From Streptomyces sp. SLBN-118 (lineage in GTDB: Bacteria > Actinomycetota > Actinomycetes > Streptomycetales > Streptomycetaceae), in NCBI RefSeq assembly GCF_006715635.1, contig NZ_VFNP01000001.1, positions 2,356,001 to 2,420,000 on the forward strand: a DNA stretch of 64,000 bases, written 5' to 3'. Positions within the stretch are counted from its first letter, which is position 1, and each line of letters opens with the position of its first letter. Below are positions 1 through 64,000 of this stretch, piece after piece. Both the position numbers and the translations under genes were made by a program. The notes below the pieces were generated by a model that was given only the letters and a program-made list of their open reading frames with translations, ran no database searches and had not been told where the DNA came from.

Positions 1-3000
1 GTGGCGGGCACCACGGGGTGCCGGTCGGAGAGGTCGGGCCAGCCGGGGCGCTGCGGGACGAGGCAGTGGTCGAGCAGGTAGGGCATCTCGGCGGCGGAGA
101 CGAGGAGTTCGCTGCGGTGAGTGGGCGTCTCCGGCAGAGAGCCGGGGGGCTGGGGCGCGGTGCCTGGTGCTGGTGCTGGGGGTGGGGGTGGGGCGTCGGC
201 GAGGAGCTCCTTCGTGGACGGCGGCCGGGCGAAGGGTAGAACCGTTGCGGCCGGGGCCGGTGGCCGGGTGTGCGCTGTGGTGGCGCTCCCGCGCCCCGGG
301 GCCATGGCCCTCTGCGCGCCGGGGAACAGCGCCGCCGCGGTGTCCGCCGTCTCCGCGAGGGATGCGCGCAGGGCGGCGACCGCCGGGAAGCGTTCGGCCA
401 GTGCGTCCAGGCGGCCCGGCACCTGGCCGCCCACCGCGGCGAGCAGACGGGCGCGTAGGTCGGCGCGAACGGCGTCGGGCAGGGAGACCGAGGCTGCGCC
501 CAGGTCCAGACGGACCGCGGTGCCGTGGGGCGGAGTCGGCAGGAGCCCGGAGCCGAGGGCGGCCTCGGCCTGCTCGCTGCCTTCCGTCCACAGCGCGGCC
601 ACGACCCGGCGCAGCTGGTCGAGCCCGCCGTGGCGCGGGCTGTCCGCCGGCACGGTCAGAAAGTCGCGGCCTTCCAGCGTCGCGGCGATGAGCGAGCCGA
701 GCTGCCCGGTGCCCACCTGTACGAAGGCCCGATACCCGGCGGCGTACATGGCCTGGATCAGCGGCCGGAAGCGCACCGGCTCGACGAGGTGGCGTGCGAA
801 CAGCTCACGCACCTCGTCGGGCGACGTGGGGAAGGGCGCCGCCGTGGTGCCCGACCACACGGGGACGCGGGGCGCCCGCACCGGGGCGCGGTATACGCCT
901 TCGGTGAGGGGCCCCAGGTAGGGGGCGAGCATCGGGGTGTGGAAGCCGGAGCGGAACGGCAGGGTCCGGGCGATGACCTGGCGGGCGCGGAAGTCGCGGA
1001 CGAGCGCGTCCACTGCGTCAGGGGCGCCGCAGATCATGGACTGGGCAGGGGCGTTGTCGTGCGAGAGCACCACGTCGGTGCGGTCGCCGAGCAGGTCCTG
1101 AACCTGTTCGGCGGGCGCGCCGATCACGGCGAAGGCGACGCCGGGCACGCACAGCCGGGCGGGGTCGAAGTCGGCCAGGAGCGCGTCCGCGGTGGCGATG
1201 TCGTACAGGCCGCCGGCGAGCATCGCGGACCATTCGCCGATGCTGTGTCCGGCCACCCCGTCGGGGGCGATGCCGAGCGCGCGCAGCGCGGCGTCCAGGA
1301 CGCGGCCGACGGCAAGGACTCCGATGCCGTGGCGTCCGAGGTCGCCCACGCGGGCGTCGGCCGGGACGGCGAGCCCGAAGTGGTCGGCGACCTCGGCGAC
1401 GCGCGGGGCGAACTCGGCCTCCAGACCGGGGAAGACGAACGCCACCTTGCCCGGCTCGGTCCCGGTGAGCAGCGGGTCGGGCGTGAACCACACATCGCCC
1501 CGTCCGCGCCAGGCCTGCCCCTTGGCGACCGCGCGCCGGGCCAGCGCGAGGCGGCGGGCGTCGGGGGCGACGACCGCGAGGCGGACCCGGCCACCCGGGG
1601 CGGGGGCCCGGCCGGCGCCGGCGAGCAGCGTGGCGTCGTCGGCTTCCAGGAGTTCGGCGAGGTGTGTGGCGCTGTCGGCGGTCAGGCGCAGCACCCGCTC
1701 GGGCTCGCGGATCCGGGTGCGGGTGGGCACGGGAACGCCTTGGGGGGCTTGTTCGAGTACGACGTGGGCGTTGATGCCGCCGAATCCGAAGGCGTTGACC
1801 GCGGCCCTGCGCACCAGCGCCTCCCACGGCTGCGCGGCGGCCAGGGGCCGGAAGCGGGTGCGGGCGAGGGCGGGGTGCGGGTCGTCGCAGTGCAGGGTGG
1901 GCAGCAGGGTGGCGTGGTGCACGGCGAGCGCGGCCTTGACCAGGCCGGCGATACCGGCGGCGGGCATGGTGTGGCCGATCATCGACTTCACCGAGCCGAT
2001 CACGGCATCCGTTTCTGTCGGCTCTGCTTCGGGCGGCCCGAAGGCCTCCGCCAGCGTGGCGAGTTCGGCCGCGTCCCCGGTCGGCGTTCCGGTGCCGTGC
2101 GCCTCCAGGAGACCGATGGAGTGCGGCGCCCTGGGATCGAGTCCGGCCGCCTGCCAGGCCTGGCGTACTGCACGGGCCTGGCCGCCGGGGTCGGGACTGA
2201 CCAGGCTCGCGCCGCGCCCGTCGGCGGCGACGCCGGTGCCGCGGATGACGGCGTAGACACGGTCGCCGTCGCGTTCGGCGTCGATGAGGCGTTTCAGTAC
2301 GACGATGCCGGTGCCCTCGCCGATCAGCAGACCGTCGGCCGCCGCGTGGAAGGGGCGGCTGCGCTCGCTCTGGGAGAGCGCGCCGAGGCGGGCGAAGACG
2401 CTCCACAGGGTGATGTCGTGGCAGTGGTGCACTCCCCCGGCGAGCATCACGTCGCAGCGCCCTGAGGCGAGTTCGGCGACGGCTTGGTCGACGGCGACGA
2501 GGGAGGAGGCGCAGGCGGCATCGGTGGTGTAGGCGGGGCCGCGCAGGTCGAGGCGGTTGGCGATGCGGGACGCGGCCAGATTGGGGACCAGGCCGATCGC
2601 GGCGTCCGGGTGGTCCGGGCCGAGCCGGTCGGCGAAGGCGTCCTCGATGCGGTTCAGTGCTTCGGCGTCCAGTTCCGGCAGCAACTCGCCGAGGGTGCGG
2701 ACGAGTTGGTGAGCGGTGCGGACGCGCTGGTCGTTGCGGGCCTGGGCGGGGGTGAGATAGCCGCCGCGGCCGAGGACGACGCCGATGCGTTCCCGGGGCG
2801 GCAGCCGGTGCTCACCGCCCGCGTCGGCGAGGGCGCGGGCGGCGACCCGCAGGGCGATCAGCTGGTCCGGTTCAGTGCCGGGCACCGCGCTGGGCATCAC
2901 GCCGAACCGTGCCGGGTCCACAGTGGCGTACTGGTCGACGAATCCACCACGTCTGCAGTAGATGCGCCGCGGGTAGTGGGTGGCGTCCCAGCGGTGGGCC

Positions 3001-3119
3001 GGCACCTCGGTGATGCAGTCGGCGCCGGTGCTGAGGTTGTGCCAGTACGTGTCGAGGTCGGGGGCACCCGGCACGAGTACTGCCATGCCGACGATGGCCA
3101 CGGGGATCACGGCGCTCAC
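1..3119 (-). CDS. Type I polyketide / PUFA-like synthase, KS-AT-(DH start), truncated by window edge
   Basis: A GTG start at 3119 overlaps the stop of the upstream PKS by 4 nt (GTGA), so the two are translationally coupled. The frame stays open to base 1, and about 1039 codons are visible. A ketosynthase fills roughly residues 1-430: it opens with VAIVGMAVLVPG, has the nucleophile Cys in TTDAACASSL near residue 200, and carries the His motifs EAHGTGT and SMIGHTMPAAG. An acyltransferase covers about 560-840, with nucleophile elbow GHSIGEW near 626. Its entry motif reads FVFPGLEAEFAP, not the usual FPGQGSQ. A Pro/Ala-rich linker follows, then the start of a hot-dog dehydratase-like region near residue 1000 (LLDHCLVPQRPGWPDLSDR). 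This matches the second synthase of the PUFA/hglE-like clusters common in Streptomyces (I recall SCO0126/SCO0127). The C-terminal part lies outside the window. Product unknown. Confidence 0.88.
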   Translation of the reverse strand, partial: MSAVIPVAIVGMAVLVPGAPDLDTYWHNLSTGADCITEVPAHRWDATHYPRRIYCRRGGFVDQYATVDPARFGVMPSAVPGTEPDQLIALRVAARALADAGGEHRLPPRERIGVVLGRGGYLTPAQARNDQRVRTAHQLVRTLGELLPELDAEALNRIEDAFADRLGPDHPDAAIGLVPNLAASRIANRLDLRGPAYTTDAACASSLVAVDQAVAELASGRCDVMLAGGVHHCHDITLWSVFARLGALSQSERSRPFHAAADGLLIGEGTGIVVLKRLIDAERDGDRVYAVIRGTGVAADGRGASLVSPDPGGQARAVRQAWQAAGLDPRAPHSIGLLEAHGTGTPTGDAAELATLAEAFGPPEAEPTETDAVIGSVKSMIGHTMPAAGIAGLVKAALAVHHATLLPTLHCDDPHPALARTRFRPLAAAQPWEALVRRAAVNAFGFGGINAHVVLEQAPQGVPVPTRTRIREPERVLRLTADSATHLAELLEADDATLLAGAGRAPAPGGRVRLAVVAPDARRLALARRAVAKGQAWRGRGDVWFTPDPLLTGTEPGKVAFVFPGLEAEFAPRVAEVADHFGLAVPADARVGDLGRHGIGVLAVGRVLDAALRALGIAPDGVAGHSIGEWSAMLAGGLYDIATADALLADFDPARLCVPGVAFAVIGAPAEQVQDLLGDRTDVVLSHDNAPAQSMICGAPDAVDALVRDFRARQVIARTLPFRSGFHTPMLAPYLGPLTEGVYRAPVRAPRVPVWSGTTAAPFPTSPDEVRELFARHLVEPVRFRPLIQAMYAAGYRAFVQVGTGQLGSLIAATLEGRDFLTVPADSPRHGGLDQLRRVVAALWTEGSEQAEAALGSGLLPTPPHGTAVRLDLGAASVSLPDAVRADLRARLLAAVGGQVPGRLDALAERFPAVAALRASLAETADTAAALFPGAQRAMAPGRGSATTAHTRPPAPAATVLPFARPPSTKELLADAPPPPPAPAPGTAPQPPGSLPETPTHRSELLVSAAEMPYLLDHCLVPQRPGWPDLSDRHPVVPA

Positions 3120-6100
3120 CACCCTGTTGCGGTGAGGACGACGGCAGTCGGCTCCGGCTCTGTGCGGCCCAGTTCGCGCAGCAGGGCACGTACGCCCTCC
3201 TCGGGGTCGATGAGACGGATGCCACGCCGCGCGTAGCTGCGGCCGAGTTCGGACGTGACCATGCCCGTGTGGGCGCCGGTGGGCGCCCAGGGACCCCAGT
3301 GCACGGTGAGCGCGTGGTTGCCGGTGCGTGCCGCCCAGTCGGCTCCGAGGGTTTCCAGGGCGTCGTTGGCGGCTGCGTAGTCGCTCTGGCCGCGATTGCC
3401 CAGGACGGCGGCGATACTGCCGAACAGGATGGCCCGCAGGGGGCGTTCGGCGAGCACGGCGGCGGCGTCGAGGAGGTGGCGGGCGCTGTCGGCCTTGGTG
3501 GCGTAGACGCGGCGGAACGAGTCCGGGTCCTTGTCGACGATGAGCCGGTCCTCGATGACGCCCGCGGCGCCGACCACGAGGTCGATGCGGCCGTACTCGG
3601 CCATGACCTCCTTCAGGGTGCGGTCGACGGCGTCGGCGTCGCGCAGGTCCGCGGTGTGGTAGCGGGCCAGGGTGCCGAGCGCGTCCAGCTCGTCGAGGGT
3701 CATGGCCACTTCGCGCTGGGCGAGGATCAGTCCGGCGGTCCGGTCGACCTCGGCCGCAGTCATGTCGCCGGATGCGGCGAGCGCGGCGCGCAGCGCCTTG
3801 CGGCCGGGGGCCGCGGCTGTGACCGGGGACTCGGGTGTGTCGGCGAGCGGGGTGCGGCCGATCAGTTCGATGCGGCAGCGGGTGGCGGCGGCCAGGGCGA
3901 GGGCGAATCGGGCGGTGATGCCCCTGGCACCGCCCGCGAGGACGACGACCGAATCCCGGTCCAGCCAGGGCGCGCCGGCGCGGGATCGCCTGCCCAGGGG
4001 GGCGGGGTGGGAACGCGGGGCGAAGCGGCCTTCCGGGGTGAGGTCGATGACGGGCTCGGCGTCCCTGGTGGCAAGTTCGGAGGTGAGGATCCGGGCGAGC
4101 TCTGCCGCGGGAGGGCGCTCGGAAAGACGTATCAGGCGGATGGTGGCGCCCGGGTGTTCGCGGGCGGCGCTGCGGAAGAACCCGGCCAGCCCGGCGCCGG
4201 CTGTGCGGTCTGCGAGGCAGACACCGATCAGCCAGGCGGGACGTCCGGATAGGGCTGCCTTGAACGCCTTGAAGCCGCCGGGGAGCACGGCCTCGGAGTC
4301 GTCGTCCAGCGCGCCGAGGTGGAACACGCCGTCCAGGTGGGCCGCCGCCGCGGCCAAGGCACCGGGCTCTTCCAGTACGACGGCTTCGCCGCCCTCGCGG
4401 ACCAGTTCGCCGGCGAGGGACGCGGCCGCGTCACCGCCGCCGAGCACGGCGAACCGCTTCCCGGTCAGGTCCACGTCCACCCGCTCCGTCTCGACGGGCG
4501 CGGCTGAGACGACGTACCGCCGAGGCGCCGTCCCGGGCGGTGCTTCCGCTGCCCGCGCCTCGTCCACCCATGGTTCGTCCGCCGGCTCTCGCGCGGTCGC
4601 CGGCGCAGGCTCGGTCGGAGGGGTGACGGACGGGCCGGTGCCGTGGGGAGGCTGGGGCGCGAACGGCCCGGCAACGTCCGTCGGTTGGTCCCCACCGGAG
4701 CCCGGGATGTGATCACCGGGTGCCGGCGGGTGGTGTGCGGGCGGGGCCACCTGACCACTCCGGGCGAGGAGCGGCGCAGGGGTCGCGACGGGCTCCGCCG
4801 CCGACCGCTGCTGCAGCCATTCGGTGATTGCCCCCGCCGTCCGTGCCCGCGTCAGCTCTTCGATCTCCGCGTCGGCGAGGCGCTCTCCTGCCAGGCGGGA
4901 CACAAGCTCCCCGGCGATCTCCGCGCGCTTGATGGAGTCGATGCTCAGGTCGGCCTCCAGATCGAGGCCGGGTTCGAGCATGTCCTCGGGGTAGCCGGTG
5001 CGATCGCTGATGATCCGCAGGACGTGGGCGAGCAGGTTGTCGCCGACCGCGGTCGTGTCCTCGTGGGCCGGTTCGACCGGTGGCGGCTGTTCGATCGTGT
5101 GGGCTTCGTCGTGCGGACGCGGCTGCTCTTCCGCCGCCGGGTTCACGGTGGCGTCCACGTACGGCAGCGGAGCGGGCGTGGCCGGGGCGGCGCCGAAATG
5201 GGCGAGCAGTACGTCCCGTTGGGCCGCGACCAGCTCGCGCGCGCCGGTGAGGAACGTCGTGATCAGCGCGTCCCGGTCGACATGCGGTCCACTCACGGCA
5301 GTCTCCAAGGCAACGCGTCGGGCCGGGTGCAGCCCACCGGGCAGCGGCTCGCCCGAGGCGCCCCGGACGAGGTGGCCGTCGACCGTCCAGGCGGGCGACC
5401 TGCCGGGCTCGGCCGAGTCGAGGTCGACGGTGTGCCGGCCGTGGAACAGCCGGCCTGTGTGCACCGGCACTCCGGCGACCGCGAGCCGCGCCAGGCAGGT
5501 GAGGAAGCCGGGGAGCCCGGCGTCGGGCCGTGGCTCGACGGGCACGGCGAGGTGCGGCCGGTCACCGAGGATGCGGTCGACCAGACCGGTCAGCACCGAC
5601 CCCGGCCCGGCCTCGACGAAGATCCGCGCCCCGTCCGCGTACATGGCCTCGATCTGCTCGGCGAACCGGACCGGCACCGCGAGCTGCTGCGCGAGCCCGT
5701 CCCGGATCGCGTCCGGGGACGCCGGGTAAGGTGCGGCGGTCGCGTTGCCCCACACCGTGAACTCCGGTTGCTGTAGGGCGACTTCGGTGAGATGTGCACG
5801 GAAGGCGGGCACCGCGTCCGCGACGAGCGGGCTGTGGAAGGCGCAGGCGACCGGCAGCCGCTTCGCGCCCAGGCCCGCCGAGCGCAGTACGGCCACGGCC
5901 TCGCGTACCGCGTCGGTCGGGCCGGAGACGACGGTCTGGCCGGGCGCGTTGAGGTTGGCCAGGACCACCTGGTCGGCGAGCTCTGCGGTGCGGAGTGCCT
6001 CGAGAGTCCGCTCCGCGTCGGCCGCGACCGCCGCCATCGTCCCCGGGTCTTCGCCCGCCGCGGCGAGGATGGCCTCGGCGCGCAGCCGGCTCAGGGAGAT

Positions 6101-9100
6101 CAGGTCGTCCGCAGTGAGGGCGCCCGCCGCACACAGGGCGACGAGTTCGCCGTAGGAGTGCCCGGCGGCCATGTCCGGCCGCACGCCGGCGCGGGTCAGC
6201 AGGTCGAAGGCGGTGAGCCCGGCAATGCCCAGGGCCGGCTGGGCATGGCGGGTGTCGGTGAGGTCGGCCCGCTGCCGCTCGTCCACGTCGGTCCCGAAGG
6301 CCGCCGGCGGGTGGAGCACGGGCGCGTACGCCGCTCCGAGCTGCAGCCGCCACTGCGCCTCGGGGAAGGCGATGAGCAGGTCCGCGGCCATGCCGGGGTG
6401 CTGGCTGCCCTGGCCGGGGAAGAGGAAGGCGGTCTTCCCGGGCGATGCGGAGCCCGCCGTCACAGAGTCGGCGCCGTCAGCCAGGAAGATCCTCGACGCG
6501 GGATCCTGCTCCCCCGCCACCGCCCTGCGCAGCAGCCCGGGCAGGCTCTCGAGGTCCGGGGCGACGACGGCGATGCGTACCGGCGCGGTACGGCTCTCGG
6601 CGCGGTGGGCGACGGTGGCGGCCAGGTCGCGCAGGCGCACGGGGTGGGGGCGGCGCTCGACCAGGTCGAGGAGGCGCCGTACCTCGCGGGCGGCCGCCTC
6701 GTGGTCGCGGCCGCGGAAGGTGAAGAGTTCGGCGGGCCACTGCGCATGACCGTGCGCCGGCGGCGCGCCGTGCCGGCGAGCGCCGAGCACGACGTGGAAG
6801 TTGGTGCCGCCGAACCCGAAGGCGCTGACCGCTGCCAGGCGGTCCGCGGGCTCGGCGGCCCACGGGCGGGCGGCGGTGTGGAAGACGAAGGGGCTCGACT
6901 CGGGGTGCCAGACGGGGTTGGGCCGGGCGAGTTGACGGGTGGGCGGCAGGACGCCGGTGTGCAGGGCGAGCGCGGTCTTGATCAGGCCGGCGAGTCCGGC
7001 GGCGCATTTGGTGTGCCCGATCTGGGACTTGACCGAGCCGAGCGCACAGCGGCCGGCAGCGGCTCCCGCCTCCGTGAACACCGCGGTGAGTACGGCGAGT
7101 TCGGTGCGGTCGCCGACGACCGTGCCGGTGCCGTGCGCCTCGACCAGACCGATCTGCGCGGGCGAGACGCGGGCCTGGGCGTAGGCACGCTCCAGGGCGG
7201 CGCGCTGGCCTTCGGGGCGCGGCGCGGTGAGGCCGAGGGAGCGGCCGTCGCTGGCGGAGCCGATCCCTTTGATCACGGCGTAGATACGGTCGCCGTCCCG
7301 CTCGGCGTCGGCGAGCCTCTTCAGCACCACACAGGCCACACCCTCGCCGAGAGTGATGCCGTCCGCGTCGGCGTCGAAGGTGCGGCATCGGCCGGTCGGC
7401 GAGAGGGCGCCGACGGAGGCGAACATCAGGTAGTCGTTGATGCCGTTGTGCAGATCCGCACCTCCGCACAGGACGAGGTCGCTGGTGCCCTGGGCGAGTT
7501 CCTTGCACGCCACGTCGACGGCCGCGAGGGACGAGGCGCAGGCCGCGTCCACCGTGTAGTTGGCGCCGCTCAGGTCCAGGCGGTTGGCGATGCGCCCGGC
7601 GATGACGTTGGCGAGCATGCCGGGAAAGGAGTCCTCAGTGAGTTCCGGAAGCTGGCCCGCGAGCACATTGGGCACCTGGTCCACGTAGGCAGGCAGGACC
7701 GTGCGCAAGGTGGTGGCCTGGGCGAGGTCGCTCCCCGCCTCGGCGCCGAACACCACGGATGCCCGGGTGCGGTCGAAAGCCCGTGCCGCGGGTCCGGCGT
7801 CATCGGAGGCGTGCGCCGCGTACCCGGCGTCGTCGAGGGCGCGGCGGGCGGCTTCGAGCGCGAGGAGCTGCACGGGTTCGATTGATTTGAGGGAAGCGGG
7901 CGGGATGCCGTAGGCGAGCGGGTCGAAGGGGATGCGGGGCAGGAACCCGCCCCACTTGGAGGGCGTCCGGCCGTGTCCGGTGCCGTGATGGACGGCCGGG
8001 TCCCAGCGCTCGGGGTCCACCTCGGTCACACAGTCGGCTCCGGTGAGGATTCGCGCCCAGTAGGCGTCGAGCCCGTCGGCCTGCGGGAACATGCAGGCCA
8101 TGCCGACGACCGCGACGTCGATCGGCGGGGGCACCCGGCCCGGGGCCGGCCGGTCGGTCGTAAACCGGTGACGGAGCTGTGCGGCGCGGTTGCGCAGGAA
8201 CTCTCCGCTCGCCACCCCGACTTCGTGGTGCAGCGCCGCGATGGTGGTCGTACTGCTGCGCAGTACGGACACCTGTCCCGCCATGAACATCCCGTCGGCC
8301 CGCTGCCGTGCGCCGTCCACCTGCCGCAGCACGCCGTCGTGGTGCTCCAGGCCCTTGGCGGCGATCCGCAGCCGCCCCAGGTTGAGCTGTTCGAGTTCCG
8401 CCCAGATCTGCTCCCGAGGCGTACCCGCCTCCCCCAGCCGTTCCAGTTGCGCGGCGAATTCGGCGGTGAAGGGGCTCGGTACGCAGCGGGTGGCGTGGCC
8501 GGGTGCGGTGTGCAGCAGCGTGGTCGTCTCGGCCTGGGTGACCTGCTCCTGGAACAGCGGTTGGACGGCGCCGAGTTCGACGGCCTCGCGGGTGAACAGG
8601 TAGGCGGTGCCCATGAGGACGCCGGCCGCGACGCCCCGGTCCGCGAAAGGTGCGGCGAGCGCGGCGGCCATCGCGGCGGACCGCGCGTCGTGGATGCCGC
8701 CCGCGAACAGCACCTCGATCCCGGGTCCGTCGGCATCGGCGTGCCGATCGAGGTACTCCCCGATCACGCTGAGCTGCGCCTCCCACAGCGGGAAGGAGGC
8801 GAGGGGCCCGACATGGCCGCCGCACTCGGAGCCCTCGAAGACGAAGCGCCGGGCACCCGCGTCCAGGAACTGGCGAAGGAGTCCGGCCGACGGCACATGC
8901 AGGAAGGTACGGATCCCGGCCGCCTCGAGCTCCTGCGCCTGTCCCGGCCTGCCTCCGGCGACGACGGCGTGGCTGGGTCGGAACTCCTTTACGGCAGCGA
9001 GCTGTTCGGCGCGGATCCGCTCGTCCGCGAACCCGAGTATGCCCACACCCCAGGGCCGCTCGCCCAGCTCGGCACGGGTCTCGGCCAGCAGGGTGCGGGT

Positions 9101-10261
9101 GCGTGCGCCGTCGGCGAGAGCGAGCGCGAGGAACGGCAGCCCTCCCTCGGCGGCGACGGCCGCGGCGAACCGGGGCTGGTCGCTCACACGGGTCATCGGG
9201 CCCTGGGCGACGGGGAGTTCGGTGCCGAGCGCCTGTGCCATCGCGGACGCGGCGGGGGTGAGGGCGTCACGGACGTGCTCAGCGGCTCGTGAGCCGTGCG
9301 CGGGGACGGGCTCACGGCTGTGCGCCGTGGCGGTCGCCTGGTCCTGCGAGGTCACGGACTCGCGGCCGTGCGGGGCGGCGTCCTCTCGGCCGCACGTCGT
9401 CACCGTTTGGGCCATGGCGGTACGTATCCCCCGCACCGCCTGCGCCGCGGTGCGCCAGCGGCGGGCGAACCCCGCCGCCAGGAAGCCGTCCTCACCGGCG
9501 GGAAGGCCCTCGGGGTCCTGGGCCTTCCCGGTGTCGGCGGCCGACGGCTCGCCGACTTCCCGAGCGGCCGCCGCGTCGTGTCGGCGCAGGAGCCGTCTGC
9601 CGCCGACCACGACTGTCTCGGTGCCGTCCATGGCGGCGAGCGTGGAGCGATGGTGCTCGGGCAGGGCGGACTCGTCGAGCAGGGCGAGCTGCGTGTCCAG
9701 GACGACTCCGGTGGCCCCGCCCATGACGGCTGCGGCCGCGGTGTGGGGTCCGATGCCGCCGCAGGCCCACACGGGCAGCGGGACGGCGGGGTCCGCGGTG
9801 AGCTGCTGCAGCAGGACGAAGGTGCTGAGGTCGCCGACCCGGCCGCCGCTCTCGCTGCCGCGGGCGACCAGTCCGTCCACGCCGTCGGCGAGTGCGCGCA
9901 GCGCCTCGGCACGGCTGGTGACCTCCGCGAGGACCCAGTAGTAGCTGCTGAGTTCACTGGCCTGCCAGGCGGAGTCGACGCCGAGCAGCACGGTGTGTGG
10001 GCGGGCGGATCCCATGGCGTCCAGGTGGTCGGGGCTCAGAGTGCACCGCTCCCCCACGCGGACGCCGAAGCGCTGGGGTTCCCAGCGGGCGAGCATGGCC
10101 AGTTCCTCGCGGGCGTGCCGGTCGCCGTCGCCAAGGTCGAGTATGCCGAGGCCGCCGGCCCGGCAGACCGCACCGACGAGTCGGGCGTCGGGCCGTCCGA
10201 AGGGGCTCAACCCCAGGACGGCATCCGGGATCTGCTCCGGGCTTTCCTCAGAAGACAGCAT
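3116..10261 (-). CDS. Type I PKS with tandem N-terminal FMN-oxidoreductase domains, then KS-AT-ACP-KR
   Basis: This 2381-residue multidomain synthase is the first gene of the PKS pair. Residues about 5-240 and 345-680 are two nitronate-monooxygenase/PfaD-like TIM barrels. The first carries GSESGGRVG near 139. The second carries GSECGGHVGP near 480 and keeps the His expected in the active enzymes. A KS follows from about 712 (VDAACASSL, Cys near 907; EAHGTGT; IGHTKCAAGLAG). The AT starts near 1277 (FLFPGQGSQHPG), with GHSYGE near 1370. There is one ACP with Ser in LSIDSIKR near 1775, then a long Pro/Ala linker. The KR lies at about 2105-2340 (LAGGARGIT; Tyr in DYAAAND near 2295). In marine PUFA synthases PfaD is a separate protein and ACPs come in arrays; here the reductase is fused and the ACP is single. 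The likely product is a reduced or polyunsaturated acyl chain; the exact product is unknown. Confidence 0.9.
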   Translation of the reverse strand: MLSSEESPEQIPDAVLGLSPFGRPDARLVGAVCRAGGLGILDLGDGDRHAREELAMLARWEPQRFGVRVGERCTLSPDHLDAMGSARPHTVLLGVDSAWQASELSSYYWVLAEVTSRAEALRALADGVDGLVARGSESGGRVGDLSTFVLLQQLTADPAVPLPVWACGGIGPHTAAAAVMGGATGVVLDTQLALLDESALPEHHRSTLAAMDGTETVVVGGRRLLRRHDAAAAREVGEPSAADTGKAQDPEGLPAGEDGFLAAGFARRWRTAAQAVRGIRTAMAQTVTTCGREDAAPHGRESVTSQDQATATAHSREPVPAHGSRAAEHVRDALTPAASAMAQALGTELPVAQGPMTRVSDQPRFAAAVAAEGGLPFLALALADGARTRTLLAETRAELGERPWGVGILGFADERIRAEQLAAVKEFRPSHAVVAGGRPGQAQELEAAGIRTFLHVPSAGLLRQFLDAGARRFVFEGSECGGHVGPLASFPLWEAQLSVIGEYLDRHADADGPGIEVLFAGGIHDARSAAMAAALAAPFADRGVAAGVLMGTAYLFTREAVELGAVQPLFQEQVTQAETTTLLHTAPGHATRCVPSPFTAEFAAQLERLGEAGTPREQIWAELEQLNLGRLRIAAKGLEHHDGVLRQVDGARQRADGMFMAGQVSVLRSSTTTIAALHHEVGVASGEFLRNRAAQLRHRFTTDRPAPGRVPPPIDVAVVGMACMFPQADGLDAYWARILTGADCVTEVDPERWDPAVHHGTGHGRTPSKWGGFLPRIPFDPLAYGIPPASLKSIEPVQLLALEAARRALDDAGYAAHASDDAGPAARAFDRTRASVVFGAEAGSDLAQATTLRTVLPAYVDQVPNVLAGQLPELTEDSFPGMLANVIAGRIANRLDLSGANYTVDAACASSLAAVDVACKELAQGTSDLVLCGGADLHNGINDYLMFASVGALSPTGRCRTFDADADGITLGEGVACVVLKRLADAERDGDRIYAVIKGIGSASDGRSLGLTAPRPEGQRAALERAYAQARVSPAQIGLVEAHGTGTVVGDRTELAVLTAVFTEAGAAAGRCALGSVKSQIGHTKCAAGLAGLIKTALALHTGVLPPTRQLARPNPVWHPESSPFVFHTAARPWAAEPADRLAAVSAFGFGGTNFHVVLGARRHGAPPAHGHAQWPAELFTFRGRDHEAAAREVRRLLDLVERRPHPVRLRDLAATVAHRAESRTAPVRIAVVAPDLESLPGLLRRAVAGEQDPASRIFLADGADSVTAGSASPGKTAFLFPGQGSQHPGMAADLLIAFPEAQWRLQLGAAYAPVLHPPAAFGTDVDERQRADLTDTRHAQPALGIAGLTAFDLLTRAGVRPDMAAGHSYGELVALCAAGALTADDLISLSRLRAEAILAAAGEDPGTMAAVAADAERTLEALRTAELADQVVLANLNAPGQTVVSGPTDAVREAVAVLRSAGLGAKRLPVACAFHSPLVADAVPAFRAHLTEVALQQPEFTVWGNATAAPYPASPDAIRDGLAQQLAVPVRFAEQIEAMYADGARIFVEAGPGSVLTGLVDRILGDRPHLAVPVEPRPDAGLPGFLTCLARLAVAGVPVHTGRLFHGRHTVDLDSAEPGRSPAWTVDGHLVRGASGEPLPGGLHPARRVALETAVSGPHVDRDALITTFLTGARELVAAQRDVLLAHFGAAPATPAPLPYVDATVNPAAEEQPRPHDEAHTIEQPPPVEPAHEDTTAVGDNLLAHVLRIISDRTGYPEDMLEPGLDLEADLSIDSIKRAEIAGELVSRLAGERLADAEIEELTRARTAGAITEWLQQRSAAEPVATPAPLLARSGQVAPPAHHPPAPGDHIPGSGGDQPTDVAGPFAPQPPHGTGPSVTPPTEPAPATAREPADEPWVDEARAAEAPPGTAPRRYVVSAAPVETERVDVDLTGKRFAVLGGGDAAASLAGELVREGGEAVVLEEPGALAAAAAHLDGVFHLGALDDDSEAVLPGGFKAFKAALSGRPAWLIGVCLADRTAGAGLAGFFRSAAREHPGATIRLIRLSERPPAAELARILTSELATRDAEPVIDLTPEGRFAPRSHPAPLGRRSRAGAPWLDRDSVVVLAGGARGITARFALALAAATRCRIELIGRTPLADTPESPVTAAAPGRKALRAALAASGDMTAAEVDRTAGLILAQREVAMTLDELDALGTLARYHTADLRDADAVDRTLKEVMAEYGRIDLVVGAAGVIEDRLIVDKDPDSFRRVYATKADSARHLLDAAAVLAERPLRAILFGSIAAVLGNRGQSDYAAANDALETLGADWAARTGNHALTVHWGPWAPTGAHTGMVTSELGRSYARRGIRLIDPEEGVRALLRELGRTEPEPTAVVLTATGW

Positions 10262-10829
10262 CGGCTCTCCGCTTCTCCGCGCTCGGCTCTGTCCCGCCCG
10301 GCTTCTTTCGGCAGGGCCGGCCGGGGCCTGGGAACGTACGCAATATTCCGGCTATTGCCCTGGGTGGCGAGAATTACGTTGAACGGGCAATCGAGCCGAG
10401 AGCGGAACGTAGTAGTGGTTCGAGAAGCGGGTCAAGGCGTGCTTCGCCGCACCGGCAAAATCTGTCACACAGTGAGCACCGGGCCGCTCCCGCTTGTCAC
10501 TCGGGCTCGATTCCGGCCGTTCGCGGTGTCGCTTCGGCGCATCGGATTCTTTGGCAGTGCAGGACGAACCACGGAGTGCGTTTACTCACTCGGCGATGAA
10601 GTCCGCAGGGTATGGGGACGGACGGAATCCTCAGGTCATGCAACACCTTGACCGCCCAACTACCCCTCAGTAGTTTACCCATTCGAAACGGAGCCGTATC
10701 TGCCGAAGAAGACGACATGTACGGCCATTCTTTCCGCAGCCCCGATGTGCGAGTCAGCCGCCTGTTCGGCGGAACTTCTGCCGGCGCTGCATCCGTTCGT
10801 GCCCATTCACGATGCACGAGAGGTAGTTC
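10262..10829. other. Divergent intergenic region between PKS and DUF6801/WxL gene
   Basis: This 568-bp gap separates the leftward PKS operon from the rightward secreted-protein genes. The right part holds the promoter at 10648-10676 for the downstream gene. On the minus strand a weak candidate, TTGACC followed 18 nt later by TACGTT, lies around 10405-10438 and could serve the PKS genes, but it is not compelling. Short open frames here lack coding character and resemble no family I know. Confidence 0.5.
10648..10676 (+). promoter_or_regulatory. Sigma70-type promoter TTGACC-N17-TAGTTT upstream of DUF6801/WxL gene
   Basis: The -35 is TTGACC at 10648-10653 and the -10 is TAGTTT at 10671-10676, with an exact 17-nt spacer. 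An identical pair with the same spacer lies upstream of the paralogue at 14254. After the -10, both share a TTCGAAACG block (here 10682-10690). The start codon is about 150 nt downstream, implying a long 5' leader. Confidence 0.7.
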
Positions 10830-11975
10830 ATGAAGGTTCTATGTGAGAGATCCGGGGTGCGCGACGCCCTGTGTACCGTCGTGACAACCGGACTGGTCGC
10901 CGGTCTGGTGGCCCTGGGCAGCGGCACCGCGTCCGCCGCCTCGGCCGATCAGGCCACTCTGAGCCAGCAGTACACCTGCAAGTTCCCGATCATCAACAAC
11001 GACCCGATCTCCGTCACAATCAACGCGGACATGCCCACAAGCATGAACGTGGGCGAGACGGTTCCCGAGTACGCCGTCGTGGCGGACACCCTGGTCGGCG
11101 CGCGCGCTGCCCAGGGGCTCGGGGTGATGGGCGCGGTCACCCTGGAAGGCAAGGCGACCGCCGATGTCGTCGTGACACTGCCGGGCGGTGACGGGACGCT
11201 GCCGATCAAGGTGGTGAACACGGTCGAGAAGACCCCGATCCCCAACCCGGCCGCCGCGTTCAACGTCAAGGCCACCGGCAAGTCCCCAGGCGGCCTGCTG
11301 ACCTGGGACAAGCCCGGTACGGCCAAGTTCGACGTGGTGAGCCTCAAGCTGCACAACATGATCGCCCGGGACGCCAACGGCACGCCTGTGCAACTGCCGC
11401 CCTACGGTGACGAGTTCGAGGCCACCTGTACGCTCGACGCGGGCCAGCCGACCCTGCTCCAGACCATGGAGATACTCGGTGGCACGGACCCCGACCCCGA
11501 CCCCGTTCCCGCCAGCGGCAAGCAGAACCTCAACACCAAGGTCACGCCCAAGCAGAGCAGCGGGCAGCTCACCATGACCCAGGCGGGCGACACCGTCGCC
11601 CTGTCCCCGGTCGAGGAGGGCGCGGGCGGCAGCTCGACGGGCAGCCTGCAGCAGGTGACGGTCACCGACGCGCGCAACGGCGCGACGGGCTGGTCGCTCA
11701 CCGGCAAGGTCACCGACTTCACCGGCAGTGCCGGCACCATCGGTGCGGACAAGCTCGGCTGGACCCCGTCCTGCGACACGGCGGCGGGCTCGGCGAGCAC
11801 CTGTGTGCCCGGCACCCAGGGCCCCGTGGGCACCACCGGCGCCACCCTCGCCAGTGCCCCGGACGCGGCGCAGACCGGCGGCACGTTCATGGTCGGCGCG
11901 GGCCTGGCACTGGACGTGCCCGCAACGGCGACCGCCGGTGACTACACGGCCGTGCTCACCCTGACCCTGACCTGA
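10830..11975 (+). CDS. Secreted protein, DUF6801-like domain plus WxL-like C-terminal domain
   Basis: A 381-residue exported protein. Residues 1 to about 38 form a signal peptide: basic start, hydrophobic stretch, cleavage near SAASA. Residues about 45-215 match the actinobacterial DUF6801 pattern: YTCKFPIINNDP, an AAQGLGVMGAVTLEGKAT core, and a closing Cys in EATCTLDAGQ near 200, which may pair with Cys50. After a short DPDPDP linker, residues about 228-381 look like a WxL cell-wall-binding domain. They contain QLTMTQAG, the VTVTDAR..GWSLTG segment, FTGSAGTIGADKLGW, and a closing TATAGDYTAVLTLTLT. The neighbouring gene encodes a DUF916-type protein, the usual partner of WxL proteins in Firmicutes, which supports the assignment. 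No LPXTG signal is seen. The likely role is a surface- or peptidoglycan-associated protein; the ligand is unknown. The upstream leader carries GAGAGG before the ATG. Confidence 0.82.
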   Translation: MKVLCERSGVRDALCTVVTTGLVAGLVALGSGTASAASADQATLSQQYTCKFPIINNDPISVTINADMPTSMNVGETVPEYAVVADTLVGARAAQGLGVMGAVTLEGKATADVVVTLPGGDGTLPIKVVNTVEKTPIPNPAAAFNVKATGKSPGGLLTWDKPGTAKFDVVSLKLHNMIARDANGTPVQLPPYGDEFEATCTLDAGQPTLLQTMEILGGTDPDPDPVPASGKQNLNTKVTPKQSSGQLTMTQAGDTVALSPVEEGAGGSSTGSLQQVTVTDARNGATGWSLTGKVTDFTGSAGTIGADKLGWTPSCDTAAGSASTCVPGTQGPVGTTGATLASAPDAAQTGGTFMVGAGLALDVPATATAGDYTAVLTLTLT

Positions 11976-11992
11976 TCCCGCTTCGCCCAGGC

Positions 11993-12023
11993 GTGGACCG
12001 GCCGTCGCCAACGGCCGGTCCAC
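11993..12023 (+). terminator. Hairpin between WxL-like and DUF916 genes
   Basis: A perfect 13-bp inverted repeat (GTGGACCGGCCGT, 5-nt loop, ACGGCCGGTCCAC) starts 17 nt after the stop codon. There is no U-tract, as is common in Streptomyces. It may terminate or attenuate transcription into the DUF916 gene. Confidence 0.6.
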
Positions 12024-12196
12024 CGCCGTCTCCACACCACTGCGGTCCCGGACATCCACACTCCTGCGGCCCATCCCCTGCCATGCCGCCGCGCCGTTCC
12101 CGCCCCCCTTGCGCCACACCGCCCATGGTCACACCGGTCCTTCGCCTCACCGACCCGACATCCCATGCCGCCCGTCGCCCTCCCCTGGAGCCGTGC

Positions 12197-13216
12197 ATGC
12201 ACCACCACAGATCCGCCAGGCCCGCCTCGGCCGCACTCGCCGTTCTGTTTCTCGCGCTCGGCCTGCTGATCGTCGCCGAGCCAACCACCGCGTACGCCGC
12301 CGACAACGGGCGCTGGTCCGTCTTCCCCGCCGTCCGCAAGGGCGAGAGCGATGCCCCCGGTGCCGACCGGGCCCACTTCAGGATGACGGCGAAGCCCGGC
12401 AGCACCCTGCGGGACAGGGTCACTGTCTCGAATCTCGCCAAGGAGCCGGTGACCTTCCTGGTATACGCCGCCGACGCCTACAACACCCCGCGCGACGGTG
12501 GCTTCGCGGTGCGCGAGCCGACCGAGCGGCAGCGCTCCGTCGGCGCCTGGACGCGCCTGCAACGGAGTGAGGTGACCATCGCGGCCGGCGGCCGCGCCAC
12601 CATTCCCTTCACCCTCACCGTTCCCGGGAGCGCCTCGCCCGGCGACCATCCCGGCGCGATCATCGCTCTGGACAAGCGCGTCGCCCGCGCCCAGGGCACT
12701 GGGGTGGGCATCCGCCAAGCGGTCGGCGCCCGCGTCTATCTGCAGGTGAGCGGTGAGCGGGCACCGGCCCTGCGGGTGGAGGACGTCCGCTTCGACTACG
12801 ACGTGCCGCTTCTGCCCGGTCTCGGCAAGGACGCCACGATCAGCTACACGCTCGTGAACCGCGGAAACGTACTCCTCGAGCCGCGCGTCGACCTCGAGGC
12901 GAAGGGCCTTTTCGGCCGCACCTCCTTCACCGATGTCGGCCACGAGCTGCCCGCCGAGCTGCTGCCCGGGCAGCGGGTGCGAGTCACCCAGCACTGGGCT
13001 GCCCCTCCCCCACTGGACTGGGGCAGCATTGAACTGATCGCCAGCGACAAGGGCGGTGAGCTGGTGGAGAGCGGGACCGCGCGCTACCGGACAGTGAACT
13101 GGACGGTGCTCTCGCTGCTCGCCCTGGTGCTGGTCGCACTCCTCGCGTCCTTGGTGGTACGCCGCCGCAAGGCGAAGGACCGCCCGACGGCGGTCAGTCG
13201 AACCCCGCGGGCCTGA
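12197..13216 (+). CDS. DUF916-type (WxL-interacting) secreted membrane-anchored protein
   Basis: I chose the ATG at 12197 because GGAG sits 6 nt upstream and the product then opens with a classical signal peptide (MHHHRSARPASAALAVLF..., cleavage near AYAA). An upstream in-frame start at 11993 would add a Pro-rich, non-secretory leader that overlaps the hairpin. The mature part fits DUF916 / WxL-interacting protein: GRWSVFPA, an Ig-like fold with LRDRVTVSNLAKEPVTFLVYAAD, and TIPFTLTVPGSASPGDHPGAI. A second beta-rich region follows. Residues about 301-323 are a transmembrane helix followed by VRRRKAKDR, giving an extracellular domain with a cytoplasmic basic tail. It is 339 residues, the usual size for the family. 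Its position directly after a WxL-like gene mirrors the WxL/DUF916 operons of Firmicutes. By analogy it would bind the WxL-like domain and peptidoglycan. Confidence 0.85.
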   Translation: MHHHRSARPASAALAVLFLALGLLIVAEPTTAYAADNGRWSVFPAVRKGESDAPGADRAHFRMTAKPGSTLRDRVTVSNLAKEPVTFLVYAADAYNTPRDGGFAVREPTERQRSVGAWTRLQRSEVTIAAGGRATIPFTLTVPGSASPGDHPGAIIALDKRVARAQGTGVGIRQAVGARVYLQVSGERAPALRVEDVRFDYDVPLLPGLGKDATISYTLVNRGNVLLEPRVDLEAKGLFGRTSFTDVGHELPAELLPGQRVRVTQHWAAPPPLDWGSIELIASDKGGELVESGTARYRTVNWTVLSLLALVLVALLASLVVRRRKAKDRPTAVSRTPRA

Positions 13217-13223
13217 CTCACAC

Positions 13224-13267
13224 GTCGGCGGGCCCGGAGCGCCATTCGCCGCTCCGGGCCCGCCGAC
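13224..13267 (+). terminator. Strong hairpin terminator after DUF916 gene
   Basis: A perfect 18-bp stem (GTCGGCGGGCCCGGAGCG with its complement) and an 8-nt loop start 8 nt after the stop codon. The converging pseudogene on the other strand would also be terminated here. Confidence 0.85.
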
Positions 13268-13284
13268 CTGCGCCCCGCTGCCCT

Positions 13285-13875
13285 CAGGTGGGCTGCCCCT
13301 CTCCGTGGGCGTCCAGGGCCCTGATGCGGCGCGGCAGATAGTGGTACGCCCCGACGCCCGCGACACCGAGCACGCCCGCGCCGCCAGCATGATGCCGATG
13401 CCGACCGTACCGGTGTCCGCGAGCGCGCCTCCGCCGCTGGTCACGGAGGTGCCGAGCTGGGTGCCGGAGGCGCCGGTCGTACCGGTGCCGCCCGTCGAAC
13501 CGCCGGTGCTGGTGCCGCCGTCGGTGGTCGGGCGGTGGGGTCGACCGGAACCGTCGGGTCGCCGGGGTCGACGGGATCACTGGGGTCCGAAGGATCCGAC
13601 GGGTCGGCAGGGTCGGACGGATCAGAGGGATCGGAAGGGTCCGACGGGTCGCTCGGATCCGCGCCGCCACCCGTGATCGTCATCGAGTGCAGCTTGCTGG
13701 GCTGCGCCGCGTTCAGCGTGCAGGCGGCAGAACTTGCAGGTGTACTTCTGCGTGAGCGAAACCGGCTCGGCGGAGGCTGCGCCCCCCGTCGGCCAGGGCG
13801 AGAAACACCCCCGCGCAGCCTGTCAGGGCCGATCCCCACACCACTCGTACGGCGGCCTTATTTCTTTCTTTCCAT
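13285..13875 (-). pseudogene. Decayed DUF6801-like secreted protein
   Basis: The ATG at 13875 is preceded by GAGG, but the frame hits a stop (TAA) after five codons. Further on, shifted frames give a signal-peptide-like VVWGSALTGCAGVFLALA, then ASAEPVSLTQKYTCKF as in the intact paralogues. The sequence then jumps straight to CTLNAAQPSKLHSMTI, so about 150 residues of the DUF6801 core are deleted. A (DPSDPSDP) repeat linker follows, and another frame shows ALADTGTVGIGIML plus a basic YLPRRIRA end, which resembles an LPXTG-like anchor. At least three frameshifts, one early stop and one internal deletion mean no full product can be made. It was probably once a cell-wall-anchored relative of the flanking genes. 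Confidence 0.75.
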
Positions 13876-14059
13876 GCGTTACCTCACTGACGAAGGTGAA
13901 CAGACAACTGCCACAGTCGAGTAATTACTACTGGCGGCGCTCGCGGCCGCTTATGCGCCCGGCGCCCGCACTTTGTCACCCAGGCACATACCCGTACTCA
14001 CTCGGGTCACAAATCCAATGCCCCGTCAGATGAAACTTCGCCGACGGCCGAAGCTTCCC

Positions 14060-14088
14060 TTGACCCCCAATATACCCGCCAGTAGTTT
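14060..14088 (+). promoter_or_regulatory. Promoter TTGACC-N17-TAGTTT upstream of second DUF6801 gene
   Basis: The -35 is TTGACC at 14060-14065 and the -10 is TAGTTT at 14083-14088, with a 17-nt spacer. The hexamers and spacing are the same as at 10648-10676. The shared TTCGAAACG follows at 14094-14102. The two leaders are otherwise diverged, which points to selection on the promoter and the start of the transcript. Confidence 0.72.
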
Positions 14089-14253
14089 ACGGCTTCGAAA
14101 CGTTGCCGCATCCCCGGCGGCAATAATTCGGCCCTGGAGACCTTCGCGATCCCGGCTTCACTGAACAGCTGGGCCGGTGCGCTCGAAATCATGGGAACTC
14201 GCGGAGCCTGCGCCGATGCTCGTACCCCATTCACGTAAGCCGAGAGGTAGCTC

Positions 14254-15498
14254 ATGGGAGCCTATTCCAGAACCGTCGGGGCGCGTGCCGCCCTGAGCGC
14301 GGCCGTGGCCGCGGGCTTGGTCACCGGCCTCGTCACACTCGGCGGCGGTTCCGCCTCCGCCGACCCGGTGAAGCTGTCACAGAAGTACACCTGCAAGTTC
14401 CCGATCATCAACAACGATCCAATCGAAGTGGTGATCACCGCCGACATGCCGAGCACCATGCAGGTCGGCGAGAGTGTGCCCGAGTACGACATCAAGGCCG
14501 TCACCGCCGTCAGCCAGCGCGCCGCCCAGGGTCTCGGTGTCCTCGGCGCCGTGACCTTGGAGGGCAAGGCCACCGCCGATGTGAACGTCACCCTGCCGGG
14601 CGGCGACGGCAGCCTGCCGTTCAAGGTCGCCAACACCGTGGCGAAGGCCGACATCCCCAACCCCGCGGCGCCGTTCCAGGTGACGGCCACCGGCAAGTCC
14701 CCGGGCGGGCTGCTGACATGGGCGAAGGAGGGCACCGCCGAGTTCGACGTCACGGGCATGAAGCTGCACAACATGATCGCCCGGGACGCGGCCGGCGACC
14801 CGGTTCAACTGCCGCCCAACGGGGACGAGTTCGCGGCGGACTGCACTCTGGACGCCGGCCAGTCCACCCTGCTGCACACGATGACCGTCGAGGACGGCGG
14901 TACCGACCCGACCCCGACGGACCCACCCACCGACCCCACGGACCCCCCGACGGACCCCACGGACCCGCCGACCGACCCGGGCGATGAGCCGGTGTCGCTG
15001 GGCTTCGACATCAGGGGCACCTCGTTCATCAAGGCCGCCAATGGCAACACGCCCCTGGCCGGCGGCATCGATACCCGCTACGACCTGTCGAAGGGCACCT
15101 TCGACGCCGACCTGAAGCTCAACCCGACCAAGGGCAACTTCACCATCATGGGCTTCCTGCCCGCCACCGCCGACGTCGCCTTCGAGCAGACGGCCAAGAC
15201 GCACGGCTCCCTGAGCCCCGACGGCGTCCTCAAGTCGCATTCGCAGATGAACGTCAAACTCACCAGCGTCAAGGCCTTCGGCTTGCCGATCGGCGGCGGC
15301 GCGAACTGCAGGACCGTCGAACCCGCCAAGATCGACCTGACCAGTGAGGGCCGCTTCCAGCCGTACCAGGGCGGCAAGCTCAAGGGCACCTACACGCTGT
15401 CCGGCCTCAAGGACTGCGGTGGCTTCAACGACATGATCAGCGCGCTCATCGCAGGACCCGGCAACACCATCGACATGGACCTCACCTACCGCAAGTAG
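14254..15498 (+). CDS. Secreted DUF6801-like protein with a distinct C-terminal beta domain
   Basis: A 414-residue paralogue of the protein at 10830. The ATG at 14254 follows GAGAGG. The signal peptide ends near SASA (residue 36). Residues about 42-215 repeat the DUF6801-like pattern almost residue for residue (YTCKFPIINNDPIEV; AAQGLGVLGAVTLEGKAT; CTLDAGQSTLL). A linker of TDPPTDP repeats (about 217-247) leads to a different C-terminal domain at about 250-414. Its landmarks are FDIRGTSFIKAANG, FTIMGFLPATADV, NCRTVEPAKIDLTSEG, GGKLKGTYTLSGLKDCGG and LIAGPGNTI. The same CRT..P....LT / GG.L.G / GPGN landmarks close the secreted protein at 29258-30667 beside the mce operon. The second domain is therefore shared between the two loci. 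The ligand is unknown; an exported, wall- or lipid-associated role is inferred. Confidence 0.83.
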   Translation: MGAYSRTVGARAALSAAVAAGLVTGLVTLGGGSASADPVKLSQKYTCKFPIINNDPIEVVITADMPSTMQVGESVPEYDIKAVTAVSQRAAQGLGVLGAVTLEGKATADVNVTLPGGDGSLPFKVANTVAKADIPNPAAPFQVTATGKSPGGLLTWAKEGTAEFDVTGMKLHNMIARDAAGDPVQLPPNGDEFAADCTLDAGQSTLLHTMTVEDGGTDPTPTDPPTDPTDPPTDPTDPPTDPGDEPVSLGFDIRGTSFIKAANGNTPLAGGIDTRYDLSKGTFDADLKLNPTKGNFTIMGFLPATADVAFEQTAKTHGSLSPDGVLKSHSQMNVKLTSVKAFGLPIGGGANCRTVEPAKIDLTSEGRFQPYQGGKLKGTYTLSGLKDCGGFNDMISALIAGPGNTIDMDLTYRK

Positions 15499-15530
15499 CA
15501 GGGAGCGGTGCTCCGCACTGCGCTCCCTAC

Positions 15531-15566
15531 CCGGCCCCCCGCCCCTACCTCGAGGCGGGGGGCCGG
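15531..15566 (+). terminator. GC-rich hairpin terminator after DUF6801 gene
   Basis: A perfect 13-bp stem, CCGGCCCCCCGCC with its complement, and a 10-nt loop start 32 nt after the stop codon. A smaller hairpin (GGAGCG...CGCTCC) lies just before it at about 15502-15526. Confidence 0.8.
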
Positions 15567-15624
15567 ACCGTTACCCCAGACCCCCTGGCCCCCGTGATCT
15601 CCCCTGAGGCTTCGCGAGGTACTG

Positions 15625-16100
15625 ATGAGAACGCGACGCCAGCCCTGGGCCCACACCCCCCTGCGGGCCGTATCCGCAATCCTCGTGTGCGCCGCGACGC
15701 TCCTTGCGGACTCCTCGGCATGGCCGGCGTGCCCCCGAGGTCGCCGAGCCGGTGCCCCTGAGTCAGACGTACCGGTGTGTTTTCCGGCTCATCGAGGACG
15801 ATCCGCTCACCGTGGTCATGAAGGCAGACCTACCGGGTACAGTCAACGTCGGCCGCAGATGCCCGCCTTCAAGGTGACCGCAGTCGCAGGTCGGCAGGAA
15901 CGCGGCCACGGGTCTGCGGGCGCTCGGCAGCGCCACGCTGGAGAGCGTGGCCACCGCGGACGTGACGGTGCACATGCCGGAGGGACCGCTCAACGTCGCG
16001 CTGCACCACACGATCGGCAGGACCGCCCTGCCCGAGCCACCCGCAGACTTCGAGGTGATGGCGGCCGGTCAGCACCGGCCCAGCCATCCGGGCGCAGTTC
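15625..16100 (+). pseudogene. Decayed DUF6801-like secreted protein, second copy
   Basis: The ATG at 15625 opens a signal-peptide-like segment (RAVSAILVCAATLLADSS). After a frameshift comes VAEPVPLSQTYRCVFRLI, then DDPLTVVMKADLPGTVNVG, the counterpart of the DUF6801 start in the intact genes. This frame ends in a TGA near 15875. A further frame gives NAATGLRALGSATLESVATA and PLNVALHHTIGRTALPEPPA, matching the middle of the domain up to VMAAGQ. After that the resemblance fades. Two frameshifts and a stop rule out a functional product. It lies directly downstream of the intact copy and in the same orientation, as expected for a tandem duplicate that decayed. Confidence 0.75.
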
Positions 16101-16484
16101 GGCCACACCCGGGCGCGGCTCGCCGAGGTCCTGCAACGTCCGACGACCACCTCGCGCAGATAGCAGGTGGCCGGGGCAGCGGCGCCCGCAGCGGGGTCTT
16201 CGGCAAGCCGGAGAATGCACGCCGAGCGAGCTGGGCGGGTTGCCGCGGTGCGTGGCGTGTCGCGGGCGGGTGAGGTCGATCCAGCGCTGCGCTGGGCCGC
16301 GTGCTCTTTGGCGAGCGGCAGGTCGGGACTGTTGCAGAGCACCAGCGTGACCATGTGCGTCAGCCTGCCGGTCAGGACCCAGGCGGCTGTACCGCCTGGG
16401 AGGCGGGGCCTCAGTCCAGCGGTGCGCCTGTGGGTGCCGCGGGTCGGGCTGCTCGGCGTGCCGGCCCACGGCGTTTTCGGGCCG
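16101..16484. other. Gene-free stretch, remnants only
   Basis: I see no gene here. Open frames occur on both strands, but none has a family resemblance or an RBS-linked start. The left edge merges into the decayed DUF6801 copy, and the right edge meets the end of the convergent lipoprotein gene. Confidence 0.4.
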
Positions 16485-17048
16485 TCAGCCGGCCAGGGGC
16501 GCGGTGTTGCCGATGAGGTCGGCGCACTCGGGTGCCTTCTCGAAGGCCTTCTTCAGCTCGGGGTCGGCACGGAAGTCCTGCGCGGGGCCCTGGTAGGCAC
16601 CGGCCTTGTCGATGCCTGCGCCCGCCTTGTCCAGCGCCGCCTGCAGGGACTTCCTGTCAGTCACCTTGGCCTGCCTGAGTTCGGCGAGGGTGTCGGCGAG
16701 GGTGAGGCTGGCCTCGCTCAGATGGGCGAGGGCCTTGCGGAACGTTGCCTCGCCGCCGTCGACCGGCGGGGCGCCTTCCTGCTTCATCTTCATCTCAAGA
16801 ATGGCGAGTTGGTCTGCCAGCGCATCCAGGAAGGTGACGATCTGGGTATGGGACTGCCCGGGCTTCTTGCCGTCCAGAGCGGGCAGGGGCAGCGTTGCGC
16901 CGGCGTCCTGGACGCTGCCGCAGAATCCCGAGGCCCAGTCGACCTGGGGGCCGTCGTCGACCTCGGAACTGCAGGCGGTCAGCGTCAGCGCCGCTGCCGC
17001 CGCCACTGACAGCAGCAGAGCGATGGCGACTCGTCGGCGGGTTCTCAT
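16485..17048 (-). CDS. Putative lipoprotein at the end of the mce operon
   Basis: The ATG at 17048 has GGAGGAG upstream. Longer in-frame starts would add a Pro-rich leader. The 187-residue product begins MRTRRRVAIALLLSV and has a lipobox LTACSS, so it should be lipidated and exported. The mature region is mostly helical: FLDALADQLAILEMKMKQ, then a Leu/Ala-rich stretch through LADTLAELRQAKV. It contains two further Cys, in SGFCGSV and ECADLIG. I recognise no named family. It is the last gene of the leftward mce block, 77 nt after the Mce-associated gene, so an accessory role at the cell surface is likely but unproven. Confidence 0.75.
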   Translation of the reverse strand: MRTRRRVAIALLLSVAAAAALTLTACSSEVDDGPQVDWASGFCGSVQDAGATLPLPALDGKKPGQSHTQIVTFLDALADQLAILEMKMKQEGAPPVDGGEATFRKALAHLSEASLTLADTLAELRQAKVTDRKSLQAALDKAGAGIDKAGAYQGPAQDFRADPELKKAFEKAPECADLIGNTAPLAG

Positions 17049-17125
17049 CTCTGGCTCCTCCAAGAGCTGCGTGGTACGCGGGTGGGGTGGTCGGGCGAAC
17101 GGGCGGGGGACGGCAGTTGCGGGCG

Positions 17126-17797
17126 TCACCGGTCGAAGGTGTCGATGTTGGCGATTCGCCAGCTCCCGCCCCGTTCGGTCACGTCGACGGCGAACATGGC
17201 GGCGGCGTAGGTGGCCGAACCGCCCTTGGCGGTACTCGTGTTGCTCTGGTCGGCGAATACGAGGACCCGGGCCCGGCTGCCGTCGATGACCTCGACACCG
17301 CTGCGTGTGACGGTGGTGGTCAGAACGAGCTTGGACTTCCCGCCGTCTCTGCGGATGCGCGCCAGCATGTCCTGGTGCTGGCCGACCGCCTTGCCGGTGA
17401 GGTAGTCGTCCGCGGCACGCTGCGTCCTGTCGGGCGCCGTGTGGTCGTAGGAGAAGACGGCGCCCACCGCCTTGCTGACGACGCCCTTGACTTCGCTGGT
17501 GCGGGCCGTGTCGGTGACGGCCGTGTTGCGCAGGGCGGGCGCGCCGCGCAGGTCTTCGGCCTTGGTGTGGGCGAGGAGTGCGAAGCCGCCGGCCAGGACG
17601 GCGAGCAAGGCAAGGAGCAACGGCCAGGGCAAGGGGCGGCGGACCGGCCGGGGGCCGTCGGGGAGTGCCCAGGAGGGTCGGCGCCTCGCCTCCTTGGGAT
17701 TCGAGGGGATGCGGAGTGCGTCCTTGTGCGGGGTCCGGGTTGCCCGGCTCGCGGCGAGGCGGCGCTGCCGGTTGACCAGGTGGCGTGTCGTCGACAT
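17126..17797 (-). CDS. Mce-associated membrane protein
   Basis: A 223-residue protein with a long basic cytoplasmic N-terminus (about 1-55) and one transmembrane segment at about 56-76 (PWPLLLALLAVLAGGFALLA). A C-terminal SnoaL/NTF2-like extracytoplasmic domain follows, typical of Mce-associated (Mas) proteins. Family landmarks are VVSKAVGAVFSYDH, a middle DDYLTGKA, and the closing GGSWRIANIDTF. It belongs to a run of three such genes following mceF. In mycobacteria such proteins stabilise Mce complexes; the same is inferred here. Confidence 0.85.
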   Translation of the reverse strand: MSTTRHLVNRQRRLAASRATRTPHKDALRIPSNPKEARRRPSWALPDGPRPVRRPLPWPLLLALLAVLAGGFALLAHTKAEDLRGAPALRNTAVTDTARTSEVKGVVSKAVGAVFSYDHTAPDRTQRAADDYLTGKAVGQHQDMLARIRRDGGKSKLVLTTTVTRSGVEVIDGSRARVLVFADQSNTSTAKGGSATYAAAMFAVDVTERGGSWRIANIDTFDR

Positions 17798-17807
17798 GGT
17801 GTGCCTC

Positions 17808-18344
17808 TCACTGGTGCGCTGTGGTGTCGCCCGCGGGGGCCTGGCCGAGTGCGCTGAGCTTCCAGCCGTCGCCGGTACGGGTCAGCTCCCCGAGCAGACG
17901 GGACTGCTTGCTGCTCGGCTCGTCATCCGCCGGGTCGACGGTGATGCGTACGGCGATCAGGACCCCGGCCCGGCCCGCCCGCTGGTCGAGCTCGGTCACC
18001 GCGCCGGACAGCACCTTGGCGGTGGTGACCGTGCGGGCCTTGCCTACCTGATCGGCGAACGCGTCCCGCCCGTTGCGCAGTTCGGCCAGGAGGTCACCGG
18101 TCGCGGACCGCTCCCAGGTGTCGAGGCCCTGCTCCAGGTCGCGGTGGTCGAGGGTGTTGAGGTTCTGCACGGCCTGTTCGCCCGCCGCGAGAACCTCGTC
18201 GCGGGTCTGCGCGAAAGCGGCGGAGTCGTCGTGGGCGGCCGCGTACCAGGAGGTGCCGGTCCAGGCGGCGAGTCCGGTGGCGACGGCGGCCGTCAGCCCT
18301 GTCAGGGCAAGTGCCGTGCGGCGCCGAGGTGTTGTGCGTGCCAT
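17808..18344 (-). CDS. Mce-associated protein (Mas-like)
   Basis: The product from ATG 18344 is 178 residues. An upstream in-frame start would add a Ser/Pro-rich shadow sequence, so I rejected it. A basic N-terminus (MARTTPRRRT) precedes one hydrophobic helix (ALALTGLTAAVATGLAAWTG). A helical segment with the usual FAQTRDEVLAAGEQAVQNLN pattern follows, then a beta-rich NTF2-like domain ending in RTGDGWKLSALGQ. It lies 10 nt from the next downstream Mas gene and 16 nt from the one upstream, so it is clearly co-transcribed. Predicted to be membrane-anchored with its bulk outside, supporting the Mce transporter. Confidence 0.83.
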   Translation of the reverse strand: MARTTPRRRTALALTGLTAAVATGLAAWTGTSWYAAAHDDSAAFAQTRDEVLAAGEQAVQNLNTLDHRDLEQGLDTWERSATGDLLAELRNGRDAFADQVGKARTVTTAKVLSGAVTELDQRAGRAGVLIAVRITVDPADDEPSSKQSRLLGELTRTGDGWKLSALGQAPAGDTTAHQ

Positions 18345-18360
18345 GGGTGGTCCCTTTCCG

Positions 18361-18960
18361 CTATCTGGCCGTGAGCTCGGTGATCGTCCACTGCCCGGCG
18401 TACAGCCGGGCCGTGACGGACAGCTGGGCGGCGGCCGTCGTGGCTTCGGCACCCTTGCGCTGCGCGTGCTGGTCGAGGAAGACGAGGAGTTCGGCACGGT
18501 CGCCGGACAGCTCGCGCACGGCGGCCCGTACGACCTGGGTGGTGAGCGTCAGCTGCTGTCCGCGCACTTGCCGTTCGAGTCGGGTGTACAGCGCCTGGTA
18601 GTCCTTGGCGGCCCTGCCGCTCAGCACCTCGCGGGCCCGCTGACCGGTGGCGGGCAGGTCGTCGGGGGTGTAGCTGAAGACGGCGGCCAGGGCGTTGCTG
18701 ATGTCGCCGACAACCCGGCGGGTGGCCTCGGCGTCGGCCAGGGCGCGGTTGCGGGCGGCGGGGGCGTGCTCCGCCCGGTCGGCGGCGGCCAGGAGACCTC
18801 CGCCGGTGGCCAGCAGTGCGGCCAGAACCAGGACGGCCAGGGTTCGGCGGCGACGCGGCTTGGCGTCGGTGCCGGTGTCTGCGCCGCGATCGGTGCCGGT
18901 CTCGATATCGCTGCCGTCGTCGCGTACCGCCACGAACTCGCGCTTCCCCGTCAAGGTCAT
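18361..18960 (-). CDS. Mce-associated membrane protein
   Basis: I prefer the ATG at 18960 (MTLTGKRE) because GGAG lies 8 nt upstream. An ATG two codons earlier (18966) is too close to that site. The 199-residue product has an acidic/Thr-rich cytoplasmic leader, a basic KPRRRR stretch and a transmembrane helix (TLAVLVLAALLATGGGLLAA, about 38-57). The SnoaL-like external domain carries NALAAVFSYTPDDLPATG, DYQALYTRLE and the closing GQWTITELTAR. VFSY followed by a C-terminal GxW motif is typical of actinobacterial Mce-associated proteins. Third from the end of the operon. Confidence 0.84.
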   Translation of the reverse strand: MTLTGKREFVAVRDDGSDIETGTDRGADTGTDAKPRRRRTLAVLVLAALLATGGGLLAAADRAEHAPAARNRALADAEATRRVVGDISNALAAVFSYTPDDLPATGQRAREVLSGRAAKDYQALYTRLERQVRGQQLTLTTQVVRAAVRELSGDRAELLVFLDQHAQRKGAEATTAAAQLSVTARLYAGQWTITELTAR

Positions 18961-18974
18961 GTGCATGGCTCCGT

Positions 18975-19520
18975 TCAGCTCTCGGTGGCCGCGACGGCGC
19001 TCAGCGAACTGAGCCGCCAGGCACCGCCAGTTCGAGTCAGTGCGGCCTCGAAGCGCTTGCGGTCGGTGGTGGCATCGCCGGTGCGCGGGGTCACCTCGAC
19101 GCGGACGGTGGCGATGGCCTTCGCGGTGCCGGCCCGGTCGTCGAGTGAGGTCAGCGCCGCGTCGGTAACGGTCGCCTGGGTGGTGGTGCCCTCCTGTGCG
19201 AGGGTCTTGCCGCCCTTGGCGCCGGTGCGGCGCAGTTCGTCGGCGAGGGGTCCGTCGGCGGCATCCCGCCAGCGCCGCAGCGAGGCTGCCACGTCGGAGC
19301 CGTCGACGGTGTTCAGGGTCGTGATGTGACGCCGTGCCGCGTCGAGCGCCGCGTCCCTGCTGTGGGCGTACGTCAGGTCGGCGTCGGTCCGGGTCCTGGC
19401 GTAGGTCAGCGTGCCGTATCCGCAGCACACCACGGCCGCGAGGAAGGCGAGCAGCCATGCGCCGCGCCGTCGGGCGGCATCCGCCGTGGTGGGTCTCATC
19501 GCGCCTCCGATGTGTCTCAT
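18975..19520 (-). CDS. Mce-associated protein
   Basis: A 181-residue protein whose ATG overlaps the stop of mceF (ATGA), with GGAGGAG just upstream. An ATG at 19499, also with GGAGG before it, is an alternative start seven codons in. One transmembrane helix lies at about 21-40 (AWLLAFLAAVVCCGYGTLTY). An extracytoplasmic helical and beta domain follows, with RDAALDAARRHITTLNTVDG and a closing GGAWRLSSLSAVAATES. It is the first of three Mce-associated genes. They alternate in type along the operon (compare GDGWKLSAL and GQWTITEL), as in other actinomycete mce loci. Confidence 0.84.
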   Translation of the reverse strand: MRHIGGAMRPTTADAARRRGAWLLAFLAAVVCCGYGTLTYARTRTDADLTYAHSRDAALDAARRHITTLNTVDGSDVAASLRRWRDAADGPLADELRRTGAKGGKTLAQEGTTTQATVTDAALTSLDDRAGTAKAIATVRVEVTPRTGDATTDRKRFEAALTRTGGAWRLSSLSAVAATES

Positions 19521-20719
19521 CGCTCCTCCAGGCCGAGCAGTCCGCCGAGGCCCCTCGGGCTGTCGCCGGGGGCGTCACCGCGTGTGGAGCCGGGCCGGGC
19601 AGGGGCGGGGACGCCGCCGGAGGGGGCGTTGGCCGAGCCGCGTACGTTCTGGCCGCTGCTCGGGGCGGCGGTGCAGGCGGCCCGGGTGTTGGCCGGGGCC
19701 GGTGTGGTGTCCAGGCCGTTGCGGTAGGTGGTGGAGCCGTATCCGGCAGTGCAGGGCAGCGGCTTGAAGAAGGTGGTGACCATCCCCAAGCGCACTCCGT
19801 CGGGCCCGATCGCGGTGGCGCCCGCGGCGGCCACGCGGGGGATGCGGACCATGAGTTCCCGGGTGCCGCGCTGCCGGGTCACCAGCAGCTCGGAGGTGGT
19901 GACGAGATTGGCGAGCACGACGCCGAATCCCGGGTCGGTGTCCTGCAGCAGGGCGGTGAATTCGGTTGCTGCATCGGGGACTTGGGTGATCAGACGGCGC
20001 AGGTCCGGGTCGGACTTCTTCAGCTGTGCGGCAAGTTGGGCGGTGCCGCTCGCGAACCTCTTCAGGGCATCGGCCTCCTCGTTCTGGGTGCGCAGGACCG
20101 TCTCGCTGTCGACGAGAAGCTCGGTGGTGGCGGGCAGCGCGTCATGGGCGGCGCGGATGAACTCGCTGCCGGTGTCGATGAGGATCTGCAGGTCCGCTCC
20201 GCGCCCCTCGAAGCTCTGGCCGAGTTCGTCGACGGTGATACGCAGCTGTTCGGTGTCCACGGAAGAGGCCAGCCGGTTCACGCCGACGAGCACGTCGGTG
20301 ACCGGTGCCGGAGTGACGGTGGCCTGGCGCGGGACCACCGAGCCCTCCTGGAGGTAGGGGCCGTCGTCGCTGCGCGGGCTCAGGTCGAGGTACTGCTCGC
20401 CCACGGCCGACAGGCTGGCGACCTTCGCGTCCAGGTCGCTGGGGATGGGTGGGGCCTCATCGTCGATGCGGATACGGGCCCGCACCCCGGAGCGGGTCAG
20501 GTCCACGGCCTCCACGCGGCCCACGTCGACGCCCCGGTAGGTGACGTTCGCGTGGGTGAACAAGCCGCCGGTCTGGGCGAGTTCGACGCTGACCGTGTAG
20601 TGGTCACGTACCCCGACATACCGTCCGAGGTCGGCGTAGGTGACGGCGATGTATCCGATAACGAGACTGCCGAGGACGAGGAAGGCGATGTTCTTCAGGT
20701 GCGTGGACAGGGTGAGCAC
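19517..20719 (-). CDS. mceF: Mce family protein, MceF-type
   Basis: Sixth MlaD/Mce-domain protein of the operon (400 residues). A GTG start at 20719 overlaps the previous stop by one base (TAGTG). An N-terminal membrane anchor lies at about 9-29 (IAFLVLGSLVIGYIAVTYADL). The Mce domain at about 38-115 shows AQTGGLFTHANVTYRGVDVG and the LSAVGEQYLDL motif. A long helical region follows to about 320, with CTAGY near the end. The C-terminal tail is low complexity (PAPARPGSTRG). Mce subunits form a hexameric channel that carries lipids across the periplasmic space to the YrbE permeases. Order and length fit the sixth position. Confidence 0.92.
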   Translation of the reverse strand: MLTLSTHLKNIAFLVLGSLVIGYIAVTYADLGRYVGVRDHYTVSVELAQTGGLFTHANVTYRGVDVGRVEAVDLTRSGVRARIRIDDEAPPIPSDLDAKVASLSAVGEQYLDLSPRSDDGPYLQEGSVVPRQATVTPAPVTDVLVGVNRLASSVDTEQLRITVDELGQSFEGRGADLQILIDTGSEFIRAAHDALPATTELLVDSETVLRTQNEEADALKRFASGTAQLAAQLKKSDPDLRRLITQVPDAATEFTALLQDTDPGFGVVLANLVTTSELLVTRQRGTRELMVRIPRVAAAGATAIGPDGVRLGMVTTFFKPLPCTAGYGSTTYRNGLDTTPAPANTRAACTAAPSSGQNVRGSANAPSGGVPAPARPGSTRGDAPGDSPRGLGGLLGLEER

Positions 20720-21864
20720 TATGTGTCGCCTCCTGTGGCGGCGGTGACCGCGGGCAGCGGCAGCGAGGCGCGTTCGCCGCCGCCGCGTATCGGGGGCACG
20801 ATCTCCGTGCCAGGGGCCGCGGCGATCTTCAGATAGACGTTGAGGTAGTCGCCCTTCACCCCGGTGAGCACCTCGTCGGTGAAGGGATAGGTGAACATCA
20901 CCTGCAGGGACTCGGGCAGGTCGGCACCCGCGTCGGCGAGGTTCTTCAGCACGGGGGCGAGGGCCTTGAGGTCGGCGACCAGGTCGGCCTTGGAACGGTC
21001 GACGGTGTCGACGGCGACGGTGGACAGCGAGTCGAGGGCCCGCAGCATGGTGACGAGGGAGCCGCGCTGCTTGCTGAGGACCTTCAGGCCGGGCGGGAGG
21101 TCGCGCAGGACTTCGCCGATTTTGATGTCGCGGGTGGCGAGGGTCGCGGAGAGCCGGTTGATGCCGTCGAGGGCGGCGGTGATGTCGTTCTTGTGTTTGT
21201 CGAGGCTCTTGGCGGTGGTGACGAGCTGTCGGAGCATCGAGCGCGCTTCGGGCTCGTTGCCGTCGAGGGCCTTGTTGAGTTCGCGGGTGATCGTGGCGAT
21301 GTGCTGTACGCCGCCGCCGTTGAGGACCATCGACAGGGCGCCGAAGACCTCCTCGACGTCGGGGTTGCGGTTCGTGCGTTCGACAGGGATGACCGCGCCC
21401 TCGCGGAGCCTGCCCCGGTCCGCCGCGTAGGCGGCGGTGGTGCCGGTGCGAGTGTCCTGCAGGTCGGGGCGGGCCCGCATACCGTCGGGGGCGACGAGCT
21501 GGACATACTTCTCGCCGAGCACACTCGACTGTTCCAGGTTGGCGTAGGCGTTGGCGGGCAGCCGAACGGATCCGTTGAGACGAAGGGTGACACGGGCGGT
21601 CCAGCCGTCGTCGGCGAGGGCGATGCGGGTGACGCGGCCGACCGGCACGTCGTTGACCTTGACCGCGGAGTGCGGGAAGAGGCTCACCACATCACGGAAT
21701 TCGGCGGTGACCTCGTAGGGGTGGTCGCCGAGGTCGGCGCCGCCGGGCAGCGGCAGGTCCTCCAGTCCGTGGAAGTCCGGTATGCCGCCGGGGATCAGGC
21801 CGAGTCCCGTGAGGGTGACGGCGATGCTGAGGCCCAGGGTGATGCGGGCAGCGCGGCGCTTCAT
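20719..21864 (-). CDS. mceE: Mce family protein, MceE position, without an obvious lipobox
   Basis: A 381-residue Mce protein. Residues about 8-27 form a hydrophobic export segment (ITLGLSIAVTLTGLGLIPGG). In mycobacteria the fifth Mce subunit is a lipoprotein; here no Cys occurs in this segment, so lipidation is not expected. The Mce domain at about 48-125 contains FPHSAVKVNDVPVGRV and the LEQSSVLGEKYVQL motif. A long helical stretch then covers about 130-340 (LSATLATRDIKIGEVL). The C-terminus ends in a MFTYPFTDEVLTGVKGDY segment typical of MceE. The start overlaps mceD by ATGA-type coupling (21861-21864). Confidence 0.91.
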   Translation of the reverse strand: MKRRAARITLGLSIAVTLTGLGLIPGGIPDFHGLEDLPLPGGADLGDHPYEVTAEFRDVVSLFPHSAVKVNDVPVGRVTRIALADDGWTARVTLRLNGSVRLPANAYANLEQSSVLGEKYVQLVAPDGMRARPDLQDTRTGTTAAYAADRGRLREGAVIPVERTNRNPDVEEVFGALSMVLNGGGVQHIATITRELNKALDGNEPEARSMLRQLVTTAKSLDKHKNDITAALDGINRLSATLATRDIKIGEVLRDLPPGLKVLSKQRGSLVTMLRALDSLSTVAVDTVDRSKADLVADLKALAPVLKNLADAGADLPESLQVMFTYPFTDEVLTGVKGDYLNVYLKIAAAPGTEIVPPIRGGGERASLPLPAVTAATGGDT

Positions 21865-23078
21865 CGGCGGACTCCGTCAGTCGCGGCGCCTGCGTCGGCC
21901 CCCGCGCGCCCGCCGGCCGGGGCGCCGTAGACGGCGCCGACGGGCGGCAGCGGAAGGCCGGGCAGGCTGCCGAGTTGCTGTTCGGGCACGGCGACGAGGT
22001 CGCCCTCCGCACTCAAGGCCCCTTGTCCCGCTGCCAGTTCATTGATGTTGGCGCGGCCGTCGACGGTGCGGGTGCGCGGGTTGTAAGCCTGCTCCAGATT
22101 GGCGGCGGCCAGCGGCAACGCATCGAGGGCTTCGGCGACCGAGGCCCGCTGGTCGACGACGGACTGGGTGAGCAGCGCGAGTTTGCCGACGTTGGTCTTC
22201 AGGCGGCCCCGGTTGTCGCGGATGAACTGCTTCACCTGACCGAGTGCGGTGCCGAGCTGCTTGAGGGCGGCGGCGAGGTCGTCCTTGTCCTGCGCCAGGA
22301 AGCTGGCGACCTCGGCCAGCTGCCGTTCCGCGGTCCTCACTTCGCCATCCTTGCGTTTGAGCATGCCGGTGAACTGCTGCAACTGCTCCACGGTCTGGAC
22401 GAGGTCGCCACTGTTGCCGTTGAGCACGGCCGAGGCGCCGCCGAGGGCGTGCAGGGTGTCGCCGATGTCCTTGCCATTGCCCTTGAGGTTCTTCGCACCC
22501 GCCGCCACGAGGTCCTGGAGGGCACCGTTCTTGTTGGCCCCATCGGGACCGAGTGCCTCGCTCAACTCGGTGACACTCTTGAGGAGTTCGTCGACCTCGA
22601 CCGGCGTGGCCGTGTTCTCGGGTCCGATGGTCGCCCCGTCCCGGATCTGCAGACCGGTGCTGTATGCGGGGGTGAGCTGAACGAAGCGCCCGGAGACCAC
22701 ACTCGGGGCGACCACCACGGCCCGTACTTGGGCAGGCACCTTGACGCCTTCGTCGAGGCGCAGGCGCACCCGTACCCGTGTGCCCTGGGGGCGTACCTCC
22801 TCCACGCTGCCCACCCGCACGCCGAGGATCCGCAGGTCGGAGCCTTCGTGCACGGCGACGGTCCGTTCGAAGTAGGCGGTGATCCGTTTGCCGTCCCCGC
22901 TCTGGGCGCGCACGGCTACGCCTGCCGTGCCCGCGGCGGCCAGAAGGGCAAGCGCCAGCAGGATCACCACGAGGCGGCCGCCCCACAGGGCTCCGGTGGC
23001 ATCGGCGATCCGCTCGCCGAGTGTGGGACGGCTCCTGCCGTGTGCGGCGCGCGGGCTGCGGGATGTGTCGCGGGCCAT
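21861..23078 (-). CDS. mceD: Mce family protein, MceD-type
   Basis: I place the start at 23078, where TGATG couples it to mceC by one base; a longer frame would run into mceC. The product is 405 residues. A basic leader is followed by a transmembrane segment at about 35-55 (RLVVILLALALLAAAGTAGV). The Mce domain at about 65-140 has HEGSDLRILGVRVGSVEEV and SVVSGRFVQLTPAY. A helical repeat region of about 170-330 includes LKRKDGEVRTAERQLAEVA. The tail is Gly/Ala/Pro-rich (LPGLPLPPVGAVYGAP). This matches the fourth Mce subunit of actinobacterial operons. Confidence 0.91.
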   Translation of the reverse strand: MARDTSRSPRAAHGRSRPTLGERIADATGALWGGRLVVILLALALLAAAGTAGVAVRAQSGDGKRITAYFERTVAVHEGSDLRILGVRVGSVEEVRPQGTRVRVRLRLDEGVKVPAQVRAVVVAPSVVSGRFVQLTPAYSTGLQIRDGATIGPENTATPVEVDELLKSVTELSEALGPDGANKNGALQDLVAAGAKNLKGNGKDIGDTLHALGGASAVLNGNSGDLVQTVEQLQQFTGMLKRKDGEVRTAERQLAEVASFLAQDKDDLAAALKQLGTALGQVKQFIRDNRGRLKTNVGKLALLTQSVVDQRASVAEALDALPLAAANLEQAYNPRTRTVDGRANINELAAGQGALSAEGDLVAVPEQQLGSLPGLPLPPVGAVYGAPAGGRAGADAGAATDGVRR

Positions 23079-24121
23079 CAGCGTCCGCCTCCGTTCTTCG
23101 GCGGCATGCACCCGGTGGCCGGGGCGCTGCCCGCCTTCAGGTACTCCTTGGGGACCAGGCCGCAAAGGTAGGCGTCTATCCAGCGCCCGTTGCCGAGGGT
23201 GTTACCGACCAGGCGGTAGTAGGGGCCGGCGGCGGCGAGGGCTTGGTCGAGGTTCTTCTTGTTGCGGGTGAGGATGGTGGTGACGCGGTCCAGAGCGTCG
23301 AGCGCCGGGCCGAGCTGACTCTCGTTGTCCTTGACTAGCCCGCTGAGCTCGGTGCCCAGGTCGCGGGAGCCGGTGAACAGGGCGTGCAGGGCGTCCCTGC
23401 GGTGGCGTACCTCTTCGAGCAGCAGGTTGCCGTTGTCGATGAGTCGCTCGAACTCGGTCTGCTTGCCGTTGACGGTCTTGGTGAACCGGGCGGTGCCGTT
23501 GAGAAGTTCGGCGAGTTCGTCGTTGCGCGTGGACACCGTGCGGGACAGGGCGGCCAGGCCCGTCAGGGCCTTGCGCACATGGGGCGGGGTGTCGCGGAAG
23601 GTCGCCGAGATCGCTTCGAAGCTCTTGGCCAGCTGGTCCTCGTCGATCTCACCGACGGTACGGCTCAGCCCGTTGAACGCTTCCACCACGTCGTACGGGG
23701 AGACGGTGCGGCTCATGGGGATGCGCCTGCCGGGGTCCTGCTTGCGGCCGCCGAGCGGGTCGACAGCCAGGTACTTCGCGCCGAGCAGGGTGCGGACGGC
23801 GATGCCGACGGTGGACCGGTCGCCGATCCAGGCGTCCTTGACCTTGAAAGTGACCTTGACCTTGGGTCCGTCGAGAGCGACGTCCTCCACCTTGCCGACG
23901 CGCACCCCGGCAACGCGCACTTCGTCGCCCGGCCTGAGGCCCGCCGAGTCCTCGAAGTCGGCGGTGTAGTTGGTTCCGCCGCCTGTCACGGGCAGCGATC
24001 CGGCGTTGTAGGCGAGCAGTCCGATCAGGGTCATGGTGAGGAGTCCGGCGAGGGCGACGGCGACCGGGTTGCGTTCCGAGACAGGCTTCCAGCGTGGTCG
24101 GCGCAGACGGGGAAGTCTCAT
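23078..24121 (-). CDS. mceC: Mce family protein, MceC-type
   Basis: The ATG at 24121 overlaps the mceB stop (ATGA). The 347-residue product has a basic start (MRLPRLRRPRW), a membrane anchor at about 20-38 (VAVALAGLLTMTLIGLLAYN), and an Mce domain at about 50-128 with LRPGDEVRVAGVRVGKVEDV and TLLGAKYLAVDP. A helical barrel segment continues to about 310, and the closing region IDAYLCGLVPKEY is typical of MceC. A pair of Cys sits near the C-terminus (AYLCG, TGCMPP). It is one of six subunits of the lipid channel. Confidence 0.92.
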   Translation of the reverse strand: MRLPRLRRPRWKPVSERNPVAVALAGLLTMTLIGLLAYNAGSLPVTGGGTNYTADFEDSAGLRPGDEVRVAGVRVGKVEDVALDGPKVKVTFKVKDAWIGDRSTVGIAVRTLLGAKYLAVDPLGGRKQDPGRRIPMSRTVSPYDVVEAFNGLSRTVGEIDEDQLAKSFEAISATFRDTPPHVRKALTGLAALSRTVSTRNDELAELLNGTARFTKTVNGKQTEFERLIDNGNLLLEEVRHRRDALHALFTGSRDLGTELSGLVKDNESQLGPALDALDRVTTILTRNKKNLDQALAAAGPYYRLVGNTLGNGRWIDAYLCGLVPKEYLKAGSAPATGCMPPKNGGGR

Positions 24122-25152
24122 GCGCGGCACCTCGCGTCCTTCAGGGGCAGCCCGGTCGGGGGCGGGCTGCCGTCGTAGGTGTTGACGCCGCTGAGTCGTG
24201 CCTCGCACAGATAGAGGTTGAGCCAGGAGCCGTAGGACGCGATGCGGGTGATGGCGGCCATCTTCTGCGGGGTCCGGGTGAGGAAGTTCTCCACCAGCGA
24301 CCCGTTGTCGGCGAGCGTTCCGGAGACCCGGCGCAGATCGCGGATGCCGTCCTTGAGCGGGGCCCGGCTCTCGCCGAACAGGTCGGCGGTGCTCACGCTG
24401 AGTTTGCCGAGGGAATCCACCGACTTGCCGAGGGTTTTGCGGTCGCCGGCGAATCCGGAGACCAGCTCCTCGACGGTCTCGACAAGGTCGGTGAAGCCTT
24501 CCTGACGGGTGTTGACGGTCTTCAGGACCCGGTTCAGGTTGCCGATGACCTCGCCGATGACCTGGTCCTTGGCGGCTACGGTGGTAGTCACGGAGCCGAT
24601 GGTGCGCAGCAGGCCCTCGACGGTGCCGCCCTCGCCCTGCAGGACCTGCACGATCGACGAGGAAAGCCGGTTGGTCTCCGCCGGTGACAGTCCCTGCATC
24701 AGGGGCTGGAAGCCGTTGAAGAGCTGGGTGAGGTCGAGGGCCGGTGCGGTGCGCCGCAGCGGGATGGTCGCCCCCTCGGGAAGGAAGCCGCCGACCGGAC
24801 CGGCGCCGCGCCCCAGGTCGACGAAGCGCTGTCCGACCATGTTGAGGTACTTGATGGACGCCGTCGCCGAGGCGGGCAGCCTGCGGTCCGCGTCCATGCT
24901 GAACGTGACCTGGGCATAGCGGCGTTGGACGATCTCCATCGATTCGACCCGACCGACCTGCACGCCCGCGATACGCACCGAGTCGCCCTCGCCCAGTCCC
25001 GTGGCGTCGGTGAACCAGGCCTTGTAGGTGCGGGTCCTGTCCACGTCCGTGCCGGCGACGCTGAGCGCGAGCACGGTGGTGGCGAGAGCCGTGACCAGGA
25101 TGAAGATCAGCGACTTGACGGCGGGCCCTGTCAGACTGCGCTGGCCGCTCAC
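24118..25152 (-). CDS. mceB: Mce family protein, MceB-type
   Basis: A 344-residue protein coupled to mceA by an ATGA overlap. It has a transmembrane helix at about 13-32 (KSLIFILVTALATTVLALSV) and an Mce domain at about 41-118. The domain motif is LGEGDSVRIAGVQVGRVESM, followed by YLNMVGQRFVDLGRG. The helical domain includes LQGEGGTVEGLLRTIG. The C-terminal SYGSWLNLYLCEARLSG is characteristic of MceB/C subunits. It differs from MceA in lacking a long cytoplasmic leader. Confidence 0.92.
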   Translation of the reverse strand: MSGQRSLTGPAVKSLIFILVTALATTVLALSVAGTDVDRTRTYKAWFTDATGLGEGDSVRIAGVQVGRVESMEIVQRRYAQVTFSMDADRRLPASATASIKYLNMVGQRFVDLGRGAGPVGGFLPEGATIPLRRTAPALDLTQLFNGFQPLMQGLSPAETNRLSSSIVQVLQGEGGTVEGLLRTIGSVTTTVAAKDQVIGEVIGNLNRVLKTVNTRQEGFTDLVETVEELVSGFAGDRKTLGKSVDSLGKLSVSTADLFGESRAPLKDGIRDLRRVSGTLADNGSLVENFLTRTPQKMAAITRIASYGSWLNLYLCEARLSGVNTYDGSPPPTGLPLKDARCRA

Positions 25153-26459
25153 TTCAGGTTCACCTCCGCCCCACGGAAGGCGGGCCCTGCCAGGACGCTC
25201 GACCAGCCGGGAAGGGAGGCCGGGCGGCCGGTGTCGGGTGCGGTGAGGAGTTCGGTGACAAGGGCGTTCTCCTGGGGTGAATTGGCCACACCTAGCCCGC
25301 CCGGAAGCCCGGTCGGGGTGGTGGCCCGTTGTGGCGAGTAGGAGGCTCCGCTGTAGGGCACGGGATAGCAGCGCGGCCCGCCGCCCGAGTCGTAGCGGGG
25401 CGTGTCCCGGCCGGGCAGGTAGGCGCCGCGCGAGGGCACGACGTGCACGTCGACGCGCAGCCCGGGCCGCCCGGTGCCCTTACCGAGCGCGGCGTCCATC
25501 ACGGGCACGAAGTCGGCGACGGTGCTGAGCGTGCAGGGGAACGAGGGCGCGTACCTCGCGAGGATCTCCAGAGTGGGGCGGCTGGTGGCGGTCAGCCGGA
25601 TCAGGTTGGCACGGTTGGCGCGCAGCCAGCTGCCGGTCTCCTGCGCACCCGCGGTGACCGAGGCGTACAGCTCAGCCAGTTGGGCGCGCTCCTGGGCGAG
25701 GGTGGCGCTCGTGGTGGTGGCGTCGTGCAGTGCGTCGACGATGTCAGGCGCGGCGTCGGCGTAGGTGTCGCTGAGCTCGACCAGTTCCCTGATGTCCCGT
25801 TCCAGGGACGGCAGATGAGGGTTGAAGTCCTTCAGGTACGCGTCCAGCCGCACCAGCGACTCGCCCAGCTTCTCGCCCCTGCCCTCCAGTGCCTGCGCGA
25901 GTGCGGACAGGGTCGCCGACAGCTTCTGCGGCTGTACGGCGGTGAGCAGGGGCAGCAGGTTGTCCAGGACCTGTTCCAGTTCCACGGCGCTGCGGCTGCG
26001 GTCCTGGGTGATGACGCTGCCCGCGGCCAGGGGTCGCGGCGAGGGGTTCTTCGGCGGTACGAGGGCGACATACCGCTGCCCGAACAGGGTGGTCGGCAGC
26101 AGCTGTACACGTACGTCGGAGGGGACGGCGCGCAGCTTCGCCGGCTGCAGGGCGAGGGTTAGGCGGGCGGCGCGGCCGTCGGTGTCGACACGGGTGACCT
26201 CGCCGACGACGACGCCACGCAGTTTCACCTCGGCTCTCGGGTGCATCTCGCCGCCTACCCGACCCGCCTCGACGGTGACGGTCGCGGTGTCCGTGAACTC
26301 CTTGTCGTACACGGCGATCGAAAGCCACACGAGCAGCACCGGCAGGACGAGGTAGACCACTCCGGCCAGGCGTCTGCGGCGGGCCTGGGCACGCCGGGTG
26401 GGCCGGGTGCGGACGGCGGCGGGTGCGGGTGCGGGCCACACTCTGGTCGGGGGGGTCAT
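25149..26459 (-). CDS. mceA: Mce family protein, MceA-type
   Basis: The start is the ATG at 26459, which overlaps the permease stop (ATGA); a far longer open frame upstream is only a shadow over the permease gene. The 436-residue product has a basic, Pro-rich leader, a transmembrane helix at about 31-50 (LAGVVYLVLPVLLVWLSIAV), and an Mce domain at about 55-130 with MHPRAEVKLRGVVVGEVTRV and TTLFGQRYVALVPP. A long helical region follows, then APSFPCTLSTVADFVPVMD and a Pro/Gly-rich stretch with PRCYPVPYSG. It is the first of the six channel subunits. Confidence 0.92.
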   Translation of the reverse strand: MTPPTRVWPAPAPAAVRTRPTRRAQARRRRLAGVVYLVLPVLLVWLSIAVYDKEFTDTATVTVEAGRVGGEMHPRAEVKLRGVVVGEVTRVDTDGRAARLTLALQPAKLRAVPSDVRVQLLPTTLFGQRYVALVPPKNPSPRPLAAGSVITQDRSRSAVELEQVLDNLLPLLTAVQPQKLSATLSALAQALEGRGEKLGESLVRLDAYLKDFNPHLPSLERDIRELVELSDTYADAAPDIVDALHDATTTSATLAQERAQLAELYASVTAGAQETGSWLRANRANLIRLTATSRPTLEILARYAPSFPCTLSTVADFVPVMDAALGKGTGRPGLRVDVHVVPSRGAYLPGRDTPRYDSGGGPRCYPVPYSGASYSPQRATTPTGLPGGLGVANSPQENALVTELLTAPDTGRPASLPGWSSVLAGPAFRGAEVNLK

Positions 26460-27286
26460 CCGGCCACCTTCACTGTGGTCGTGGCGCCCCACAGCGCCAG
26501 GCTGAGGAAGAAGTCGGTGATGCTGATCAGCACGATCGCGGTGCGGACGGACCGGCCGACGGCGACGCCCACCCCGGCCGGGCCACCTGAGGCGCGGAAG
26601 CCGTAGTAGCAGTGGGCGAGGATGACCAGGACGCTGAAGATCAGCACCTTCAGGAACGAGAGCAGGACGTCGGTGGGGACCAGGAAGAGCTGGAAGTAGT
26701 GGTCGTACGTCCCTGTCGACTGCTCGTTGAACAGCACGGTCGTGGCGCGCGAGGCCAGATAGGAGCCGAGCAGTCCGATCGCGTACAGCGGGACGATGGC
26801 AGCCACGCCGGCCACGATGCGGGTGCTGACCAGATAGGGGATGCTGCGCACGCCCATCGATTCCAGGGCGTCGACCTCTTCGTTGATGCGCATGGCGCCG
26901 AGCTGGGCGGTGAATCCGGCGCCGACTGTGGTGGACAGGGACAGGGCGGCGACCAGGGGGGCGATCTCGCGGGTGTTGAAGTACGCGGAGATGAACCCGG
27001 TGAAGGCGTCGGTGCCGATCTGGCTGAGCGCCGCATAGCCCTGCAGGCCGACGACCGTGCCGGTGAACACGGTGATGCCGATCATCACGCCCACCGTGCC
27101 GCCGATGACGCTGAGGCCGCCGCTGCCGAACGCCACTTCGGCGAGGAGGCGCTGGATCTCCTTCGGGTAGCGGCGTATCGCTCTGGGGATCCACATCAAC
27201 GCCCGTGCGTAGAAGAGGAGTTCGTCTCCGGGACGGTCGAGCCAGGCGAAGGTTCGGCCTTCGCCGCCGCGTGCGATGAGGGCCAC
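26456..27286 (-). CDS. yrbEB: MlaE/YrbE family ABC permease (second)
   Basis: A 276-residue integral membrane protein with about five or six hydrophobic segments, such as VMIGITVFTGTVVGLQGYAA and ILISITDFFLSLALWGA. The cytoplasmic coupling motif INEEVDALESMGVRSIPYLV is the signature of the MlaE family, contacting the ATPase. It is placed between the first permease and mceA. It should pair with the first YrbE protein as the membrane part of the lipid importer. Confidence 0.94.
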   Translation of the reverse strand: MALIARGGEGRTFAWLDRPGDELLFYARALMWIPRAIRRYPKEIQRLLAEVAFGSGGLSVIGGTVGVMIGITVFTGTVVGLQGYAALSQIGTDAFTGFISAYFNTREIAPLVAALSLSTTVGAGFTAQLGAMRINEEVDALESMGVRSIPYLVSTRIVAGVAAIVPLYAIGLLGSYLASRATTVLFNEQSTGTYDHYFQLFLVPTDVLLSFLKVLIFSVLVILAHCYYGFRASGGPAGVGVAVGRSVRTAIVLISITDFFLSLALWGATTTVKVAG

Positions 27287-27289
27287 GGT

Positions 27290-28114
27290 TCACAGCCCCT
27301 TCGAGGGGACGAGCTGCAGATGGATGCCCGTCAGGACCATGTTGACGAAGAACAGGATGAGGAAGGTGAAGACCACCGACTGGTTCACCACGTCACCGAC
27401 TCCCTTGGGTCCGCCCTTCGGGTTGAGGCCGCGGTGTGCGGCGACCAGACCCGCGATGAAGCCGAACACCAGGGCCTTCAACTCGCCGATGTAGAGGTCG
27501 GGCAGTTGGGCGAGGGCGGAGAAACTGGCTACGTATGCGCCCGGGGTGCCGTTCTGCATCACGACGTTGAAGAAGTAGCCGCCCAGCGTGCCCACCACGG
27601 AGACCAGGCCGTTGAGGAGCAGCCCGACGAGCATGACGGCGAGCACCCGGGGCACGACGAGACGCTGGATCGGTGACACGCCCATGACCTTCATCGCGTC
27701 GAGCTCCTCGCGGGTGGTCCGGGAGGCGAGGTCCGCGCAGATCGCCGAGCCCGCGACGCCGGAGATCAGCAGCGACACGATGAGGGGGCTGGCCTGCTGG
27801 ATGATGACGAGGACGCTGGCGCCGCCGGTGAGGGACTGCGCGCCAAACTGTTCGATCAGGGAGCCGACCTGCAGCGCGATCACCGCGCCGAACGGGATGG
27901 TGACGAGCATGGCCGGCAGGATCGTGACGCTCGCGATGAACCAGAACTGCTCGACGAACTCCCGCCACTGGAAGGGCCGTTTGAAGATCAGACGGAGCAC
28001 GGTGAGACCGAGGGCGAACATGCGGCCCGTCTCGCGGAGCGCTCCGAGACCGGGCAGCGGCCGACGCGGCAGGTCGGGCTGGGCGGAGTCCTCGACCGCT
28101 GGGGGTGGAATCAT
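27290..28114 (-). CDS. yrbEA: MlaE/YrbE family ABC permease (first)
   Basis: A 274-residue permease overlapping the ATPase gene by 4 nt. Hydrophobic segments include FGAVIALQVGSLIEQFGAQ, LLISGVAGSAICADLA and VFTFLILFFVNMVLTGIHL. The MlaE signature is TREELDAMKVMGVSPIQRLV. A Pro-rich cytoplasmic leader precedes the first helix. It would dimerise with the neighbouring YrbE and be driven by the ATPase encoded just upstream. Confidence 0.94.
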   Translation of the reverse strand: MIPPPAVEDSAQPDLPRRPLPGLGALRETGRMFALGLTVLRLIFKRPFQWREFVEQFWFIASVTILPAMLVTIPFGAVIALQVGSLIEQFGAQSLTGGASVLVIIQQASPLIVSLLISGVAGSAICADLASRTTREELDAMKVMGVSPIQRLVVPRVLAVMLVGLLLNGLVSVVGTLGGYFFNVVMQNGTPGAYVASFSALAQLPDLYIGELKALVFGFIAGLVAAHRGLNPKGGPKGVGDVVNQSVVFTFLILFFVNMVLTGIHLQLVPSKGL

Positions 28115-29139
28115 GGGCGCTCACCTCCGGTGATCTGCGGGAAGGGGAACGTGTCCTCGGCAGCGGGCCGAAGGGTGCCCCGCATGCTGGCCTCCACGGC
28201 CCGCCGTGCCTGCGGGGTCAGTCCGTGCAGCATCGACTGCACCCGCTCCCTGCGGCGGCGCACCGCCTTGCGCTCCGGCAGTCCTGGGGTCGGTTCCAGC
28301 TGGGGCACGATGCCCCGCTCCCGGGCGGGCCCGGCGACGATGCCGTGTGCGGCCTCCCGGTCGACGGTGGCCTGGTCCTTCTCCTCCGACATGCCGATCG
28401 GGCCGGCCCTGTGCCCGCCCAAAAACTGCTCGACCACCGGTTCGTCGCTGGTCAGGAGCACCTCGCGGGGCCCGAACATCACCAGGTTTCGCCGGAAGAG
28501 CATCCCCATGTTGTCCGGCACCGTGGCCGCGATGTCCAGGTTGTGCGTGACGATGAGCATCGTCGCGTCGATCTGCGCGTTGATGTCGATGAGCAGCTGT
28601 GAGAGGTACGAGGTGCGCACCGGGTCGAGACCCGAGTCCGGCTCGTCGCACAGGATGATCTGCGGATCGAGGACCAAGGCGCGGGCCAGGCCCACACGTT
28701 TACGCATGCCGCCGGATATCTCGCCTGGCAGTTTGTGCTCGGCGCCGACCAGCCCCACCAGGTCCATCCGCTCCATGACGATGCGGCGGATCTCCGACTC
28801 CTTCTTGCGGGTGTGCTCACGCAGTGGGAACGCGACGTTGTCGAAGAGGCTGAGCGAACCGAAGAGCGCCCCGTCCTGGAACATCAGGCCGAACAACTTG
28901 CGAGCCTCGTACACCTCCCGCTCCGGGCTGTTGACCATGTCGACGCCGTCGATCAGGATCTGTCCCTGCTCGGGCCTGATCAGACCGACGATCGACTTCA
29001 GGAAGACCGTCTTGCCGGTGCCGGACGGGCCCAGCATCACGCTGACCTCGCCGCGCGGCAGGGTGAGCGTGACGTTCTGCCAGATGTTCTGCCGGCCGAA
29101 CGACTTGGTCAGCCCTTCGACGACCACTTCGACTCCCAT
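28111..29139 (-). CDS. mkl: Mce-type ABC transporter ATP-binding protein (Mkl/MlaF-like)
   Basis: A 342-residue ATPase with Walker A GPSGTGKT at 37-44, Q-loop MFQDG near 87-91, signature SGGMRKR at 142-148, Walker B IILCDEP at 161-167 and H-loop VTHN. MRKR in place of QRQR is typical of MlaF/Mkl. A C-terminal extension of about 85 residues (after about 255) ends in a basic, helical region (RVQSMLHGLTPQARRAVE), again as in actinobacterial Mkl. It powers lipid uptake through YrbEA/B and the Mce subunits and heads the main operon. Three SD-like repeats lie in its leader. Confidence 0.94.
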   Translation of the reverse strand: MGVEVVVEGLTKSFGRQNIWQNVTLTLPRGEVSVMLGPSGTGKTVFLKSIVGLIRPEQGQILIDGVDMVNSPEREVYEARKLFGLMFQDGALFGSLSLFDNVAFPLREHTRKKESEIRRIVMERMDLVGLVGAEHKLPGEISGGMRKRVGLARALVLDPQIILCDEPDSGLDPVRTSYLSQLLIDINAQIDATMLIVTHNLDIAATVPDNMGMLFRRNLVMFGPREVLLTSDEPVVEQFLGGHRAGPIGMSEEKDQATVDREAAHGIVAGPARERGIVPQLEPTPGLPERKAVRRRRERVQSMLHGLTPQARRAVEASMRGTLRPAAEDTFPFPQITGGERP

Positions 29140-29150
29140 CGCGCCTCACA

Positions 29151-29213
29151 CTCTCCTCGGACACTGGGTGGCTCTCTTCGGACACAGGGTCAGCTCTCCT
29201 CGGGCACTGCGCC
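29151..29213 (-). repeat. Three imperfect 21-22-nt direct repeats carrying SD-like GAGGAGAG
   Basis: On the minus strand the unit reads roughly CC-GA(G/A)-GAGAG-N. Its forward counterpart CTCTC(C/T)TCGG begins at 29151, 29172 and 29194. The copy nearest the ATPase gene lies about 15-20 nt from its ATG. The region is the entire gap between the secreted DUF6801-like gene and the ATPase gene. It may affect ribosome loading or be a small expandable array. Confidence 0.6.
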
Positions 29214-29257
29214 CCGGTGGTCAGCCCGGCGCTGCGCATGGTCACCACCGGCGCGGC

Positions 29258-30667
29258 TCACAGGTCCGGCGGCTTCGGTATCGCGTTCCTGCAAGACGAC
29301 CCGGTGCAGACGCGGCCCTGTTGGATCCTGAGCGCGTTGCCGGGGCCCGAGATCGCCGCGGTGAACAGTGGGTCCAGGTCCTCGCCCGCCGAGCCGCAGC
29401 CGGTGAACGGAGGTATCTCCAACTCGCCTTGGAGCAGCCCGCCGCTGGACACCGGATAGGTGCCGGTGAGCCGCGTGTCGATCGGGCGCGCGGTGCGGCA
29501 CCTGGGCCCGACGGGCAGCGGCACACCGCCCACCCGCACGTCGTACAGGCGCAGGTGCTGGTGGTAGCCGACCCTGGTCATGGTCGGCCTGCCCTCCCGA
29601 ACGATGTTCACGACGGTGGCGGGACCGGCTTCGAAGCGGACCTTCGCGGTCGTCGGCTGGAATCCGAAGGTCAGGAAGGTGGATTCGGCGTCCGGTAGGT
29701 CGATGCGACCCAGATGGTCGTACTCCTGGTAGCCCGGTGCCGCGACCTCGCGCACGTTGAACGCGAGGTGCATCAGGCCCACCCGGGGTCCGCGCGGGTC
29801 GTTGACGATCGTCGAGCCCTTCAGCTTGCGGATGGTCGCGAAGCCGACCGGTACGGCGCACAGCGACGTCGGCTCGTTCTCGGTGACCTCCGCCCCCGCC
29901 GGCACCTCGGGCAGCCGCTCGGGGTCGAGGCTGCCCCGCGGCGGTTCGGCCGGGCACTCGCCGGTGGTGGCGCGGGGCCCAGTGGTGGCGCGGGGCGCCG
30001 GGGCCACCTCGATGCCCTGCGGCGGGCGGTCGGTACCGTCCGGCTCGGCTGTGGCGTCCGGCGTCGGGGGCGCGGGGGCCGCCACGGGCACGGTGGCCAG
30101 GAGTGTGTCGGTGCCCGGCGCGGGGGCGCAGGACAACCGGGCGGGCTCGGGCTCCTGCCGAGTCGCGAGGGTGAGCTCCAGGTCCCTTGCGGCGAAGGTG
30201 ACATCGCCCGCGGAGCCGGCCGTCACCTGGGGTACGTCGCCGGTGAACCGCAGCTCGACATCGCTGTCCTGCGGGCGCGGCGTCTCGGCGGCAGTGAGCC
30301 CGGCCCACTGTGCCTGCGTCCGCTGTCGGCCCTGGGTCACCGCGGTGACCAGCGTCGCCGTCCCCGACAGAGCCGCTGTCGCCTCGGGCAGCAACTCCCC
30401 GACCACGCCTGCGGGCAGACGGACCGTGACACCGGCCGATTGGGGCCTGATCGGCAAGGCGACCGCACCGCGCGCCGGGAACGTGGCCGCCACGGCGACC
30501 TCGACCCGCCGCGACCCTGAGGGCAGCACGCAGTCGTACGCCAGCGTCTTGCGGGTCTCCTGCCCGCGCGCCGACATGCCGGAGCCGGGCAGCAGTTGGA
30601 CCACGAGCGCCACGGCGGTGACCGCGGCGAGGCGGAGGCCGAGCCGACGGCTCACGGCACCTGTCAT
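29258..30667 (-). CDS. Secreted DUF6801-like protein linked to mce operon
   Basis: The start is the ATG at 30667, with GAGGAG 7 nt upstream; a GTG directly before it is an alternative. The 469-residue product has a signal peptide (RLGLRLAAVTAVALVVQLL). A DUF6801-like N-domain starts at TLAYDCVLPSGSRRV and closes with RLSCAPAPGTDTLLATVPVA. A Pro/Thr-rich linker of about 100 residues follows. The C-terminal beta domain has FLTFGFQPTTAKVRFEAG, RCRTARPIDTRLTGTYPV, SGGLLQGELEIPPFTGCG and AAISGPGNAL. These are the same landmarks as in the second half of the protein at 14254-15498. It lies 118 nt upstream of the Mkl gene in the same direction, so it probably leads the operon. It may be an extracellular lipid- or wall-binding partner of the Mce channel; this is inference. 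Confidence 0.83.
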   Translation of the reverse strand: MTGAVSRRLGLRLAAVTAVALVVQLLPGSGMSARGQETRKTLAYDCVLPSGSRRVEVAVAATFPARGAVALPIRPQSAGVTVRLPAGVVGELLPEATAALSGTATLVTAVTQGRQRTQAQWAGLTAAETPRPQDSDVELRFTGDVPQVTAGSAGDVTFAARDLELTLATRQEPEPARLSCAPAPGTDTLLATVPVAAPAPPTPDATAEPDGTDRPPQGIEVAPAPRATTGPRATTGECPAEPPRGSLDPERLPEVPAGAEVTENEPTSLCAVPVGFATIRKLKGSTIVNDPRGPRVGLMHLAFNVREVAAPGYQEYDHLGRIDLPDAESTFLTFGFQPTTAKVRFEAGPATVVNIVREGRPTMTRVGYHQHLRLYDVRVGGVPLPVGPRCRTARPIDTRLTGTYPVSSGGLLQGELEIPPFTGCGSAGEDLDPLFTAAISGPGNALRIQQGRVCTGSSCRNAIPKPPDL

Positions 30668-31385
30668 CACTGTTCTCCTCAGGGCGAGGTCATGGGTGTG
30701 GTCTGGGCGGGAGGGGACCCCGCGGCAGGGGGTACGCCGCGGGGTCCGGCAGCAAGGCCCTCGGCTGGTCCGGGGGAGCCGCGACCACACGCACGAAGAC
30801 CCGCGTCTCGGAGAACCGAAGGCGGTTCCAGGCCATGCCCTGTCGATGAATCCACTTGACTTTCCAGCACAGACCGCAAATCCTCCGGCGGCTTGCGCAT
30901 CGGACCCTACGCACTGGTAACCGAGCGACGCAACGCACGAATTCAAAAAATCGCGACCGTCCATATCGACGGGCAATCCCTCGTCCCAAAGGCAGCAATT
31001 CCCCGCAGCGATTCATACACAAGTGAGCACTCACCGCCGCACCCCTTGACGAACAGCGCATGAACCGGCCGACTTGAGCGTCGGCGAGTGAATTTGTCAC
31101 CGAGGCACCAACCAGGGGAGATGGTTCATCCGGTGGTGAGCACCCTGCGTCCCGGGTGACGACGTGCGCCTCGGAGCACGGCGCCCTGAACGCCAGTGCT
31201 GGAACGGGCTGATCTGGTGAGCATGGTGCGCAACCGCTGCAACATGGTCTACCGTTCCAGAAGTTCCATGTCGTCGAGATCAAGATCTGATCGCCACAGC
31301 TCGGCATACCTCGAGGTGCTCAGACCGGGAGTCGTCCCCCACCGCCCCCCGGCGGCCCCGATCACGGGCTGAGTAAGGGGAGTCC
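30668..31385. other. Divergent intergenic region, mce operon / PucR regulator
   Basis: This 718-bp region between the leftward mce block and the rightward regulator gene should hold both promoters. Its middle (30900-31110) is less GC-rich than the flanks. An 18-nt element TTTGTCACCGAGGCACCA at 31093-31110 recurs with about two mismatches at 13972-13989, near the DUF6801 genes. On the minus strand TTGCGT and TAGGGT, 18 nt apart near 30910-30940, are a weak promoter candidate. No gene is supported. Confidence 0.5.
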
Positions 31386-32618
31386 ATGACAACCGTCGCA
31401 ACACCTGGTGATTCCCCCAATCCAGCGGCCTCCCTTCCACGCGATTTCGCCGCCATCATGCGCCCCGAACTCCCGGGGCTCATCCGCGAGGTCATCGACG
31501 AGATCCGCCGCTCCTATCCCGAGTACGCGGAAGTGCTGGACGGGCCCTATTCACGGGCGGTGCACCTGGTTGTCGAGCACATACTGACGAATTTCGTCGA
31601 CCAGGTGGCCACGCCCGGCGCCTCCACGGTGCAGCGGGACAAGCTGTGCCGCAGGTTCGGCCGTTTCGAGGCATACGAGGGTCGCAGCCTGGACACCATG
31701 CAGGCGGTCTTCCGGCTTGGTGCACGGCTGGCCCTGTACAAGGTCAAGCGCAACCTGCGGCGGCTCAATCTGCCGGCCGGACTGACACTGGCGTTCGCCG
31801 ATGCGCTGCTCGTCTACGTCGACGACCTGATCGAGGTCTCGCGTGAGGGCTACCTCGAGGCCCGGGCGGAGATGGAGCAGGGCCAGGACATCCAGCGCCA
31901 CCGGCTCCTCGAACGTCTGCTGTCCGACGAGGCGACGCCGCGTAGCACCCTCGTCGAACTCGCCGAGCGCGCCAAGTGGCCGCTGCCGGACGAGGTCACC
32001 CTGATCGCGTTCAGCCCGGACGGCAAGCCGGACCGCGGCGCGATCGCCGAGGACGTCCTGGTTGATCTGAGCTCTCCACAGCCTCAGGGCCTCATCCCTG
32101 GGCCGGTCGACGAACACCGCCGAGCCTTGATGGACGCCGCCCCCGGCACCATCCGCGCCGCCGTCGGCCTGACCGTCCCCCTCGCGGATGCCGCCGAGTC
32201 GCTGCACTGGGCTCGGCGCGCACTGAGCCTGGTCGAGGCGGGCATTCTGCCGAATATGCCCTACACGCACTGCGAGGACCACCTCGTGGCGCTCTCGCTC
32301 TTCGCCGACCCCCGCCTCATCACCGCGCTCGCCAAGCAGCAACTGGCCCCGCTCACCGAGCTCACCGCCAACCAGCGCGAGCGCATCATCGAAACCCTGC
32401 GGGCCTGGCTGGAAACCCGGGGGAATGCGGTGCAGATGGCCGAGCTGCTGCATCTGCATCCGCAGACGGTCCGCTACCGGCTGCGCAACCTGGAGAAGAC
32501 CTTCGGCAACCGCCTGACCTCGCCGGACGACCGCTTCGCCATCGAACTCGTCCTGCGGACCCTGGAGCTACGCTCCCGCAGCGGGCGGATGGCCGGGCCG
32601 TCCGCGGTCACGGGGTGA
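31386..32618 (+). CDS. PucR/CdaR-family transcriptional regulator
   Basis: A 410-residue regulator. The N-terminal two thirds are helical: RFGRFEAYEGRSLDTMQAVF, then a GGDEF-like-fold region around PDEVTLIAFSPDGKPDRGAI. The C-terminus is the PucR helix-turn-helix (AWLETRGNAVQMAELLHLHP, then QTVRYRLRNLEKTFG), about residues 345-390. It is transcribed away from the mce block and is the only regulator beside it, so control of mce is plausible. In S. coelicolor and other actinomycetes such regulators respond to small metabolites; the effector here is unknown. Confidence 0.88.
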   Translation: MTTVATPGDSPNPAASLPRDFAAIMRPELPGLIREVIDEIRRSYPEYAEVLDGPYSRAVHLVVEHILTNFVDQVATPGASTVQRDKLCRRFGRFEAYEGRSLDTMQAVFRLGARLALYKVKRNLRRLNLPAGLTLAFADALLVYVDDLIEVSREGYLEARAEMEQGQDIQRHRLLERLLSDEATPRSTLVELAERAKWPLPDEVTLIAFSPDGKPDRGAIAEDVLVDLSSPQPQGLIPGPVDEHRRALMDAAPGTIRAAVGLTVPLADAAESLHWARRALSLVEAGILPNMPYTHCEDHLVALSLFADPRLITALAKQQLAPLTELTANQRERIIETLRAWLETRGNAVQMAELLHLHPQTVRYRLRNLEKTFGNRLTSPDDRFAIELVLRTLELRSRSGRMAGPSAVTG

Positions 32619-33334
32619 CGGCGTCGTCCACCGCGCCGACGCGCCCCCTGGGCATGCCGACACCTCACTCGGGACCGGCGCCACTCCGTGCGACCCAACG
32701 CCGTCTCAGCCCGACGGCGCAGCAGTACCGGCGCAGGACCGTGTCGACCTTTGCCCCAGGTGCTGAGCGTCTGGCCGGCGAGCAACCGATGCATGCCGTC
32801 GGGCTCGAAGGCTCGACGCCTCGCGCGCCGGAGGTGAGGAGAGATGTGGTTGGGGCCACGGGCCTCGAGACAGGCCTGCTCCGCCCCTTGGATCTGACGG
32901 CACGTCAGGGCAACCTGCTCTTCACCTCAGGAGCACGACGAGAGCGAGGCCGCACTTCGGCACCTGCGTCGGCACTTCATCACCGTCGGCAACCTGCACG
33001 CCGCCGCAGGGAAGCTGGGCAACGCCACATTCGCCGCCCGCGACACCGCATGGTGTGGGCAAGGCACTTCATGCGCCTCGAACTCGTTCAGGCGCGTTCT
33101 CACACCCGGCCGGGACGACCAGATACGGGCTGTGCCCGATCTTCTGGAGCGCGACGCTGGTGTTTTCGTAGAACCGGTCGATGATCCGGCGCCAGTCGAC
33201 CTCACCGAGGCCGGCACGCAGTAGCGCCACCAGCCCATCTCCGGGTCGATGTCACCATCCGTCACCACCGGAATCTTGGAGGAGCCGAATTCATGACACT
33301 CCCGTTTTCGCTTGGCGCCGCATCATTGCCGCCT
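32619..33334. other. Gene-free stretch with possible coding remnant
   Basis: No complete gene is supported in these 716 bases. On the plus strand, about 32935-33225, one frame without a good start reads like protein (LRRHFITVGNLHAAAGKLG, then DQIRAVPDLLERDAGVFVEP) and ends at a TAG. It may be the tail of a lost gene; I recognise no family. No strong terminator follows the regulator gene. Confidence 0.35.
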
Positions 33335-35641
33335 TCATTCCTGGATGCGGAAACGCGCAGTCAGTTGTCGCTCGTGCCGTGAGCTGGGTCCGACACGGAG
33401 TTCGAACTCGCCGGGTTCGACGACCCGGCGGTTGTCGGCCGTAACGAGTGAGCAGTGCGAGGCGGGGATACGGATGTCGACGTCGGCTGCCTCACCCGGG
33501 GGGCACTCGACCTGGACGAACGCTTTCAGCTCCTGCTCGGCCCAGGTGACGCTGGTGGTGAGATCGCTGACGTAGGCCTGAACGGTTTCCAGGGCGGGGC
33601 GGCTGCCGTTGTTCGCCAGGCGCACTGTCGCGTGGACCGTGCCGTTTGCGGGGACGTTCTGGTCCCGCACTACAAGGTTGGAGTAAGTGACTGTGGTGTA
33701 GCTGAGGCCCTCGCCGAACGCGAACAACGGGTCCTGGCTGAGGTCCGCGTAGCGGTCTCCGTGCTGGCCGCGCACTTGGTTGTAGAAGACGGGCTGCTGC
33801 CCGACGTGCCGTGCGAAGGAGATCGGCAGCCGGCCGCTGGGCTCGATGAGTCCGAAGAGGAGTTCGGCGATGGCGCGGCCACCGCGCATGCCCGGGTTGA
33901 ACGCCTCGACGAGTGCCGCCGCGTTCAGCGCGGAGTCCGGGAGAGTGCTCGGCTTGGACTGGATCAGCACCACGATCGTGGGTGTGCCGGTGGCGGCGAT
34001 CGCGTCGAGCAGGGCGATCTGGCCGCCCTGAAGATCCAGCGTGGCCGTAGAGCACCCCTCGCCGGTGAGGGCGATGGTGTCGCCCACGACCACCACGGCG
34101 TAGTCGGCGGCCGCCGCGGCGGCGGTGGCCTGCCGGAGTTGTTCCTGATCGACCGGGGCTGGGCTGAGGACGGGCGGCCGTGGTTGGCCGTCGGGCCAGA
34201 ACGGCCCCCGGGGGTCGGGTACGAGAACCTCGATGTCGGCTCCGCGCGTGTGGGTCACCGTCCAGTCGGCGGGCGCGACAGCACGCAGTCCGTCGAGCAC
34301 GGTCTCCACCAGCTCGCTGGGCTGACCGTCCGGCAGCCAGTCGACCTGGCCGGAGGCCCCGGCCCAATCGCCGAGCATGGCCTGTGGGCTGTCGGCGTTC
34401 GGGCCGACGACCGCGATCGTGCGCGGTGGGCCCTGGCTGACGGCGCGGCCGAGCCCGTCGCCGGTCAGCCCCCCTTCGAGGGGCAGACTTCCGTCGTTGC
34501 GCAGCACTACCAGGGAGCGGCGCGCGGTCCGGAGGTTGAGCTCGGTGTGTTCCCGGCAGCCGATCACCGCCTTCTGCCGCTCGGGGTCGGGGGCGCGGGG
34601 GTCTTCGAAGAGGCCCAGCTCGAACTTGAGGCGCAGGACCCGTCGAACGGCGTCGTCGATCTGCCTCTCGTCGGCCAGGCCGCGCGCGACCGCCGTCTGG
34701 GCAGCTTGAAAGAACTCGGGCGTGGTCATGATGAGGTCGTTGCCGGAGTTGATGGCGAGGGCCGCTGCCTCGACGTCGTCGGCGCAGACCTTCTGCTCCC
34801 AGACCATCCGGCCGACGTTGTCCCAGTCGGTCACCAGCGTTCCGGTGAAGCCCCATTCGCCCTTGAGCACGTCGCCCAGCAGCCACCGGTTCGCGGTGAT
34901 GGGCACCCCGTCCATCGACTGATAGCCGAGCATGAAGGTGCGGCATCCGGCGCGGGCCGCCCGTTCGAACGGCGGCAGGAACCAGGAGCGCAGCTTGCGT
35001 GGGGTCAGGTCGGCCTCGCTCGCGTCCCGCCCGCCTTGGGTCTCGGAGTAGCCGGCGAAGTGCTTAGCGCACGCCAGGACTGCGGTCGGGTCGCAGAGGC
35101 CCTCGCCCTGGTAGCCGCGCACCATCGCGGCCCCTAGCTCGCCGATCAGGAAGGGGTCCTCCCCAAATGTCTCGTTGACGCGGCCCCAGCGCAGGTCACG
35201 GGTGATGCACAGAACCGGTGAGAACGTCCAGTGGATTCCCGTCGCCGAGATCTCGGCGGCGGCGGCGCGGGCGGCTTGCTGGAGCAGCTCGGGATCCCAG
35301 GTGCAGGCCATGGCAAGCTGGGTCGGGAAGATCGTCGCCCCGGGCCAGAACGAGTGACCGTGGATGCAGTCGTCAGCGGTCAGCAGCGGAATGCCGAGCC
35401 GGGTCCGCCGGGCCAGTGCGATGGCCTCCCGCATCCGCGTGGGGGACGCGTGCAGGACCGACCCGGCCAGCTTGGCGGACACGATGTCCACCAGATCCTG
35501 ACGGGCATCGAGCTGCAGCAACTGCCCGACCTTCTCCGGCAGGGTCATCCGCGCCAGCAGGTCACGGGTCCTCGCCTCCACGGACGCATCGGGATCGAGA
35601 TACAGCGCAGAGCGGGGCGAGTGTTCCAACACGAGCTCCAA
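33335..35641 (-). CDS. Glycoside hydrolase family 3 (beta-glucosidase/beta-xylosidase type)
   Basis: A 768-residue GH3 enzyme without a signal peptide, so cytoplasmic. N-domain motifs are TLPEKVGQLLQLDARQD, GIPLLTADDCIHG, an AACTWDPELL-like region, and AKHFAGYSETQGGRDAS. The nucleophile Asp is in LVTDWDNVGRMV near 272. The C-domain shows IAVVGPNADSPQAMLGDWAG, and a fibronectin-III-like module closes the protein (FAFGEGLSYTTVTYSN, then the ETVQAYVSD strand). The reading begins with TTG at 35641; GTG 35632 or TTG 35629 are equally possible starts. It is last in the LacI-controlled sugar operon, 181 nt after GH13. It would remove terminal sugars from imported oligosaccharides. Confidence 0.88.
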   Translation of the reverse strand: MELVLEHSPRSALYLDPDASVEARTRDLLARMTLPEKVGQLLQLDARQDLVDIVSAKLAGSVLHASPTRMREAIALARRTRLGIPLLTADDCIHGHSFWPGATIFPTQLAMACTWDPELLQQAARAAAAEISATGIHWTFSPVLCITRDLRWGRVNETFGEDPFLIGELGAAMVRGYQGEGLCDPTAVLACAKHFAGYSETQGGRDASEADLTPRKLRSWFLPPFERAARAGCRTFMLGYQSMDGVPITANRWLLGDVLKGEWGFTGTLVTDWDNVGRMVWEQKVCADDVEAAALAINSGNDLIMTTPEFFQAAQTAVARGLADERQIDDAVRRVLRLKFELGLFEDPRAPDPERQKAVIGCREHTELNLRTARRSLVVLRNDGSLPLEGGLTGDGLGRAVSQGPPRTIAVVGPNADSPQAMLGDWAGASGQVDWLPDGQPSELVETVLDGLRAVAPADWTVTHTRGADIEVLVPDPRGPFWPDGQPRPPVLSPAPVDQEQLRQATAAAAAADYAVVVVGDTIALTGEGCSTATLDLQGGQIALLDAIAATGTPTIVVLIQSKPSTLPDSALNAAALVEAFNPGMRGGRAIAELLFGLIEPSGRLPISFARHVGQQPVFYNQVRGQHGDRYADLSQDPLFAFGEGLSYTTVTYSNLVVRDQNVPANGTVHATVRLANNGSRPALETVQAYVSDLTTSVTWAEQELKAFVQVECPPGEAADVDIRIPASHCSLVTADNRRVVEPGEFELRVGPSSRHERQLTARFRIQE

Positions 35642-35822
35642 GAACTATTTCGGTACGTAAGTCTGCCAGGTGTGCGGGGTCGAGGAAGACCTCGGCTGAC
35701 CGCTCGGAGGACGCGGGGCGCGGTCTTTCCGACCGCCCGGATCACCTTGCGGAACGCCTGTCCGGGCGCGGGCCGTCGATCATCGCCAACTCCTCAAGGG
35801 CCCAGTGCTGCGGGGCGCACCG

Positions 35823-37469
35823 TCAGTCCGGGAGGCGGTTCACGAGCCACCAGGCAGCGCTGTTGGCCGCGAGCTTTCCGTCATCGCAAGGGAGGCTGGA
35901 CAGCAGCGGTTTTCCGGGAACGGGCGCCGTGACGGGTGCGTCGGTGAAGTTCACGGCGCACACGAAGCCTGACCCCCGGCCGAAGACCACCGTGTCGGGA
36001 GGACCTGGCAGCCAGTGCAGCGTGGCGTCGCGGAGCGAGGTGAGGCTGCGTCGCAGCTGCAGCGCGTCGCGGTAGAGGTGCCAGCTTGACCCGCTGTCGC
36101 CGCGCTGGCGTTGCACGGCATAGCGGGCGAACCAGTGCGGCTGCGGGAGCCACGACCGGTGCGGCGGGCCATCGGAGAAGCCGAACGGCGCCTGTTCACC
36201 GGTCCAGGGAAGCGGTACGCGGCAGCCGTCCCGGCCTTTGGCCGGCTCGCCGGTCGCGGCCACGATGGGGTCGGTCAGGGCTTCCGACGGCAGGTCGGTG
36301 ACCTCTACCAGGCCGAGTTCCTCGCCCTGGTAGAGGTAGGCGCTGCCCGGCAGGGCCAGCATCAGCAGTGCCGCGGCGCGGGCCCTGGCCGCGCCGCGCT
36401 CCGGATCCGGTTCCTCGCCGGGCTGTGTCCCGCGGCTGTACCGGGTAGGGGTGCGCTGCTGGTCGTGGTTGTTCAGAACCCAGGTGACCGGTGCACCGGT
36501 GGACACGATGTCCTTCAGAGCGGCGTCTATCCGGGTACGGAACGCCGCGGCGTCCCAGGGGGTGTGCAGCAGGTCGAAGTAGAAGGCCTGGTGAAGTTCG
36601 TCGGGGCGCAGATAGGCGGCCTGGTCCGCGGGGGCGGGAACGGCCACCTCTCCCACGAGGGTGCGCTCCTTGCCGTCCCGCGCGCTGTAGGCGTTGCAGA
36701 TCGTCCGCCAGCGGCGCCAGACCTCGTGCACCTCGGGCTGGTTCCAGGCCAGCGGGTTGACGGCGTCGCGGGCGTCCTCGTCGGCGGTGGGGTCCGGCGA
36801 GTCGGGCAGCTCCGGGTGCTTGAAAAGGCCGACCGCGACATCGATGCGGAAGCCGTCCACTCCCCGGTCCAGCCAGAAGCGCAGCACGTCGTCGAAGGAG
36901 TCCGCGACGTTCGGGTGACGCCAGTTGAAGTCGGGCTGATGCGGGGTGAACAGGTGCAGGTACCACTGCCCGGGGCGGCCGTCGGCTTCCTGGATCCGGG
37001 TCCATGCGGGTCCGCCGAACATGGCGCGCCAGTTGTTGGGCGGCAGCTCCCCGTACTCGCCGCGCCCGTCGGCGAAGTGAAACAGGGCGCGGGCGGCGCT
37101 TGCGGGGCCGGCCTTGAGCGCCTGGCGGAACCACGAGTGCTCGCGGGAGCAGTGGTTGGGGACGACGTCGAGGATGACCTTGAGTCCCAGGCCGTGCGCG
37201 TCGGCGACCAGCAGGTCGAATTCGGCGAGGTCGCCGAAGAGCGGATCGATCGCGCAGTAGTCGGCGACGTCGTAGCCGTGGTCGTGCTGCGGGGACGGGA
37301 AGCAAGGGCTGAGCCACAGCCCGTCGACGCCGAGCATGGCCAGGTAGGGCAGTCCGGCCCTGGCGCCGCGCAGGTCGCCCACACCGTCACCGTTACCGTC
37401 ACGGAAACTCCGCAGATAGATCTGGTACATCACGGCATCGCGCCACCACGGCACACCGGAGATCGGCAT
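35823..37469 (-). CDS. Glycoside hydrolase family 13 alpha-glucosidase
   Basis: The ATG at 37469 begins MPISGVPWWRDAVMYQIYLR, the standard opening of GH13 alpha-glucosidases; longer frames are Pro/Arg-rich shadow. The 548-residue product has DGNGDGVGDLRG, the nucleophile in DGFRIDVA near 208, acid/base Glu in TLVGEVAVP near 273, and transition-state Asp in NNHDQQRTPT near 333. It lacks a signal peptide and is therefore intracellular. It lies between GH1 and GH3 genes in the sugar operon. The combination with beta-specific enzymes is unusual and suggests a mixed-linkage or broad substrate. Confidence 0.9.
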   Translation of the reverse strand: MPISGVPWWRDAVMYQIYLRSFRDGNGDGVGDLRGARAGLPYLAMLGVDGLWLSPCFPSPQHDHGYDVADYCAIDPLFGDLAEFDLLVADAHGLGLKVILDVVPNHCSREHSWFRQALKAGPASAARALFHFADGRGEYGELPPNNWRAMFGGPAWTRIQEADGRPGQWYLHLFTPHQPDFNWRHPNVADSFDDVLRFWLDRGVDGFRIDVAVGLFKHPELPDSPDPTADEDARDAVNPLAWNQPEVHEVWRRWRTICNAYSARDGKERTLVGEVAVPAPADQAAYLRPDELHQAFYFDLLHTPWDAAAFRTRIDAALKDIVSTGAPVTWVLNNHDQQRTPTRYSRGTQPGEEPDPERGAARARAAALLMLALPGSAYLYQGEELGLVEVTDLPSEALTDPIVAATGEPAKGRDGCRVPLPWTGEQAPFGFSDGPPHRSWLPQPHWFARYAVQRQRGDSGSSWHLYRDALQLRRSLTSLRDATLHWLPGPPDTVVFGRGSGFVCAVNFTDAPVTAPVPGKPLLSSLPCDDGKLAANSAAWWLVNRLPD

Positions 37470-37684
37470 CGGACAGTGACCTTTCGGGCAGCCGGCACCG
37501 GCCGGCGGACGTCGGAGCCCGCAGGGCCCCGGGAGGGAGGAGGTTCGGGCTGCGCGCGGCGTGGGCCAATGCCCGTTGCGGTGAGCCTCGGTGCGTGTGA
37601 GCTGCACGGCGGAACCGGCGGCCGCGACGGCGCCCGGACAGCGGGGATGGGTCCGGGCGCCCTCGAAGCCACCGGCGCCGGACG

Positions 37685-38878
37685 TTACTGACGGGTGGTG
37701 TCGAGGGTGAGCCGGCCGGATTTGGCGACCTGGCCAAGCCAGTGGGCGCTGGGCTTGGGGGTGCGGGCGAAGGTCTGGCGGTCGACGGCGATGAGGCCGA
37801 AGGTGGGGCGGAAGCTGCCCCACTCGTAGTTGTCCAGGGCCGACCAGTACAGGTAGCCCTGCACGTCGATGCCCTCGGTCATGGCCTGGTGGACGGCGGT
37901 CAGGGCGCCGGTGGTGTAGGCGATGCGCCGGCGGTCGTCGTCGGTGGCGATGCCGTTCTCGGTGACGATGACGGGGACGCCGTCGGTGAGTTTCCAGGCG
38001 TTGCGGATGCCGTCGCCGACGGCGGGCGGGTAGTACTCCCAGCCCATGAGGGTCTTCTCGGCGTCTTCGCGGGGCGGCTTGGGGCCGTCGGGGCCGATGA
38101 TGGTGCGGGTGTACGCCTGGACGCCGATGAAGTCGTCACCGCGGGCGGCTTCGAGGAAGAAGTCCTCCCGGGGGTAGCCGTAGGTGTGGGCGATCTCCTC
38201 GCACCCGGGCTCGGGCTGGAATGCCTGGGTGGCGATCGTCCAGCCGGACTTGACCCCGGTGAGGGTGGAGAGCACGGCGCGGCTCTCGCGGTGCGCGAGG
38301 ACCAGGGTCTGGGAGACTTCCGGGTCGGGCAGGCCGTAGACGTGGTTGGGCAGGTGCTCGTTGGCCTTGCCGGCGTCGTGCGCGACACCGTTGGGCTCGT
38401 TGATCGTGCACACCCATTCCACCCCGTCGGCCAGAACGGGCAGAACCGCCTCGGTGAAGCGGGCGAACAGGTCGGCTGCGTCGGGCGCCTGCCAACCGCC
38501 GCGTTGGGCGAACCAGCGGGGGACGGTGAAGTGGTGCAAGGTCACCATCGGCGTGAGGCCCACCTGGTGGCAGGCGGCCACCATGCGCCGGTAGTGGTCG
38601 AGCGCGGCCCGGGAGACGAAGCCCTGCTCGGGTTCGATGCGGGCCCATTCCAGGCTGAAGCGGTAGGTGTTGAATCCGAGGTCCGCCAGGAGGGCGATGT
38701 CCTCGCCGTAGCGGTGGTAGCTGTCGCAGGCGTCGCCGCTGGGCTCGTGGATGCTGGTGCCGGGGGCGTGTTCGCGGGCCCACCAGTCGCTGTTGACGTT
38801 GTTGCCTTCGGTCTGGTGGGCCGCGGTTGCGGAGCCCCAGAGGAAGTGGGCAGGGAAGGTCAGATGGTTCGCTGGCAT
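37685..38878 (-). CDS. Glycoside hydrolase family 1 beta-glucosidase
   Basis: The start at 38878 gives MPANHLTFPAHFLWGSATAA, the standard GH1 N-terminus, after an AAGGA site. It is 397 residues, slightly short of the usual 440-480. The acid/base Glu is in CTINEPNGVAHD near 160, and the nucleophile Glu is in PVIVTENGIATDD near 305. Substrate-pocket segments include YRFSLEWARIEPEQG and YLYWSALDNYEWGSF. No signal peptide. It is 47 nt after the MalG-type permease gene and co-transcribed with the importer, so it should hydrolyse the imported oligosaccharide. The sequence resembles no cellobiose-specific CebR-regulated system that I can pin down. Confidence 0.91.
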   Translation of the reverse strand: MPANHLTFPAHFLWGSATAAHQTEGNNVNSDWWAREHAPGTSIHEPSGDACDSYHRYGEDIALLADLGFNTYRFSLEWARIEPEQGFVSRAALDHYRRMVAACHQVGLTPMVTLHHFTVPRWFAQRGGWQAPDAADLFARFTEAVLPVLADGVEWVCTINEPNGVAHDAGKANEHLPNHVYGLPDPEVSQTLVLAHRESRAVLSTLTGVKSGWTIATQAFQPEPGCEEIAHTYGYPREDFFLEAARGDDFIGVQAYTRTIIGPDGPKPPREDAEKTLMGWEYYPPAVGDGIRNAWKLTDGVPVIVTENGIATDDDRRRIAYTTGALTAVHQAMTEGIDVQGYLYWSALDNYEWGSFRPTFGLIAVDRQTFARTPKPSAHWLGQVAKSGRLTLDTTRQ

Positions 38879-38925
38879 GGAATTCCTTGGATCGAAGGAA
38901 GAGAGGTCGAGCGGAGGGGGGACGG

Positions 38926-39786
38926 CTACTTGATGCCGGTGGTGGCGACGCCTTGGACGAAGAACCGCTGAAGAGCCATGAACAGGGCGACCATGGGCGC
39001 GATGACCAGGACCGAGCCTGCGAGCAGCAGGGCGTAGTTGGTCGCGTTCTGACCCTGGGAGTACAGGGCGAGGGCGACCGGGAGGGTGTACTTGTCCTGG
39101 CTCTGGGCGACGACCAGCGGCCACAGAAAGTTGTTCCACGAGCCGAGGAACGTCAGGATCGTCAAGGTGGCCAGGGGCGGCCCGCACATCGGAAGCACGA
39201 TCCTGAAGAAGATGCGCACCTGCCCGGCGCCGTCGATCTTGGCGGCTTCCAGGAGCGAGTCGGGGATGCCGAGCATGAACTGGCGCATGAGAAACACCCC
39301 GAGCGGCGAGGCAATGTAGGGCAGGATCAGCGCCGGGTAGCTGTTGACCAGTTGCAACTTGGCGACCATGACGAACAGGGGTACGAAGGTCACCACGGCC
39401 GGGACCATGAGCGTGATCATCACCAGGGCGAACAGTGCGCGTTTACCGGGGAAGTTCAGCTTGGCCAGCACGTAGCCGATCATGGAGCAGAACAGCAGAT
39501 TGCCCAGCACGGTGAAGACCGCGACGACCACGCTGTTGAGGAAGTAGTGGCCGATGCGCAGTTGGCCGAGCCAGGTGGCGTAGTTGTTCCAGGTCGGCGA
39601 CGTCGGCAGCCAGCCGCTGGGGTCGCGCAGCAGCTCGCCCTGGGTCTTGAAGGAAGCCAGCAGCATCCAGAGGAAGGGCAGGATCGTCGCCGCCAGGGCC
39701 AGGATCAGGACCAGGTGGGTCAGGACGCGGGCGCGCCGGGAGGCTGCGGTCGGGCCGGCGCCGGCAGGGGTGGTGTGGTGGGTCAT
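38926..39786 (-). CDS. Sugar ABC transporter permease, MalG-type
   Basis: The ATG at 39786 has GAGG upstream; a TTG at 39801 is the alternative. The 286-residue product has about six membrane helices. The first is VLTHLVLILALAATILPFLW. The cytoplasmic EAA loop is IPDSLLEAAKIDGAGQVRIF, typical of CUT1 carbohydrate importers. The C-terminus reads ALFMALQRFFVQGVATTGIK, again standard for MalG types. It lies 11 nt after the MalF-type permease and pairs with it. No ATPase gene is present in the operon; a shared MsiK-type ATPase is usual in Streptomyces. Confidence 0.93.
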   Translation of the reverse strand: MTHHTTPAGAGPTAASRRARVLTHLVLILALAATILPFLWMLLASFKTQGELLRDPSGWLPTSPTWNNYATWLGQLRIGHYFLNSVVVAVFTVLGNLLFCSMIGYVLAKLNFPGKRALFALVMITLMVPAVVTFVPLFVMVAKLQLVNSYPALILPYIASPLGVFLMRQFMLGIPDSLLEAAKIDGAGQVRIFFRIVLPMCGPPLATLTILTFLGSWNNFLWPLVVAQSQDKYTLPVALALYSQGQNATNYALLLAGSVLVIAPMVALFMALQRFFVQGVATTGIK

Positions 39787-39797
39787 GGTGAGCAGCC

Positions 39798-40763
39798 TCA
39801 ATCCTTGGACCGCAGCAGACGGAACTGGATCATGCTCAGCGCGGCGATCACGGTGAAGAGCACATAACTGGCGGCCGAGGCGTAGCCGTACTTGCCGAAA
39901 CCGAATTGGTTGTAGGTGAAGTAGCTCACCGACAGCGTCGAGTCCAGCGGTCCGCCTTGCGTCATCACGAAGGACTCCTCGAAGAACTGCAGGTAAGCCA
40001 CGGACAGCAGGACCGCACCGAGCAGCAGGGTCGGGCGCAGCAGCGGCACGGTGATGCGGCGGAAGCGCTGCCAGGCGTCGGCCCCGTCCATGGTGGCCGC
40101 TTCATGCAGTTCCGGGGGAACGTTCTGCAGCCCGGCCAGGAAAATGACCATGAGGGTGCCCATGTTGCGCCAGGCGGTCATTCCGATCAGCGACGGCAGC
40201 GCCCAGGTGGTGCTGTGCAGCCAGTCCGGGCCGCTGATGCCGACCCAGCCAAGCATGGTGTTGAGCAGCCCGTCGGGCTGCAGGATGAACCGCCACACCA
40301 CGGCGACGGCGACGATGCTGGTCACCACCGGGGTGTAGAAGCCGACTCGGTAGGCGGTGCGGAAGCGGGTGATGCCGCTGTTGAGGGCCACGGCCAGTGC
40401 CAGGGCGATCGCCATGGTCAGCGGGATGCCCACCACGACGACCAGTGCGGTGTTGAGCATCGCCTTGCGGAACTGCGCGTCGCCGAACAGGTCCCCGTAC
40501 TGGCTCAGTCCGACGAAGCTCACCGAGAGGGGGCTCTGCACGTCCGTGGCGCGGAAGTCGGTGAACGACATCAGAAAGGAGGAGACGAGCGGGACAAGCA
40601 TGAAGAACCCGAAAACCAGCAGGAACGGCAGCGCGAACAGCCACGCCGCCAGCCCCTGCCGCCGCCGTTCACTCAGGGCGCGCCCCCAGCTAGGCCGGCG
40701 CCGTCCGCCAGCCCGGCCGACCTTGCGGCGGCCGACCGGGCCGCTAGTGTTGCTGTGAGCCAT
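39798..40763 (-). CDS. Sugar ABC transporter permease, MalF-type
   Basis: A 321-residue permease with a basic N-terminus (RRKVGRAGGRRRPSW) and six or so helices beginning with WLFALPFLLVFGFFMLVPLV. The EAA loop is PPELHEAATMDGADAWQRFR. It starts 3 nt after the stop of the binding-protein gene. Together with the MalG-type protein it forms the CUT1 membrane channel. Confidence 0.93.
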   Translation of the reverse strand: MAHSNTSGPVGRRKVGRAGGRRRPSWGRALSERRRQGLAAWLFALPFLLVFGFFMLVPLVSSFLMSFTDFRATDVQSPLSVSFVGLSQYGDLFGDAQFRKAMLNTALVVVVGIPLTMAIALALAVALNSGITRFRTAYRVGFYTPVVTSIVAVAVVWRFILQPDGLLNTMLGWVGISGPDWLHSTTWALPSLIGMTAWRNMGTLMVIFLAGLQNVPPELHEAATMDGADAWQRFRRITVPLLRPTLLLGAVLLSVAYLQFFEESFVMTQGGPLDSTLSVSYFTYNQFGFGKYGYASAASYVLFTVIAALSMIQFRLLRSKD

Positions 40764-40766
40764 CGG

Positions 40767-42035
40767 TCAGTTCCCTGTTCCGATCGACTCAGCGCTCTTC
40801 TGCAGAGACTCCAGCGCCGAGGAGGGATCGGCCCCCTTCACGATCCGCTCCACCTGACTGTCGCCGACGGTGGCGACCTGCGTCCACGCGGTGTTCGCGG
40901 GCGGCGCCTTAACGGAGCCCAGCTGCTGCTTGAACACCTTGAGCTTCGGATCCGTGCTCAGGCCCGTGACGTTCCAGGCCGACTGCACGGCCGGCAGGTC
41001 GCCGGTGGCCTTGTACCAACTCGCCTGAATACTGGCCTTCGTCAGGTACTGCACCAGCTTCCACGCCGCGTCGGCACGCGGGGAGTTGCGGAAGACCACC
41101 AGGTTGGAGCCGCCGACGAACGAGGTGGAGGACACCTTTGCAGGGAACGGCATCACGGCGTACTTGCTCTCGAAACCGGCGCCGCCGGCCTGGTTCAGCC
41201 CGCTGATGCCCGCGCCGCCGGTGATGAGCATCGGCGTACTGCCGTTGACGAACGCCGACTCCTGCGCACCGGGCGCGGTGGTCAGGTTGGGGTTGGCGAT
41301 GCCCTGGGTGAAGAAGCTCTGGTAGTACTTCATCGCGCCGATCATCTGCGGGCTGTCCAGTGTCCACTCGCTGCCAGCGCTGTTCATCAGCGAGGCCCCG
41401 CCCGAGAACGCGAACGGCAGGATGGACTCGAAGGTGCCGCCGCCGCCGGGCGGCAGCGCGATCCCCCACTTCGCGCCGGCCTTGGTCTGCAACGCCTTCG
41501 CCATGGCCTTGAACTCGTCCCAGGTCTTTGGCGGACTGCTGTAGCCAGCCTTCTTCGCCAGGTCGGCGCGGTAGTAGATCACCCGGGTGTCCAGGTACCA
41601 GGGCACCCCCACCGTGGCGCCCTTCACCACCGCCGTGGCCTTCCCGTCCGGGAAGATGTCGCTGGTGTCGATCCCGCTCGGCACCCCCTGGAAGGAACTG
41701 GCGAAGTCCGCCATCCACGTCGTGCCCATCTGCGCCACGTCCGGCGTCGTGCCGCCCGCGATCGCCGCCTGGTACTTGGCATGCGCATCCCCCCACGGGA
41801 TCGCGGTGACGTTCACCTTCACGCCGGGGTTCTCCGCCTCGAAGCCCTTGATCAGCTCCGGCAGCTTCTCCCCTTCGGTGCCCTGTGCCCACATGGTGAT
41901 CGTGCCGGTCACCTTGCCGGAGGGAACCGTGCCCGAAGGCGTCGACGACGCGCCCCCGTCGTCCCGCCCGCACGCCGCTAGCACCACCACGGCGGCCATG
42001 CACACCGCGGCCGCGGAAGCCCTTCTCAGCACCAT
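40767..42035 (-). CDS. Sugar-binding lipoprotein of ABC importer
   Basis: The start at 42035 has AGGAGAGG upstream. The 422-residue product has a lipobox VLAACG with Cys22 and belongs to extracellular solute-binding family 1. Features are GTITMWAQGTEGEKLPELIK, ALAKYQAAIAGGTTPDVAQMG-like hinge strands, and TAPGAQESAFVNGSTPMLI. It is the first gene of the operon, directly downstream of two LacI operators and a consensus-like promoter (42134-42162). Substrate unknown; the adjacent GH1/GH13/GH3 enzymes point to oligosaccharides. Confidence 0.93.
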   Translation of the reverse strand: MVLRRASAAAVCMAAVVVLAACGRDDGGASSTPSGTVPSGKVTGTITMWAQGTEGEKLPELIKGFEAENPGVKVNVTAIPWGDAHAKYQAAIAGGTTPDVAQMGTTWMADFASSFQGVPSGIDTSDIFPDGKATAVVKGATVGVPWYLDTRVIYYRADLAKKAGYSSPPKTWDEFKAMAKALQTKAGAKWGIALPPGGGGTFESILPFAFSGGASLMNSAGSEWTLDSPQMIGAMKYYQSFFTQGIANPNLTTAPGAQESAFVNGSTPMLITGGAGISGLNQAGGAGFESKYAVMPFPAKVSSTSFVGGSNLVVFRNSPRADAAWKLVQYLTKASIQASWYKATGDLPAVQSAWNVTGLSTDPKLKVFKQQLGSVKAPPANTAWTQVATVGDSQVERIVKGADPSSALESLQKSAESIGTGN

Positions 42036-42102
42036 CGCTGTTCCTCTCCTGGCTGGAAACCATCCTGACTGGATGGTGATAAAACGCCGCAATCCAACTG
42101 AT

Positions 42103-42114
42103 CTAAGCGCTTTG
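42103..42114. promoter_or_regulatory. LacI-family operator CTAAGCGCTTTG (copy A, downstream site)
   Basis: One mismatch from the palindrome CTAAGCGCTTAG. It lies in the transcribed leader of the sugar operon, downstream of the -10 on the minus strand. Confidence 0.78.
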
Positions 42115-42133
42115 ATTCGGCGGCGTGCTGAGA

Positions 42134-42162
42134 ATCTAAGCGCTTAGAGTCTGGGCTGTAAA
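42134..42162 (-). promoter_or_regulatory. Promoter TTTACA-N17-TTAGAT for sugar operon
   Basis: On the minus strand the -35 is TTTACA (42162-42157) and the -10 is TTAGAT (42139-42134), 17 nt apart. The LacI operator at 42135-42148 covers the spacer end and the -10, so a bound repressor would block polymerase. The binding-protein ATG is about 100 nt downstream. Confidence 0.75.
42135..42148. promoter_or_regulatory. LacI-family operator TCTAAGCGCTTAGA (copy A, -10 site)
   Basis: A perfect 14-nt palindrome overlapping the promoter -10. The centre is 33 bp from the second site, close to three helical turns, so both can be bound on one face of the DNA. Confidence 0.85.
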
Positions 42163-42322
42163 GGGCGGGTGCCGGTTAAGTTAAGGGTACGAATCACCCT
42201 CACAGATCGAGATACGGGCCGCTGTGGGCCGCCAGCCGAGACTCAGGGCGTGAAACTGGTGGTCAAAGGCGTGAGCAGGACAAGCTCAGGGCAGCTCCGT
42301 CCTGAAGGCGATCGGTTTCCCC

Positions 42323-43140
42323 GATGTACCTGGTCGAGCACCTCGCCCTCGCGCTGGTCGGCGTCGCCTTCGGGGCGCTTGCCGCCGAGCTGCTGGGACC
42401 GCGCCTGCCCGGCCGGGTCGGCGAGGCAATGAGCTGGGGCAGGCGCTCTCCGAACGCGCATGGGTGCTGCGGCGATTTTCGGCGGGCGCACTGCTGCTCA
42501 TCGCCGCGACCACGGCGCCGGGCGCATGGCGGGCCAAGCGCGTTCAGCCATCGGCGGGCGCAGCATCGAGCCGGAGGACGGCGGGCGGGTGATCTCCACA
42601 TCCCCGACACGCAGCACGAGCGCAACGACTCGCTGCGGCCCCAGCCGGTGCTCGGGAAGGACTCCCGTCCCAGCGCGGTGCGGGACGATCTGGCCGAGAC
42701 CGCGGGCAGCTGCGGGGCGTGATCGTCGGAGTGATCTTCGTGCGTGCAGGACCTGCGGGCTTCCTGGACGTCATGCCGGTCGCCCGGGCTACGCCCCCGG
42801 CCGGCAGGGGCTGCTCGATGTCCGCGTCGGCGACTGGGTGCGGATGTGGCGCTGATCGGTCTCGCAGAACTGCCGACCACCATCGCCGCGGGCGTACGGG
42901 ACCGCTGCCGCGACCTGCTGGCCCTCAAGGCGATGGGGCTGACTCCACGCCAGATCATGGCCGGCGCCGGCTTCATCGCACTCGCTGCCAGCATGGAGGC
43001 CATGGCCGTGGGCGTGCTGGGCCTCGGACTGGCCTGATCGCTCCAGGGCCGTTCCAGCGGCGTCGGCGGGGGCATCACCCAGCACCTGTGCGGTCGCCGT
43101 CTTCGTGCTGGCCGCCGCCCGGGCCGTACGGCAGCGCCTC
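42323..43140 (+). pseudogene. Fragments of an FtsX-type ABC permease
   Basis: Several plus-strand pieces read like an ABC permease but do not connect in one frame. An early piece gives LALALVGVAFGALAAELLG, and a later one at about 42845-43037 gives ELPTTIAAGVRDRCRDLLAL, KAMGLTPRQIMAGAGFIALA and a stop. That last segment has the cytoplasmic-loop-plus-helix pattern of FtsX/MacB permeases (R-D--LKAMG-TPRQI). A further frame after 43060 has VFVLAAARAVRQRLAAP. I read this as a decayed permease gene carried within the repeat-bounded insertion. Confidence 0.5.
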
Positions 43141-43211
43141 GCGGCACCTTGAGCGAGTCGCTGTGGCCGGGGCGGCGCGTGAAGAGGCTCCGACTGAGGC
43201 GCTGCGCGTGC

Positions 43212-43721
43212 CTAGTCCGTGGCGAGCACGGCAGGAGCGACCCGCAGACCGGCCCGGCTCCGCCAGCCGCCCCGTTCCGCTCGGAAGTCGGTCCAGTTCG
43301 CCAGGTGACCGACGATGCCCAGACCACGGCCGTGTTCGCCCCCTTCGCCGCCGCCGTACGGGACAGGGAGATGGTCCGGCAGACCGGTGTCCACGACGTC
43401 GATACACAGATCCCGGTCGGTCAAGGACAGGCTCACGGTCATGTCGGCACCCCCGTGTTGCACGGCGTTGCCGGCCAGTTCGCCGACGATGAGGACCACG
43501 GACTCCTGGTCGTCCTCAGTCACGCCCCAGCGGGAGAGGTGAGCCGAAGCGAATCGGCGGACGGCGCGAACCTGACGCGCTTCGGCCCGTAGGGCGATCA
43601 GCGCGCGATGGGATGTGACTTCACCGGTCGCATCGCGAGCCGCGGGCACGGGGGTACTGTGCCCGCGGAGGGGGCGGTATCCGCGCGATGCGATCGGGGA
43701 ACTGGTCAGTACCGGAGCCAT
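43212..43721 (-). CDS. ATP-binding regulatory protein (HATPase_c_2, RsbW-like)
   Basis: A 169-residue single-domain histidine-kinase-like ATPase. The N box is VVLIVGELAGNAVQHGG and the G1 region CIDVVDTGLPDHLPV; the G2 lid has GRGLGIVGHLANW. There is no kinase phospho-acceptor. Such proteins in Streptomyces act as anti-sigma factors or related switch kinases; the partner is not encoded nearby. The gene sits inside the segment bounded by the direct repeats, and repeat copy B places a LacI-type promoter and operators 60-118 nt upstream of its start, so it may now be LacI-controlled. Confidence 0.82.
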   Translation of the reverse strand: MAPVLTSSPIASRGYRPLRGHSTPVPAARDATGEVTSHRALIALRAEARQVRAVRRFASAHLSRWGVTEDDQESVVLIVGELAGNAVQHGGADMTVSLSLTDRDLCIDVVDTGLPDHLPVPYGGGEGGEHGRGLGIVGHLANWTDFRAERGGWRSRAGLRVAPAVLATD

Positions 43722-43779
43722 GGGGTGCCTCGCTGATCTCCTCAGCAGACGTTCGATACGAAACGCCGCAATCCATTGG

Positions 43780-43793
43780 TTTAAGCGCTTAGA
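43780..43793. promoter_or_regulatory. LacI-family operator TTTAAGCGCTTAGA (copy B, downstream)
   Basis: Near-perfect palindrome with the same TAAGCGCTTA core. Its centre is 32 bp from that of the operator at 43812-43825. Confidence 0.8.
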
Positions 43794-43810
43794 TTCGTGA
43801 CGTGCTAGAA

Positions 43811-43839
43811 ATCTAAGCGCTTAGATCCTTGGCTGTCAA
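43811..43839 (-). promoter_or_regulatory. Promoter TTGACA-N17-TTAGAT in repeat copy B
   Basis: The -35 is TTGACA (43839-43834) and the -10 is TTAGAT (43816-43811), with a 17-nt spacer. Copy B has the better -35 of the two copies. It points at the HATPase gene at 43721. The operator at 43812-43825 overlaps the -10. Confidence 0.72.
43812..43825. promoter_or_regulatory. LacI-family operator TCTAAGCGCTTAGA (copy B)
   Basis: A perfect palindrome identical to that at 42135-42148, covering the -10 of the copy-B promoter. Confidence 0.83.
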
Positions 43840-43950
43840 CGGCCAGTGTCGGCTAAAAGGGCACAATTTGCCCATCGGAGATGGAGGCATGGGCCGTCAG
43901 CCGAGGCTCAGAGCATGAAGCTGGTGATCAAAGGCGTGAGCAGGGCAAGC

Positions 43951-45063
43951 TCACGGCCGCTGGCAGCCGCAGCTCTCCCGCAGCACGACCTGCACGGGCA
44001 GCCGGTGCGCGATCGGTGGACCCGCAGGATCGGCGATCCGCTCCACCAGAATGTCCACCACCGCCCTGCCCATCGCCTGCATCGGCTGCCGCACGGTCGT
44101 CAGTGTCGGACGCACCACCCGCCCCGCCACGATCCCGTCGAAGCCGGTGACCGCCACCTGATCCGGGACACGCACCCCGTGCTCGGCCAGCGCGACCATC
44201 AGGTTCAGCGCCGCCTGGTCGGTGACGCACACGAACGCCTCCGGCAGGCCACCGTCGGCCAGCACCCCGGCGATCGCACGGCCGATGTCGTGCTCGTACA
44301 CAGCCAGCGGCGCCAGCGGCTTGCGCGGTACCCGCAGCCCCGCCGCTCGCAGCGCCGCCCGGAACCCAGCGAACCGCTCCTGCGGGTCGAAAGTACTGGT
44401 GTCGCCGACGAACAGCAGGTCCCGCAACCCGTGCTCGACAATCAGGTGCTCCGTGATGACGCGCATCCCGCCGCGGTTGTCCACAGAGACCGTGCTAAGC
44501 CCGTCGTGGTGCGGCCCCTCCGACAGCGCCACCACCGGTAGCCGCTGCGAGATCCGCTCCAGCACGTCACCGGCCACCGTGTGCGGGAAGACCGCCAGCC
44601 CGTCGACTCTCCCCACGATGTCGGTCACGGCCTTCACTCTGTCTGCCCGGCTGCCTCCGCCAATCAGCAGCGCATAACCACGCCGCCAGCACTCCAGCTC
44701 AACACCGCGCTGCACCTCGTCCACGTACAGCGGAAACCCGCGGTGATCCTCGTCCGCGTCGTCCCGCACCACCGCGACCCCGCCGCCAGACCGCTTCCGG
44801 CCCGTCGGCTGCCGGTCCACGGGCTCCTCCACCGACTCCGGGCGGAAGTAGTCGAACGAGTACAAACCCAACGCCCCGGTGCGCCCGCGCGCCAGCCCGC
44901 GCGCACTCGCGCTCGGCACGTAATTCAGTGCCTCCGCAGCCGCCAGGACGACCTTCCGAGTCTCCTCCCTCACCTTGTACGGACGGCGGAAGGTCATCGA
45001 CACAGTCGCGATCGACACACCGGCCCGCTGCGCCACGTCATAGACCGTCGCCGCCTTCGCCAC
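43951..45063 (-). CDS. LacI-family repressor of the sugar operon
   Basis: A 370-residue LacI/GalR regulator with an N-terminal helix-turn-helix at about 6-25 (TVYDVAQRAGVSIATVSMTF) and hinge NYVPSASARGLARGRTGALG. A periplasmic-binding-protein-like effector domain follows, with DGLAVFPHTVAGDVLE, STVSVDNRGGMRVITEHLI and VAVTGFDGIVAGRVVRPTLT. A basic insert (RQPTGRKRSGGGV), not usual in the family, follows the hinge. Operators with a TAAGCGCTTA core lie upstream of its own start and in both repeat copies, which supports autoregulation and control of the sugar genes. The effector is probably an intermediate of the imported oligosaccharide. Confidence 0.92.
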   Translation of the reverse strand: MAKAATVYDVAQRAGVSIATVSMTFRRPYKVREETRKVVLAAAEALNYVPSASARGLARGRTGALGLYSFDYFRPESVEEPVDRQPTGRKRSGGGVAVVRDDADEDHRGFPLYVDEVQRGVELECWRRGYALLIGGGSRADRVKAVTDIVGRVDGLAVFPHTVAGDVLERISQRLPVVALSEGPHHDGLSTVSVDNRGGMRVITEHLIVEHGLRDLLFVGDTSTFDPQERFAGFRAALRAAGLRVPRKPLAPLAVYEHDIGRAIAGVLADGGLPEAFVCVTDQAALNLMVALAEHGVRVPDQVAVTGFDGIVAGRVVRPTLTTVRQPMQAMGRAVVDILVERIADPAGPPIAHRLPVQVVLRESCGCQRP

Positions 45064-45098
45064 GTTCCCTACCTTTCACCGACCGCGTCATCAGCCAT

Positions 45099-45112
45099 GT
45101 TAAGCGCTTAGA
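45099..45112. promoter_or_regulatory. LacI-family operator GTTAAGCGCTTAGA upstream of lacI gene
   Basis: The TAAGCGCTTA core lies 36 nt before the repressor start. On the minus strand, TTCCGT and TTAACA are 17 nt apart around it, the same geometry as the sugar promoter. Autoregulation is likely. Confidence 0.78.
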
Positions 45113-45437
45113 CGCCATCGACGGAATGAGCGAGCACGCGACGGGCACGCCCCAGCCGCCCGGCCAGACCGCGGGTGCCTCGCGGCGCGCACACCGTTCA
45201 CCGAAGCCATTCGCCGGCGGTGCCGGGGTCCTCTTTCAGTTCAGCTCCGGGTGCTGGAGAGGCACGCAGGACCGATCGGCACGGTGGCCAGGAACCTGGT
45301 CGGTGTCGCTCCGGGGGCGGCGTCTGGCTACGCAATAACTGCATCCTGTCTCCGGCACCCGGGCGCTGTCAGAGGTCAGCCGTGCTGGGGCGGTGTGCGC
45401 TGGATGGGAAGGACCCGGACGACCGGGTCGGGGAACG
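45113..45437. other. Gene-free stretch
   Basis: I see no gene, clear repeat or terminator in these 325 bases. Open frames on the plus strand are Arg/Gly-rich and unlike any family I know. Confidence 0.4.
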
Positions 45438-45659
45438 TCAACGCTTCACGCAACTGATGTTTTCCAAGCTCAGTTGGTTGACCACTCGGACCAGCCCCTG
45501 AACGTCGGCGCGGAGTTGTTCCAGTTCGGCCTTGTCCTTCTCGCGGAGTTCCTTGAGCCGTACGACCTGTTTACGGAGCCGGGTCTCGGCGTCGGTGGGC
45601 TGCCCGCGCTCTCTCGCGGTGAACATCATCGAGTGCTGAGCCACACCTTCACCGGTCAA
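45438..45659 (-). pseudogene. Coiled-coil fragment resembling a Tn554-type TnpC (DUF6262) C-terminus
   Basis: A 73-residue reading with a heptad-like stretch, TRLRKQVVRLKELREKDKAE, then LEQLRADVQGLVRVVNQLSL. From memory, the LRADV..LVRVVN.L.LEN ending closes the small coiled-coil TnpC/DUF6262 proteins encoded with Tn554-type integrases in actinomycetes. Only that end is present and no integrase is nearby, so I call it a fragment. It marks the border between the accessory block to the left and the conserved genes to the right. Confidence 0.45.
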
Positions 45660-45813
45660 GGAAGTTCACAAGAATTCACTCGCACGGGGGAGCTTTTCGA
45701 GTTCCGAACGTTTTTTCTCCTCCGGCCCCCCGAAGCCTCCCACTAACGTCGCAGTCTGTTCACCCAGGCCCCCGGTGGCCGGTAAGGGCTCGTCGCACCA
45801 AGGAGAAACAGCC

Positions 45814-46203
45814 ATGGCCGAGGGGCTGACAGCCAGGTCCTCCGACTTACGCGCCCCGCTGCCCGGTCCGTACGGACAGGTCTACCGCAGCCGGGAGCGG
45901 ACGGTCGTCGAGCTGCACGGCGAGATCGACATCGCCGCAGCCACGCTCGTCGGGGCATACCTGGACGTGGTCACAGCCGTCCGCGAGCACGATGTGGTGG
46001 TCGATCTGACGCATGTCGCGTTCTTCGACTGCTCCGGCCTCGCGCTGCTGTGCCGGGCACGGCGGCGCGTCGCCGAGAACGGCGGGCGGCTGTGGGTGGT
46101 GTGCGACCGGCCGTCGGTGCTGCGGGTGTTCCGCACGGGCGGGGTGCTGGAGGTGTTCCGTACGGCGCCGACGCTGGAGGCGGCCCTGGCGGCCCAGGCC
46201 TGA
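45814..46203 (+). CDS. STAS-domain anti-anti-sigma factor
   Basis: The ATG at 45814 follows AGGAG by 8 nt. The 129-residue protein is a single STAS domain: ERTVVELHGEIDIAAATLVG, VVDLTHVAFFDCSGLALLCR (phospho-acceptor Ser in DCSGL), and RVFRTGGVLEVFRTAPTLEA. In the SpoIIAA/RsbV scheme its dephosphorylated form binds an RsbW-like kinase to free a sigma factor. Two HATPase proteins occur in this window (43212, 49530), but neither is adjacent. Confidence 0.9.
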   Translation: MAEGLTARSSDLRAPLPGPYGQVYRSRERTVVELHGEIDIAAATLVGAYLDVVTAVREHDVVVDLTHVAFFDCSGLALLCRARRRVAENGGRLWVVCDRPSVLRVFRTGGVLEVFRTAPTLEAALAAQA

Positions 46204-46249
46204 CCCCGGGCCGGCGTTCCTGGACCGCCGCACCGGCGGGCGGGGAGGG

Positions 46250-46465
46250 TCAGGCCTTGTTCAGCGAGGCCCAGAACTCCTCGAAGGTCAGCTCGCCGTC
46301 GCCGTCGCTGTCCTTCGACCCGATGACTGCCTCGGCGACCGGCTCGGTGACATGGAAGTCGCCCAACTGCGCCATCACGCTCTTGTACTCGGCCGCCGTG
46401 ATCCTGCCGTCGCCGTCCAGGTCGTAACGCTCGAACGCCTTGCGCGCCTCTTCGATGTCGACCAC
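46250..46465 (-). CDS. EF-hand calcium-binding protein
   Basis: A 71-residue calmodulin-like protein with two EF-hand loops, DLDGDGRITAAE and DSDGDGELTFEE. Both have complete Ca2+ ligand patterns (D-x-D-x-D-G...E). It is cytosolic and small, like the CalD/CabB proteins of Streptomyces. It converges with the STAS gene and diverges from the GNAT gene. Confidence 0.93.
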   Translation of the reverse strand: MVDIEEARKAFERYDLDGDGRITAAEYKSVMAQLGDFHVTEPVAEAVIGSKDSDGDGELTFEEFWASLNKA

Positions 46466-46569
46466 TGCTTCCGCCCTTCTTGGTGCATTGCTGACGGAGT
46501 CAGATTAACTGCCCTCATGGGCCCGGCGAGAGACCGGGTGTCAGCGATCCCGGACGAGGAGAGAACACG

Positions 46570-47208
46570 ATGAGCGAGGCACTGGCGAGGATCCTGACCG
46601 CGGCGGCGGCCGGTCATTTCCCGCCCTCGGACGGCGCCACCACGGTGATCGGGCAGCCGAACGCCCGGGACGCCGGGGTGATGGCCTTCACCGCCCACTC
46701 GGTGATCTTCACGGACGAGGATCCGGAGTGGGTACGGGCCGAGCTGGCCGCCACCGACTCCGACCGGCTCGCCGCCGCGATGAACCCCTCGTTCCTGGCC
46801 GCGATGCTGGCCCGCACCGGACGTTCGATGAACACCATCGACCTGTTGACGGTCGCCGGGGCGCTGCCCGGCCGGCCGGACATCGAACTGCGGGAGATCG
46901 AGGACCCCGATCATCCTCGCGTCGCACGGGCGCTCAAGTTCCGCGACGGCGTACGGGTCTGGGCCGCCGACGGCGGGGTCCTGGTCCTGGGCCGGGGCGT
47001 GGCAGGGCGCTGGGAGTGCGCGATAGAGGTGGACGAGGCGGCGCGCGGGCTGGGCCTGGGACCCGCTCTGGCGCTTGCGGCCCGCCATCTCGTTCCGGAC
47101 TCGGCGGTGTGGTCCCAGCAGTCGCCGGGAAACGCCCGCAGCGTGCGCACCTTCCAGGCGGCGGGCTTCCGGCCGGTGGGCTCCGAGGCGCTCCTCGTGG
47201 CCGGCTAG
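46570..47208 (+). CDS. GNAT-family N-acetyltransferase
   Basis: A 212-residue protein. The N-terminal half is atypical (VIGQPNARDAGVMAFTAHSV). The C-terminal half carries the acetyl-CoA fold: GRWECAIEVDEAARGLGLGP (the pyrophosphate loop equivalent) and QSPGNARSVRTFQAAGFRPV, the closing GNAT strand and loop. Substrate unknown. The stop overlaps the convergent YncE-like gene by 4 nt. Confidence 0.88.
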   Translation: MSEALARILTAAAAGHFPPSDGATTVIGQPNARDAGVMAFTAHSVIFTDEDPEWVRAELAATDSDRLAAAMNPSFLAAMLARTGRSMNTIDLLTVAGALPGRPDIELREIEDPDHPRVARALKFRDGVRVWAADGGVLVLGRGVAGRWECAIEVDEAARGLGLGPALALAARHLVPDSAVWSQQSPGNARSVRTFQAAGFRPVGSEALLVAG

Positions 47209-48392
47209 CGGAAGATGCCCGTGTGGCCCAGTGAGTAGCGTCCCGGCTGCGGGTAGACCGCGAGGCCGTGCGGGCCCGCGCCCACCGGGATGCGGGCCAG
47301 CAGCCTGCCGGTCGCCGTGTCGATCGCGTACACCTCGGCGTTGTAACGCCCCGACAGCCACAGCACTTTGCCGTTCGCCGAGACACCCCCCATGTCGGGA
47401 CTTCCGCCGCCCGGCAGGGACCACTTCTTGGTCAGCCGGTTCTGCGCGAAGTCGAACACCGAGACGGTCCCCTCACCACGGTTGGAGATGTACATCACCT
47501 TGGAGTCCCGGCTGATGTAGAGGCCATGGGCCCCTTTGCCCGTAGGCAGCAGCGCGGGCGTGGCGAACGTCTCGCCGTTGAGCACCCACATGCCGTGCGC
47601 CATCATGTCGGCGATGTAGAAGGTCTTCCCGTCCGGGGAGAGCTTCACGTCCTGCGGCATCGCGCCGTCGAAGGGCAGCTTCTGCTGCGCGACGACCTCC
47701 ATCTTCTCGGTGTCGACCTTCAGCAGCTCGCCGGAGAACTCGCAGGAGACGATGAAGTACCGTCCGTCGGCCGAGAAGTCCGCGTGGTTGACGCCGTAAC
47801 AGGACACCGGGGTGGTCTTGAGAGGGCGCATGGTGTGGGGGTCGCGGAAGACGAGCTCGCGGTCCAGGGACGCCATGACGACGGCGTACTTGCCGTTGGG
47901 TGTGAAGTAGAGGTTGTACGGGTCGTGCACATTGACCGGTTTGCCCGCGATGCCGGTTGCCGGGTCGATCGGGGTGAGTGTGTGGCCGCGATTGTTGTTG
48001 ACCCACAGGGTCTTCATGTCCCAGGACGGGACGACGTGCTGCGGCTGGACCCCGACCTGGATCGTCTCGACGACCTTGTATGTCGCGGGGTCGATGACCG
48101 AGACGGTGTTGGAGTTGGTGTTGGGGACGTACACCCGGGAGGGGAAGCCCCGGACGGCGGCGGAGAGCCGGTTCGGCCGGTCCGCCGCGTAGATGTCCTT
48201 GGGGTCGAGGACGGGCGGCATGCCGGGCAGTCCGGCCGGGGCGGCCCTCTCGGGCTCGGCGGGCAGCGCGGCGGCGTTCGTGCCGTGGGCCTGGGTCGTA
48301 GCGGTGGGTGAGCTGCAGCCTCCGAGGAGGGCGAGCAGGACGCCGGCGAGCAGTACGGTGGTCCGCTTGGTGCGGCAGGTCGTCGGATGCAT
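47205..48392 (-). CDS. YncE-like beta-propeller lipoprotein
   Basis: A 395-residue protein with a lipobox LLGGCSS (Cys26). Seven or so YVTN-type blades follow, for example SRVYVPNTNSNTVSVIDPAT, MKTLWVNNNRGHTLTPIDPA and KVMYISNRGEGTVSVFDFAQ. It starts within the stop of the deacetylase-like gene (TGATG), so the two are coupled. It is predicted to be anchored on the outer face of the membrane. The function of such propellers in Streptomyces is unknown; the deacetylase partner suggests work on the cell envelope. Confidence 0.9.
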   Translation of the reverse strand: MHPTTCRTKRTTVLLAGVLLALLGGCSSPTATTQAHGTNAAALPAEPERAAPAGLPGMPPVLDPKDIYAADRPNRLSAAVRGFPSRVYVPNTNSNTVSVIDPATYKVVETIQVGVQPQHVVPSWDMKTLWVNNNRGHTLTPIDPATGIAGKPVNVHDPYNLYFTPNGKYAVVMASLDRELVFRDPHTMRPLKTTPVSCYGVNHADFSADGRYFIVSCEFSGELLKVDTEKMEVVAQQKLPFDGAMPQDVKLSPDGKTFYIADMMAHGMWVLNGETFATPALLPTGKGAHGLYISRDSKVMYISNRGEGTVSVFDFAQNRLTKKWSLPGGGSPDMGGVSANGKVLWLSGRYNAEVYAIDTATGRLLARIPVGAGPHGLAVYPQPGRYSLGHTGIFR

Positions 48393-49162
48393 CAGATCAG
48401 CAGCTCCGTGGTCGTCACCGCGCGCAGGCCGCGGCGTTGGAGGTCGTCGAGGAGGGCGGGCAGTGCCGTGACCGTGTCCGCGTGGCCGAAGTGCAGGCTC
48501 ACCACCGATCCGCGCCGGATCTGTCCGGTGACATTGCGGACGACGGCCAAGGCACCGGGCGAGGTGAAGTCGAGGGAGTCGACGTCGTACGAGAGGACGT
48601 GCGGGTAGCCCGCCCGGGCGGCGAGCCGGGTGACCAGGAGGGTCGCGTCCTTCGTACGGGATGGACGGAACCAGGTGCCGATGGATCCGGTGAGGCGCCG
48701 CAGCCGTTCGGCACAGTCGGCGATCTCGGCGTATGCCTCGGCCTCGGACATCTGGGAGATGCCCAGATGGCGCTGGGTGTGATTCCCGAGTTCGTGGCCG
48801 CCGTCGAGGATCCGTCGGGCGAGGTGGGGGTAACGGTCGAGCCAGCTGCCGACGGCGAGCACGGTGATGCGGGCGCCGACGCGTTCGGCCTCGGTGAGTG
48901 CGGCTGTGGCGATGGCCGGATCGCCGTGGCCATGGAAGGTCAGGGCGACCAGGTCACGGTCGCGCGGGCCGTGGGTGATCTGGGCGGGCTGTCCGGGAAG
49001 GCGGCGCGGTGCGGGGGCGGGAGAGGCACTGCGGGCCGGCGGGGTGGGGGCGGCCGGTGGCGCCGGTGCGGCACGGCCGTCGGAGCAGCTCGTGGCGAGG
49101 GCGCTCGCGGCGACGGCCCCCGCTCCGGCGAGCAGTGCGCTGCGGCGGTCGATCGAGGTCAC
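48392..49162 (-). CDS. Polysaccharide deacetylase-fold lipoprotein with altered NodB motif
   Basis: A 256-residue protein with a Tat-like start (SIDRRSALLAGAGAV) and lipobox LATSC (Cys26). The NodB fold is clear: GHELGNHTQRHLG (motif 2, both His present), a TWFRPSRTK region (motif 3), and SVVSLHFGHAD (motif 5). Motif 1, normally TFDDGP, reads ALTFHGHGDPA, so the catalytic-base and metal Asp are not in their usual place. The enzyme may use a different metal arrangement or may have lost deacetylase activity. It is coupled to the downstream YncE-like gene. Confidence 0.85.
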   Translation of the reverse strand: MTSIDRRSALLAGAGAVAASALATSCSDGRAAPAPPAAPTPPARSASPAPAPRRLPGQPAQITHGPRDRDLVALTFHGHGDPAIATAALTEAERVGARITVLAVGSWLDRYPHLARRILDGGHELGNHTQRHLGISQMSEAEAYAEIADCAERLRRLTGSIGTWFRPSRTKDATLLVTRLAARAGYPHVLSYDVDSLDFTSPGALAVVRNVTGQIRRGSVVSLHFGHADTVTALPALLDDLQRRGLRAVTTTELLI

Positions 49163-49494
49163 GGGAATGCACAGTAGGCGCGAAATGAGTGAAAGATAAC
49201 GATTGACCTAATCCAGGACGCTCACAGGTCGTCACCGGCCATCCACCGCAAGGATGAAGTCGATCATTGAAACACTCGCCAAAATGCATGTTCATGCACT
49301 ATTTTTTTAGGCAGGTGGCCCATCTCACCTACGATTCACTATGGATATACGGCTATTTGTCAGCTATGCCCCATTCTCGACTTCTGGCGACGTCGCCCCC
49401 CGTCTGCCATAGTCAGTGGCACGACCCCCCTTTGACCCGGGCCAGGTCGTCGTAAGCCGCCGTGGATACACCCCCCAATCCATGGCGCTCCGCG
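49163..49494. other. AT-richer intergenic stretch
   Basis: A 332-bp gap between the divergent or convergent ends. About 49260-49370 is unusually A/T-rich for this window, including ATGCATGTTCATGCAC (an imperfect palindrome) and a T7 run. No gene is supported. Confidence 0.4.
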
Positions 49495-49517
49495 GAAGCC
49501 CCCGCCGAGGGGGCTTC
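49495..49517 (-). terminator. Hairpin terminator after HATPase gene
   Basis: A perfect 9-bp stem, GAAGCCCCC with GGGGGCTTC, and a 5-nt loop, just beyond the stop of the minus-strand HATPase gene. Confidence 0.7.
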
Positions 49518-49529
49518 TGTGTTTCCGCG

Positions 49530-50033
49530 TCAGCGGTCGGAGACGCGCATCTCGAACCAGGTGGTCTTGCCGCGCGGCAGCAGATCCACGCCCCACCGGT
49601 CGGAGAGCTTGTCGACAAGAAACAGCCCGCGGCCGCTGGTGTCCATCTCCTGGACCGGCATCAGACAGGGCAGACCGCGCGAAGGGTCGCGGACCTCGAT
49701 CCTGATCCAGCCGCGGCGGCGCAGTATCCGCAATCCGAAGACCCGGGCGCCGGTGTGCCGCACGGCGTTGCCGACGAGCTCGGAGACCAGTAAAACCGCG
49801 TGCTCGGCGGTCTGGGCGGACAGCGCCCACTGGCGCAGCACCACGCACTGGGTCAACCGCCGTGCGGTGGCAGCGGATTCGGGGCGGGAGGGAAGCTTGA
49901 CTTCATCTTCCGTGGGGTTGCCGAACAACTCGAGCGCCTTCAGCGCCTGTTCGTCCTCGACGGCAGGCACCCACCCCACTGCGGTAGCGCTGCCGCGCTG
50001 CCGAGGTTGCTCCACACCTTCGAGGCCCGCCAT
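49530..50033 (-). CDS. ATP-binding regulatory protein (HATPase_c_2)
   Basis: The start at 50033 (MAGLEGVEQ) is preferred. A longer frame to 50171 adds a Cys/His-rich segment (AACYGHDGG) that is less likely coding. The 167-residue protein has LPSRPESAATARRLTQCVVL, the N box VLLVSELVGNAVRHTGARVF, the G1 region IEVRDPSRGLP, and the G2 lid TSGRGLFLVDKLSDRWGV. It is an RsbW-type protein. Typical Streptomyces genomes contain dozens of these, many regulating development. It is not adjacent to a sigma factor. Confidence 0.88.
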   Translation of the reverse strand: MAGLEGVEQPRQRGSATAVGWVPAVEDEQALKALELFGNPTEDEVKLPSRPESAATARRLTQCVVLRQWALSAQTAEHAVLLVSELVGNAVRHTGARVFGLRILRRRGWIRIEVRDPSRGLPCLMPVQEMDTSGRGLFLVDKLSDRWGVDLLPRGKTTWFEMRVSDR

Positions 50034-50296
50034 GCCCCCATCATGGCCGTAACAGGCGGCCTCCGGGGCCGTTCCGGGGGAATGAGGCCCCCGGAATCGG
50101 CCGTCCCGCAGTGAGCATTTGGCATATGACTGTGGCCGCATGCGGACGCGGATACCCGCCTTGAGCTGCATTGACTCTCTGCTTACGAGTGATCGCCAAG
50201 TGCAGTCGACCCAGGGCGACTTAAGACTGTCTTAAGGCTCGGCTAAGCCACACACAGGGTTGACGCCCGGCACGGAAGAGTCCAACCGGCCGAGAT

Positions 50297-51064
50297 TCAG
50301 AGGAACTTGGCCTTACCGGGGCCCTCCTCCACAAAGCTGCGCATCCCGCGCTCGCGGTCTTCTGTCGCGAACAGGCCCGCGAACCAGTTGCGTTCGATGG
50401 CGAGCCCGGTCTCGATGTCCGTCTCCAGACCCGCGTCGATGCACTCCTTGGCGGCACGCAGCGCCATCGCGGGCCCCTGCGCGAGCTTCGCGGCCCAGGC
50501 GTGCGCCTGCTCGTACACCTCGTCGGCGGGGACCACGCGGTCCACCAGACCAAGGGCCAGGGCCTCGTCCGCCTTGACCATCCGGCCGGTGAAAATCAGG
50601 TCCTTGGCCTTGGAAGGGCCGATCAGCCGCGAGAGCCGCTGGGTACCGCCGGCGCCCGGGATCAGTCCGAGCAGGATCTCCGGCTGGCCCAGCTTCGCGT
50701 TGTCCGCGGCGATCCTGAAGTCGGCGCAGAGCGCCAGCTCACAGCCGCCGCCCAGCGCATAGCCGGTGACGGCGGCGACGACGGGCTTGGGGATGCGGGT
50801 GACGGCGGTGAAGGAGTCCTGCAGGCCCCGGGACCGTACGACCATCGCCGTGTGGTCCATGGCCTGCATCTCCTTGATGTCCGCGCCGGCCGCGAACACC
50901 TTCTCGCCGCCGTACAGAATCACGGCTCGTACGTCCTCGCGGCGGGTCGCCTCCTCGGCGAGCTCGCGCAGCCGGTCCTGGATGGCGATGTCCAGTGCGT
51001 TCATCGGCGGGCGGTCGAGACGGATGGTGCCGACGCCTTCGGAGACCTCAAGAGAAACAGTCAT
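50297..51064 (-). CDS. Enoyl-CoA hydratase/isomerase family protein
   Basis: A 255-residue crotonase-fold enzyme. The oxyanion-hole segments are FAAGADIKEM and GYALGGGCELALCADFRIAA. The first catalytic Glu is in GQPEILLGLIPGAGGTQRL; the second is Asp, in SKAKDLIFTGR, as in many bacterial homologues. It would hydrate trans-2-enoyl-CoA in beta-oxidation. No other fatty-acid gene is adjacent. Confidence 0.93.
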   Translation of the reverse strand: MTVSLEVSEGVGTIRLDRPPMNALDIAIQDRLRELAEEATRREDVRAVILYGGEKVFAAGADIKEMQAMDHTAMVVRSRGLQDSFTAVTRIPKPVVAAVTGYALGGGCELALCADFRIAADNAKLGQPEILLGLIPGAGGTQRLSRLIGPSKAKDLIFTGRMVKADEALALGLVDRVVPADEVYEQAHAWAAKLAQGPAMALRAAKECIDAGLETDIETGLAIERNWFAGLFATEDRERGMRSFVEEGPGKAKFL

Positions 51065-51170
51065 GCCCAGCAGGTTAGCCGCCGTTAACGACGAAGGGCC
51101 CGGGGCTGTGCGGAGGTCTGGGGGTATCGCCCCAGAAAATCCGCCGGCACCGGACCCTTGCGTGAAAGAG

Positions 51171-52421
51171 TTACTTGATCCACTCCGCCCAGGACAGGTT
51201 CCAGCCGTTGAGGCCGTTCTCCGGAGAGATCTGCTTGTCCTTGGAGTTCTGCACGATCACCACGTCGCCGATGACCGAGTTGTCGTAGAACCAGGCCGCC
51301 GGGGTACCGCCGTCTCCCGCGCCGCGGGCGTCGCGCAGCCCGACACAGCCGTGGCTGACGTTCGCCGAACCGAAGGTGTCCGACGGCGCCCAGTAGTTGC
51401 CGTGGACGAAGGTGCCCGAGTTGGACAGGCGCATCGCGTGCGGCACGTCCTTGATGTCGTACTCGCCGCCGAAGCCGACGGTGGCGCCGTTCATACGGGT
51501 CACCTCGTACTTCTCACTGATCACCATCTGGCCGTTGTACGTCGTGGTCGACGGTGCGCCGGCGGTGATGGGGATGTCCTTGATCTGCTTGCCGTCCCGG
51601 ACGACCTTCATCCGGTGGGACTTCGCGTCCACGGTGGAGACCTGACTGCGGCCGATGGTGAACTTCACCGTCTTGGTCTGCTTGCCGTACACCCCGGGGC
51701 GGCCCTCGACGCCGTCCAGGTTGAGCTTCACGGTCACCTTGGTGCCCGCGGCCCAGTACTTCTCCGGGCGGAAGTCGAGACGGTCGTTGCCGAACCAGTG
51801 GCCCTCGATCGGCACGGACGGCTCGGCCGTCACCTTGATGGCCTTCTCGACGGCCGCCGGGTCCGTGATGCCACGGGTGAAGTTGATCGAGACCGGCATC
51901 CCGACGCCGACCGTCGAACCGTCTTCGGGGGTGTACTGCCCGATGAAGGTGTTCTGCGGGACGAGCGTGGTGAAGCTCGTGTCCTTCGCGGACTCGCGGC
52001 CCTCCGCGTCCTTGGCGACGGCGTGCACCTTGTACTTGGTGGAGCCGGCCAGATGCTGCAGCGGCTGCCAACTGCCGCCGTCCGCGGAGATCTTGCCCTC
52101 GACCGCGGCGCCCTTGTCGTCCTGGACGGTGACCGTGGTCAGCTTGCCCTTCGCGGCGCTGACCTTCAGCGCGCCGCTGGTGGCGACCGAGGAGGCGCCG
52201 TCCTTGGGCGCGATGGTCACCACCGCCTGGGAGGCCGCGTTCGCGACCTTCCCGCTGTCGCTCTTGCCCTTGTCGTCGCTGGCCTTGCCGTCCCCGCCCC
52301 CACAGGCCGTGACCAGCAGCAGCGCGGCGCCAAGCACCAGAGCCGGAAGAGCGGCGCCCCCGCGCCGTCGTATCCGCCCCGCCCCGGCCGACGCCCCCGA
52401 TATCGGCTGCCCGTTCACCAT
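51171..52421 (-). CDS. L,D-transpeptidase lipoprotein (first of two)
   Basis: The start at 52421 (MVNGQP) has GGGGAG before it. A signal peptide with lipobox LVTACG precedes an acidic/Lys-rich spacer, then a bacterial Ig-like region (YTPEDGSTVGVGMPVSINFT, and SVPIEGHWFGNDRLDFRP). The YkuD catalytic domain follows, with GNYWAPSDTFGSANVSHGCV holding the catalytic His/Cys (Cys near 358) and the C-terminal NGWNLSWAEWIK. The product has 416 residues. It forms 3-3 peptidoglycan cross-links on the outer face of the membrane. Confidence 0.93.
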   Translation of the reverse strand: MVNGQPISGASAGAGRIRRRGGAALPALVLGAALLLVTACGGGDGKASDDKGKSDSGKVANAASQAVVTIAPKDGASSVATSGALKVSAAKGKLTTVTVQDDKGAAVEGKISADGGSWQPLQHLAGSTKYKVHAVAKDAEGRESAKDTSFTTLVPQNTFIGQYTPEDGSTVGVGMPVSINFTRGITDPAAVEKAIKVTAEPSVPIEGHWFGNDRLDFRPEKYWAAGTKVTVKLNLDGVEGRPGVYGKQTKTVKFTIGRSQVSTVDAKSHRMKVVRDGKQIKDIPITAGAPSTTTYNGQMVISEKYEVTRMNGATVGFGGEYDIKDVPHAMRLSNSGTFVHGNYWAPSDTFGSANVSHGCVGLRDARGAGDGGTPAAWFYDNSVIGDVVIVQNSKDKQISPENGLNGWNLSWAEWIK

Positions 52422-52599
52422 GGTCTCCCCTCGCACGGCCTGGCCCCGCCACGGCCCGCACCCCCGCGCGCCTCACGCACGCACGGCGCTAGATAATCAC
52501 ACCCCTGGTTGTTGAATGTCCCCGTGAATGTCACCGTTCAGTCCCAACTGTCCGGCGAGCTCAACTGATAGGGGTACGGGCCCGGCAGGTCAGCGAGGG

Positions 52600-53826
52600 T
52601 CAGTGGAGTGCGGAGCCCGCCATCCAGGCGTCCCAGGCCAGGTTCCAGCCGCCGAGACCATTGGCCGGATCGACCTTTTTGTCCTTCGAGTTGACGACCT
52701 CGACCACATCGCCGATCAGGGTCCGGTCGAAGAACCAGCCCGCCGGGGCGTCCGCGCTGCCGCCTTTCTCGTCGCGCAGGCCGACACAGCCGTGGGAGAC
52801 GTTCGCCGAGCCGAAGGTCTCGGGCGCGGCCCAGTAGTTGCCGTGGATGAAGGTGCCCGAGTCGGTCAGGCGCATCGCGTGCGGCACATCCTTGATGTCG
52901 TACTCGCCCTTGCCGTCCTTCTTCTTGAAGCCGACCGTCGCGCCGTTCATCCTGGTCACGTCGTACATCTCCGAGACGACCATCTTCCCGTTGTACGTGG
53001 TCGCCTTGGGCGCCCCGGCCGTGATCGGCACCATCGCGAGGACTCCGCCGTCGCGCCGTACCTCCATGGTGTGCGCCGCCGCGTCGACCCGGGAGACCTG
53101 TGAGCGGCCGACCGTGAAGGAGACGGTCTTCTGCTGGATGCCGTAGACCCCCGGCGCCGCCTGGACGTCGCGCAGCCGGAGATCGATGGTGACCTTGGTG
53201 CCGGGCTGCCAGTAATCGCGGGGGCGGAAGTCGAGGCGTTCCCCGCCGAACCAGTGGCCGGAGATCTCGACCGGCGGCTCGGAGGTGATTCGGATGGCGC
53301 GCTCGACGGCCGCGCGGTCCTCGATCTCCCGGTTGAAGCCGAAGGAGATGATCATGCCGGTGCCGACGACGGCGCGGTTCTCCGGCTTGAAGTAGCCGAT
53401 GAAGCGGCGGCCGGGGACCTGCGTGGTGAAGGTGGTGTGGCGTGCCGAGCGGCGGCCGTGACCGTCCAGGGCGACCACATCGACGCTGTACTTGGCGGCC
53501 AGGTCGAGGCGGGTGCCCGGGTCGGGGTTCCAGCGCAGGCCGTCATCGGAGATCGCGCCGTGGACGTCGGTGGGCCGGTCGTCCTCGACCTGGGTCACCT
53601 TCACCCGCTCCAGGCGCCCGCTGGGCAGCCGCACCTCGACCGGGCCGTCCGGGCCGACCCCCTTGGCTCCGTCCTCGGGGGTGACCCGGATGGTCTCCTG
53701 CGACGACCGCGGCTTGTTGCCGATGTCGAGCGCCTCGCCGGTGCAGCCGGTCAGCCCGGCAAACAGTCCTGCCCATGTCAGGGCGACGGCCGCGCCGCGC
53801 CCCGCCCGCTTCAGTACATGTCTCAC
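52600..53826 (-). CDS. L,D-transpeptidase lipoprotein (second of two)
   Basis: I place the start at GTG 53826 (giving RHVLKRAGRGAAVALTWAGL, lipobox GLTGCTG). The ATG at 53877 is an alternative that adds 17 residues. The 408-residue protein has the same build as its neighbour: Ig-like domains (VRFIGYFKPENR-like and VEISGHWFGGERLDFRP), then YkuD with SHGCVGLRDEKGG, Cys near 347. It lies 178 nt upstream of the other copy on the same strand, probably from a duplication. The YkuD core differs at several positions, including a KKKDGKGEYDIKDV insertion near the active site. Confidence 0.91.
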   Translation of the reverse strand: MRHVLKRAGRGAAVALTWAGLFAGLTGCTGEALDIGNKPRSSQETIRVTPEDGAKGVGPDGPVEVRLPSGRLERVKVTQVEDDRPTDVHGAISDDGLRWNPDPGTRLDLAAKYSVDVVALDGHGRRSARHTTFTTQVPGRRFIGYFKPENRAVVGTGMIISFGFNREIEDRAAVERAIRITSEPPVEISGHWFGGERLDFRPRDYWQPGTKVTIDLRLRDVQAAPGVYGIQQKTVSFTVGRSQVSRVDAAAHTMEVRRDGGVLAMVPITAGAPKATTYNGKMVVSEMYDVTRMNGATVGFKKKDGKGEYDIKDVPHAMRLTDSGTFIHGNYWAAPETFGSANVSHGCVGLRDEKGGSADAPAGWFFDRTLIGDVVEVVNSKDKKVDPANGLGGWNLAWDAWMAGSALH

Positions 53827-53995
53827 GTACCGCCCAACGACAGCGCCCCTCCAGGGGAAACGTGAGCGCGGGGCCATGTTGGGACAACAGCGGTGCGGGC
53901 AGAACAGGTGGGAGGACCACGCGTGGGGTGGCACGGCCGGGACGCCGTGGCACCACTGGAGCAGCGTGGCCCGACGAGCCGCGGGAGGCCGGCAG

Positions 53996-56287
53996 GTGTC
54001 GAGCGCAGCCGAGCAGGAGACAGTGCAGGAGGGGGTGCGGGCCGTTCGGCCCGGCCCGCTCCCGGCGGCCGGGGACACGGCCGAAGCCGCGGCCGGGGTC
54101 AACGGCCGCCACCGGGAGCCGGGCTCTCGCAGGCCGCCTGTGTGGCCGGGGGCACCGACGCCGCTCGGGGCCCGCTTCCGGGAGGGCCCGGACGGGGTCG
54201 CGGGGACCAACTTCGCGCTCTGGGCGGGTGGCGCGGAGGCGGTCGAGCTGTGCCTGTTCGACGACGGCGGCGCTTCTGCCGCGGAGACGCGGCTGCCGCT
54301 GACCGAGCTGACCCATGAGATCTGGCACGGCTTCGTGCCCGGGATCCGTCCCGGCCAGCGTTACGGCTTCCGGGTGCACGGGCGCTGGGACCCGTGGACG
54401 GGCGCCCGGTGGAATCCTGCCAAGCTGCTGCTCGATCCGTACGCACGGGCGGTGGACGGGGACTTCGCACTTCCCGCGGAGGTGTACGGGCACGTACGCG
54501 ACTGGCCCCAGCAGCATGTCGCCGACACCGTCCGCGACGAACGGGACTCGGCCCCGCACGTGCCCAAGGGCGTGGTCGTCCATGACGACGACGACTGGGC
54601 GGACGACCGCAGGCCGAAGACCCCGTGGGCCGACTCGGTCATCTACGAACTGCACGTACGCGGCTTCACCAAGCTCCATCCGGGGATCCCCGACGAACTG
54701 CGCGGCACCTACGCCGGCCTCGCGCACCCGGCGGCGATCGAGCACCTCGTGCGGCTCGGGGTCACCGCGGTCGAACTCCTCCCGGTGCACCAGTACGCAC
54801 ACGAGGACCATCTGCTCAAGCGGGGGCTGCGCAACTACTGGGGCTACAACTCCATCGGGTACTTCGCGCCGCATGCGGCCTACTCGGCGAGCGGGACGCG
54901 GGGTGAGCAGGTCGGAGAGTTCAAGCGGATGGTGAAGGCGCTGCACGCCGCCGGGATCGAGGTCATCCTCGACGTGGTCTACAACCACACGGCGGAGGCC
55001 GGTGAGCTCGGTCCGACGCTGTCGCTGCGCGGCATCGACAACCGCGGCTACTACCGCCTGCAGTCCGACGCCCGGACGTACGCGGACTACACCGGCTGCG
55101 GCAACACCCTGCATGTGGTGCAGCCGCATGTGCTGCGGCTGATCACCGATTCGCTGCGCTACTGGGTGACCGAGATGGGCGTCGACGGCTTCCGCTTCGA
55201 TCTGGCGGCCGCCCTGGCCCGCTCGATGCACGACGTCGACATGCTCTCCCCCTTCCTCGCGGTGATCGCCCAGGACCCGGTGCTGCGGCGGGTGAAGCTG
55301 ATCGCCGAGCCGTGGGACGTGGGCAACGGCGGGTATCAGGTGGGCAGCTTCCCTCCGCTGTGGACGGAGTGGAACGACCGCTACCGCGACGCCGTACGGG
55401 ACTTCTGGCGCGGCGCGCTGCCCGACGTACGCGACCTGGGATACCGGCTGTCCGGATCCAGCGATCTGTACGCATGGGGCGGACGGCGGCCGTACGCCTC
55501 CATCAACTTCGTCACCGCGCACGACGGGTTCACCCTGCGCGACCTCGTCAGTTACGAGCAGAAGCACAACGAGGCCAACGGGGAGGGCAACCGGGACGGC
55601 ACCAACGACAACCGGTCCTGGAACTGCGGCGCGGAGGGCGAGACGGACAATCCGAACATCGATGCGCTACGGCGGCGCCAGGTGCGCAATCTGCTCACCA
55701 CCCTGCTGCTGTCGACGGGGGTACCGATGCTGGTGGCGGGCGACGAGATGGGACGCACGCAGCGGGGCAGCAACAACGCGTACTGCCAGGACAACGAGGT
55801 CAGCTGGCTCGACTGGTCCCTGCTCGACCGCCCGGGACCGCGTGGTCTGCTGGAGCTGACCACCCGGCTGCTCGCCCTGCGAGGGGCCCACCCGGTGCTG
55901 CGCCGCCGGGCCTTCTTCTCGGGCCGCGCCCAGGCGGCGGACGGCCTGCGGGACCTCGCCTGGTTCACCCCGCACGGCACGGAGATGACGGAACGGGACT
56001 GGTATGCCCCGGCCTCGACGCTGGCGCTGTATCTGTCCGGCCGCGACATCCCGGGACGTGACGCGCGGGGAGCGCAGGTGACGGACGACAGCTTTCTGAC
56101 CGTCCTGCACGCGACGGAACGTCCGACGAGCTTCCGGCTGCCGGACGCTCCCTGGGCGCAGGCGTACGAGCTGGTGGTGGACACCTCGCTGGAGGACCAG
56201 GAGTCCGCGCCCGGGACGGTGTTCGCGGGCGGGGAGAGCGTGACGGTGCCGGAGCGGTCGGTGCTGTTGCTGAGGGTCAGGAACTGA
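53996..56287 (+). CDS. glgX: Glycogen debranching enzyme GlgX
   Basis: A GTG start at 53996 has GGGAGG 7 nt upstream; a longer frame overlaps the divergent transpeptidase gene and is not coding. The 763-residue product has an N-terminal CBM48 (PDGVAGTNFALWAGGAEAVE), a GH13 catalytic barrel and a short C-domain. The nucleophile is in GVDGFRFDLAAA near 401, the acid/base Glu in KLIAEPWDVG near 437, and the transition-state Asp in TAHDGFTLRDLV near 508. It removes alpha-1,6 branches of phosphorylase-limited glycogen. A basic/acidic leader of about 50 residues precedes CBM48. It works with glgP, encoded at the right edge. Confidence 0.92.
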   Translation: MSSAAEQETVQEGVRAVRPGPLPAAGDTAEAAAGVNGRHREPGSRRPPVWPGAPTPLGARFREGPDGVAGTNFALWAGGAEAVELCLFDDGGASAAETRLPLTELTHEIWHGFVPGIRPGQRYGFRVHGRWDPWTGARWNPAKLLLDPYARAVDGDFALPAEVYGHVRDWPQQHVADTVRDERDSAPHVPKGVVVHDDDDWADDRRPKTPWADSVIYELHVRGFTKLHPGIPDELRGTYAGLAHPAAIEHLVRLGVTAVELLPVHQYAHEDHLLKRGLRNYWGYNSIGYFAPHAAYSASGTRGEQVGEFKRMVKALHAAGIEVILDVVYNHTAEAGELGPTLSLRGIDNRGYYRLQSDARTYADYTGCGNTLHVVQPHVLRLITDSLRYWVTEMGVDGFRFDLAAALARSMHDVDMLSPFLAVIAQDPVLRRVKLIAEPWDVGNGGYQVGSFPPLWTEWNDRYRDAVRDFWRGALPDVRDLGYRLSGSSDLYAWGGRRPYASINFVTAHDGFTLRDLVSYEQKHNEANGEGNRDGTNDNRSWNCGAEGETDNPNIDALRRRQVRNLLTTLLLSTGVPMLVAGDEMGRTQRGSNNAYCQDNEVSWLDWSLLDRPGPRGLLELTTRLLALRGAHPVLRRRAFFSGRAQAADGLRDLAWFTPHGTEMTERDWYAPASTLALYLSGRDIPGRDARGAQVTDDSFLTVLHATERPTSFRLPDAPWAQAYELVVDTSLEDQESAPGTVFAGGESVTVPERSVLLLRVRN

Positions 56288-56359
56288 CCGGCCGGATCCG
56301 GTTCGCCCGGCGCAAAACCAGATGAGCGATGTCAGTGGCGAACCGTAGGCTCGCGACTG

Positions 56360-58207
56360 ATGCCCCCACAACATTCACCTGCCAAGGACCGATCGGCCGT
56401 GCGTTCACTGCTGCGGCTGTGGCCGTACGTACGTCCCATCCGGACCCGCCTGTTCAGTGCGGCATTTGTCGCCGTCGTGGCCTCCTGCCTGGGCCTGGTC
56501 ATTCCCCTCGTACTGAAGTGGATCGTCGACGGCCCGGTGGCCGGGCGGGACCCCGGCGGGGTCTGGCTCGGGGCGCTGGCCCTGCTGCTGCTCGGACTCG
56601 CCGAGGCGGGGCTCTTCGGCTTCCGGCGCTGGCTGGTGGCCCGGCCGCTCGCCGGAGTCGAGGCGTCGATGCGGGCCGACCTCTACCGGCATCTCCAGCG
56701 GCTGCCGGTGGCCTTCCACGACCGCTGGGCCTCGGGCCAGCTGCTCTCGCGCGGCACGACGGACCTGATGCTGGTGCGGATGTTCCTGGCGTTCCCGCTG
56801 ACCTTTCTGCTGGTCAACGGGACCACGATCCTGGTCGGCTTCATTATCTTGCTGGGGCAGCAGTGGAGCCTCGGCCTCGTGCTGCTCGCGCCGATCGTGC
56901 CGCTGGTGATCCTGTGCTCGCTCTTCGAGACGCGGTACGCGATCGTGGCGCGGCAGGCACAGGACCAGGTCGGCGATCTGACCACGGTGGTCGAGGAGAG
57001 CGTGCTCGGCATTCGCATCGTCAAGGGCTTCGGCCGTCATCGCAGCCAGGCGCTCGCCTTCCGGGAGCTGGCGCGGCGGCTGCGCGGCACCGAACTCGGC
57101 AAGGCGAGGCTGCTGGCCGGGATCTGGGCGCTGATCACGACCATCCCCGAGGTGGCCATCGGCGCCGCACTGGTGCTGGGCACCGTCCAGGTCGCGGACG
57201 GCGGCCTGTCGGCGGGCACGCTGGTGGCGTTCCTGTCGACGGCGCTCGCGCTGCGGTGGCCGGTGGAGTCGATCGGCTTTCTGCTGGCGATGAGCCAGGA
57301 GGCGGCGACCGCGACGGAACGGTACTTCGAGGTGATGGACGCGCGGGAGGAGTCGGACACCGTCCCTGTGCACAAGGCGGTCCCGGGCGGGGCGGTGCCG
57401 AAGGACGCGATGGTGGCAAAGGACGCGGCAGGGCTGCGGTTCGAGGCCGTCGAATTCCGCTACCCGGACGCGCCCGCGGACGCCCCGCCCGTGCTCGCCC
57501 GCATCGATCTGCGCATACGGCCCGGCGAGACGATGGCCCTGGTGGGCGGGACCGGAAGCGGAAAGACCACCCTGACCGCGCTGGTACCGCGACTGCACGA
57601 AGTGACCGCCGGGCGGATCACGCTCGACGGTGAGGACATCGCCGCGATGCCACGGGAGCGGCTGCGTGAGCTGGTGTCGGTGGCCTTCGAGGAGCCGACG
57701 CTCTTCTCGGCGAGCGTCGGCGAGAACGTGCTGATGGGCGCGGAGGGCGCGGACGACGGCGAGTTGGGGCGCGCGCTGGAGGTGGCGCAGGCCGGTTTCG
57801 TCGGTTCGCTGCCGCACGGCGTCGACACCCAGGTCGGCGAGCAGGGCCTCAGCCTCTCGGGCGGCCAGCGCCAACGGCTCGCCCTGGCCCGGGCGGTGGT
57901 CGGCCGGCCGCGTTTCCTGGTGCTCGACGATCCGCTGTCCGCGCTCGACGTGCATACGGAGGCCCTGGTGGAGGCCGCATTGCGGCGCGTGCTCGAGGAC
58001 ACGACGGCCCTGGTGGTGGCGCACCGCCCGTCGACGGTGATGCTGGCTGACCGGGTGGCGCTGCTGTCGGAGGGCAGGATCGCGGCGGTCGGTACGCATC
58101 AGGAACTGCTGCGGACGAACGCGGAGTACGCGTGGCTGATGTCGGGAGCGGACGCCGACGCCGACGCCGACGCCGACCGTGCTCACGCCGAGGAGGGGGT
58201 CCGATGA
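56360..58207 (+). CDS. ABC exporter half-transporter with degenerate ATP site
   Basis: A 615-residue transporter: a type IV membrane domain (about 1-330, six helices) and one ATPase domain. Walker A is GGTGSGKTT near 396-404. The Q-loop position reads AFEEPTLF, without Gln. The signature is LSGGQRQR near 499. Walker B is FLVLDDPLSALD near 518, where the catalytic Glu is Asp. H-loop AHRPST. The C-terminal tail is Asp/Ala-repetitive (DADADADADAD). The stop overlaps the next gene (ATGA), so the two form a heterodimer in which this subunit has the non-hydrolytic site. Substrate unknown. Confidence 0.93.
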   Translation: MPPQHSPAKDRSAVRSLLRLWPYVRPIRTRLFSAAFVAVVASCLGLVIPLVLKWIVDGPVAGRDPGGVWLGALALLLLGLAEAGLFGFRRWLVARPLAGVEASMRADLYRHLQRLPVAFHDRWASGQLLSRGTTDLMLVRMFLAFPLTFLLVNGTTILVGFIILLGQQWSLGLVLLAPIVPLVILCSLFETRYAIVARQAQDQVGDLTTVVEESVLGIRIVKGFGRHRSQALAFRELARRLRGTELGKARLLAGIWALITTIPEVAIGAALVLGTVQVADGGLSAGTLVAFLSTALALRWPVESIGFLLAMSQEAATATERYFEVMDAREESDTVPVHKAVPGGAVPKDAMVAKDAAGLRFEAVEFRYPDAPADAPPVLARIDLRIRPGETMALVGGTGSGKTTLTALVPRLHEVTAGRITLDGEDIAAMPRERLRELVSVAFEEPTLFSASVGENVLMGAEGADDGELGRALEVAQAGFVGSLPHGVDTQVGEQGLSLSGGQRQRLALARAVVGRPRFLVLDDPLSALDVHTEALVEAALRRVLEDTTALVVAHRPSTVMLADRVALLSEGRIAAVGTHQELLRTNAEYAWLMSGADADADADADRAHAEEGVR

Positions 58208-60174
58208 CGTCGTCGACGACCACGACGCCGTACGCCGACGACGGGGAGGAGACGGCCGGTGCCGGCTCCGCCCCCGCGTCTCAGGAGTCCCCGAGCACGT
58301 CCGGGGCGTCCGATGCCTCTGGCGCGTCCGGCACGTCCGGCGCGTCCGGCGCGTCCGGCGCGTCCGGCGCGTCCGGCGGGGACGATCCTTTCGACCGGGA
58401 CGCCCTGCCCGCGCCCGAAGGGGCAACCCGTGCATTGCTCGGTTCGCTCCTCGCGCCCCGCCGCGGACGCGTCGTCCTCGCCGCCCTGCTCCTGCTGCTC
58501 CAACAGGCCGCCGTCCAGGCCGGGCCACTGCTCGTCGCGTACGCCATCGACCGCGGCGTGCCCGCCTTCCGCCGGGACGACTACGGGCCGCTGATCGCCG
58601 TCGCCGCCGGGTACGCGGTGTGCGCGCTGGGCGCCGGGCTGCTGCAGTACTCCTTCATCCGCGCCTCCGCACGCGTCAATCAGGACGTGCTGCTCGACCT
58701 GCGCGGCCGGATCTTCCGCCATGCGCAGGCCCTCAGCGTCGACTTCCACGAGCGCTACACCTCCGGCCGCCTGATCTCGCGGTCCACCACCGATGTGGAG
58801 TCCTTGCGTGAGCTGCTCAGCGAGGGTCTCCAAGAGCTGATCATGGTGGTCCTCGCCTTCGTCTACATCTCCGCGATGCTGCTCTGGCTGGATCTCGGGC
58901 TCGGCGGGCTCGCGGTGCTCTCCTTCGTGCCGCTGTACCTGCTCGTACGGCTCTACCAGCGGCGCGCCAAGGCCGTCTACAGCACGCGCTCCACGGCGAC
59001 CGCCGCGGTCATCGTGAAGTTCGCGGAGACGATGAACGGCATCCGGCCGGTGCGGGCATTCAGACGTGAGCGGGCCAACGAGGCCGAGTTCCAGGTACTC
59101 AACCACCGACACGAGCGCAGCAACGGCGACGCGCTGCTCGAGATGGCGCGCTATGTCGTCGGATCCCGGCTCGTGGCCAACACGGCAGTGGCCGGAATCG
59201 TGCTGTGGGGTGCCTACCGGGTCGCGGCGGGGACCCTGGCGCTGGGTGTGCTGGCCGCATCCGTGCTCTATCTGCGGCGGCTGTACGACCCGATCGACCG
59301 GCTCGGGATGTTCCTCAACTCCTATCAGTCCGCCGCGGCTTCGCTGGACAAGATCGCCGGACTGCTGGCCCAGGTCCCGTCCGTGCCCGAGGCCCAGAGC
59401 CCCAAGGTGCTGCCCGTCCTGGCCTCCGACCACCCGGGGCGCGAGGTCGTCTTCGACGGTGTCCGCTTCGCCTACCGCGCCGGTGGCGAGGTGCTGCCCC
59501 GCTTCGACCTGACGATCCCGGCGGGCCAGACGGTCGCGGTCGTCGGTTCCACCGGCGCGGGCAAGTCCACCCTGGCGAAACTGCTCGCCCGCTTCTACGA
59601 CCCGACCGAGGGGCAGGTCCTCATGGACGGCGTCGACATACGGGATCTGGCCATGCCCGAACTGCGGCGCGGGGTGGTCATGGTGACCCAGGAGGCGTTC
59701 CTCTTCTCCGGGACGGTCGCGGAGAACATCGCGATCGGGCGGCCGGACGCCGGCCGCGAGGAGATCGAGCGGGCGGCGAAGGCGATCGGCGCGCACGACT
59801 TCATCGCGGGACTGCCGGACGGCTACGACACGGACGTACGCAAACGAGGCGGCCGCATCTCGGCGGGCCAGCGCCAACTGGTCGCCTTCGCCCGCGCGCT
59901 GCTGGCCGACCCGGCGGTGCTGATCCTCGACGAGGCGACGAGCTCCCTGGACATCCCGGGCGAACGGGCGGTGCAGCGCGCGATGGACACGGTGCTGCAC
60001 GGGCGCACGGCGGTGGTGATCGCGCACCGGCTGTCGACGGTGGAGATCGCGGACAGGTTACTGGTGATGGAACACGGGCGGGTGGTGGAGGACGGCACGC
60101 CGGGCGAACTGATTGCGGGTGAGGGGAGGTTTGCGGGGCTGCACAGGGCGTGGCGGGACAGTGTAGTGAGCTGA
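58204..60174 (+). CDS. ABC exporter half-transporter, partner subunit
   Basis: A 656-residue partner of the gene before it. A cytoplasmic low-complexity leader of about 60 residues includes GASGASGASGASG repeats. The membrane domain follows, with VNQDVLLDLRGRIFRHAQAL. The ATPase has Walker A GSTGAGKST near 447, Q-loop VTQEAFLFSG, a non-canonical signature ISAGQRQ near 551, and canonical Walker B VLILDEATSSLD near 572, with its Glu. The catalytic Glu here, and its absence in the partner, fit asymmetric heterodimeric exporters. Confidence 0.93.
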   Translation: MTSSTTTTPYADDGEETAGAGSAPASQESPSTSGASDASGASGTSGASGASGASGASGGDDPFDRDALPAPEGATRALLGSLLAPRRGRVVLAALLLLLQQAAVQAGPLLVAYAIDRGVPAFRRDDYGPLIAVAAGYAVCALGAGLLQYSFIRASARVNQDVLLDLRGRIFRHAQALSVDFHERYTSGRLISRSTTDVESLRELLSEGLQELIMVVLAFVYISAMLLWLDLGLGGLAVLSFVPLYLLVRLYQRRAKAVYSTRSTATAAVIVKFAETMNGIRPVRAFRRERANEAEFQVLNHRHERSNGDALLEMARYVVGSRLVANTAVAGIVLWGAYRVAAGTLALGVLAASVLYLRRLYDPIDRLGMFLNSYQSAAASLDKIAGLLAQVPSVPEAQSPKVLPVLASDHPGREVVFDGVRFAYRAGGEVLPRFDLTIPAGQTVAVVGSTGAGKSTLAKLLARFYDPTEGQVLMDGVDIRDLAMPELRRGVVMVTQEAFLFSGTVAENIAIGRPDAGREEIERAAKAIGAHDFIAGLPDGYDTDVRKRGGRISAGQRQLVAFARALLADPAVLILDEATSSLDIPGERAVQRAMDTVLHGRTAVVIAHRLSTVEIADRLLVMEHGRVVEDGTPGELIAGEGRFAGLHRAWRDSVVS

Positions 60175-60429
60175 GACACTGCTCGGCCGGCGGATCGCCA
60201 CCTCGCCGCCCGCCTCCACGATGGCGCCGCTGTACCGGCATGTGCCGGGCAAGGGGGCGTCCGGCTGATGACGGACGCGGTCTGCGGCGAGGAACCAAGG
60301 GATCGGTTCAGGCCGACCGGCGTGAGGGGCTGAGCCGGCCCCGCGCCGGCAGTGGGCCGTCTGCGGCCGCCGTCCGTGGGCGGCTGCGGCGATGGCTTCG
60401 TTCACCGGGCCGATCGTTTCACCAACGCG
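60175..60429. other. Intergenic stretch after ABC exporter
   Basis: I see no supported gene here. No convincing hairpin follows the exporter stop. Confidence 0.35.
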
Positions 60430-60579
60430 ATGAGGTACACCGAGTGGGTGCTGAGCGACCTGACGGACATGGCTGACGCGCTGTCAGATATTCAAACGTA
60501 CGTGGCGCCCTTCGCTGAATTCGGGCTCGCGCGAACGCTCGACGACTTCGCGATGATGATCGGCGAAATGTCCGCTTAA
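60430..60579 (+). CDS. Possible small protein, unknown
   Basis: An open frame of 49 residues (opening MRYTEWVLSDLTDMADALSD, ending DDFAMMIGEMSA) has the amphipathic, acidic make-up of a real protein, and its codon use is less GC-rich than the neighbours. There is no clear RBS. It could be a remnant of a larger gene or a small protein. I recognise no family. Confidence 0.3.
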   Translation: MRYTEWVLSDLTDMADALSDIQTYVAPFAEFGLARTLDDFAMMIGEMSA

Positions 60580-60629
60580 CGAACATGACACTTCAGGCAC
60601 CGGACGATTTCCGGCCAACCTGTTGACGC

Positions 60630-60644
60630 GCTCCTGACAGGAGC
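60630..60644. promoter_or_regulatory. Palindrome GCTCCTGACAGGAGC upstream of M4 protease
   Basis: A perfect 7+1+7 palindrome, 107 nt before the protease start and just after a TTGACG hexamer (60623-60628). It may be an operator. Confidence 0.4.
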
Positions 60645-60750
60645 CGTTCGCTGCTGGCACTCTTCCCCCGATCGACGCTCCACAGCTGCGCACGCTCTGC
60701 CCGGCCGACCCACCCAGTCGGCCGGTACCCCCCTCGCAGAAGGAGTTCGC

Positions 60751-62787
60751 GTGAGACCCACGCCTCGCCGGCGCACCACCGCGACCGGAGCTCTCATAGC
60801 CACTGCTGCCCTCCTGGTGGTCGGTTTTCAGACCGGCACCTCATCCGCCGACTCAGCGTCAACCGCCGTGCCGGCGGCGGCGAAAGCGGGGAAGGCCGAC
60901 CCCGGCGCCCTGCCGCTGAAGCTCTCCCCCGCCCAGCGGGCGGAGCTGATCCGCAAGCAGAGCGCCACCACGGCGGCCACCGCCAAGGAACTGGGCCTGA
61001 CCGCCCAGGAGAAGCTGGTCGTCCGGGACGTCACCCAGGACCGCGACGGCACCACGCACACGCGCTACGAGCGCACCTACGCCGGACTCCCGGTCCTCGG
61101 CGGTGACCTGGTCGTCGCCGAGAACAAGTCGGGCGCCACCGAGTCGGTCAGCAAGGCGTCTGCCGCGACGCTCAAGAACGTGGACACCAGCGCCGATGTC
61201 GCCCCGGCCGCCGCCGAGAAGCAGGCGCTGGGCGCGGCCAGGGCACAGGGCGCGGCCAGGACCAAGGCCGACCGTGCGCCGCGCAAGGTGGTCTGGATGG
61301 CCAAGGGATCGCCGACTCTCGCGTACGAGACGGTCGTCGGCGGCCTCCAGCACGACGGCACGCCGAACGAGCTGCACGTCGTCACCGACGCCACCACCGG
61401 CGCGAAGCTCTTCGAGTGGCAGGCCGTCGAGAACGGCACCGGCAACACGCAGTACAGCGGCCAGGTGACCCTCGGCTCCACGCAGTCGGGCTCGACGTAC
61501 AACCTGACCGACGCCGGCCGCGGCAGCCACAAGACGTACAACCTGAACCACGGCTCCAGCGGCACCGGCACCCTGTACTCGGGTCCGGACGACACCTGGG
61601 GCAACGGCCAGGCCTCCGACCCGGAGACCGCCGGCGCGGACGCCGCCTACGGCGCCGGACTGACCTGGGACTACTACAAGAACGTGCACGGCCGCTCCGG
61701 CATCCGCGGTGACGGCGTCGGCGCGTACTCCCGCGTCCACTACGGCAACAACTACGTCAACGCGTTCTGGCAGGACAGCTGCTTCTGCATGACCTACGGC
61801 GACGGCTCGGGCAACGCCAAGCCGCTCACCTCCATCGACGTCGCCGCGCACGAGATGACGCACGGCGTCACCGCGGCCACCGCGAAGCTCGTCTACAGCG
61901 GCGAGTCCGGCGGTCTCAACGAGGCGACCTCCGACATCTTCGCCGCCGCCGTCGAGTTCTACGCCAACAACGCCCAGGACAAGGGCGACTACCTGGTCGG
62001 CGAGAAGATCGACATCAATGGCGACGGCACCCCGCTGCGCTACATGGACAAGCCGAGCAAGGACGGCGCGTCCAAGGACGCCTGGTACTCGGGTATCGGC
62101 GGCATCGACGTCCACTACTCCTCGGGCCCGGCGAACCACTGGTACTACCTGCTCTCCGAGGGCAGCGGACCCAAGACCATCAACGGGGTCAACTACGACT
62201 CCCCGACCTCCGACGGTCTGCCCGTGACCGGCATCGGCCGGGACAAGGCGTCGCTGATCTGGTTCAAGGCGCTCACCACGAAGTTCAACTCCACCACGAA
62301 CTACGCGGGCGCCCGTACGGGCACCATCGCGGTCGCGACGGAGCTGTACGGAGCCACCAGCGCCGAGGTCAAGTCCGTGACCGACGCGTGGGCCGGCATC
62401 AACGTCGGCGCCCGCCCCGGCGGCGGCGACCCCGATCCGGGCACGGTGTTCGAGAACACCACTGACGTGGCCATCCCGGACAACGGCGCCGCGGTGAGCT
62501 CGCCGGTCACCGTCACCGGCCGCACCGGCAACGCCCCCAGCACCCTCAAGGTCGGCGTGGACATCATCCACACCTGGCGCGGCGACCTCGTGGTCGACCT
62601 GGTCGCACCGGACGGATCGGTCTACAACCTCAAGCCGTTCAGCGGCTCCGACTCCGCCGACAACGTCCAGGCCACGTACACCGTCAACGCCTCCTCCGAG
62701 GTCGCCAACGGCACCTGGAAGCTCCGCGTCCAGGACAAGGCCGCCTGGGACACCGGCTACATCAACAGCTTCAAGCTCACCTTCTGA
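60751..62787 (+). CDS. Secreted M4 (thermolysin-type) metalloprotease with P-domain
   Basis: A GTG start with AGAAGGAG upstream. The 678-residue prepro-enzyme has a signal peptide (TGALIATAALLVVGFQTG) and an FTP/PepSY propeptide (THTRYERTYAGLPVLGGDLV, and LQHDGTPNELHVVTDATTGA). The M4 catalytic domain holds the zinc motif HEMTH near 367 and GGLNEATSDIF near 389, the third zinc-ligand Glu. The C-terminal P-domain (about 563-678) has VAIPDNGAAVSSPVTVTGR and IHTWRGDLVVDLVAPDGSVY. It is exported and autoprocessed. Such neutral proteases are secreted in stationary phase. A strong terminator follows. Confidence 0.94.
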   Translation: MRPTPRRRTTATGALIATAALLVVGFQTGTSSADSASTAVPAAAKAGKADPGALPLKLSPAQRAELIRKQSATTAATAKELGLTAQEKLVVRDVTQDRDGTTHTRYERTYAGLPVLGGDLVVAENKSGATESVSKASAATLKNVDTSADVAPAAAEKQALGAARAQGAARTKADRAPRKVVWMAKGSPTLAYETVVGGLQHDGTPNELHVVTDATTGAKLFEWQAVENGTGNTQYSGQVTLGSTQSGSTYNLTDAGRGSHKTYNLNHGSSGTGTLYSGPDDTWGNGQASDPETAGADAAYGAGLTWDYYKNVHGRSGIRGDGVGAYSRVHYGNNYVNAFWQDSCFCMTYGDGSGNAKPLTSIDVAAHEMTHGVTAATAKLVYSGESGGLNEATSDIFAAAVEFYANNAQDKGDYLVGEKIDINGDGTPLRYMDKPSKDGASKDAWYSGIGGIDVHYSSGPANHWYYLLSEGSGPKTINGVNYDSPTSDGLPVTGIGRDKASLIWFKALTTKFNSTTNYAGARTGTIAVATELYGATSAEVKSVTDAWAGINVGARPGGGDPDPGTVFENTTDVAIPDNGAAVSSPVTVTGRTGNAPSTLKVGVDIIHTWRGDLVVDLVAPDGSVYNLKPFSGSDSADNVQATYTVNASSEVANGTWKLRVQDKAAWDTGYINSFKLTF

Positions 62788-62820
62788 GGCTTGACGCGAA
62801 GTAACGGAAGTAACGCAAGG

Positions 62821-62851
62821 AAGCTGCCCGGGGCGAGTCCCCGGGCAGCTT
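62821..62851. terminator. Bidirectional hairpin terminator between M4 protease and glgP
   Basis: A perfect 13-bp stem, AAGCTGCCCGGGG with its complement, and a 5-nt loop. It sits between the two converging genes and can serve both. Confidence 0.85.
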
Positions 62852-62915
62852 TCGCGTTCGGCGGGCGACGGAAACGGCGAACGGCCTCCGTCCGTGCCGG
62901 CAAAACTCCCCCGCC

Positions 62916-64000
62916 TCAGCGCATCAGCACACCCGCGCCCTCCCCCGTCGCCTCGGTCGGCAGCGCCACCAAACCCAGATCGGCGCTGGTCGCGAGCAGC
63001 GGATGAGCAGGCAGGATGCGCACCGTATAGCCGAACGGGCCCGTGCGGTCCAGCGCGAGCGGGCCCTCGTAGACCCAGCGGCCCTCCAGGTCGGGGCCGC
63101 CTGTCGGCTTGAGCGGGAAGGTCTGGGCGTCGGCGATCGCGTCGTCGGAGTCGACGCGGCCGGCCACCGCCTGCACCTCCACGTCGTCCGGCTGGAGTTC
63201 GCCGAGTGCGACCCGTACTCGCAGCGCCAGCGTGGATCCCAGTTCGGCCGTTCCCCCTGCCGCCGACTGCTCCAGCGCCTCCACATGGTCGACGGCCACG
63301 TGCGGCCAGCTCACCCGCACCCGGCCCTTCCAGGACGCCAGCTCCCGAGCGGTCTCGGCGTTCAGGGACCGGTGGGCCCGGGCGGCCGGGGCGTACAGAC
63401 GCTCGACGTACTCCCGGACCATGCGGCCCGCGAGCACCTTGGGGCCGAGCGTGGTCAGCGTGCGCCGGACCATCTCGATCCAGCGCTGCGGCAGCCCGCC
63501 CGCGCCCCGGTCGTAGAAGCGGGGCGCCACCCGGTTCTCGATCAGCTCGTACAGCGCGCCCGCCTCCAGCTGGTCACGCCGGTCCTCGTCCGTCGCCGAG
63601 CCGTCGGCCGTCGGGATCGCCCAGCCGAAGTCCGGCTCGAACCACTCGTCCCACCAGCCGTCGAGTACGGACAGGTTGAGGCAGCCGTTGAGCGCGGCCT
63701 TCATTCCGCTGGTGCCGCACGCCTCCAGCGGCCGCAGCGGGTTGTTCAGCCAGACGTCGCAGCCCGGGTAGAGCTTCTGCGCCATCGCCATCCCGTAGTC
63801 GGGCAGGAAGACGATCCGGTGACGCACCCGCGGATCGTCGGCGAACCGCACCAGCTCCTGGACGAGCCGCTTGCCGCTGTCGTCCGCCGGATGCGCCTTG
63901 CCCGCGACGACGATCTGCACCGGCCTGGTCGGATGCAGCAGCAGCTCCATCAGCCGGTCGCGGTCGCGCAGCATGAGCGTGAGCCGTTTGTACGAGGGGA
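62916..64000 (-). CDS. glgP: Alpha-glucan phosphorylase GlgP, C-terminal part (truncated by window edge)
   Basis: The frame is open to base 64000; about 361 codons are visible. Motifs: [10 protein letters not shown] at the edge, [33 protein letters not shown], and [20 protein letters not shown], the PLP/phosphate-binding segment of phosphorylases. A C-terminal beta domain with [14 protein letters not shown] closes the protein. This is the long actinobacterial GlgP. It releases glucose-1-phosphate from glycogen and lies in the same block as glgX. Confidence 0.93.

Follow-up and report, generated by a model that had tools for sequence, protein, structure and literature searches.

Two secreted-looking proteins, each joining a DUF6801 domain to a predicted beta-barrel C-terminal domain (the C-domain), lie on either side of a complete Mce transporter locus in Streptomyces sp. 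SLBN-118. The C-domain is coupled to mce genes across the genomes surveyed, a linkage that we regard as practically certain, and the C-domain, not DUF6801, is the mce-linked part. The whole 64,000-nucleotide stretch of DNA analysed is called the window here. The two proteins, P0001 and P0002, and the other DUF6801 sequences in it are as follows.

14254..15498, plus strand: P0001, C_B-type, 414 aa; signal-like start, DUF6801, Pro/Thr/Asp linker, predicted barrel C-domain
14383..14874, plus strand: DUF6801 domain of P0001, residues 44-207 (Pfam PF20611, E 4.3e-21)
14887..14988 (limits approximate), plus strand: (DPPTDPT)n-like linker of P0001 (from the sequence; pLDDT <50 for most of residues 217-243)
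14980..15492, plus strand: C-domain of P0001, predicted antiparallel beta-barrel (HMM, predicted structure, alignment)
29258..30667, minus strand: P0002, C_A-type, 469 aa; signal-like start, DUF6801, Pro/Thr-rich linker, predicted barrel C-domain
30095..30538, minus strand: DUF6801 domain of P0002, residues 44-191 (Pfam PF20611, E 8.6e-18; model mostly above pLDDT 90)
29894..30079 (limits approximate), minus strand: Pro/Thr-rich linker of P0002, about residues 197-258 (from the sequence; lower pLDDT around 200-230)
29267..29887, minus strand: C-domain of P0002, predicted antiparallel beta-barrel (HMM, predicted structure, alignment)
10830..11975, plus strand: third DUF6801 gene, DUF6801 at 10968-11459 above the curated cut-off; C-terminal part weakly WxL-like
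15734..16102, plus strand: remnant of a second C_B-type gene with only the N-domain part; its DUF6801 match at 15767-16072 contains a stop

The stretch 29258-30667 is coding on the minus strand only, read from 30667, the plus frame being interrupted by stops. As the preliminary description had it, both proteins carry a DUF6801-like N-domain, scoring 76.1 (P0001) and 65.4 bits (P0002) against a PF20611 curated cut-off of 26, which makes them members of DUF6801, and on visual inspection each shows a signal-like N-terminus and, further on, a Pro/Thr-rich linker. Their sequences suggest that they are exported. A Pfam search found in neither protein an MlaD domain, so they are not Mce/MlaD subunits, nor a solute-binding protein profile, so they are not classical ABC solute-binding proteins; the barrel protein may nevertheless act like a solute-binding protein although it is no member of the family. 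The genome of the window gave four DUF6801 matches, all inside the window, and C-domain matches (E up to 10) only in the P0001 and P0002 genes; the gene at 10830..11975 has none by that search. This WxL-like DUF6801 gene adjoins a WxLIP-like gene.

The ordered landmarks that had been read in both C-terminal halves are present, namely CRTVEPAKIDLT in P0001 and CRTARPIDTRLT in P0002, then GGKLKG and GGLLQG, then GPGN in both. BLASTP aligns the two proteins with an E-value of 4e-12 over a region that includes some linker, and an HMM of C_A (P0002-type) domains matches 20 C_B (P0001-type) C-domains with E-values from 1e-12 to 1.8e-38; together these rule out a chance likeness. The reverse search, from C_B to C_A, gave similar E-values among the matches listed. 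Two cysteines are invariant in a joint alignment of both types (A3, 26 rows) and may form a disulfide; most rows end in GPGN, where the first G and the N never vary across the alignment. Searches of Pfam and NCBIfam gave no match to the C-domain of either P0001 or P0002 up to an E-value of 1, and a sequence search of solved chains with both C-domain families gave best E-values of 0.88 and 0.41, to unrelated proteins.

Both C-domains were modelled as antiparallel beta-barrels with a common order of strands, a helix and a last strand, and DynF, 3dzm and PsbO are solved-structure matches common to the two models. The element order and the common matches of these two separate models are what assign them to the same fold, and unrelated folds, named in the preliminary description as counter-evidence, are not what was found. 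A barrel is thus the very probable fold of the C-domain as judged from the models. Porin-type barrels and DynF are among the solved look-alikes, with YceI-type polyisoprenoid binders for one model only, and the hit list is varied (porins, PsbO, transferrin-binding proteins). In the P0001 barrel the conserved strand face is the hydrophobic one.

The Mce locus between the two genes contains an ATPase, two YrbE permeases and six Mce genes, the latter spanning 19517..26459 on the minus strand.

31386..32618, plus strand: PucR-type regulator, divergent from P0002 (HTH_30, E 9.5e-18)
28111..29139, minus strand: Mce-type ATPase, MceG/Mkl-like (ABC_tran, E 4.1e-29; best NCBIfam model MlaF, below cut-off)
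27290..28114, minus strand: YrbEA permease (MlaE, E 3.2e-62)
26456..27286, minus strand: YrbEB permease (MlaE, E 1.6e-60)
25149-26459, minus strand: MceA (MlaD and Mce4_CUP1)
24118-25152, minus strand: MceB (MlaD and Mce4_CUP1)
23078-24208, minus strand: MceC (MlaD and Mce4_CUP1)
21861-23111, minus strand: MceD (MlaD and Mce4_CUP1)
20719-21864, minus strand: MceE (MlaD and Mce4_CUP1)
19517-20719, minus strand: MceF (MlaD and Mce4_CUP1)
16485..19520, minus strand: small ORFs after MceF at 16485-17129, 17126-17797, 17808-18497 and 18975-19520 (gene calling)

The P0002 gene lies directly upstream of the ATPase gene, as had been noted, with a gap of 118 bases. P0001 is encoded on the other strand, past the operon's distal end; therefore the two genes bracket the mce operon. 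The small ORFs after MceF had no Pfam match, and Mas genes are described at the corresponding position in the accessible part of a phylogenomic study (PMC1810536).

Public genome contigs scanned with the P0002 family yielded 100 relatives, 80 of which were kept. Of the loci of these 80, 75 contain both the ATPase and YrbE, with the operon on the same strand in 53 and divergent in 22. Two loci outside the 75 have mce genes too (L034, an ATPase at a contig end; L046, YrbE and MceA), and three are without mce genes on contigs that end close by (L038, L072 and L093). The PucR regulator is found on 76 of the 80 loci.

YrbEA loci in 150 Streptomyces genomes comprise 48 of type 1 and 29 of type 2, classes separated by a bit-score gap (408.6 vs 367.5) noticed after the search. 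DUF6801 occurs within 12 kb of 46 of the 48 type-1 loci and of none of the 29 type-2 loci. The two type-1 misses are fragmented assemblies, with DUF6801 (G074) or a P0002 relative (G017) on another contig. By genome, 47 have type-1 and DUF6801, one type-1 only (G017), nine DUF6801 only and 93 neither (Fisher 1.5e-28, kinship ignored).

DUF6801 was found at 78 places in these genomes, 49 of them near type-1 mce and 29 away. Among 29 newly fetched loci (L096-L124), a C_A domain is present in 21, every one of them near mce; one has a C_B domain about 14 kb from mce (L099), one has a C-domain in a neighbouring gene (L109), and six have no C-domain, namely L098, which is near mce, and five that show no link to type-1 mce. 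The comparison of DUF6801 with the C-domain covers eight places, each either over 12 kb away from type-1 YrbEA or not on its contig (L001, L099, L102, L105, L106, L109, L110 and L120), the only far places fetched as loci of their own. Six of these are without a C-domain: L001, which is the WxL-like gene of the window, and L102, L105, L106, L110 and L120, the five unlinked to type-1 mce. The C-domain and not DUF6801 tracks mce, because the unlinked fetched DUF6801 genes are without it, and DUF6801 was rejected as the mce-linked element on account of those five genes.

Beyond Streptomyces, the C-domain is present in 31 of 394 Actinomycetes genomes (7 of 137 genera), and YrbE is found in 29 of these 31 compared with 129 of the 394 overall; G284 and G341 have a C-domain without a YrbE match. 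Sixty C-domain places were listed and 59 used, one being a fragment of an already counted gene (G482), and distances were taken to YrbEA rows of at least 300 bits, leaving out 11 weaker YrbE rows. Within 15 kb of YrbEA lie 39 of the 59 places, where 0.64 would be expected from genome sizes, and 23 of the 31 genomes have at least one such place. All but one of the 39 linked places are upstream of YrbEA, the sole exception being P0001. Two C-domain places lie near the mce locus in G189, G238, G272, G302, G467, G482, G490, G506 and G536, and one in G312 and G459. The 20 places away from YrbEA include some in genomes of family group f28 (G262, G384, G435 and G514); G427 contributes two, on a separate contig, and the fragmented G405 six of its seven.

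Six loci of group f28 were examined, and all have a C-domain near mce without DUF6801. In five of them a short C_B-like and a longer C_A-like protein, by-eye assignments, are close together. The C_A/C_B pair may predate the fusion to DUF6801, because the f28 pairs lack that domain. The genomic association of the family with mce loci, whose absence the preliminary description had named as counter-evidence, is strong; its linked part is the C-domain and not DUF6801, given these loci and the five unlinked genes.

A quick LG+G4 tree was built from joined ATPase, YrbEA, YrbEB and MceA sequences of 60 loci, of which 37 have a C-domain nearby and 23 do not. The C-linked loci form one group, and the C-domain label changes once, on a branch with an SH-aLRT of 94, below the starred level. 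On the C side are Streptomycetaceae, Thermomonosporaceae, an uncultured actinomycete and groups f19, f28 and f48; the closest rows without a C-domain are three of group f48. The other side holds the second mce locus of the window's genome (L165) and the chosen second loci of G189, G302, G312, G397, G459, G467, G510 and G536. The tree shows consistency, not frequency, because its rows were hand-chosen (23 of the 80 named loci, 6 of the 29 type-2 loci, and others) and further mce loci of some genomes are absent; the clustering of labels partly reflects this choice.

From what was computed, namely the architecture, the homology of the C-domains, the predicted barrel fold and an association with a single mce clade in several families, we infer a physical or functional partnership with Mce in lipid import, with export, the disulfide, ligand binding, contact with Mce, the direction of transport and the role of DUF6801 as its conditional parts. 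A lipid-helper role is probable because the predicted barrel domain sits mostly beside one Mce lineage in several families. P0001 and P0002 would be exported as accessory proteins of one actinobacterial clade of Mce importers, with the C-domain as a soluble, disulfide-containing beta-barrel that may hold a hydrophobic ligand in its core. DUF6801 and the flexible linker might place the barrel at the cell wall or surface, giving reach or anchoring. The barrel would capture or carry a lipid-like substrate outside the membrane and hand it to the Mce channel, and YrbEA/YrbEB with the ATPase would then take it up at the expense of ATP. That the two proteins are dedicated secreted partners of one Mce clade, carrying a hydrophobic ligand to its channel, has in our view about an even chance of being right. 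We suggest more tentatively that the C_A and C_B barrels are the lipid receptors of this clade, equivalent to the solute-binding protein of an ABC importer.

The linkage to mce would fit equally well if the proteins were structural, with DUF6801 binding the Mce needle or the wall so as to tether, cap or align the channel, and the barrel a protein-binding module without substrate. A cell-wall context is suggested by the DUF6801 protein with a weakly WxL-like part encoded beside a WxLIP-like gene, and barrel folds have many roles, as the porins, PsbO and transferrin-binding proteins among the structural hits illustrate. The mce-linked C-domains without DUF6801 at the six f28 loci, however, and the hydrophobic nature of the conserved strand face in P0001 speak against a structural role, which we consider unlikely.

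Two further secreted-looking families, X and Y, were first found in the stretch between the barrel gene and the ATPase and occur on 58 and 70 of the 80 loci, respectively. From each family, one member searched against Pfam gave no match. X and Y were rejected as relatives of the C-domain (profile comparison probability only 1.1 and 0.9), and their comparison with each other gave 4.5. A family-X protein found no match in the window's genome, and neither family is present on 10 of the 80 loci, including the nearest tree row of the window (L016). At least two C-domains are found in 9 of the 10 genomes without X/Y and in 2 of 20 chosen from the other 70 (Fisher 3.5e-5, kinship ignored). Extra C-domain copies lie about 14-17 kb from the mce-adjacent copy on the same contig in G550, G551, G552, G557 and G558, like in the window. 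As a guess, C_B barrels substitute for X/Y.

Such varying content between loci, with secreted-looking neighbours, is also what might be seen if PucR, X, Y, the WxL-like pair and the barrel proteins were co-regulated surface or developmental proteins without a transport role, next to mce through shared regulation or inheritance. We find this improbable: in different families and in either orientation the linkage goes with the mce clade, and the second mce loci chosen from these genomes have no C-domain. Six type-2 loci (L165-L170, 17-20 kb each) had no match to the C-domain, DUF6801, PucR, X or Y. An outward or homeostatic role, with the barrel accepting or clearing lipid that is turned over within the wall, is quite improbable, since Mce1 and Mce4 of mycobacteria function in import according to the available parts of PMC9947336 and PMC9882608, even if the direction of the related Mla system is posed as a question in the title of PMC10212509.

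If a partnership in lipid import is correct, it would show how, in cells that have no outer membrane, the Mce channel is supplied with a hydrophobic substrate, and the ligand bound to a purifiable barrel protein of a soil bacterium could reveal the substrate of the Mce system. The tie to one Mce clade also separates two kinds of mce loci in Streptomyces and offers a clue to the role of DUF6801 proteins with this architecture.

Among known families, DUF6801 (PF20611) covers the N-domains of P0001, P0002 and the 10830-11975 protein, and the C-domain falls outside this Pfam family. DynF (6ubl), a barrel with palmitic acid from an enediyne cluster, is a structural match to both C-domain models, but solved-chain sequence searches gave no meaningful match between it and the C-domain families, and its own role in the biosynthetic cluster is unconfirmed in the part of PMC8725005 consulted. 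The YceI/TT1927b polyisoprenoid-binding family is among the structural look-alikes of one C-domain model; its signature differs from the C-domain, which has two cysteines and GPGN, and no Pfam match to the YceI/lipocalin superfamily was found in P0001 or P0002 up to an E-value of 1. LucB and LucA, accessories of Mce1, are likewise Mce accessories by proposal, yet the accessible text of PMC9882608 places LucB, a small membrane protein, on Mce1C, whereas the barrel protein is predicted to be extracellular.

The word DUF6801 was absent from the literature searched, which leaves out most subscription journals, and the Mce literature found, by title and the start of the abstract, contained no description of a secreted barrel partner. 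The phylogenomics of actinobacterial mce operons names the ATPase and Mas genes and, in the part available, no secreted barrel (PMC1810536). The window shares its ATPase, YrbEA/B and six Mce genes with the actinobacterial Mce transporters (Mce1, Mce4, and mce6 of Casali and Riley), and six type-2 mce loci of Streptomyces are without the barrel protein, unlike type 1. We regard the system as a variation on the known Mce importer, not as a new kind of system.

Two secreted-looking protein families recur on the 80 loci retained as relatives of the P0002 family, X on 58 and Y on 70 of them, with representatives as follows:

11580-12536 of locus L051, forward strand: family X, secreted-looking, about 318 aa
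9217-9912 of locus L073, forward strand: family Y, secreted-looking, about 230 aa

One tested member of each family gave no match in Pfam. Genes resembling family Y were also found near mce in some loci of the groups f28 and f19, which lie beyond Streptomyces.

The window genome carries a second mce locus, of the type 2 class:

1617000-1636500 of contig 1: second mce locus (L165)

Its surroundings gave no match to the C-domain, DUF6801 or PucR. Beyond Streptomyces, some C-domain places were not seen near the permease YrbEA. Genome G405 (f48), the assembly of which is fragmented, has seven C-domain places, only one of which is near YrbEA on its own contig. In four f28 loci (L136, L137, L138 and L140), from the small genomes G384, G435, G514 and G262, the C-domain places are distant from YrbEA or on a different contig. 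The reading frames that contain them are roughly 540 aa long, and in three of the four the region matched by the C-domain is interrupted by stops.

Three further features were recorded in the window:

15734-16102, forward strand: relic of a second gene of the P0001 type (C_B)
10830-13216, forward strand: WxL-like gene pair, a DUF6801 gene followed by a WxL-interacting-protein gene
3-10261, reverse strand: two large synthase genes adjoining the DUF6801 cluster, the first reaching the window edge

In its N-domain the relic is about 57% identical to proteins P0127 and P0128 across 127 residues; its Pfam match is interrupted by a stop, and a search for a C-domain of its own found none.

The gene pair may represent a WxL-like surface pair in Streptomyces. 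The C part of its DUF6801 protein has a weak WxL-like match under the cut-off (E = 0.0042), and the next gene encodes a WxL-interacting-protein domain over the cut-off (E = 6.2e-7) and, as judged by eye, a C-terminal membrane stretch.

Both synthase genes contain KS and AT domains, and the second additionally contains KR and a nitronate-monooxygenase-like domain, an arrangement reminiscent of polyunsaturated-lipid synthases.
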